Virus record (IMG/VR): IMGVR_UViG_3300042558_000512
Span: 1 to 26,483 of that record
Length of the DNA: 26,483 nt
DNA from: a virus
Reading direction: 5' to 3' (one strand)
Positions 1-26,483 of this stretch are shown here, in pieces. Both the position numbers and the translations under genes were made by a program. Positions within the stretch are counted from its first letter, which is position 1. Each line of letters begins with the position of its first letter. The notes beneath the pieces are model-generated. The model had not been told where the DNA came from. It saw only the letters and a list, made by a program, of their open reading frames with translations, and searched no databases.

Positions 1-77
1 TCAATACGAGGCATTTCAAAGTTGCCTGGGCCAAAGATGAATCTATATCTCTTACTAATATATCCGTATGGAGTCAT
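1..77 (-). CDS. Partial small hypothetical protein, cut by the window start
   Basis: An open frame starts with ATG at 77 and runs without a stop to the window edge, giving 25 visible residues that begin MTPYGYISKRYRF. Its start overlaps the stop of the preceding gene as ATGA (74-77), the coupling used throughout this cluster, which is the main reason to accept it. No family is recognised and the C-terminus is not in the window. Confidence 0.5.
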   Translation of the reverse strand, partial: MTPYGYISKRYRFIFGPGNFEMPRI

Positions 78-259
78 AGTTCAACTCCGAAATGTTTTTT
101 AATTTCCATAGCATCAACCATTCTTACCTGATCGCAACATTCCCTGACAATCAACTCGGCGAACTTTTCCAGATCAATATGCTTTTCGATCCACATATCA
201 TTATTCCAACGCCTCTCTACCCAGCATTGATCTTTGAGTTTTTCAATTCGTTCGTTCAT
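74..259 (-). CDS. Small phage protein, MNERI...KHFGVE family (copy 3)
   Basis: A 61-residue protein with the same frame as the genes at 256-480 and 853-1035: start MNERIEKL, centre EKFAELIVREC, end KKHFGVEL. The function is unknown; small proteins of this type recur in tailed phages as far as I recall. The start is preceded by GGAG supplied by the last codons of the upstream paralogue (CGGAGTTGAAGAATG), and the genes overlap as ATGA, so translation is probably coupled. It is the third paralogue in transcription order. Two cysteines occur side by side (RECCDQ). No catalytic motif is visible. Confidence 0.75.
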   Translation of the reverse strand: MNERIEKLKDQCWVERRWNNDMWIEKHIDLEKFAELIVRECCDQVRMVDAMEIKKHFGVEL

Positions 260-480
260 TCTTCAACTCCGAAATGTTTTGCCAACACTCCTTGAAAGTC
301 ACTTATTGCCGCTGTAAAATATTTGGCTGGCGTGCTATTTGAAAAACTATATTTTTCTTCTTCCGTTATTGCTAGATTCATACACTCCCTGACAATCAAC
401 TCGGCGAACTTATGAAGCATCTCGGATTTGTTAGTGTAAATTCCCGCTTCAATTGCAAGTTCTATGATTCGTTCATTCAT
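256..480 (-). CDS. Small phage protein, MNERI...KHFGVE family (copy 2)
   Basis: A 74-residue protein starting MNERIIELAIEAGIY, with KFAELIVRECMN in the middle and KHFGVEE at the end. The frame is open 16 codons further upstream, but AAGGAG lies 8 bases before the ATG at 480, so this start is preferred. It is a paralogue of 74-259 and 853-1035 with a longer middle segment (roughly residues 35-65). It overlaps the next gene by ATGA at 256-259. The function is unknown; the mixture of acidic and basic residues suggests a small soluble helical protein. Confidence 0.78.
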   Translation of the reverse strand: MNERIIELAIEAGIYTNKSEMLHKFAELIVRECMNLAITEEEKYSFSNSTPAKYFTAAISDFQGVLAKHFGVEE

Positions 481-490
481 TCTTAACTCC

Positions 491-667
491 TTAAAATAGA
501 GAAACGGGCGGAATCTTTGAACTTCCACTGTTTCTGTTGAGAATATGTTGATACTTTTCTGGGTGATCTTTCATATCCTGCAGACGCTTATAGAATCGTT
601 CTTCAATCTCTTGATCCCGACAAGTAGTATTGAAGAAGTTGCGAATCTTTTCTAATAGTGTTTTCAT
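491..667 (-). CDS. Small hypothetical protein (58 aa)
   Basis: A 58-codon frame that fills the gap between the genes at 256-480 and 671-856. It starts MKTLLEKIRNFFNTT, continues with a charged helical stretch (RDQEIEERFYKRLQDMKD) and ends PPVSLF. GAGG lies 14 bases before the ATG at 667, inside the last codons of the upstream gene, which is a longer spacing than usual. It sits 3 bases after the upstream stop and shares its MKT start with that neighbour. No family is recognised. The case rests on packing, strand, codon make-up and the absence of any other use for this DNA. Confidence 0.6.
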   Translation of the reverse strand: MKTLLEKIRNFFNTTCRDQEIEERFYKRLQDMKDHPEKYQHILNRNSGSSKIPPVSLF

Positions 668-670
668 TCG

Positions 671-856
671 TTATCCAATCACCTCAAATGTAATTTTCAC
701 CCGAGAACCCACTGGCAAATTATCGCTGAACCAAAAATAATCTTTGGGCAAAGTGTTCTTTGAGTGATCAAACAATGCCTCAAGACGATTTAGTATCGTC
801 AAGTTTTTTTCTGTTTCCTCATCATCCCACAGGGTCATTTCAAATTCTGTTTTCAT
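671..856 (-). CDS. Small acidic hypothetical protein
   Basis: A 61-residue protein (MKTEFEMTLWDDEETEKN...) ending RVKITFEVIG. It is not a paralogue of its neighbours but sits between two MNERI-family genes and uses the same leader: the end of the upstream paralogue (TTTTGGAGTTGAAGAATG) gives both GGAG and an ATGA overlap at 853-856. It is rich in acidic residues in the first half. The function is unknown, with no membrane segment or metal-binding motif. Confidence 0.7.
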   Translation of the reverse strand: MKTEFEMTLWDDEETEKNLTILNRLEALFDHSKNTLPKDYFWFSDNLPVGSRVKITFEVIG

Positions 857-1035
857 TCTTCAACTCCAAAATGTTTGTTCAAGAAAATAAAGGCATCATC
901 ATGTCCGTTGATAATCAATTCCTGCATAATTTCTTCTAAAATCAACTCGGCGAACTTTTCAATCCTAGTATCAAATTTTGAGTGATGACTATCCCAGCCA
1001 GCCTGTTCGGCAAGTTCTTTAATTCGTTCGTTCAT
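853..1035 (-). CDS. Small phage protein, MNERI...KHFGVE family (copy 1)
   Basis: A 60-residue protein: MNERIKELAEQAGWD, EKFAELILEEIMQEL, then LNKHFGVEE. The frame is open to 1095, but those upstream codons coincide with a consensus promoter at 1067-1095, so the ATG at 1035 is taken as the start. It is the first gene after that promoter and the first of the three paralogues. Its stop overlaps the ATG of 671-856 as ATGA. The biochemical role is unknown. The conserved tail contains the ribosome binding site of the next gene, so the tail may be kept partly for that reason. Confidence 0.75.
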   Translation of the reverse strand: MNERIKELAEQAGWDSHHSKFDTRIEKFAELILEEIMQELIINGHDDAFIFLNKHFGVEE

Positions 1036-1066
1036 AACTTTTTTCCAAACAAGGTAGTAAGACTCT

Positions 1067-1095
1067 ATTATATACTCAAATCTATTTGATGTCAA
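1067..1095 (-). promoter_or_regulatory. Consensus sigma70-type promoter with palindrome in spacer
   Basis: On the minus strand TTGACA (1090-1095), a 17-nt spacer and TATAAT (1067-1072) match the bacterial consensus exactly. The spacer holds the perfect inverted repeat TCAAAT-CT-ATTTGA (1076-1089), a plausible operator. It would drive the small-gene cluster from 1035 to the window edge. It fits an early promoter read by host RNA polymerase. Confidence 0.85.
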
Positions 1096-1100
1096 CCTTT

Positions 1101-1544
1101 TCAGCTTACTTCTGTTCTTCCTTCTCCAATATCCTTAGCACGGACCACTCTCATATCTGTAGCCTGTGCCCGATTCTCAGGATCAGCTTGTTGCTGCTCA
1201 TATAGTTCAAGTGCTACGTTTCTGCATACCGTCTGAAACCACCGATCTACAATGATAGTATCACTGTCATCGTCACGCATCTTATATCCTGCACGTATCA
1301 AGTTCAATACGAATTTGTCATTGAAGTCAAGTTCAAACGCACCACTGTTAATATCATATGGATCAATTTCCATCTTTAGAATATTAACATAGGGCAGTCC
1401 TTCAGTATTTGCCTTTTCTTTGTCAGATATAATAGGTTCTTCCTTCTTTGCCTTTGGTTTGCGAGGTTTCTTTTCCTTAACTGGATTTGGTATCTCTACG
1501 ATTGGTTCTGGCTTTTTGCCAAATAATTTATCAAATAGTCCCAT
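1101..1544 (-). CDS. Hypothetical phage protein, MGLFDKLFGKK family
   Basis: A 147-residue protein beginning MGLFDKLFGKKPEP, followed by a lysine/proline-rich linker (about residues 14-40) and a compact C-terminal part with the stretches DRWFQTVCRNVALELYE and MRVVRAKDIGEGRTEVS. The ATG at 1544 lies inside the end of uvdE (13-nt overlap) and is preceded by GAAAGAT. An upstream in-frame extension to 1619 would lie wholly inside uvdE and is rejected. I recognise the type as a recurrent phage hypothetical but know no function. The amphipathic start could contact membrane or a partner protein (inference). Confidence 0.7.
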   Translation of the reverse strand: MGLFDKLFGKKPEPIVEIPNPVKEKKPRKPKAKKEEPIISDKEKANTEGLPYVNILKMEIDPYDINSGAFELDFNDKFVLNLIRAGYKMRDDDSDTIIVDRWFQTVCRNVALELYEQQQADPENRAQATDMRVVRAKDIGEGRTEVS

Positions 1545-2556
1545 GTTTATATCTTTCAAATAATTTAAAGCTAGCAAGATTTTTCCATTTTGATTCACAC
1601 ATGATATCAAAGTTCTCAAGAAATGTCAATGCCCAATCGTTCACTGCATCATTCCAGTATTGGTCACTATGTGCCCGCAATTTCTGTTTACTATAGCCTG
1701 CTGCAATCAACGCACCATGATCGGGTAATCGGGTTGCGGAATGTTCTCCGAGTATATCTTCGCGGCTAACACTGTAATGCATAGTAGGGCGAATACCACG
1801 CCAACTATCAATAACCCGTTGTACAAGCGCATCAGTAGGCTGAATGTATTCTCCTTCACGAATCCAATTATGATGGATATCGAGGACCGTAGGTACGAGG
1901 TCAGATAATGATAAGCAGTCAAGTAGTCCATGTGTGTATTCCTCATTCTCTAGTGTAAGTGTGTTTCTTGCCTCAGGGGATAACCGATTATAAACATCTC
2001 TGATACCCTGAGGACCTTTTCTACCAGAAATGTGAACATTAACTTTGAAGTCTTGAAATGATTTGCCATAGCCCATCCAACGAACCATATCGCAATGATA
2101 TTCAAATTCTTCTATACTCTTATTTACTACTTCTTCACGATCACTCGCTAAAACTGTAAATTGACCTGGGTGAAAACTTAGACGAACATCATTAGCTCGT
2201 GCAGTTTCACCAATAGGTGCCATCCAGTGTTCTAGTTTGTTTTGAATATCACTGTCGTGCCAAAAATCTTTCCAGTCATCATGTGTATAAAAACTCAGCA
2301 TATCACTAGTCAGCCGAACCATACGTAGTTCGGGTTGTAGTGTTGCTACTTTTTTAACTAGATTGTGGGTATGTAAAATGTTGCGTTTTGCAACTTCAAT
2401 CACCTTTTCTTCTGCGATACTACGCTTTTGCCTAGCTGCCCAAGCGAGAGTAGTACCACCAGTATTCATTTCGGGTATGCTAACTACTTCGCCCTTAGTG
2501 TTTAGTTTACTAAATTTGCAAGCAAATCCAATGCGGTTGATAGATTGATTTGTCAA
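1531..2556 (-). CDS. uvsE: UV damage endonuclease (UvdE/UvsE family)
   Basis: A 341-residue protein matching the UVDE family, TIM-barrel metal-dependent endonucleases that nick 5' of pyrimidine dimers and 6-4 photoproducts. Visible family hallmarks in order are IGFACKF at the N-terminus, RLSFHPGQFTVL, the metal-ligand stretch LTLENEEYTH, LDIHHNWI, MHYSVSR and AHSDQYW. The length is close to bacterial members (about 300 aa). The start is TTG at 2556, because an in-frame stop lies three codons upstream and no ATG precedes the conserved core. It is transcribed from the promoter at 2589-2617. It probably repairs phage DNA independently of the host, useful in sunlit water. Confidence 0.93.
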   Translation of the reverse strand: MTNQSINRIGFACKFSKLNTKGEVVSIPEMNTGGTTLAWAARQKRSIAEEKVIEVAKRNILHTHNLVKKVATLQPELRMVRLTSDMLSFYTHDDWKDFWHDSDIQNKLEHWMAPIGETARANDVRLSFHPGQFTVLASDREEVVNKSIEEFEYHCDMVRWMGYGKSFQDFKVNVHISGRKGPQGIRDVYNRLSPEARNTLTLENEEYTHGLLDCLSLSDLVPTVLDIHHNWIREGEYIQPTDALVQRVIDSWRGIRPTMHYSVSREDILGEHSATRLPDHGALIAAGYSKQKLRAHSDQYWNDAVNDWALTFLENFDIMCESKWKNLASFKLFERYKHGTI

Positions 2557-2572
2557 GATAAAAGTCTAAAGT

Positions 2573-2580
2573 GATAAATA
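2573..2580 (+). promoter_or_regulatory. T4-late-promoter-like octamer GATAAATA
   Basis: GATAAATA on the plus strand differs by one base from the T4 late -10 TATAAATA and lies 55 bases before the start of the only plus-strand gene pair. No good -35 is present, as expected for a late promoter. It overlaps the leader of the divergent uvsE transcript. The match is short and could be chance in AT-rich DNA, but the position fits. Confidence 0.4.
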
Positions 2581-2588
2581 ATACATGT

Positions 2589-2617
2589 AGTGTAACATAT
2601 TTACACAATAAAGTCAA
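2589..2617 (-). promoter_or_regulatory. Sigma70-type promoter for uvsE
   Basis: Minus-strand TTGACT (2612-2617), 17-nt spacer, TACACT (2589-2594). The inverted repeat GTGTAA-catat-TTACAC (2590-2606) overlaps the -10. It points at uvsE, whose TTG start is at 2556. The intergenic stretch 2557-2635 therefore serves both directions. Confidence 0.65.
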
Positions 2618-2635
2618 CTATTTACGGACAACAAC

Positions 2636-3748
2636 ATGAGATTTAATGAAATAACCGAGAGTTCTCCAGAAGACCGATTTAAAAAGTATATCAGACCAGT
2701 GGTAAAAACCACTCCAAAGATTGAAAAGGATAATAATCCTGCAGGAAGAACAACTGACCACGTGGAATGGAAAGTTACGACTCCAACTGGTGAGATTCAC
2801 AGATATAATTCTAAAAAACAAGCACAAGAAAAGTTTGATTCTTTTGGCCAACAAGATGTGGCGGAAGGCATTGTAGGTGACATGTATCACGGAGCTAAAC
2901 ACGGAATTAAACTTATGACTAGTCCTAGTTACCGCGCATTAAACAAAGCAGCTAATGCTTCTCACGATTTAAGTTATAGTTTGAAAATGGCAGAACGTGA
3001 CGATATGATAAGAAAATATGTTAAAAGATTTGGTGAATTACCGGGTTTCTATGCAAATGACCCAGCAATGATTAAAAAATTCCTAGGGAAAGGTTCCAAT
3101 AATATTACTTCGGAGGGTGTGGAGAAAGGTGATAAAAAGCCCTATCCTAAGACTTGGCACGATGTTGATCCTAAACTTGGTAAGCAAGTTGATAAAATGA
3201 GTCAGGCAGAAAAAGTCAAAAAAGGTTTAGCACATCCCAATACACTGAAGAAAAGTAAAGAGCAAGGTGTGGCGGAAGGTGCAGCACTACCTCCTGAAGT
3301 AATTGAGTTGATAAAGAAAATTGCTCAAAGTTCAGCAACACCAGAACATAAAAAAGCCATGATTGATGCCTTGGTTGCAAAACACAGTAAACAAGGTGTG
3401 GCGGAGGGTGAAACTTGGTCAAAGCACAATAACAAACGTGCAGGTGGGATGAGTAAAAAGAGTGTAGCCAGTTATCGCCGCAGTCATCCTGGTAGCAAGA
3501 TTCAAACAGCAGTAACAACTAAACCAAGCAAACTTAAAAAAGGCAGCAAAGCAGCAAAGCGTAGAGCTAGCTTTTGTGCAAGAATGCGTGGAATGAAGAA
3601 ACATCGTACCGGTGCAAAAACTGCAAACGATCCAAATAGCAATATAAATAAAAGTCTACGTAGATGGCATTGCGAATCTATAGAAGAACTACAAGAATTA
3701 GTAATGCTTGCTGAACAATTTATTAGGAATAAGAAAAATGAACTTTAA
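2636..3748 (+). CDS. Modular VAEG-repeat protein, candidate packaged head protein
   Basis: A 370-residue basic protein. The start MRFNEITESS resembles the short T4 capsid-targeting sequences, with ITE|S as a possible prohead-protease cut. Three copies of QGVAEG or QDVAEG (residues 73-78, 210-215, 253-258) divide it into four modules: one with WKVTTPTGEIHRYNSKKQAQ, a long charged module, a short helical module (LPPEVIELIKKIAQ), and a very basic C-terminal module with two cysteines (KKGSKAAKRRASFCARMRGM ... RRWHC). That last module recalls small phage/virus domains of unknown function. It overlaps the next gene by 11 bases. I infer a virion polyprotein; no enzymatic motif is seen. Confidence 0.8.
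   Translation: MRFNEITESSPEDRFKKYIRPVVKTTPKIEKDNNPAGRTTDHVEWKVTTPTGEIHRYNSKKQAQEKFDSFGQQDVAEGIVGDMYHGAKHGIKLMTSPSYRALNKAANASHDLSYSLKMAERDDMIRKYVKRFGELPGFYANDPAMIKKFLGKGSNNITSEGVEKGDKKPYPKTWHDVDPKLGKQVDKMSQAEKVKKGLAHPNTLKKSKEQGVAEGAALPPEVIELIKKIAQSSATPEHKKAMIDALVAKHSKQGVAEGETWSKHNNKRAGGMSKKSVASYRRSHPGSKIQTAVTTKPSKLKKGSKAAKRRASFCARMRGMKKHRTGAKTANDPNSNINKSLRRWHCESIEELQELVMLAEQFIRNKKNEL
2852..2868 (+). repeat. VAEG repeat word, copy 1 (Q-D-V-A-E-G)
   Basis: CAAGATGTGGCGGAAGG, one base off the consensus CAAGGTGTGGCGGAAGG (G to A turns Gly into Asp). In frame at residues 73-78 of the 2636 protein. The same variant occurs at 25745-25761 on the other strand. Confidence 0.9.
3263..3279 (+). repeat. 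VAEG repeat word, copy 2 (exact consensus)
   Basis: Exact consensus CAAGGTGTGGCGGAAGG, at residues 210-215 of the 2636 protein, between a charged module and the short LPPEVIELIKK module. Confidence 0.9.
3392..3408 (+). repeat. VAEG repeat word, copy 3
   Basis: CAAGGTGTGGCGGAGGG, a silent GAA to GAG change only. It marks the boundary before the basic cysteine-containing C-terminal module (residue 259 onward). Confidence 0.9.
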
Positions 3749-5258
3749 AGAATTACACGAGGGCGCAGAGCCAAAGATGCCGGGTGCCCCAAAAGGTATC
3801 TCAATTATGACACCTCAGCAATTTGTTGCTAGTGCAGGTGACATGCCTGAAGAAGAAGGTGTGGCGGAAGGCCAGGTGACACCTGATCCTTATGATCGAG
3901 GTTACTACGATGGTCAAAGAATGGGATCAAACTCGTATCATAATCCTTATAGTAGAGCAGATGAACCCACTGAGTGGGATGAATATAAATCGGGGTTCAA
4001 TATGGCCCAGATAGAATTACAAAACGATCTTGAAGACAACGGGTTTTCAGAAGGTGTGGCGGAGGGCCAAGAACACTTAGATAGAATTCGTAGTCTTTCT
4101 GGGTTAGGTGAAGCAACCAAACTACCAGCACAAACTCGTGATTTAGATAGTCAAGAGTTTCAAGACTACATGAAACGTATCGTAGGCACACCTGACTTAG
4201 ATAAAGCCGGTAACGTTAAGGTAGATAAAAAGGGCAATGAAAAGTATACTACTGGCAAGACTGCCGGCGACAAATACAAAATGCCCTATATCCATCGTAG
4301 TAGTGTAGTCTCATACTTAAGTCCAGATGGTAAGTCATACGATGAAGATGCGGTTAAGAAAACATTATCAATTCGTCCTAAAGCATTATTAAAACAAAAC
4401 GAAAAGATGAAGCATAGTAATGGAGAGTTTGAACAATTCTTTAACGTTGGATTCGCAGCATTGGTAGGTATTGCATTAGATGAACAAACAAATAATCTAA
4501 TTGTTGTTAATACTTGCCCCGGTGCTGGTTCATGTAAAGTTGACTGTTTCGCTATGAAGGGCGGTAAGATCCAATTTAAGGCAGCTTGGCAAAGTGACGG
4601 AAGAATACTAACATATCTATTGAATGATCCAGATGGTTTCTTTAATCAACTAAGCAATGAAATCTCTGTTGAATCACAAGCAGCAGCAAAGGGTGATAAG
4701 AAATTCCCTAATGGTTGGCAAGTAACAGTTCGCTGGCATGATGCCGGTGACTTCTTCAGTCCAGAATACTTAGATATGGCATTGAAGATGGCTGCTAAAC
4801 ATCCTGATGTTAGATTCTATGCTTACACTAAGATGGCAGGAGCAGCATTAGCTCAGAAGCCAGATAACTTTATTATCAATTGGAGTGAAGGTGCTAACAC
4901 TGCACAAGAAAAACAAGTTAAAGCAAAAGATCCAAACTTAGATACAACTAAAAATAGCCGCATCGTTCCAGAAAAACTATTCTATGATTTACTAGCTAAA
5001 GATGAGAAAGGTAACTTGAAAAAGACTGATGACGGAGCATGGCAACCTGCTAGTCCTGAGGCTCTTGCTGAAATGAAACAACGTATTGCAAAAGAATACG
5101 GTATTAGTGTTTCAAGCATATTAAGTTATACTGAATATATGGCCAAACGAAATTCAATTCCTTCTGGCATGAAGTATAATGTTATTGTTGCCCCGGGCGA
5201 AGGCGATGTTAGTGCCAATGATCCTGGTGTACTAAGTACATTATTGTTAAGACACTAG
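3738..5258 (+). CDS. GP88-like domain protein fused to VAEG modules
   Basis: A 506-residue protein. The ATG at 3738 is chosen because AGGA precedes it and the result, MNFKELHEGA, resembles a T4 capsid-targeting sequence with LHE|G as a cut site; ten more codons are open upstream inside the previous gene. VAEG motifs at 40-45 and 105-110 bound a YDRGYYDGQRMGS...YKSGF module. From about 190 on it resembles the GP88 family of phage proteins (function unknown): a CPGAGSCKVDC cysteine cluster (C260, C266, C270), VTVRWHDAGDFFSPEYLD and VRFYAYTKMAG. The cysteines suggest a metal site. It ends convergently with the epimerase gene, the two stops sharing CTA (5255-5258). Confidence 0.82.
   Translation: MNFKELHEGAEPKMPGAPKGISIMTPQQFVASAGDMPEEEGVAEGQVTPDPYDRGYYDGQRMGSNSYHNPYSRADEPTEWDEYKSGFNMAQIELQNDLEDNGFSEGVAEGQEHLDRIRSLSGLGEATKLPAQTRDLDSQEFQDYMKRIVGTPDLDKAGNVKVDKKGNEKYTTGKTAGDKYKMPYIHRSSVVSYLSPDGKSYDEDAVKKTLSIRPKALLKQNEKMKHSNGEFEQFFNVGFAALVGIALDEQTNNLIVVNTCPGAGSCKVDCFAMKGGKIQFKAAWQSDGRILTYLLNDPDGFFNQLSNEISVESQAAAKGDKKFPNGWQVTVRWHDAGDFFSPEYLDMALKMAAKHPDVRFYAYTKMAGAALAQKPDNFIINWSEGANTAQEKQVKAKDPNLDTTKNSRIVPEKLFYDLLAKDEKGNLKKTDDGAWQPASPEALAEMKQRIAKEYGISVSSILSYTEYMAKRNSIPSGMKYNVIVAPGEGDVSANDPGVLSTLLLRH
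3855..3871 (+). repeat. VAEG repeat word, copy 4 (E-G-V-A-E-G)
   Basis: GAAGGTGTGGCGGAAGG, where the first codon is Glu instead of Gln. Residues 40-45 of the GP88-like protein, 31 residues after the putative LHE|G cut. Confidence 0.9.
4050..4066 (+). repeat. VAEG repeat word, copy 5 (E-G-V-A-E-G)
   Basis: GAAGGTGTGGCGGAGGG, carrying both the Glu codon of copy 4 and the silent GAG change of copy 3. Residues 105-110, just before the LDRIRSLSGLGEA segment. Confidence 0.9.
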
Positions 5259-6088
5259 ACCTTAAGAAGTTCGTCTAAAGAGTATAACTCTTTCATATAG
5301 GGTGACACATTATCTAATACAGATACTGCTAAGTCACCCTTTCTTCTTGGACCTATCTTTGTAAGCAAATTAATATTAGGTATGTTATTTACTTCTTTGA
5401 ACTTATTAACTATCTCAGCAACAGTATAACCTACCCCATGCCCTAAGCATTCTATTTGATTACTTGGCTTCTCAATAGCAGTACGCAATGCGTCACATAT
5501 CTCATTTACATGAACATAATCACGCATACATGTTCCATCTCGGGTATCATAGTCATTCCCAAAAATAGTAAACTCGCCCTTTTCTTTTGATTTAATTAAA
5601 TTGTGCATTAAACCATCTGGATTAGTTGGTGCAAATCCATCACTGCCAATTACGTTGTAAAATCTAAAGATTGTGTAATCTTTGGGATTATGTACAGTAC
5701 AATATTCACGCACAACATCTTCCGCAGCACGTTTACTAATACCATATGCGCTACCACAATCTTGTGCTGCACCTGTGCTAGCAAAGATAAAGTTCTTTGT
5801 CTTAATCTTATTAAGTACATTCATCGTCCCATTCAAATTGGTAATATAATATTGAATAGGTATTTGTTCACTTTCACCTACATTAACCAATGCTGCTAAA
5901 TGTATTACTGCATCAAATTCTTGATCAATGGTAAATAATTTACGAATATCAATATTATACCAATCTTTAAGCCGATCTGTCTGCGGAACATTAATATCTA
6001 ACCCATATACTTCATATGAATCTGCTAACATCTTGGAAAGATGACTACCGATGTAACCTGAATTACCTGTTATTAATACTTTTTTCAT
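5255..6088 (-). CDS. NAD-dependent sugar epimerase/dehydratase (extended SDR, GalE-like)
   Basis: A 277-residue extended short-chain dehydrogenase/reductase. The Rossmann motif GNSGYIG is at residues 8-14, HLAALVNVGES follows at 63-73, and the catalytic pair is Y115-x3-K119 (AYGISKRA). FRFYNVIGS and MRDYVHVNEI are typical of UDP-glucose/UDP-GlcNAc 4-epimerases. It is shorter than GalE (about 338 aa), mainly in the substrate half, so the exact sugar cannot be assigned. It follows the glycosyltransferase with a 4-nt overlap, so the pair probably prepares and transfers a nucleotide sugar. The acceptor (phage DNA, capsid or host surface) is unknown. Confidence 0.88.
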   Translation of the reverse strand: MKKVLITGNSGYIGSHLSKMLADSYEVYGLDINVPQTDRLKDWYNIDIRKLFTIDQEFDAVIHLAALVNVGESEQIPIQYYITNLNGTMNVLNKIKTKNFIFASTGAAQDCGSAYGISKRAAEDVVREYCTVHNPKDYTIFRFYNVIGSDGFAPTNPDGLMHNLIKSKEKGEFTIFGNDYDTRDGTCMRDYVHVNEICDALRTAIEKPSNQIECLGHGVGYTVAEIVNKFKEVNNIPNINLLTKIGPRRKGDLAVSVLDNVSPYMKELYSLDELLKV

Positions 6089-7416
6089 TCAAAACTAAAA
6101 AGACTTTCGCCCTCTTCCTCTGGTTCAAACGATGGGTCTTTAGTTAAGTAAGTATCATCGTCTGTATATATTATACGAAATTTATGCTTGTTTGTCAACA
6201 CCGACTTTATATCGTCAATGCACAACAATCTACGTCCAAGATCAGTATTAAACTCACTTAACTTAGTTGTAGTTTCTTCACATATCTTTGCGGTATTGCT
6301 ATTAGACTTTTTACATTCAAAATCATTGAAACAACTGTTCCATTTGTGAAACACACCCGCTTCCACTTCTTGCGTATGTTTCAATGCACCTGTATCATAG
6401 TATGATTTAGCTGTGGTATATTGGTTGTATAGTGCTGTAACTACTTCAGCCATATGCTTTTTGTCAGTTCTATAAAAATAGACACTATTGAAGTTTTTAG
6501 TCCAGCGCATATCATCTAAGCAAACTGTTGGCATCTGTGATATTTCTTCATAGAAAGCCATACCATAACTCTCAACTGAACTAGGATTGAATGCAACTCT
6601 GCAACCGGTAATGAAGTCTACTTTTTGTTGTCCAATGATGCTGACACCGATCTTATAATCAGTTATGCCCATCTTCTTAAATCGTTCTTCAAACTTCTTT
6701 GCACCATTCGCATTAGTCATAACTCGTGCAGGTAGTTTAGTTTGTTCAATCAAGTCTAAGTAAAGTTCTGGGTTCTTACCTTCTTCCCATCTACCAATAA
6801 ACAATACACCTTCACGCAGCACATGATGTTCATCTAGTAATCCCATCTCAGTGATTGGAATAGGTAACTGATATGCATTAGTAAAGTGTAACTGATTAAA
6901 CTTACTCTGTGTACCAATAGTGATACCGTACAATTCCAATTGCTTACGCATCAACTCATTGGTATTGTACAAGAAAGGATTCTTTGTGTCTTTGAAAATT
7001 TGACTTTCTAAATGAGTATATGCAATTATTTGTATAACATCTTCTAAACCCATTGTGCTAGCAACCTGAACAGTTTCGTAAGTATTGCAGATTAATGCGT
7101 CATAGATATTATGTTCCAATGCTTCAACAATACTATTGCGAAAGTTAACCATACGTTCATAGCAGAATGTATCACCATACATAAAGATATTGCTATGGTC
7201 ATAGTACTTTAATGATTCCAGCGGAGCTATAACATTTGCCTTCAAAGATTTGACAAACTCATTATTTTGTGGTTCTTTGTCTGTTATGATATCAACTTTG
7301 ATGTTGTGACTATCCATTAACTCACAGAAACTTTTTGCAAACTGCCCTATGCCACCGTGTGGTACTAGTGTTTGATAGCTTACTAAGAAGCCAATTCGTT
7401 TGTTATAGGTTCGCAT
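6085..7416 (-). CDS. Glycosyltransferase, GT4-like (GT-B fold)
   Basis: A 443-residue protein. The N-terminal half carries HGGIGQFAKSFCELM (typical GG-x-G donor/acceptor loop of GT4) and the C-terminal half carries VLFIGRWEEGKNPELYLDLI, then NPSSVESYGMAFYEE, the usual E-x7-E-like region for nucleotide-sugar binding. The start is the ATG at 7416, preceded by GAGA at 10 bases; a TTG four codons upstream (7428) is possible but less likely. It overlaps the 7403-7606 gene. The last 80 residues are charged and poorly conserved by eye, ending PEEEGESLFSFE. Donor and acceptor are not deducible. Confidence 0.82.
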   Translation of the reverse strand: MRTYNKRIGFLVSYQTLVPHGGIGQFAKSFCELMDSHNIKVDIITDKEPQNNEFVKSLKANVIAPLESLKYYDHSNIFMYGDTFCYERMVNFRNSIVEALEHNIYDALICNTYETVQVASTMGLEDVIQIIAYTHLESQIFKDTKNPFLYNTNELMRKQLELYGITIGTQSKFNQLHFTNAYQLPIPITEMGLLDEHHVLREGVLFIGRWEEGKNPELYLDLIEQTKLPARVMTNANGAKKFEERFKKMGITDYKIGVSIIGQQKVDFITGCRVAFNPSSVESYGMAFYEEISQMPTVCLDDMRWTKNFNSVYFYRTDKKHMAEVVTALYNQYTTAKSYYDTGALKHTQEVEAGVFHKWNSCFNDFECKKSNSNTAKICEETTTKLSEFNTDLGRRLLCIDDIKSVLTNKHKFRIIYTDDDTYLTKDPSFEPEEEGESLFSFE

Positions 7417-7606
7417 GTTGTTTCTCAAATGGATTTTCAGTTGGAACAGTAATCCAATCAGTTAACACATTTCGTTTTGCAAATGAACCTGTTCTTGGAT
7501 TTTGTATACTATAATCTGTTATTTCTCTATCAAGGCGATATTGTAATATTTTTTCTGGGATATTGCAAGGTCCCTCAACCACAAGCCAACGCATTTCAAA
7601 CTTCAT
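7403..7606 (-). CDS. Small hypothetical protein
   Basis: A 67-residue protein, MKFEMRWLVVEGPCNIPEK..., with a good AAGGA site 8 bases before the ATG. It overlaps the upstream gene by ATGA (7603-7606) and the glycosyltransferase by 14 bases, so it is part of the QueE-glycosyltransferase operon. No known domain, signal peptide or membrane segment. Basic and aromatic residues are spread evenly. The function is unknown. Confidence 0.7.
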   Translation of the reverse strand: MKFEMRWLVVEGPCNIPEKILQYRLDREITDYSIQNPRTGSFAKRNVLTDWITVPTENPFEKQHANL

Positions 7607-7848
7607 ATTATATCCTTTAATCTTGCTATCAAATATTCATCTTTATTATACCAACGATGTTCATAACTAAAGTTTATATCACCGCTTCTGTACATTGCAG
7701 TAACACAATATGCAAACTCTAGCCATATTCTACGCTTTGTTATATGGCATAGTCTAGGTATTAGGGTAAACTTTAATTGTTTACCCACAGTTCTTTGTTT
7801 GAAATGATAGTCACTAGCTGATTGTGTAGTCCAATCAATTGAGGGCAT
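7603..7848 (-). CDS. Small hypothetical protein
   Basis: An 81-residue protein, MPSIDWTTQSASDYHFKQ.... The ATG at 7848 overlaps the TGA of queE (TGATG) and has GGGGA six bases upstream; a GTG four codons earlier is a weaker choice. It is rich in aromatic and basic residues (RRIWLEFAYCVTAMYRSGD, HRWYNKDEYLI). No family is recognised. Coupling to queE suggests co-expression with the 7-deazaguanine genes, without implying a role there. Confidence 0.68.
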   Translation of the reverse strand: MPSIDWTTQSASDYHFKQRTVGKQLKFTLIPRLCHITKRRIWLEFAYCVTAMYRSGDINFSYEHRWYNKDEYLIARLKDII

Positions 7849-8696
7849 CAAGTTCCCCACTCGTTTTTGAAAAGAGGGACTTGAAGTCTATCACTATAAC
7901 GCCAGCCTAAACGCATTGCTTCAAGTGCAACATTTTTAGCATTCATGTTATATAACTTTTCAACACCACCACATGGCATCAAGTAAACATGGCCCCTAAA
8001 GCCGCGAGTACGATATTGATTAACTGCTGCTTGTGCTTCTTCTACATCTTGTTTAGATGCAACCACAAACTTCAAATATGTATGACCCAATTGCGAGTAT
8101 TCATAGATAATTTCAGGACATATTGCTTCTTCCCACTTCTCACCGCTAATACTAAGTTTAGGACTAACGCTAAATGTAATTGCACCCTTAGAACGATTGA
8201 TAGCCCATTGATGCAAATAAGTTTTCAACTCTTGTTGCAATGGTTGAGTACCATTTGTTTCAAAAGTTAGTTCTTGTAAACCCTTCATATTTTCATGTGA
8301 AAGTAAATCAATATAACTACGTTGCCACCCTAATAGTGGTTCGCCCCCTGTAATAACAAGATGTTCTTCCATCCAACGGTTGTGTGGAAGCATTGTCATA
8401 ATGCTATCAACAATACTATCAGTAGTAAGTACCGGGCTGAAATCTTTGAATCGTGGATCCCAACTTGCATAGCTATCACAACCTGTACTAACTAATGGAA
8501 GTTGTTTATAATCAGTGTAGTAATGAACACGGGCTGCGATATCTTCTACTTCACGACTTAGTTCACCTTTAGGCATACCGAAACCTGCACATTTGAAGTT
8601 ACATCCAAAAGTTCTAAGGAAAATACTTGGTACTCCGATATATCGGCCTTCACCTTGAATACTATAAAATAATTCTGCTACTTTTAATTTTGACAT
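7848..8696 (-). CDS. queE: 7-carboxy-7-deazaguanine synthase (QueE)
   Basis: A 282-residue radical SAM enzyme that converts 6-carboxytetrahydropterin to 7-carboxy-7-deazaguanine (CDG). Family marks: ELFYSIQGEG (8-17), FLRTFGCNFKCAGFGMP (26-42), VITGGEPLL, FETNGTQ and SVSPKLS. The iron-sulfur cysteines are unusual: C32 and C36 are spaced CX3C, but the third ligand appears to be C73 in STGCDSYASW, 36 residues later, where canonical QueE has CX2CDT close by. The insertion thus lies inside the cluster loop. Start ATG with GGA at 8 bases. It works with QueD and FolE of the same region. Confidence 0.93.
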   Translation of the reverse strand: MSKLKVAELFYSIQGEGRYIGVPSIFLRTFGCNFKCAGFGMPKGELSREVEDIAARVHYYTDYKQLPLVSTGCDSYASWDPRFKDFSPVLTTDSIVDSIMTMLPHNRWMEEHLVITGGEPLLGWQRSYIDLLSHENMKGLQELTFETNGTQPLQQELKTYLHQWAINRSKGAITFSVSPKLSISGEKWEEAICPEIIYEYSQLGHTYLKFVVASKQDVEEAQAAVNQYRTRGFRGHVYLMPCGGVEKLYNMNAKNVALEAMRLGWRYSDRLQVPLFKNEWGT

Positions 8697-8858
8697 TTAA
8701 TTCCAATGTTTGATAACACCTGCTATTATAAACAAGTTTGTAATTACATAGCATAACACAATACCTGTTCTAATACACGCAATACGGTCAGATTCTGTAT
8801 CGGTTGTACCCACTTTTTCACCCAAGGCTTTTGCCCATATTCGCCATAGTTTCTTCAT
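8697..8858 (-). CDS. Small single-pass membrane protein
   Basis: A 53-residue protein starting MKKLWRIWAKALGEK, then an acidic stretch (TTDTESD) and one hydrophobic segment (about residues 28-49, TGIVLCYVITNLFIIAGVI) before KHWN. This predicts an inner-membrane protein with a cytoplasmic N-terminus by the positive-inside rule. The ATG at 8858 is preferred over in-frame codons upstream because it coincides with the stop of the preceding gene. It recalls a small membrane protein common in myoviruses; the function is unknown. Confidence 0.72.
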   Translation of the reverse strand: MKKLWRIWAKALGEKVGTTDTESDRIACIRTGIVLCYVITNLFIIAGVIKHWN

Positions 8859-9076
8859 TATTTCTTTGCTGGTTTTGGTGGCATATCGGGAAATGATCCC
8901 CAAGGTTGTTTCAATTCATCTGATACCCCAATTGGGCCACCTTTATTTACCCACGCAATATTGATAACAATAGTTGGATTACCATTGACTATAACATATC
9001 GTGTAAGAAAGTCACTATAATCATAGGTACCATCCGGCACCCATTTAAACATTTTGAAATCTGATTCAGAACTCAT
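8858..9076 (-). CDS. Small hypothetical protein
   Basis: A 72-residue protein, MSSESDFKMFKWVPDGTYDY..., ending in a proline/lysine tail (FPDMPPKPAKK). The ATG at 9076 has AGGGAAG nearby; a TTG six codons upstream is rejected. It overlaps the end of queD by 11 bases and touches the membrane-protein start. The central stretch GNPTIVINIAWVNKGGPIG looks like a beta-rich fold. The function is unknown. Confidence 0.65.
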   Translation of the reverse strand: MSSESDFKMFKWVPDGTYDYSDFLTRYVIVNGNPTIVINIAWVNKGGPIGVSDELKQPWGSFPDMPPKPAKK

Positions 9077-9533
9077 TGTCTTCCCTATGCCCAACTCTCA
9101 TGGCCATATTAGCATCAGTTTCGCGGACTTCTACTTTGCAGCACCATACACGATCCTGCTCACCATAATCTTTTAAGAAAATCGTGTTAATGTATTCATA
9201 TAAGAAGTTAGCAATACCTTCACATCCGGTCTTTTCTACTTCAGTGATCTTTGCTAGCTTTAGCTTGCCTAAGTTTAGCAAATGTTCACGCATGGGATCA
9301 TCTTGTGCCACCAATAGTGTATGATCAAACCAATCTTCAAGCAAGCCCTTGAGCGGTTTCAATCCACCAAAGTCCATGCACCAATTACGTGCATCTAGTG
9401 TATCGCATTCAAATTCTAAATGAAATGATAGTGCGTATCCATGTAACAAATTGCAATGACTGTCGGCACGCCATTGACGATAAGCTACTGGGCCTATTTG
9501 ATTATAGGTCTTTGTTGAAATGTATTTTGCCAT
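9066..9533 (-). CDS. queD: 6-carboxy-5,6,7,8-tetrahydropterin synthase (QueD)
   Basis: A 155-residue member of the PTPS/QueD family, which makes 6-carboxytetrahydropterin from dihydroneopterin triphosphate. The catalytic block is SHCNLLHGYALSFHLEF: nucleophile C27 and metal ligand H31, with Y33 where most QueD proteins have the second His of HGH; H26 may take over as ligand. WCMDFGGLK, WFDHTLL and VEVRETDANMA follow in family order. AGGAG precedes the ATG. It has its own strong promoter (9551-9579) and is the second step of the pathway FolE-QueD-QueE. Confidence 0.93.
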   Translation of the reverse strand: MAKYISTKTYNQIGPVAYRQWRADSHCNLLHGYALSFHLEFECDTLDARNWCMDFGGLKPLKGLLEDWFDHTLLVAQDDPMREHLLNLGKLKLAKITEVEKTGCEGIANFLYEYINTIFLKDYGEQDRVWCCKVEVRETDANMAMRVGHREDNEF

Positions 9534-9550
9534 GATTTTCTCCTATGTTA

Positions 9551-9579
9551 ATTATAGCATAGGCAGCAGAATTTGTAAA
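9551..9579 (-). promoter_or_regulatory. Sigma70-type promoter for queD with flanking inverted repeat
   Basis: Minus-strand TTTACA (9574-9579), 17-nt spacer, TATAAT (9551-9556), with TG one base upstream of the -10 (extended -10). The inverted repeat CCTATG (9542-9547) / CATAGG (9558-9563) encloses the -10. The block CTATGCTATAAT is identical to the one in front of the PP-loop gene at 20871-20882. Confidence 0.85.
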
Positions 9580-9605
9580 GCGGGAATGATGCCAAAAGAC
9601 CGCTA

Positions 9606-9613
9606 TTATTATT
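9606..9613 (-). promoter_or_regulatory. Possible late-promoter-like octamer GGTAAATA
   Basis: Minus-strand GGTAAATAATAA lies at the stop of the kinase fusion and upstream of queD. It resembles GATAAATAATA at 2573 and 12082 but deviates more from TATAAATA. It overlaps codons, so chance is likely. Confidence 0.2.
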
Positions 9614-10466
9614 TACCTAAATTCATTTCTTTTCGTATATTAGTAGCACTTATTTGGGTAATACTCTCATCAAATGTTTCTTCACCTGAGGTATAGCCTA
9701 CGCCACGACCCCATCCAATATGAACAATATTGGGTACAACTTGTATCTCATATTGTCCTTGAAAGATTGGATCTAAATCTCTTTTGATAAAGCCCTTAAC
9801 CTGATCAATAGCAAAAGGATTACTTCCTTGCCATCCTTGTACATCACGCACTTGAATAACAACTTGCCCAGTCTTTGCTAGTAGACGTTCAAACAATGCA
9901 CGATGCCCAGCATGCCATGGTTGCCAACGACCTAACATTTGAACAGTTTCTTTCTTCCAATCAAAGACTGGTCTACGTTGATTGTCTAGTATATGTTGAC
10001 CAATAAACTCTGCCCACTTATCACAGTTCTGTTCTATAACACGGAAATCATATACTTCTGGAGGAATGAATGCTTTGTTTGTATCTTCATACCGACCTTG
10101 GTCAATAGTGTCTACCCAGATAGTCCAATCTGCTTTGAAGTTGTTACGCATTTCAACCAATGGTGCAACAAAGTCACATATAACATAGTCACTAGAACAT
10201 TTGAATGCAAACTCGGCCATACGCAATGATTGACGAATACGACCTTCTTTACTGAAATCCCAATCATTATATTGTTTACGAATCTCATCAGCATTGAACC
10301 AATCTACAGTACATTTGTATCTAGATGGCATATGTTCCATGTTAATAGCACGATTCATTGGAAAGTTTTTAATATTTGAATTGTCTTCAATATACTTTTT
10401 CAATGCTGTAGCTAGGAATGTTTTACCTGCTCCGGGTAAACCCATAATTAATATTCTTTGTGACAT
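9609..10466 (-). CDS. Bifunctional P-loop kinase / nucleotidyltransferase fusion
   Basis: A 285-residue two-domain protein. Residues 1-165: P-loop GLPGAGKT (9-16), DWFNADEIRKQYND and GRIRQSLRMAEFAFK, the pattern of adenylylsulfate-kinase-like small-molecule kinases. Residues 170-285: nucleotidyltransferase with GRWQPWHAGHRALF (HAGH 185-188) and ISATNIRKEM (272-281), as in cytidylyltransferases and NMN adenylyltransferases. The ATG at 10466 is preferred (AAGGAAAA upstream). The substrate is not deducible: it could phosphorylate a small molecule and then couple it to a nucleotide. It is immediately downstream of a second nucleotidyltransferase, suggesting a short activated-metabolite pathway. 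Confidence 0.82.
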   Translation of the reverse strand: MSQRILIMGLPGAGKTFLATALKKYIEDNSNIKNFPMNRAINMEHMPSRYKCTVDWFNADEIRKQYNDWDFSKEGRIRQSLRMAEFAFKCSSDYVICDFVAPLVEMRNNFKADWTIWVDTIDQGRYEDTNKAFIPPEVYDFRVIEQNCDKWAEFIGQHILDNQRRPVFDWKKETVQMLGRWQPWHAGHRALFERLLAKTGQVVIQVRDVQGWQGSNPFAIDQVKGFIKRDLDPIFQGQYEIQVVPNIVHIGWGRGVGYTSGEETFDESITQISATNIRKEMNLGK

Positions 10467-10467
10467 T

Positions 10468-10932
10468 TTATTTTCCTTTATTGTGTTCTGCTTCAACTAC
10501 TCTTTTACGCAAACTTGAACTACTGAAACTGTGATCACGCCCATTGAACACTAATTCAATATTACGCTGTTGACATATTCCATAACCAGTAAAATCTTTG
10601 TCTTTGTATTCTACACCCAAAATACGTACATCAATGGGCAATGTAAGTAGAATATCTTCCAAATCCTTTTCTGTGTTGTAGACTACAATTTCATCTACAA
10701 ATCTCACTGCACTTAAACTAATCTGTCTTTCAACAATACTTTGAATGGGTGCATTTTTTTCAGGACGATCCCATTGTGCATTGTTTTGTAATCCAGCAAT
10801 AAGATAATCACAGTGATTTTTAGCTTGACTAAGCATAGCAATATGCCCGGCGTGAAGTAAATCAAACTGGCTAAAAGTGATTCCAATTTTAAGACCTTTG
10901 TCTTTTAGTTCTTTGATCTTGTTGAATATCAT
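10468..10932 (-). CDS. Cytidylyltransferase-like nucleotidyltransferase (TagD/RfaE-C type)
   Basis: A 154-residue protein with ITFSQFDLLHAGHIAML (HAGH 27-30), QNNAQWDRPEKNAPI and the closing SSSSLRKRV motif of the HxGH nucleotidyltransferase superfamily. The compact length is close to glycerol-3-phosphate cytidylyltransferase (about 130 aa) and the ADP-heptose-synthase C-terminal domain. Such enzymes make CDP-polyols or ADP-heptose; the substrate here is unknown. The ATG at 10932 overlaps the upstream stop as ATGA; a GTG at 10950 is an alternative. Its neighbours are a kinase/nucleotidyltransferase fusion and queD. Confidence 0.85.
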   Translation of the reverse strand: MIFNKIKELKDKGLKIGITFSQFDLLHAGHIAMLSQAKNHCDYLIAGLQNNAQWDRPEKNAPIQSIVERQISLSAVRFVDEIVVYNTEKDLEDILLTLPIDVRILGVEYKDKDFTGYGICQQRNIELVFNGRDHSFSSSSLRKRVVEAEHNKGK

Positions 10933-11165
10933 TTTTTTAATGTTCTCCACATCTTTACTTTAGAATGTTCATCTAAGAATTCTTTTTCTTCGGCGTAAGT
11001 AGGTGAATCAGCCATGATTTCATCTACTAACCATTTGATACGATGTAAATCTTTTTTGATTTCCCAAGTAGTGTATCCGTCATTATGACCAGAATGCATT
11101 TCTACACCAGCCATATAAATTTGATGATGTACACTAGAATAGTCCATTGGTTTACGAAATCCCAT
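10929..11165 (-). CDS. Small hypothetical protein
   Basis: A 78-residue protein, MGFRKPMDYSSVHHQIYMAG..., preceded by an excellent GGAGG five bases before the ATG, which fixes the start against an open upstream extension. It is histidine- and charge-rich in the middle (EMHSGHNDGY, KKDLHRIKWLVDEI). It overlaps both neighbours by a few bases. No known family. Confidence 0.7.
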   Translation of the reverse strand: MGFRKPMDYSSVHHQIYMAGVEMHSGHNDGYTTWEIKKDLHRIKWLVDEIMADSPTYAEEKEFLDEHSKVKMWRTLKK

Positions 11166-11334
11166 TTTTTCCTCCGCAGGTGCAGTTACGACCTTGATTA
11201 CAATTTCCAGTGCAGATACTATTTGTATTACGCCAAGCATTAGTGAATATTGCCATAAATGATGCTAGTAGTGGATTGAGAAAATACCCAATAGCAATGC
11301 CGTACACTAGATATTCTAAGTTAAACCAATTCAT
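11152..11334 (-). CDS. Small membrane protein with CTGNCNQGRNCTC motif
   Basis: A 60-residue protein. The N-terminal half is hydrophobic (YLVYGIAIGYFLNPLLASFMAIF, in part a membrane helix); the C-terminal half has four cysteines in CTGNCNQGRNCTC (about 41-53), a motif I recall from short phage proteins of unknown function. The ATG at 11334 overlaps the folE stop (TAATG). Its 3' end encodes the GGAGG used by the next gene. The cysteines could bind a metal or form disulfides if exposed to the periplasm. Confidence 0.65.
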   Translation of the reverse strand: MNWFNLEYLVYGIAIGYFLNPLLASFMAIFTNAWRNTNSICTGNCNQGRNCTCGGKNGIS

Positions 11335-12008
11335 TATCGTCCCCGTGCTAATTGATAGAATTCTGCTCTAGCTGCTGGGTCACTTTTGAATCCTCCACCT
11401 AGCTTACTTGTAACAGTACTACTACCTGTATCCTCAACTCCCCTTGACGCAACACAGTAATGTTTTGCATCAATCATTACTGCCACATCTTCTGTATCAA
11501 GAATATATTGTAAGGTGTGAAATACTTGTTCAGTCAATCTTTCTTGTATTTGTGGACGCTTGCTAAAGTATTCTACTATACGATTGATTTTACTCAATCC
11601 AAGCACTTTCTGATTGGGAACATAAGCAACAGTTGCAAGACCATCAATAACTACAAAGTGATGTTCACAATTACTTTGTACATTGATATTGCGTTCGCAC
11701 ACCATCTCATTGTATTTCATCTTGTTATCAACTGCTGTACATTTTGGGAATGCTTCATAATCAAGACCCCAAAATATTTCGTTGACATACATCTTAGCAA
11801 CACGCTTTGGTGTATCTATTAAACTATCGTCTGCCAAGTCAAGACCTAAGATACGCATAATATGTGCAAAGTGCGCTTCAATGTGGTCTATTTTTTCTTT
11901 ACGGTCGTAGTTGTTTGGATTTGTAGGAGTTTCAACTCCCATCTTAACCAAATGTTCGTGTACTTTTTGACCCAACTCTGGATCTGTTTTTTGTTTATTA
12001 TAACTCAT
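11334..12008 (-). CDS. folE: GTP cyclohydrolase I (FolE)
   Basis: A 224-residue enzyme making dihydroneopterin triphosphate from GTP, the first step toward pterins and 7-deazaguanines. Visible: DTPKRVAKMY (66-75), the zinc-site motif NCEHHFVVIDG (C114, H117), VLGLSKINRIVEYFSKRPQIQERLT, and HYCVASRGVED supplying the second zinc cysteine C185. The length fits bacterial FolE (about 222 aa). AAAGGAAGG stands before the ATG. The long leader holds a late-like octamer and an 8-bp inverted repeat. In this phage it most likely feeds QueD rather than folate. Confidence 0.95.
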   Translation of the reverse strand: MSYNKQKTDPELGQKVHEHLVKMGVETPTNPNNYDRKEKIDHIEAHFAHIMRILGLDLADDSLIDTPKRVAKMYVNEIFWGLDYEAFPKCTAVDNKMKYNEMVCERNINVQSNCEHHFVVIDGLATVAYVPNQKVLGLSKINRIVEYFSKRPQIQERLTEQVFHTLQYILDTEDVAVMIDAKHYCVASRGVEDTGSSTVTSKLGGGFKSDPAARAEFYQLARGR

Positions 12009-12042
12009 AGATAACCTTCCTTTGTGATGGTTTGTGTTTTGA

Positions 12043-12072
12043 AATGTAAGATACCGTTGTGTAGCTTACATT
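12043..12072. repeat. 8-bp inverted repeat in folE leader
   Basis: AATGTAAG (12043-12050) and CTTACATT (12065-12072) are perfect inverted arms with 14 bases between them. It lies between the late-like octamer and folE, so it may act as an operator or as a hairpin in the folE leader. No T-run follows, so a terminator is unlikely. Confidence 0.6.
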
Positions 12073-12074
12073 AT

Positions 12075-12082
12075 TATTTATC
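12075..12082 (-). promoter_or_regulatory. T4-late-promoter-like octamer GATAAATA before folE
   Basis: Minus-strand GATAAATAATAATG, the same GATAAATAATA as on the plus strand at 2573-2583. It sits at the end of the upstream gene and about 67 bases before folE. No matching -35 is seen. Two identical 11-mers before leader regions favour a real site, but one lies next to coding DNA. Confidence 0.4.
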
Positions 12083-12083
12083 T

Positions 12084-12269
12084 TTAGTACGTTACATCCA
12101 TTAAATTCTTCATCATTACGTACTTGTCGTATATGACACTCAAATCGGTGTCAATACCAAGACCCCAATCCATTACAGCCTCAATCTTTAATTCAGCCAA
12201 CTGATGTTCATTGAGGTGAGGGAACAAAGGTTTTGCAAATGATTCCCAAATTTCTTGTTGTGTTTTCAC
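12084..12269 (-). CDS. Small hypothetical protein (GTG start)
   Basis: A 61-residue acidic protein beginning at GTG (12269) with AAGG six bases upstream, directly after the histone-like gene. Sequence: MKTQQEIWESFAKPLFPHL ... VMDWGLGIDTDLSVIYDKY. It is mainly helical by composition. No family is recognised. Confidence 0.6.
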   Translation of the reverse strand: MKTQQEIWESFAKPLFPHLNEHQLAELKIEAVMDWGLGIDTDLSVIYDKYVMMKNLMDVTY

Positions 12270-12270
12270 T

Positions 12271-12459
12271 TTAAGCCTTAGCTTCTTTTCTTGCTGCTTT
12301 TTCTGCGGTGATTTCGTTACGGCGAGCTTTAACTGCTTTAGCTAGTTCACCCAATGCTTTACGGGCACGAGTTCCTGCTGCTGCATTACCTTTTTCAAAC
12401 TTTTCATGTTCGGCTTCGTATGCTGCCAATTGTGTTTTAATATCTGCATGTGCGTTCAT
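12271..12459 (-). CDS. Histone-H1-like small basic protein
   Basis: A 62-residue lysine/alanine-rich protein with FEKGNAAAGTRARKALGELA (about 21-40) and a basic tail ending ARKEAKA. It matches the type of small phage proteins usually labelled histone-H1-like, built as a coiled helix with the conserved N-x-A-A-G-T-R-A-R-K core. It probably binds DNA non-specifically or aids its organisation; this is inferred from the family label and charge. AAGGAG precedes the ATG. The GC content of the gene is visibly higher than that of its neighbours because of alanine codons. Confidence 0.75.
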   Translation of the reverse strand: MNAHADIKTQLAAYEAEHEKFEKGNAAAGTRARKALGELAKAVKARRNEITAEKAARKEAKA

Positions 12460-12469
12460 AATTTTCTCC

Positions 12470-13645
12470 TTAATATTTTGATTCGCGGGTATGTTTTCTA
12501 TAATCAGTGGACATTCTCAACATACTCTGTCCACCACCTTCTAAAATATCAATGATACGATCAATTGTACCATTATTGTAGTCACTAATCTCTCCTATTC
12601 TTGGGTGAGGGAAATCCAATAACGCTTCTAACTTATCCATAGCATCCTCTATACTCCAAGGAACATAAAGTCTGGTATGGTCATTAGAAAAAGTTTCAGG
12701 AAAACTACGATAAGCAGGATACAGCACATTACATCCTAGAGCATCTGCTTCACTGACTGTATTGGAAACCCAATCTTGAAGGGCGCAATTAAACACAACA
12801 CGACTATCATTAACGATATTATAGTAATCATTTTTTTCTAAGTTTGCGTAAACTTTAAGTTTACCTGCTGCTACCATTTCACGGGTTCGTTGCATATAGC
12901 TTTCGCTATTTGACTTAAGCCATCCTCCACTACACACACAGAATTCAACCTCTTCCAATCCAGATTGAGCATGCCATGCTTCTATCAAATCCATATAAAA
13001 ATCGGGCTGCTTCTCTTGATCCCAACGTGCAGAGAATACTACACGGTATTTACGATCAGCAAATGGTTTAATATGAGTAACACGACTTTGTACTTCTGCC
13101 TTGCCGAATGCTAATCCACTGATATTGTAGATGGGACTAGTCCACCCTGCAATCTTCATGTGCATTACCATTTCTTCATTAGTAGCAAGTATACCATCTA
13201 CGAACGAGTCCAACATTTTTTCATAATGTCCCATCCACTTAGACATGCCCCAAACATGAACAAAATCATCAGGATCAATGGACTGAGCAAGACAACGAAC
13301 ATAAATCCGAGGCCTGAGAGTCGGGTCGATCTGCTGAAGAATATAGGGTAAAGACTCCAAGCCTGGCTGAAACATATCTTCAAAGTAGATAACATCTTCA
13401 TTGTTTAGTTCTCCTGCTTTCATCATACGGATCAAGTTCATCAATTGACTCATACCGAAGTATGTGCGTCCATGGGCATCTAATACTTGACCTGTTACAA
13501 TTGCTTGGTCATTACCTAGTGTTTCGCCGGGTACTACAACATAGTTGATGCCTCTACGATCAAAGACACTAGTATTCCAGTCTTGTAATTGTAGAGTATA
13601 CCTTGCTTTGTAGGGCTCAAGCCCCATGTAATAGAGTTTACGCAT
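12470..13645 (-). CDS. Glycosyltransferase, GT-B type
   Basis: A 391-residue protein starting MRKLYYMGLEPYKARYT. The C-terminal half shows the GT4-like features VVFSARWDQEKQPDFYMDLIEAW, NDYYNIVNDSRVVFNCALQDWVSNTVSEADALGC in pieces typical of the E-x7-E region, and a nucleotide-binding fold. The N-terminal half has FGMSQLMNLIRMM and YFEDMFQPGLESLPYIL. The ATG at 13645 overlaps the upstream stop (TAATG). It is not obviously related to the 6085-7416 transferase. The acceptor is unknown; glycosylated phage DNA, tail or capsid are all possible. Confidence 0.78.
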   Translation of the reverse strand: MRKLYYMGLEPYKARYTLQLQDWNTSVFDRRGINYVVVPGETLGNDQAIVTGQVLDAHGRTYFGMSQLMNLIRMMKAGELNNEDVIYFEDMFQPGLESLPYILQQIDPTLRPRIYVRCLAQSIDPDDFVHVWGMSKWMGHYEKMLDSFVDGILATNEEMVMHMKIAGWTSPIYNISGLAFGKAEVQSRVTHIKPFADRKYRVVFSARWDQEKQPDFYMDLIEAWHAQSGLEEVEFCVCSGGWLKSNSESYMQRTREMVAAGKLKVYANLEKNDYYNIVNDSRVVFNCALQDWVSNTVSEADALGCNVLYPAYRSFPETFSNDHTRLYVPWSIEDAMDKLEALLDFPHPRIGEISDYNNGTIDRIIDILEGGGQSMLRMSTDYRKHTRESKY

Positions 13646-13851
13646 TATGGACGAGCGTTTTCTTGCCACTGATCTCTCGCAACTTTACCAGTTGCGTATT
13701 TTGTATATTGACGATAGACATAACTACGTTGATCGTAAAGTTCTGCTTCGTTGTACTTGTAACCAAAATCCACACAAAATCCTAGATAGTTTTCTAGGTC
13801 CTCAAAGATTTGAGTTACACGCGGGTTTGATTGAAAAGTTTGTTTTGCCAT
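13645..13851 (-). CDS. Small hypothetical phage protein
   Basis: A 68-residue protein, MAKQTFQSNPRVTQIFEDLE..., with FCVDFGYKYNEAELYDQRSY in the middle. It is tyrosine-rich and probably helical. AAGGAA precedes the ATG at 13851. The type recurs in phages next to glycosyltransferases as I recall, but no function is known. Confidence 0.7.
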   Translation of the reverse strand: MAKQTFQSNPRVTQIFEDLENYLGFCVDFGYKYNEAELYDQRSYVYRQYTKYATGKVARDQWQENARP

Positions 13852-13863
13852 TATATATTCCTT

Positions 13864-14316
13864 TTAAATAGCGAGGTTGGTTAAAGGTTGAGTTTTATTA
13901 TAAGAAATCGTAGCACCATTCTCATTGTCCTCAGAGACACTAATAATGATATTACGATCTGGATACCGAGTTGCAATAACCTCATAAAGGTCATCAGCCA
14001 TCATTTCACAACTTTTGTAATCCAATGCAAGAATGTTTTGAGAATATTGCTTCTCTAACCATCGTTTGAATTGAATAAACTCAATATCCCGGTTGGTGTG
14101 AAATACTTCAATCGTCACTTCAAAATGAAATATGTGACGATGCAAAGTTGCTAAAAAGCTAACATCATACTCATCACCTGTAGCAAGTGCCGGGTCTGTT
14201 GCTGCTGCTGGGTACTTATGAATACCTTCTTTTTGAAAACGCACAAAGATTGTGCGAATTGCTTTATCTTTAATCCGTTGACGTTTTTCAATTGTTGCTT
14301 GTTCTTGCTGGTTCAT
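13864..14316 (-). CDS. QueD/PTPS-like protein lacking the catalytic cysteine
   Basis: A 150-residue protein with the tunnel-fold pattern of 6-pyruvoyl-tetrahydropterin synthases: a first His in GIHKYPAA (H33), an HxH in LATLHRHIFHFEVTIEV (H59, H61), DIEFIQFKRWLE, then SCEMMADDLYEVIATRYP and a terminal VSEDNENGATISY corresponding to the glutamate strand. The CX3HxH cysteine of QueD is replaced (L55). Metal binding may therefore be kept while classic catalysis is not. It overlaps the next genes by TAATG and lies directly downstream of the dpdA region. Either a divergent pathway enzyme or a pterin-binding protein. Confidence 0.72.
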   Translation of the reverse strand: MNQQEQATIEKRQRIKDKAIRTIFVRFQKEGIHKYPAAATDPALATGDEYDVSFLATLHRHIFHFEVTIEVFHTNRDIEFIQFKRWLEKQYSQNILALDYKSCEMMADDLYEVIATRYPDRNIIISVSEDNENGATISYNKTQPLTNLAI

Positions 14317-14525
14317 TATCTATCATCCTCAAAGTCAATACGTTCATGATCTTCAATCCATTGAAGATGTTCATATTTTCTTAATGTAGAGTATACATCA
14401 AGTCTGCTTATTGTCATATCTTTAAGGGTATCTTTATCAAACTTTGTGTCCGATTCCGCTAATAAGATTTTCTTATCAAGGTCCTTGAGTTGTTGTTCTA
14501 ATCTTGCAATTCGTTCTCTATACAT
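14316..14525 (-). CDS. Small coiled-coil protein
   Basis: A 69-residue charged protein, MYRERIARLEQQLKDLDKKI..., with heptad-like leucines over the first 30 residues and an acidic end (HERIDFEDDR). GGAG for its ATG is located in the last codons of dpdA. It overlaps the QueD-like gene by TAATG, so the three genes are coupled. No function is known. Confidence 0.68.
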   Translation of the reverse strand: MYRERIARLEQQLKDLDKKILLAESDTKFDKDTLKDMTISRLDVYSTLRKYEHLQWIEDHERIDFEDDR

Positions 14526-14529
14526 ATTA

Positions 14530-16071
14530 TTACTCCAAAACTAATGACATAGCGTCATCGCTATCTTCTATTTCTTCCTCTGATTCTTCATCTATTGAAA
14601 ACAATTCATTAAACATAGTCATAGCATTTTCAGTTTTCTTTCCGCTAATACCTTGGCTACCTGATTGAAATTGTTTCCAATAACTACTATGATAATCAAT
14701 CAAATCTAATGATTCTTGTTTGGTTTTCTTACTAAAGATTTCATCAACTAATGTTGTGAAAAATCTATCACCCTCAAACTTATGCACTAACATCTTTGGA
14801 ACTACCCCTTGTTCATACTGACGATTTGCCTCTTGTACTGCATTCATATGCATCCAAACATTGTGACTTTGAATCAATGTATAACTTAATGTATCCCAAC
14901 TTGTTTTGGTTTCTTTACCGTGCTGTCCTAGAAAACCTACTCCACGATAACACATATCTTTCATAACTAATGCATCGGTTACTGGACTATCGGTAAACAA
15001 TTTATGTATCCCGTCTGCTAATACAGCATCACGATACTTGCGAGTATCACTAGCATAACTTTTCTTCTCCGCAGTCTTTTCCATACTATATGACCACTTT
15101 TTATTATGCTCAATGTTTGTATTGAAATAAGCAAGACCTTTAGCAGCACTAAAGAATGGACTAGCACAATCAAACGTAATTTGTAGTTTGGGATTGTGAT
15201 ACTTACGTATTGCTTTTTGTATATCAGTAAACAATACAGCATACTCTAAAATACTTGTTCCCAAACAGTGAATCAAATCATGCTTATCTTCACGTAATAA
15301 TCCATCATGGATGATACCAACTAATCTACGCAACATCAAATGAATATCAATTTTGTTTTGTCCACCGAACGCCCAACCATTGAAATGATTATCAGGATAG
15401 ATGTTTGGATCACAATACTTTTTCATTTCTTCATACCAATCATCACTTTGAGTATGATTACGACCCTGCAATACATTTAAGAACTTGCATTTCCCTGAAC
15501 GGTTATTTAGAAAGTATTCGTTATTAATATGTGTAGCAGATATTGCTTCTTCAATAGTACTGATACCATGCAAGCTATTACCATTCTTATCTTTCATGCC
15601 GAACGTAGTTAGTGATTGACTTGGGATATCTAAACACATACCATAATCCATGTATTTGTCCATCCATGCCAATACTGCTTTGCGTTTCTTCATAGCACGT
15701 GGGCAGTTAGGATCCTTCCAATCAGCTGGCCATTGACCTTTTAATATCTGAAATCCACCACTGTCACCCAACATGAATGTACCTTCTTCACGTTCACGAA
15801 TGATTGATTCACTTGGATCATCAACTGTAGTATCTAAGTTAGCATGACCAGCACTGTATAGTCCCCACTTGTAATAGTAAAGACCTTCACGACTATTAAG
15901 AAAGTTTAATTTTTCAACATCACCATTAAAACTGGCAGGGATACGTGCTTGGTCAAAATAATTCTGACCCTTGCGTTGCTTACCCAAGCCAGCAATATAA
16001 AAACTACTGACTGCGGGTAAAAACAATGCCCACTCTGGGTTATGTTTTGCTGATAGATTATCTTGTTTCAA
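14530..16071 (-). CDS. dpdA: DpdA-like DNA 7-deazaguanine transglycosylase (TGT superfamily)
   Basis: A 513-residue protein with the tRNA-guanine-transglycosylase signature FMLGDSGGFQILKG (about 98-111), where the Asp binds the base, and a later QITFDCASPFFSA, in the position of the nucleophilic Asp region of TGT (MFDCV). MCLDIPSQS, LNVLQGR and GWAFGGQ fit the barrel strands. Phage DpdA proteins exchange guanine in DNA for a 7-deazaguanine. The start is TTG (16071), overlapping the upstream TGA as TTGA; no ATG precedes the conserved core. It ends in an acidic tail (EESEEEIEDSDDAM). With QueE, QueD and FolE nearby, DNA modification is the likely role. Confidence 0.85.
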   Translation of the reverse strand: MKQDNLSAKHNPEWALFLPAVSSFYIAGLGKQRKGQNYFDQARIPASFNGDVEKLNFLNSREGLYYYKWGLYSAGHANLDTTVDDPSESIIREREEGTFMLGDSGGFQILKGQWPADWKDPNCPRAMKKRKAVLAWMDKYMDYGMCLDIPSQSLTTFGMKDKNGNSLHGISTIEEAISATHINNEYFLNNRSGKCKFLNVLQGRNHTQSDDWYEEMKKYCDPNIYPDNHFNGWAFGGQNKIDIHLMLRRLVGIIHDGLLREDKHDLIHCLGTSILEYAVLFTDIQKAIRKYHNPKLQITFDCASPFFSAAKGLAYFNTNIEHNKKWSYSMEKTAEKKSYASDTRKYRDAVLADGIHKLFTDSPVTDALVMKDMCYRGVGFLGQHGKETKTSWDTLSYTLIQSHNVWMHMNAVQEANRQYEQGVVPKMLVHKFEGDRFFTTLVDEIFSKKTKQESLDLIDYHSSYWKQFQSGSQGISGKKTENAMTMFNELFSIDEESEEEIEDSDDAMSLVLE

Positions 16072-16436
16072 ACGGTTACTTCTTTCTTAATCAAGATTTT
16101 AACCATTTCTAGTTGTTCTTGCTTTTGCATAATAGTATCTATCAAGTCTTTGATAGTAGAATTAGTTTCGGCTAGTGCTTTTAATTCAAGTTCTTCTCTC
16201 ATTTTTTTTTCTGCCCAATCAAGCAATTCTTCTGCATAAGGTGTCAATCCTAACCTAGGATTGTTCACATTAAGTGGACGCCACATATTACCATCATACA
16301 CTTCCATAGTTTGAGTATTAGTATTGAATCTTAGATTGCCTACACCTTGTGCTCCGCTTTGGTTAACAATGTGATTGGACCCCGTACTGTAGTTTACCTC
16401 TACATATTTACCTATACTAGTAATACTTGTTATCAT
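16068..16436 (-). CDS. Hypothetical protein with fibre-like N-terminal repeat
   Basis: A 122-residue protein. Residues about 28-56 (GVGNLRFNTNTQTMEVYDGN) resemble the G-x-L-R-F/Y-N-T...Y-D-G motif common in phage tail-fibre and other virion proteins. The C-terminal half is a long charged helix (YAEELLDWAEKKMREELELK ...) that should form a coiled coil. It is placed between the clamp (ATGA overlap) and dpdA (TTGA overlap), an odd place for a structural gene. The function is unknown. Confidence 0.7.
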   Translation of the reverse strand: MITSITSIGKYVEVNYSTGSNHIVNQSGAQGVGNLRFNTNTQTMEVYDGNMWRPLNVNNPRLGLTPYAEELLDWAEKKMREELELKALAETNSTIKDLIDTIMQKQEQLEMVKILIKKEVTV

Positions 16437-17164
16437 TTCTTATTTGCTGGAAGTAAGTAAACATAAGTTGCGATACCACTATCAACTGTAATTTCAGTCG
16501 CACCTTGTTCGCTAATCTTAACTTTCTTGTCACCAACTAAGTCCATGATAGCCAAGAATTCTTTAACGGGCCAACGATGTGTGCCAGCTAGTGTTCCAGT
16601 AACTGGCGTATTGAATACAAAGTTACCACTGTGAGTTGATGCATCACCAAAGTATACTTTCAAATCACTGCCATCAGTTTTGAATATAAAATGTTCTTCT
16701 TCGCTATTAGCCTGTGATTGTTTCTTTAGACGTTGAATACCAGCCACTGTGGGTTCAAATTCAACATTCCACTTAGCACCCTTGAATGATACACTCTTAA
16801 CTTTTTCATCAACTACGCTTTTAAGCATAAGACGATAATCGTTAATGAAGTCACCAGTCTTTGTTTCAAAATGAATAGTAGACGGAACATCTACACCATC
16901 ACGCTGAGTTCTAATAACATTGATTTTAGATTTTTCATCATAATCATCAAACCCAATAATTGTTTTGAGTTTGTTCAAGTTAGGCATACCAAATACACCG
17001 ATAAAGTCGGCAATTGGATCTTTGAATATACCACTGATGATAACGCTTTTATTCTCTGCTACAGCATTGATTGCTGTTTCAGTATCCGTACCAGTAACTT
17101 TAATAAGTTCAATAGTGCCAAGACCAAGAGTATGGTCAATTAAGTCTTTTAAATAATCTTTCAT
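16433..17164 (-). CDS. DNA polymerase sliding clamp (gp45-like)
   Basis: A 243-residue protein close in length to T4 gp45 (228 aa). It shows the clamp pattern of repeated beta strands and helices, including FIGVFGMPNLNKLKTIIGF near residues 52-70, DYRLMLKSVVDE, FKGAKWNVEFEPTVAGIQRL and a final GIATYVYLLPANK strand. It directly follows the polymerase in transcription order. It tethers the polymerase to DNA and, in T4-like phages, also serves late transcription. It has its own near-consensus promoter (17207-17235) and AAAGGAAA before the ATG. The family call is from pattern and context. Confidence 0.82.
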   Translation of the reverse strand: MKDYLKDLIDHTLGLGTIELIKVTGTDTETAINAVAENKSVIISGIFKDPIADFIGVFGMPNLNKLKTIIGFDDYDEKSKINVIRTQRDGVDVPSTIHFETKTGDFINDYRLMLKSVVDEKVKSVSFKGAKWNVEFEPTVAGIQRLKKQSQANSEEEHFIFKTDGSDLKVYFGDASTHSGNFVFNTPVTGTLAGTHRWPVKEFLAIMDLVGDKKVKISEQGATEITVDSGIATYVYLLPANKK

Positions 17165-17206
17165 TTTGTTTCCTTTGTTTAAAATATTTAGGAGTTCCTA
17201 TCACGT

Positions 17207-17235
17207 ATTATAGTGGAATATAATGTGATAGTCAA
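17207..17235 (-). promoter_or_regulatory. Sigma70-type promoter for the sliding clamp
   Basis: Minus-strand TTGACT (17230-17235), 17-nt spacer, TATAAT (17207-17212). The 7-bp inverted repeat CTATCAC (17198-17204) / GTGATAG (17225-17231) brackets the -10 and reaches the -35, a likely operator. It would also transcribe the 16068 gene and dpdA. Confidence 0.85.
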
Positions 17236-17242
17236 CACCAGT

Positions 17243-19951
17243 TTAACCGAATGTGAATAAGTCATCAAATGTTGAATTTGTATTGATGTTTGACTTGATA
17301 TCCCAATCTAATACCCCGATCAAGTTATCAATCTTTTCATCTACCAATGTTGATTCCATTAGTAAGTCATCAAATGGCAAGTCTTTGAACCACTGTGGTA
17401 ATCGTAGTTCATCAACTGGATATGCAATACTAGTAAAACCCAATGCATTGTCTTTAAGTTTACACACTACAATTTTCATACCATCTATAATCTTTTGACT
17501 ATAGTTATCACCATATACTCTGCGTAGATAGTTCCAGTTAATTGCTGCTCGGGCATGACCAACACCACACTTACCAGTTTTTTCAAACACAAGAGTATGT
17601 TTGGTCAAGTTATTAACTGATTTAGGAGAACCTTTTGTCCAACTGTCCTGAGCACCCAAAATGCGCTTGAACTCTTTAACCCGTTCAATCACATCTTCAC
17701 GACCCTTACCCTGTTGAATAACCATCTGTAGTACATCCATCAAGAATTCTTGAATATACTTAGGAGTATCAGCACGTTTCAAGTCAAGACCCATTGCTTT
17801 GATATCACCCATCTTACCTTCTTTATCCTTACGCTTACCTTCCTTATCAAAGATATTGATAGCATAGCGTTTCTTTGTGATAAAGATAGCACGATCACCA
17901 ATCAATTCACGACCAGCTTTGATGATAGCTCCATTCTTTCTTGGAGCATGAAATGCACGTTCCATGAATGACGGGAAACTTTCATTAGCTTGGTCAGCAA
18001 TACTGTCATACAACCCGATACAAGTTTCTTTATTCCAATCTAATTCACCGTTTGCTATTTGCGACTTGAGAATAGGATATGCAGTAAAGTAACAACTGTC
18101 AGTATCACCGTACACGATAGCATTGCCATCATGTGCATATTCACCTGCGATTGTTTCATTGATGGTACTCATCATATGCTTAACAATTTGACGACCGCTT
18201 AGTGTAACACTTTGACCGATACGTTTGTCATAGAATCTACAATGTTCGTTCAATAGTGCGCCATATGCAGAGTTCAACAAAATCTTACGCACAAGCTGAC
18301 GCTTATCATAATATTCATATTGATCAGTGCCATATGCTGATTTAGCTTTGGCTTGCATTTCTTTACGTTCACTATACCAGCGAGTAAGTAGTCCTGGAAC
18401 AACACCCTCTTTTTCGTAAGTAAAGATTGTACCGTTAGCACTTAGCATCCAAGGCTTGTGACTATCAAAGATCAACTTCCAAATCTCGGCTGCACTCATT
18501 TCTACCGACCTGCCATCTTCATAGTCTAATGTCAACATAGTGCCGCGTTCTTGATTCATAATAGCTGTATATTCTAATACGCTAAACAAGTTTTCCCATA
18601 GAATAGCACCAGTAACGTCCTCATCACCTTCTTTGAAACGTTTTTTAAGGCTAGCAAGTTGCTTACCTTTGTCGTCCATGTACTTGTCAGTTAATGTCTG
18701 TCTGACCTGACCAATGATGGTTTCACCTGCCATGTTGAGGGCACGAATAACCGAGGGATAGAGCGAGTTAAGGTCAACTGCTCCGACATATTCGTGCATA
18801 CCTCTTTTCGGCGTAGCAACGAAGGCACCTGCCGCTGGAGTTGTTTCTTCTGCATTTTCATTCCTTCTTTTTTTATCCGGGACTACTAAACCGCGTTCAT
18901 GCGCTTCATTGAAAATAGCCATTTCAATCATAGCTACAGAACCCATTACTGTTGGCAGTAATACTGTATTCTCATGTGCCAGCTGGTTAGCTAGTTCTAA
19001 GAATTTGAGTTTGTTGTGAATTTTCACCAACAACATGGTATCTTGCCTATTATATTCAATAAACTTCTTAAAGTCTTTGTTATACAACTGGTCAAGCGTA
19101 CCTTCATATTGAGTTTTGTTTTCCCCTACTTCCATCTCACCAATCGCATCTAACTTGTAGCTGTGACGGGATTCATAGTTATATTTCTTGTAGAGTTGTA
19201 AGTAGTCCAAGTGAATACGACCAACCAAGTCATATGTTTGTTCTTCTTTGCCGAACCGTTCATATGTGCGGGGTTTAGGAAGTTGACCCATCAAGCAAAA
19301 CTTGCGTGTGTCATCTTTACTCATTACTCGTGTGACGCGATTAACCATGTAAGGTATGTCATACCCTTCACTGTTCCAGCCAGTCATTACATCACTATCT
19401 TCAATGAGTTGAAAGAAAACATCAAACATATCCTTCTCATTGGTGAAAAGCATACAGTTTTCAAACTCATTGCAAATTTCTTGTGCTGTTTCAGGCGACA
19501 TATGCTTGGGGGCAATGACCAATGTAACCAATGTATCTTGCCAATCCAAATATAATGAAATAGCAGTTACAGGATTGAATGGGTCACTAGTAGGACTGAA
19601 ACCCTTCTCAGGATCAAAGTCTACTTCAATGTCAAAGAAGCAAGTATGAAGTTTAGGAACATCTGCCTTAAGATAGTTTTCACTAAGGCAACGAAATGTT
19701 ACCGGTACATCACTTTCAAATAATTTCTTACCTGAATGTATACGTTTTTCTTTTTCAAACTCTTGACGTTTGCGTGTACTGAAACGACTTACAGGGTCGC
19801 CATATATACTACGATGCTTACCCTTATTATCAGGATAGTAGAGTACGTAGTTTGTGGGATATTCTTTGTATTGACGCTTTCCGTTCTGGTCCCGTTCAAC
19901 TACAAAAATTCTATCGTCATCCCTAGAATGAACCGCATCCACATAACTCAA
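17243..19951 (-). CDS. DNA polymerase, family B (T4 gp43-like)
   Basis: A 902-residue replicative polymerase, nearly the length of T4/RB69 gp43 (about 900). The exonuclease motifs are CFFDIEVDFD (D107, E109), VMTGWNSEGYDIPY and EYNRQDTMLL. The polymerase motifs are VDLNSLYPSVI (motif A), RKILLNSAYGALL (motif B), IVYGDTDSCYF (motif C) and ITKKRYAI. All catalytic residues are present. The C-terminus STFDDLFTFG resembles the clamp-binding tail of T4-type polymerases. The start is TTG (19951), overlapping the upstream TGA as TTGA with AGG upstream; GTG at 19942 is an alternative. No intein or split is seen. Confidence 0.97.
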   Translation of the reverse strand: MSYVDAVHSRDDDRIFVVERDQNGKRQYKEYPTNYVLYYPDNKGKHRSIYGDPVSRFSTRKRQEFEKEKRIHSGKKLFESDVPVTFRCLSENYLKADVPKLHTCFFDIEVDFDPEKGFSPTSDPFNPVTAISLYLDWQDTLVTLVIAPKHMSPETAQEICNEFENCMLFTNEKDMFDVFFQLIEDSDVMTGWNSEGYDIPYMVNRVTRVMSKDDTRKFCLMGQLPKPRTYERFGKEEQTYDLVGRIHLDYLQLYKKYNYESRHSYKLDAIGEMEVGENKTQYEGTLDQLYNKDFKKFIEYNRQDTMLLVKIHNKLKFLELANQLAHENTVLLPTVMGSVAMIEMAIFNEAHERGLVVPDKKRRNENAEETTPAAGAFVATPKRGMHEYVGAVDLNSLYPSVIRALNMAGETIIGQVRQTLTDKYMDDKGKQLASLKKRFKEGDEDVTGAILWENLFSVLEYTAIMNQERGTMLTLDYEDGRSVEMSAAEIWKLIFDSHKPWMLSANGTIFTYEKEGVVPGLLTRWYSERKEMQAKAKSAYGTDQYEYYDKRQLVRKILLNSAYGALLNEHCRFYDKRIGQSVTLSGRQIVKHMMSTINETIAGEYAHDGNAIVYGDTDSCYFTAYPILKSQIANGELDWNKETCIGLYDSIADQANESFPSFMERAFHAPRKNGAIIKAGRELIGDRAIFITKKRYAINIFDKEGKRKDKEGKMGDIKAMGLDLKRADTPKYIQEFLMDVLQMVIQQGKGREDVIERVKEFKRILGAQDSWTKGSPKSVNNLTKHTLVFEKTGKCGVGHARAAINWNYLRRVYGDNYSQKIIDGMKIVVCKLKDNALGFTSIAYPVDELRLPQWFKDLPFDDLLMESTLVDEKIDNLIGVLDWDIKSNINTNSTFDDLFTFG

Positions 19952-20208
19952 AGTGTTTTGCCTACAGTTTCTAAGATAGTGTTAAGTTCTTCATGATCGG
20001 CATTTGTTTGCCCAAGACTTGCTTTGTGTGCGATAGTTATTGCCTTCTTAAGAATGCCAGGTTTAACTTCTAGTTCTTCTGCGATAGCCTTGACAGTTTC
20101 AGATAATCCCTCACGTAGAGTATCAATCTCGTGTAATACTACCATTCCTTCATTCACTAATTGAACCAGTTTAGCTTTTTGCTCACCGGTAAACATTTTA
20201 CTACTCAT
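19948..20208 (-). CDS. dsbA: DsbA-like phage double-stranded DNA-binding protein
   Basis: An 86-residue helical protein whose core LREGLSETVKAIAEELEVKPGILKKAI followed by AHKASLG (in parts about 32-64) fits the phage DsbA family. In T4, DsbA binds double-stranded DNA and stimulates late promoters. The length matches (T4 DsbA 89 aa). AAGGAG stands before the ATG and the gene has its own promoter at 20231-20259. It overlaps the polymerase start by TTGA, so the polymerase is translationally coupled to it. Confidence 0.8.
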   Translation of the reverse strand: MSSKMFTGEQKAKLVQLVNEGMVVLHEIDTLREGLSETVKAIAEELEVKPGILKKAITIAHKASLGQTNADHEELNTILETVGKTL

Positions 20209-20230
20209 AGTTTCTCCTTGTTAAGTAATT

Positions 20231-20259
20231 AGTATACATGCCTTGCGTAGAAAAGTCAA
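20231..20259 (-). promoter_or_regulatory. Sigma70-type promoter for dsbA and DNA polymerase
   Basis: Minus-strand TTGACT (20254-20259), 17-nt spacer, TATACT (20231-20236). The -35 lies over the stop of the PP-loop gene. Transcription would enter dsbA and then the polymerase. Unlike the other promoters here no long inverted repeat is evident, only the GTATAC palindrome at the -10. Confidence 0.8.
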
Positions 20260-20864
20260 ACATTTTGCTGATTTTCTACAATCTTTTTAACCACAGTTTT
20301 CAAACCGGGGTTAATATGTAATGCATGTGGCATTAGATGTGTTCGTACATAGTTACGCATGTATTTTGTGTCATCATTGCTATGATCGTGACACCAATCA
20401 ATAGCTTTTCGGTCGCACCAGTTAACAAATTCACTTTTACGTGTAGTTAGAAATGGGCGTACAACATTGTTTCTTTTTGCTGGGATTACCTTAGGCTGTC
20501 CATGCATTGATGACCAAAGATATGTTTCTACGCAGTCATCCAGATGATGTCCAGTAATAATTGGGCCCAATGAATCACCAATAGTGTCTAAGAAGTCATA
20601 GCGTTCATTACGCCAATGTTCTTCCATGCTAAGTTCTTTGGGTTTATTGTTTTTGATCATTCCAACCACAAGAGGGAGACTACGATCAGCGGAGAATTTA
20701 TCAACGAATTCAAATGCACGTTCACTATTCTCGGTTCCATGATGGAAAAACGCACAAGTAACACTGTGTTTCTGAGAAAGGAAATCTGTAATAGCAACCG
20801 AATCAACTCCGCCGCTAAGTGCAACCACGATTTTGTTTGGCAATGGAAAGAGAAGTTTTAGCAT
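20256..20864 (-). CDS. TilS-like PP-loop ATPase
   Basis: A 202-residue N-type PP-loop ATPase. SGGVDS (17-22) binds ATP; ITGHHLDDCVETYLW, RPFLTTRKSEFVNWC, DHSNDDTKYMRNYVRTHLMP and NPGL are the order and wording of tRNA(Ile)-lysidine synthetase TilS rather than of QueC. The C-terminal domains of full TilS (over 400 aa) are missing. TilS adenylates C34 of tRNA-Ile and attaches lysine; a free-standing short form could do this or may have been recruited for another adenylation. The ATG at 20864 has no Shine-Dalgarno, and a TATAAT ends 7 bases before it, so the message may be leaderless. Confidence 0.85.
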   Translation of the reverse strand: MLKLLFPLPNKIVVALSGGVDSVAITDFLSQKHSVTCAFFHHGTENSERAFEFVDKFSADRSLPLVVGMIKNNKPKELSMEEHWRNERYDFLDTIGDSLGPIITGHHLDDCVETYLWSSMHGQPKVIPAKRNNVVRPFLTTRKSEFVNWCDRKAIDWCHDHSNDDTKYMRNYVRTHLMPHALHINPGLKTVVKKIVENQQNV

Positions 20865-20882
20865 CTATGCATTATAGCATAG
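20865..20882 (-). promoter_or_regulatory. Palindromic extended -10 element at the PP-loop gene start
   Basis: CTATGC-ATTATA-GCATAG is a perfect inverted repeat whose minus-strand centre is TATAAT preceded by TG one base away (extended -10). The -35 position (20894-20899, TTTCAA) is poor. Transcription would begin about at the A of the ATG (20864). Confidence 0.6.
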
Positions 20883-20890
20883 AATACGTT

Positions 20891-21499
20891 TTATTGAAAG
20901 ATTTCCGGGTGATCTTTGCCGAATACTTTCATATATTTTCCGGCACTCATATCAGCTAGCATTTCAATTGGGCTACCAGGATAACTATCTCCCGGTTTAA
21001 TCATGTTCAATTCACCCTGACGCACATGGGTAAGTTCATGGTACACGGTACGCATGATATCAACCATATTACGATTAGCAACGTATACCCAAACGCTTTT
21101 GTCACTTTCTGAATGACGACCGGTATGATGACCTTCTTGTGCTTCTTCAGTATCGTAACTGAATTCAATTTCGGGTATTGATTGTAGATTAAGGTTTTGT
21201 GCTGCAAATTGAATGAATTTCTGCATTATTGGATTATCTTCCAAGAAGTTTGGCTCATCATTTGCTTCATCTAGTTTATTCTTAACCCATTCATCCGGTG
21301 TTCGTTTGAATTTGTGAACAAACAAGTCATGCAATGCTTTGCCAGTAATGCTATGTCTATTTGCTACTTGACGCATTAATTTGTCAATAGTAGTATAATC
21401 GTGCTTTTGTAGTGAAGGCAACCGTTTTGCTAATTCTAATGCAGCGGATTCAATAATGATGTGTTCTGTGAGCATTATATATTTATCAAAAGTGCTCAC
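20891..21499 (-). CDS. Zinc metallopeptidase-like protein (HELTH motif)
   Basis: A 202-residue protein. Residues about 20-80 form a helical module (LAKRLPSLQKHDYTTIDKLM ... TGKALHDLFVHKFKRTPDEW). The second half holds TVYHELTHVRQGELN (HExxH 154-158) and SPIEMLADMSAGKYM (E179 as probable third zinc ligand), a gluzincin-like arrangement. The start is GTG (21499) giving MSTFDKYIMLTE, or ATG (21475); neither has a clear ribosome site. It could act on cell wall, on virion proteins, or as an anti-host protease. It is not the T4-type prohead protease, which is a serine enzyme. Confidence 0.75.
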   Translation of the reverse strand: MSTFDKYIMLTEHIIIESAALELAKRLPSLQKHDYTTIDKLMRQVANRHSITGKALHDLFVHKFKRTPDEWVKNKLDEANDEPNFLEDNPIMQKFIQFAAQNLNLQSIPEIEFSYDTEEAQEGHHTGRHSESDKSVWVYVANRNMVDIMRTVYHELTHVRQGELNMIKPGDSYPGSPIEMLADMSAGKYMKVFGKDHPEIFQ

Positions 21500-21535
21500 T
21501 TTAACGAACTAAATGGGTAGCGATTCCTATTCGTT

Positions 21536-21582
21536 GGCCAGCAGCCGGCCACACGGCCCTAAGGGTGTTCTTTACCAAGAAC
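21536..21582. other. GC-rich cluster of small hairpins in the 21500-21571 intergenic gap
   Basis: Three GGCC blocks (21536, 21547, 21555) pair as GGCC-agcagcc-GGCC or GGCC-acac-GGCC, followed by CCCT-A-AGGG (21557-21565) and GTTCTT-tacc-AAGAAC (21567-21582), the last covering the stop of the 21572-22024 gene. The stretch is far richer in GC than its surroundings. No T-run follows on the minus strand, so it is not a standard terminator, but it may end or stabilise the upstream message. Confidence 0.5.
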
Positions 21583-22024
21583 TTTCTTTAAGTTCTAGTG
21601 TGTATTTGTCAAATCTTTTTAATCGTGCTAAGAATTCATTAGATTCTTCTGATACTATTCCAGTTAGTTGTAGTATGATTCTATCGGAAGCACCTGCATT
21701 TGCACTAGCATAAGAAGTTTTGTGCCAATCAACACTATATACATCTCCTGCTTTCCATTCAGTATGTATATCATTATCAAAGCAATAGAAATGCCCCGGC
21801 TCCCAATCTGTTAAATGAATGCAGATTCTTTTAATAGTAAAGGGATTATCCAAATGATAATGTTCTAAATTGTCTTTAGTGAAAGTGCTTACTTTATTTG
21901 TCTTTTGTATATCTAAATTAATATTGCAATCTCTAAGTTTGAATAGATTGCTTATTTGTTGGAGCAATTTATCATTGATATTACTCCAATCGCCTACTAG
22001 TTTACCTAATTTTGTAATGTTCAT
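21572..22024 (-). CDS. Putative 2OG-Fe(II) dioxygenase / cupin-fold protein
   Basis: A 150-residue protein with HYHLDNP (H57-x-D59), FKR-like strands, WKAGDVYSVDWHKTSYASAN (distal H101) and SDRIILQLTG (R115). The order HxD...H...R with the G-D-V-Y turn is that of the double-stranded beta-helix of 2-oxoglutarate/iron dioxygenases. Such phage enzymes hydroxylate proteins or nucleic-acid bases; the substrate is unknown. The ATG lies in the arm of a small inverted repeat CATACT-gatattt-AGTATG (22022-22040) and has no clear ribosome site, so translation may be controlled by structure. Confidence 0.55.
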   Translation of the reverse strand: MNITKLGKLVGDWSNINDKLLQQISNLFKLRDCNINLDIQKTNKVSTFTKDNLEHYHLDNPFTIKRICIHLTDWEPGHFYCFDNDIHTEWKAGDVYSVDWHKTSYASANAGASDRIILQLTGIVSEESNEFLARLKRFDKYTLELKESSW

Positions 22025-22063
22025 ACTGATATTTAGTATGATATATTATTGTTAATATTAAAC

Positions 22064-22513
22064 TTAATTACACCAACTAGTTTTAGCTTCACCGTAATAT
22101 TCTCGGGCAAAACCTTGGCTAATTAACATTTGTCTAAGGCTTTGTCCATTTAATATTACATCGCCTAACACACGCCCACCATACTTGTCCCAATCCATAA
22201 GAACAACTTGTCGTTTAGTTGCTACTTCAATGGCATGCTTAGTAAAAGCAGTTGCTGCTTGACCTTTTTGATCCTCACTAGGACATTTTGCCCTAAACCC
22301 TTTTTCCGGAGTATCAACGCCAAACACACGAATACTTAATTCTTTCTTCAATGGGGCAGGTAAGAACAGAGCTTGAAATGCCACAGTATCACCATCAATA
22401 ACCCTAGTTATCACGGCATCATATGTTACACCTTCTTTTTGTTTTTGTGCTAATACAACACTAGATAGTATTGATAATGCTATTAATAATATTATTTTTT
22501 TCATGTTTGTCAT
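22064..22513 (-). CDS. Secreted thermonuclease-like nuclease (SNase family)
   Basis: A 149-residue protein. Residues 4-22 (MKKIILLIALSILSSVVLAQ) form a signal peptide with cleavage likely after ALA-like VLA|Q. The mature part has the staphylococcal nuclease pattern: VIDGDTVAF, IRVFGVDTPEKG (Arg and Asp/Glu of the active site) and DKYGGRVLGDVI (second Arg). Export to the periplasm suggests a role in degrading DNA outside the cytoplasm, for example excluding competing phages or scavenging nucleotides (inference). Two starts are possible, ATG at 22513 or 22504. A mature protein made only at lysis is also possible. Confidence 0.85.
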   Translation of the reverse strand: MTNMKKIILLIALSILSSVVLAQKQKEGVTYDAVITRVIDGDTVAFQALFLPAPLKKELSIRVFGVDTPEKGFRAKCPSEDQKGQAATAFTKHAIEVATKRQVVLMDWDKYGGRVLGDVILNGQSLRQMLISQGFAREYYGEAKTSWCN

Positions 22514-22532
22514 CCAATCCCATTATATCTTT

Positions 22533-23483
22533 CTAACCTTTTACTAAATCTAATTCAACTAGTTGTCTATATGGTTCATCACCAGTCCATCTATCGCCCT
22601 GTACTCTTGTTTCTTCTAATGCAGTGCTTGCATCAAATGGGTTTTTAACTAATTGACCAGTCTGACTAATTAATCCTTGACTCATTGCTTGAATCATATC
22701 ATTGGTGACAAATCTTCTACGATTTGCACCACGCAAGAACACATTAACTTGAATAGGCTCATCACCTTTCATTTTAATCCAGTGTGTCATTCTATTGCGA
22801 CCTTCGTGATTACTCACTTTACCTAGTTGGCTAAAATCTCCATCTTCCCATTCAACTGGATCTTTAATCTCTAAGAACGGATAAGCAATCTTTCCCCCAC
22901 CTTGCATATGCTTTTCAACATCAGCATTTCTATCACTTGCTCCCAATGGATGTGATAGTTTTAAGAATGTACTCGGACGCATCTTTACTTTGAGACCAAA
23001 GTAATCTATATCAGTTCCTTGAGGAGTTTCTCCCCATCCTCTTGGATCTAATTCTGCTTCATTTACGTCAGACCCCCAGTACAAACTCTTGCCTCCCTTT
23101 TGAATCGGCTTAAATCCTTGACCTTTATAGAACTTAGTTAATTTACTTTGACTTACTTGTCCCTTGTCCCACGGGAACAAAGTAAGAGCAATGCCATCTT
23201 CGCGAGCCATTGCTTGAAGTTCTTGCATTGCACGGCTACCCACACCTTGACGTAATGGATACGCTTGAAACCATTTGACTTCAACTGCACCTCGTTTACT
23301 AAAGCTAGGTGTTAATTCAAACATAGCAAACTGTTGATCATCTCCTTTGCCCCATATCATAACATGATTGTTTTGCATGGTAGTTGGATACTTTTGATAG
23401 ACTCGTTCAATCCATGCTTTAGCAGCATTGTTATTTCCTATTTTAATAGGTTCAGTTTCAGTGATGAATTCTTTTGCTCTCAT
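22533..23483 (-). CDS. GNAT acetyltransferase-like domain fused to an unknown phage domain
   Basis: A 316-residue protein. The start MRAKEFITETEP resembles the T4 capsid-targeting sequence. Residues about 15-135 look like a GNAT fold: FAMFELTPS, VEVKWFQAYPLRQGVGSRAMQ (acetyl-CoA loop RQGVGS 78-83) and KLTKFYKGQGFKPI. From about 155 on there is a second domain with IDYFGLKVKMRPSTFLKLSH, KHMQGGGKIAYPFLEIKDP, NHEGRNRMTHWIK and DMIQAMSQGLISQTGQ, recognised only as a recurring phage domain. It overlaps the dps gene by TAATG. A packaged acetyltransferase delivered on infection is conceivable, by analogy with T4 Alt. Confidence 0.72.
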   Translation of the reverse strand: MRAKEFITETEPIKIGNNNAAKAWIERVYQKYPTTMQNNHVMIWGKGDDQQFAMFELTPSFSKRGAVEVKWFQAYPLRQGVGSRAMQELQAMAREDGIALTLFPWDKGQVSQSKLTKFYKGQGFKPIQKGGKSLYWGSDVNEAELDPRGWGETPQGTDIDYFGLKVKMRPSTFLKLSHPLGASDRNADVEKHMQGGGKIAYPFLEIKDPVEWEDGDFSQLGKVSNHEGRNRMTHWIKMKGDEPIQVNVFLRGANRRRFVTNDMIQAMSQGLISQTGQLVKNPFDASTALEETRVQGDRWTGDEPYRQLVELDLVKG

Positions 23484-23923
23484 TACTCACGAGCTTTTTT
23501 AAGCGTAGCACGAATCATCCATGCCTTCTTGGAATACAAGTCCTGTAATTCAGCTAGGTAATTAGCAATACCCTGTGCTTTTTCTTGTGTCGCAATATCA
23601 AATAATTCAGTTACTAACTTAATCATTTTTTCACAATCAACTAGTAGTTCTTCAAGCATCAATTCAGCACGAGGAATTTTATATTGTTCCTCAATGAGGC
23701 TCAATTCTAGCATTCTACCTAAACTGCCCGGAGAATAACTACCTAGTGTTCTTATGTATTCGGCAATAGTATCAATAGTTCCATAGATTTCATCATACAT
23801 TTTATTTAAAAATTTATGATATTGTGGAAAATTGCTTCCTTCAATGTTCCAGTGAAATCCGTGTGTTTTAGTGTATAGTACAAAGGTACTACCTAATAAC
23901 ACTTTTAAGTTTTCTACTAACAT
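23483..23923 (-). CDS. dps: Dps/ferritin-like protein
   Basis: A 146-residue Dps-family protein, MLVENLKVLLGSTFVLYTKT.... The ferroxidase ligands are in place: THGFHWNIEG (H24), YHKF (H36), TIDTIAEYI (D51, E55); the spacings 12, 15 and 4 are those of E. coli Dps (H51, H63, D78, E82). Dps oligomers bind DNA and oxidise and store iron. The ATG at 23923 is chosen because the upstream extension would overlap the VAEG gene and lacks homology. No basic N-terminal tail is present, so DNA binding by the tail is doubtful. It sits between two genes of the packaged-protein type. Confidence 0.9.
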   Translation of the reverse strand: MLVENLKVLLGSTFVLYTKTHGFHWNIEGSNFPQYHKFLNKMYDEIYGTIDTIAEYIRTLGSYSPGSLGRMLELSLIEEQYKIPRAELMLEELLVDCEKMIKLVTELFDIATQEKAQGIANYLAELQDLYSKKAWMIRATLKKARE

Positions 23924-23924
23924 A

Positions 23925-25412
23925 TTAATCTTTCTTTTTAGTGTTGACGTTGATAGCTTTACCACTACGATCAGGGTTAGGATCTTCTCTACGCTTTCTT
24001 GCTGCGGCACTTGCACGACCTTTTTTACCTAAACTGTGAGCTTTACTTTGAGGCAAACATTTTGGTTTACCTTCTCCGGGTTCTCTAGCACATGGACCTT
24101 TAATCTTCCCTTTAGTATCCATGCGAACCCATTTTTCTTTATTAAACCAGTCATGTAAACTTTCGTCTGCCTGTTCAATACCTTCTAGTATAGAACTTTC
24201 ATTCTTACTACTGTTACCCCAATTACTTGCACCTTTATTACGACACTTAACTAATGCACCACTAGCATAAGCACTTGGCCATACTTTGTAACGGCTCTTT
24301 ACTTTATAGTAGCAAGCATCTTTCTTTTCATTAATCATCAATTCGCTGAACATAGGACCACTGCAATGTGGACATTTTTCTTCCGCCACACCTTGCGATT
24401 CAAACTGTCCTGCATCCTTAGCGACTCTACGCTCACTACCTAGACTAGGAAAACCTTGTTGATGTGTTGATTGTTGAGTTTTTTTTGCGGCAGCATCCTG
24501 TGCCTTTGCTTTTAATAAATTTAAAGTTCTAGTATCTAATTGTGTGCCATCTTCTTTTGCTCTTTGAACTAATACATTATAGTATTTGTTCGCTAACTCT
24601 ACTTGTTGAGCATTTATATTAGGCATAGTATGTGCGTTGGCTCCCAATGCACCCAAGGTCATTGCGCCTCCTGCAACAACATCTTTCCAGCCTTCCGCCA
24701 CACCTTGCTGACTTTGCTGTTTACGTTTAGCATCTCTTGCTTGTCTTTTAATTTTTTCAGCATCAAGGACCTTGCGTCTATGAGCTTGTTCTTGATCGTA
24801 TTGTGAACGAGCCCTGTTAATTTGAATATGGGAAGCAATATCACCTTGCTCTTTTGCACCAGGTTTCCCTAGCTTATATGCAAGTTCACGTTGGTGGCTT
24901 TTAACTGCTTGTAAATCTCTGTCTGATAAATCGTTATATTCGTGATCTGTGTGCATATCCAATGGTACGTGCGGATATAAGAAGTGGTAACGCTTTTTGC
25001 TATTAACATCTCCTGCAACTTCCGCCACACCTTGCTTTGGTTCAAATACAGTAGCATCACCGGTGTTGCGATTGTATACTCCAACTATTTCACCTTGACT
25101 ATTTCTAGCAATTGCTCGGTTGACCGTGCCGCCACCATGTTTGTCATTAGTGAACTTGACATCACTGCCATGTTCATTGCGAACTTGTGCTGCCCATGCT
25201 TTAACACTGGTGCCTTGTGAGCCTTCCGCCACACCTTGCTTAGTATCGTTAGCAAATTGCTTTTTAGTTGCTTTTACTATGCCACTAAAACGTTTATCGC
25301 CGCGTTTAAAGTCGCCTTCTTTGTCAGCTTTACTAGCATCGGCGGCGGCAGCAGTTTTGTATTTTGCTAACTTTTCAGTAGATAATTCTGTTAAAAAATC
25401 TGATGGTTTCAT
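23925..25412 (-). CDS. Modular VAEG-repeat protein with zinc-ribbon-like module
   Basis: A 495-residue protein with five modules separated by four VAEG-type motifs (Q59, Q127, Q236, Q340). The start MKPSDFLTEL resembles a capsid-targeting sequence. Modules: a basic KTAAAADASKADKEGD segment; a WAAQVRNEHGSDV segment; a charged helix rich in Q and R; a hydrophobic WKDVVAGGAMTLGALGA segment with helices; and a C-terminal part with CPHC, KSRYKVWPSAYASGALVKC and WVRMDTKGKIKGPC, ending in a basic tail. The last motif reads VAEE, not VAEG. The cysteines suggest zinc binding. No enzyme is recognised; likely a virion polyprotein. Confidence 0.8.
   Translation of the reverse strand: MKPSDFLTELSTEKLAKYKTAAAADASKADKEGDFKRGDKRFSGIVKATKKQFANDTKQGVAEGSQGTSVKAWAAQVRNEHGSDVKFTNDKHGGGTVNRAIARNSQGEIVGVYNRNTGDATVFEPKQGVAEVAGDVNSKKRYHFLYPHVPLDMHTDHEYNDLSDRDLQAVKSHQRELAYKLGKPGAKEQGDIASHIQINRARSQYDQEQAHRRKVLDAEKIKRQARDAKRKQQSQQGVAEGWKDVVAGGAMTLGALGANAHTMPNINAQQVELANKYYNVLVQRAKEDGTQLDTRTLNLLKAKAQDAAAKKTQQSTHQQGFPSLGSERRVAKDAGQFESQGVAEEKCPHCSGPMFSELMINEKKDACYYKVKSRYKVWPSAYASGALVKCRNKGASNWGNSSKNESSILEGIEQADESLHDWFNKEKWVRMDTKGKIKGPCAREPGEGKPKCLPQSKAHSLGKKGRASAAARKRREDPNPDRSGKAINVNTKKKD
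24379..24395 (-). repeat. VAEG repeat word, copy 6 (Q-G-V-A-E-E)
   Basis: Minus-strand CAAGGTGTGGCGGAAGA: the last base is changed, so the predicted P1' residue is Glu rather than Gly. It precedes the CPHC zinc-ribbon-like module. Confidence 0.88.
24691..24707 (-). repeat. VAEG repeat word, copy 7 (exact consensus)
   Basis: Exact consensus on the minus strand. It precedes the WKDVVAGGAMTLG module. Confidence 0.9.
25018..25034 (-). repeat. VAEG repeat word, copy 8 (Q-G-V-A-E-V)
   Basis: Minus-strand CAAGGTGTGGCGGAAGT: consensus up to base 16, then V-A-G-D follows. Together with copy 6 it shows that conservation ends at the E codon. Confidence 0.88.
25222..25238 (-). repeat. VAEG repeat word, copy 9 (exact consensus)
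   Basis: Exact consensus on the minus strand at residues 59-64, after the basic first module of the 495-residue protein. Confidence 0.9.
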
Positions 25413-25413
25413 A

Positions 25414-26481
25414 TTATTTCTTCTTGTTATCTATCTTGTCTGCTAATTTTTTACCAGGCTCTGCTTCTTTATCTTTAGTCATTTTTTCTTTTTGTTTGTC
25501 TGCGGCTGCTTTATATTCTGGACTATTAATATCTCTATATGGAGTCTTTTGTTTTTCTTTTGGTACTGAACCCTCTGCTACTTTTTTCTTAGCAGCATCC
25601 CAAGCAGCATCAGTCTTTACATTATATTCTTTGCCACCGGCACCAATATCAGCAACTCTGCTGCCTATATCTTGTTTTGTTTTAACTACAGCTTTATTGT
25701 GTTTATCTACATTCTTTTGTAGTTTTTTAGCAAAGTCAATTTTGCCTTCCGCCACATCTTGACTACCGCTAGCAGCTTTGGCTTTAGCTTCTTCTCTAGA
25801 AGGACTATATCCATGTGATCTTGCTGAATCATGCTGATTTGGGTATACGGAAACTTTGTACATTTTTCCATCTTTGAATACGAACCAGTCACTTGGATCT
25901 AAATGATGATGCTCATCATCTTCACGGTCTCTTGCACCGCCTATGCCACTAAAGCCTCTGCCTTCTGCCATAGCATCTGGCTCCTGTTGCATCTCTTGAC
26001 TGCTGATTAGATAATCCATTACAGTAACCATCATGCCTTTTGCGGCGCCTATCTTCTCTGATACCCATTCTGGGAATTCAGATTGGACAGATAATCTCTT
26101 ATCTAAATCACTAGCAGCACGGGCTATAGTGTGTAAACTGTTCTTTAATGTGTGTCCTTCATGTTCACCTTGATCTAAGTCTTGTTTAACAAATCCGGTT
26201 CTTCTTAATCTGCCTTGTCCTGGGATAACGATTAAATCTTGTTCTGCTAGATCATCTTCATTAACTTTCTTCATATCGGATCTGATTTCCACCTTAGTCT
26301 TACCATATTTCTTTTTGAATTCTTCGTCGGTTAACTCTTTTAAATCTATTGTAAGTTGTTTGACTTTACCTTCATTAATGCTATTAGCGTAAGGACCCTT
26401 CTTTTTAGATTTGCCCTTCATTAATTGCTGTACAGGCTTTAATCCAGGAACATTGATATTTTCGCGGGTTTGAGTCATCAT
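25414..26481 (-). CDS. Modular VAEG-repeat protein, possibly 5'-truncated by the window
   Basis: At least 355 residues. ATG codons at 26481 and 26478 could be the start, but only two bases remain upstream, so a longer N-terminus cannot be excluded; no capsid-targeting-like start is visible. VAEG-type motifs: QDVAEG (241-246, the DNA word), plus MAEGRG and KVAEGS with diverged codons, and NSINEGKV, which fits I-x-E|G. A segment LHTIARAASDLDKRLSVQSE with PEWVSEKIGAAKGMM recalls a recurrent phage head-associated module. The C-terminus is lysine-rich. It is followed by the next VAEG gene with a 1-base gap. Confidence 0.75.
   Translation of the reverse strand: MMTQTRENINVPGLKPVQQLMKGKSKKKGPYANSINEGKVKQLTIDLKELTDEEFKKKYGKTKVEIRSDMKKVNEDDLAEQDLIVIPGQGRLRRTGFVKQDLDQGEHEGHTLKNSLHTIARAASDLDKRLSVQSEFPEWVSEKIGAAKGMMVTVMDYLISSQEMQQEPDAMAEGRGFSGIGGARDREDDEHHHLDPSDWFVFKDGKMYKVSVYPNQHDSARSHGYSPSREEAKAKAASGSQDVAEGKIDFAKKLQKNVDKHNKAVVKTKQDIGSRVADIGAGGKEYNVKTDAAWDAAKKKVAEGSVPKEKQKTPYRDINSPEYKAAADKQKEKMTKDKEAEPGKKLADKIDNKKK
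25745..25761 (-). repeat. VAEG repeat word, copy 10 (Q-D-V-A-E-G)
   Basis: Minus-strand CAAGATGTGGCGGAAGG, identical to copy 1 at 2852 although 23 kb away and on the other strand, which suggests copying between loci. Confidence 0.9.
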
Positions 26482-26483
26482 AG

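Follow-up and report, generated by a model that had tools for sequence, protein, structure and literature searches.

Four genes on a 26,483-base viral contig (37% GC genome) probably encode head-packaged polyproteins that are cut by a prohead protease and whose modules are swapped at a linker conserved at the DNA level. The contig was analysed at full length and is referred to here as the window. Its DNA polymerase matches those of other uncultured contigs at 85-100% identity, while the identity to polymerases of cultured phages (such as Sinorhizobium phage Phosso, Vibrio phage 2.275.O and the RaK2 group) does not exceed 49%. We assign the system to a group of uncultured large T4-related phages; we found neither a cultured phage or isolate carrying the motif nor a proteomic study of any phage that has it. 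In the mechanism that we propose, a T4-like N-terminal targeting sequence would recruit the polyproteins into the prohead, where an S77 prohead protease of the gp21 type would cut after Glu at [LIVM]-x-E, most commonly at [QEK][GD]VAE/G (the slash marks the predicted cut), and release several small products that would stay in the head and probably be injected with the DNA. Sec-like or Tat signals on some products would become functional only after the cut frees their N-termini. The linker would double as a 15-nt DNA seam, AAGGTGTGGCGGAAG, and recombination between copies of this seam would necessarily stay in frame and would swap, add or drop whole modules, with each new junction automatically a protease site.

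The motif [QE][GD]VAE[GEV] occurs ten times in four ORFs arranged in two clusters, at the positions given in an initial annotation of this DNA, against a chance average of 0.20 copies; none of 100 dinucleotide shuffles reached ten. The literal string QGVAEG, after which that annotation named the motif, accounts for only four of the ten copies, residue 1 being Q or E, residue 2 G or D, and the last residue G, E, or V; we did not find this string in the literature. The start of gene 2, previously placed at 3708, is corrected to 3738, and gene 4, previously given as 25414-26481, is incomplete at the window edge; its relatives start about 22 residues earlier, with MRFKQIVEN. The genes and sites are as follows:

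2636-3748, plus strand: polyprotein gene 1, 370 aa, N-terminus MRFNEITES, C-terminal DUF6321 module (E=4e-10), module joins at 2852, 3263, and 3392
2852-2869, plus strand: linker QDVAE/G in gene 1, CAAGATGTGGCGGAAGGC
3263-3280, plus strand: linker QGVAE/G in gene 1
3392-3409, plus strand: linker QGVAE/G in gene 1, preceding the DUF6321 module
3738-5258, plus strand: polyprotein gene 2, 506 aa, start MNFKELHEG, two linkers followed by a GP88 domain (E=7e-25)
3855-3872, plus strand: linker EGVAE/G in gene 2
4050-4067, plus strand: linker EGVAE/G in gene 2
20891-21499, minus strand: likely member without the motif, phrog_10346, with a module shared with the polyproteins, an LDE/A junction, and an HExxH-containing part
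22533-23483, minus strand: likely member without the motif, capsid-targeting-like N-terminus MRAKEFITE, weak GNAT match
23925-25412, minus strand: polyprotein gene 3, 495 aa, start MKPSDFLTE, five modules, of which the final one includes a DUF5872-like part
24378-24395, minus strand: linker QGVAE/E in gene 3
24690-24707, minus strand: linker QGVAE/G in gene 3, with the Sec-like signal GWKDVVAGGAMTLGALGANA/HT directly behind
25017-25034, minus strand: linker QGVAE/V in gene 3
25221-25238, minus strand: linker QGVAE/G in gene 3, behind the N-terminal module
25414-26483, minus strand: polyprotein gene 4, incomplete at the window edge
25570-25587, minus strand: diverged site KKVAE/G in gene 4, ordinary codons
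25744-25761, minus strand: linker QDVAE/G in gene 4
25960-25977, minus strand: diverged site DAMAE/G in gene 4, ordinary codons

The HExxH and the LDE/A junction of the ORF at 20891 were read by eye, and no significant family match was obtained for this ORF; an additional LGE/A site lies in the GP88 gene. Only a minority of the modules could be assigned a function. A literature search for DUF6321 and DUF5872 returned DUF5872 only, once, in an algal virus genome paper.

A search of the whole 26-kb record for S77 found no protease gene, which is absent because the record is a fragment; the window likewise lacks a capsid gene, and we recognised no terminase gene in it. The initial annotation proposed a survey of motif-carrying relatives for T4-type protease genes, and Peptidase_S77, the T4-type prohead protease, is present in each of the five long contigs with the shared polymerase. 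Across 37 records, S77 occurs in all 10 that have a Gp23 capsid gene and in none of the others, which taken by itself is weak evidence because the capsid and protease genes adjoin and their linkage is nearly automatic. In one relative, G001, the genes run 20-67-68-21-22-23 as in T4; its gp21 is 36% identical to T4 gp21 over 156 residues, its capsid N-terminus reads KQLLAE/SSA, and its gp22 scaffold has 15 [LIVM]xE[GAS] sites (2.1 expected), compared with 10 in T4 gp22 (2.6 expected). The published T4 cleavage rule is L/I-x-E (PMC9026906), and VAE/G had been described as close to it. The scaffold of these phages itself carries VAE/G, and P3 of the motif is Val rather than Leu or Ile; the G001 gp22 sites include KLVAE/G and three more with Val at P3, so this group of phages commonly has Val there. 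With Val at P3 and with D, E, or V at P1′ of some motif sites, a few may be cut poorly. In G003 and G004, endonuclease-like genes (HNH-like and GIY-YIG-like by eye) adjoin the major capsid gene at G003:C1:22370-23125 and G004:C1:101625-102602, the same place in different phages.

Predicted cut sites of other sequence also lie at module borders. The first-module border of gene 3 is KQGVAE/G in the window, KKIKE/G in G001, and KKVSE/S in G003, at the same residue, and the border before DUF6321 is GVAE/G, DMDE/G, and EVDE/G, respectively. Among 46 distinct marine DUF6321 homologues, nearly all have Glu just before the module (for example, LHVSE/G, QIEE/G, and GILE/G), with L, I, V, or M at P3 in 29 of 45, and two of the marine sequences read MKSYSDIKNLTE/AAW and MKNYKEFKELAE/AAW, close to T4 MKTYQEFIAE/A, with the DUF6321 module directly behind. 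When QGVAE-type sites are masked, the polyproteins of G001, G003, and G004 still have 2.1-2.4 times the expected number of sites, compared with 1.2-1.4 times for other ORFs; the window taken by itself shows no significant excess. The earlier view of QGVAEG as a cutting linker is supported, with the amendment that other sites (VSE, LDE, IKE, VDE, and others) serve at borders too.

Signal peptides, which we called by pattern, lie directly behind such sites. A Sec-like cassette consisting of GWK, a run of Ala, Gly, and Leu, and then AxA, occurs in 16 distinct forms, all 16 directly behind [LIV]xE/ with the middle residue varying, one of them at 24690 in the window. Tat signals (RRGFL[KR]G plus a hydrophobic run) inside polyproteins are all, in nine of nine distinct cases, within 7 aa of a [LIV]xE-type site; six are at most 7 residues behind GVAE, residues within 12 of which make up only 4.6%, and the remaining three follow VSE/D, LDE/I, and MNE/D. 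Signals of the Sec and Tat types function at a free N-terminus, and their placement therefore argues for cleavage, from which we infer that the chains are probably cut; it also suggests that some products are exported after entry into the host.

The N-termini of the motif proteins (MRFNEITE, MRFTEFISE, and MKPSDFLTE; pattern M[KR]xxEF[IL]xE) resemble the T4 targeting sequence MKTYQEFIAE/A. Across four genomes, such starts (MRAKEFITE, MRFTEFISE, MRAREFIAE, MKTNEFLTE, and MKPSDFLTE) are found on motif proteins and a few others, MRAKEFITE and MKTNEFLTE being starts of proteins without the motif; resemblance is the sole criterion, and the pattern is loose enough that a few unrelated ORFs also match. 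The modules of the polyproteins recur in other orders in the cyanophage T4-GC 119 proteins, of which the S-SCSM1 member is annotated as a virion protein (its neighbour as hypothetical) and the S-B43 member as a structural protein; 45 virion proteins of S-SCSM1 were detected by mass spectrometry (PMC9602691). As in the window, T4-GC 119 proteins have DUF5872, DUF6321, and other modules in shuffled order with [LIV]xE/[GAS] borders, and in S-SM1, P-HM2, and S-SSM4 they adjoin terminase gene 16. Unlike the window proteins, the five compared have neither QGVAEG nor a DNA-conserved seam, and we found no literature describing T4-GC 119 proteins as polyproteins. The reading in the initial annotation is partly supported: the prohead entry and cleavage that it put forward draw support from several independent comparisons, through the S77 linkage, the sites in the phages' own head proteins, the conserved borders, the T4-like N-termini, the signals behind sites, and the marine homologue annotated as a virion protein. 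On these comparisons, cleavage by the prohead protease is very likely, packaging in the head scarcely less so, and injection of the products as separate effectors a plausible next step that we favour somewhat.

Cut products of this kind might instead be scaffold or core components comparable to T4 gp22, gp67, and gp68, filling or leaving the head, with no injected effectors. The abundance of [LIVM]xE sites, as in gp22, fits such a role, and fragments of the T4 core proteins mostly exit the head (PMC9026906). However, modules as diverse as GNAT, LysM, GP88, and signal-peptide-bearing ones would be needless in a scaffold, and their fast turnover resembles that of the T-even internal proteins, which defend against host nucleases (PMC3012670); we consider the scaffold role unlikely.

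The linker is conserved as DNA, in a near-invariant 15-nt unit, AAGGTGTGGCGGAAG, that is nearly always in one reading frame (typical codons CAA GGT GTG GCG GAA). A scan of IMG/VR in which the third bases of Val, Ala, and Glu were left free returned at least 149 sites, and the unit occurs at hundreds of sites across IMG/VR contigs. In 67 ORFs with at least two sites, GTG encodes the motif Val in 178 of 205 cases and GCG the Ala in 185 of 205, compared with 16% of Val and 6.4% of Ala codons outside the motif in the same ORFs. At other [LIVM]AE[GAS] sites in motif proteins, Ala is encoded by GCG in just 9 of 36, and the peptide alone therefore does not require GCG. Across 163 sites whose flanks are unrelated, information content is about 2 bits within the 15 nt and falls immediately to about 0.1 beyond them; because the first scan had the Q and first Gly codons fixed, part of their conservation reflects ascertainment. 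The unit does not align with the codons, starting at codon base 2 and finishing at base 1 of another codon, which accounts both for the first residue being mostly Q, K, or E (the codon is NAA in 91%, and TAA is a stop) and for the residue behind the cut being mostly G, A, D, E, or V (the sixth codon is GNN in 453 of 490). After two more scans, 456 of 462 exact 15-mer copies are in the VAE frame. In 257 Gb of bacterial and archaeal genomes, the 18-mer has 26 matches, never more than one per record and always in GC-rich DNA, a pattern expected by chance. The initial annotation had recognised the repeated linker and assigned it a single role, overlooking a conservation at the DNA level far beyond codon bias. 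A second piece conserved as DNA is that of the Tat signal, CGTAGAGGATTCTTA, found on unrelated modules (L086, L430, L473, L489, L523, L529, L044, and L137).

Single-linkage clustering merged most modules, and we replaced it with a junction test anchored at the motif. Among 627 non-redundant junctions, 239 pairs have the same left and different right modules, 248 the same right and different left modules, and 6 share both; controls shifted by 35 residues to either side gave left-only, right-only, and both counts of 1, 28, and 64 and of 33, 0, and 52. The motif thus has 239 and 248 exchange pairs, compared with 29-33 at the shifted positions. Exchanged modules are often 96-100% identical while attached to wholly unrelated partners; the left module at linker 4050 has another right module in L033, and the window and L123 have polymerases 99% identical, yet the modules of one gene differ. 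The DNA breakpoints of same-left pairs lie at positions 14-20, the 3′ end of the motif, in 45 of 45 cases, and those of same-right pairs at -10 to +1, mostly 0 or 1, the 5′ edge of the motif, in 54 of 54. These alignments show modules exchanged at the DNA-conserved linker. A RecA-family protein scores above the Pfam cut-off in four of the five long relatives, and with breakpoints at a short seam this makes short-homology recombination a natural route; we infer homologous recombination, by UvsX or annealing. The seam departs from an integron-like cassette in being 15 nt long, lying within coding sequence, and having no inverted repeat by eye.

The DNA conservation and the placement of breakpoints at the motif would also be expected if the motif were a recombination seam and nothing else, the multidomain proteins staying uncut and VAE/G being incidental, and a unit that is out of codon phase with free edge residues agrees with this. 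Against it, borders without the DNA unit still read [LIV]xE/[GAS], Sec-like and Tat signals stand directly behind the sites, and the frame is nearly always VAE; we regard a purely recombinational seam as decidedly improbable. Still less probable, by a wide distance, is a translational or RNA signal, such as an internal ribosome-binding site GGCGGAAGG starting separate products. On reading, the unit does contain a purine-rich, Shine-Dalgarno-like stretch, but start codons are not enriched downstream, Met is at P2′ in only 3 of 163 sites, and no Rfam match was found in the window. The codon before the xRR of the Tat signal, a former start by position, is ATG in two of nine and ATA, TTA, ATT, or ATC in seven of nine of these former-gene-start-like cases. 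Internal translation starts were rejected, as start codons are lacking behind the motif. Chance or codon bias, with a short, low-information linker happening to repeat in one genome, has a negligible probability and is refuted by the copy number, by the scarcity of matches in bacterial genomes, all single-copy and in GC-rich records, and by motif codons that run against the genome bias.

A head-packaged, protease-cut polyprotein has partial precedents. The T4 proteins IPI, IPII, and IPIII, with Alt, likewise combine an N-terminal capsid-targeting sequence with a variable payload (PMC9026906, PMC3012670); the targeting sequence of the three internal proteins ends in IxE/A and is cut by gp21 (PMC9026906), and IPI acts against a host nuclease once injected (PMC9026906, PMC3012670). 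In IPIII of T4, processing is blocked by Asp at the cut site (PMC9026906). Unlike the proteins described here, each T4 internal protein has a single payload and sheds nothing but a short propeptide, whereas the window polyproteins combine several modules per chain, separated by predicted cuts, with a DNA seam. By analogy, the system probably works as would T4 internal proteins linked in a single polyprotein. Polyvalent proteins are also many-domain chains delivered to the host and thought to be processed like polyproteins (PMC5512222), but the processing proposed there is by embedded metallopeptidase domains, whereas in the present system cleavage would come in trans, from the head protease acting on short linkers. 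Pfam searches of the four window proteins and 17 related polyproteins found no polyvalent-protein domains (metallopeptidase or other listed effectors), and the window system is not one of polyvalent proteins as defined. In the ejected head proteins of SPN3US (gp53 and gp54) and PhiKZ relatives, the prohead protease also cuts after Glu, with several cuts per propeptide (PMC10052503), but there propeptides are removed from one mature protein, and a modular payload and common linker are absent.

Elsewhere in the window, a Dps/ferritin-like protein (Pfam Ferritin, 3e-21) is encoded between polyprotein genes at 23483-23926 (-). QueE-like, QueD-like (PTPS), and GTP cyclohydrolase I genes lie with a 513-aa ORF at 7848-8696, 9066-9533, 11334-12008, and 14530-16071 (-); the ORF resembles tRNA-guanine transglycosylase/DpdA by eye and has no Pfam or NCBIfam match, and together these likely form a 7-deazaguanine modification set. 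A TilS-like PP-loop protein with a tRNA-lysidine synthetase domain (NCBIfam TIGR02432, above cut-off) is at 20256-20864 (-), and a UvdE-type UV endonuclease at 1531-2556 (-). A sugar epimerase and two glycosyltransferase-like proteins (5255-7428 and 12470-13669 (-)) possibly glycosylate DNA or the surface. Three small paralogous ORFs at 74-528 and 853-1095 (-) form a local duplicated family with the common repeats KFAELIVREC ... KHFGVEE; the one scanned has no Pfam match. PADLOC returned no convincing defence family, and late-promoter-like sites (TATAAATA) are not in excess in the window.

The fullest form of the proposal, to which we would give an even chance, is that a single 15-nt sequence would act as both seam and protease site, so that exchanges would yield new combinations of effectors, packaged in the head and injected separately, some addressed to the periplasm by Sec or Tat signals. 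This suggests revisiting existing cyanophage virion proteomes for semi-tryptic ends. If the proposal is correct, the linker would be a ready tag for loading several proteins per phage head, and hundreds of uncharacterised phage proteins could be interpreted, by one rule, as groups of distinct products. Injected proteins would be assorted like threaded beads, a single sequence joining them in DNA and parting them in protein, and this would explain how large T4-related phages diversify their payloads quickly while keeping reading frames intact.
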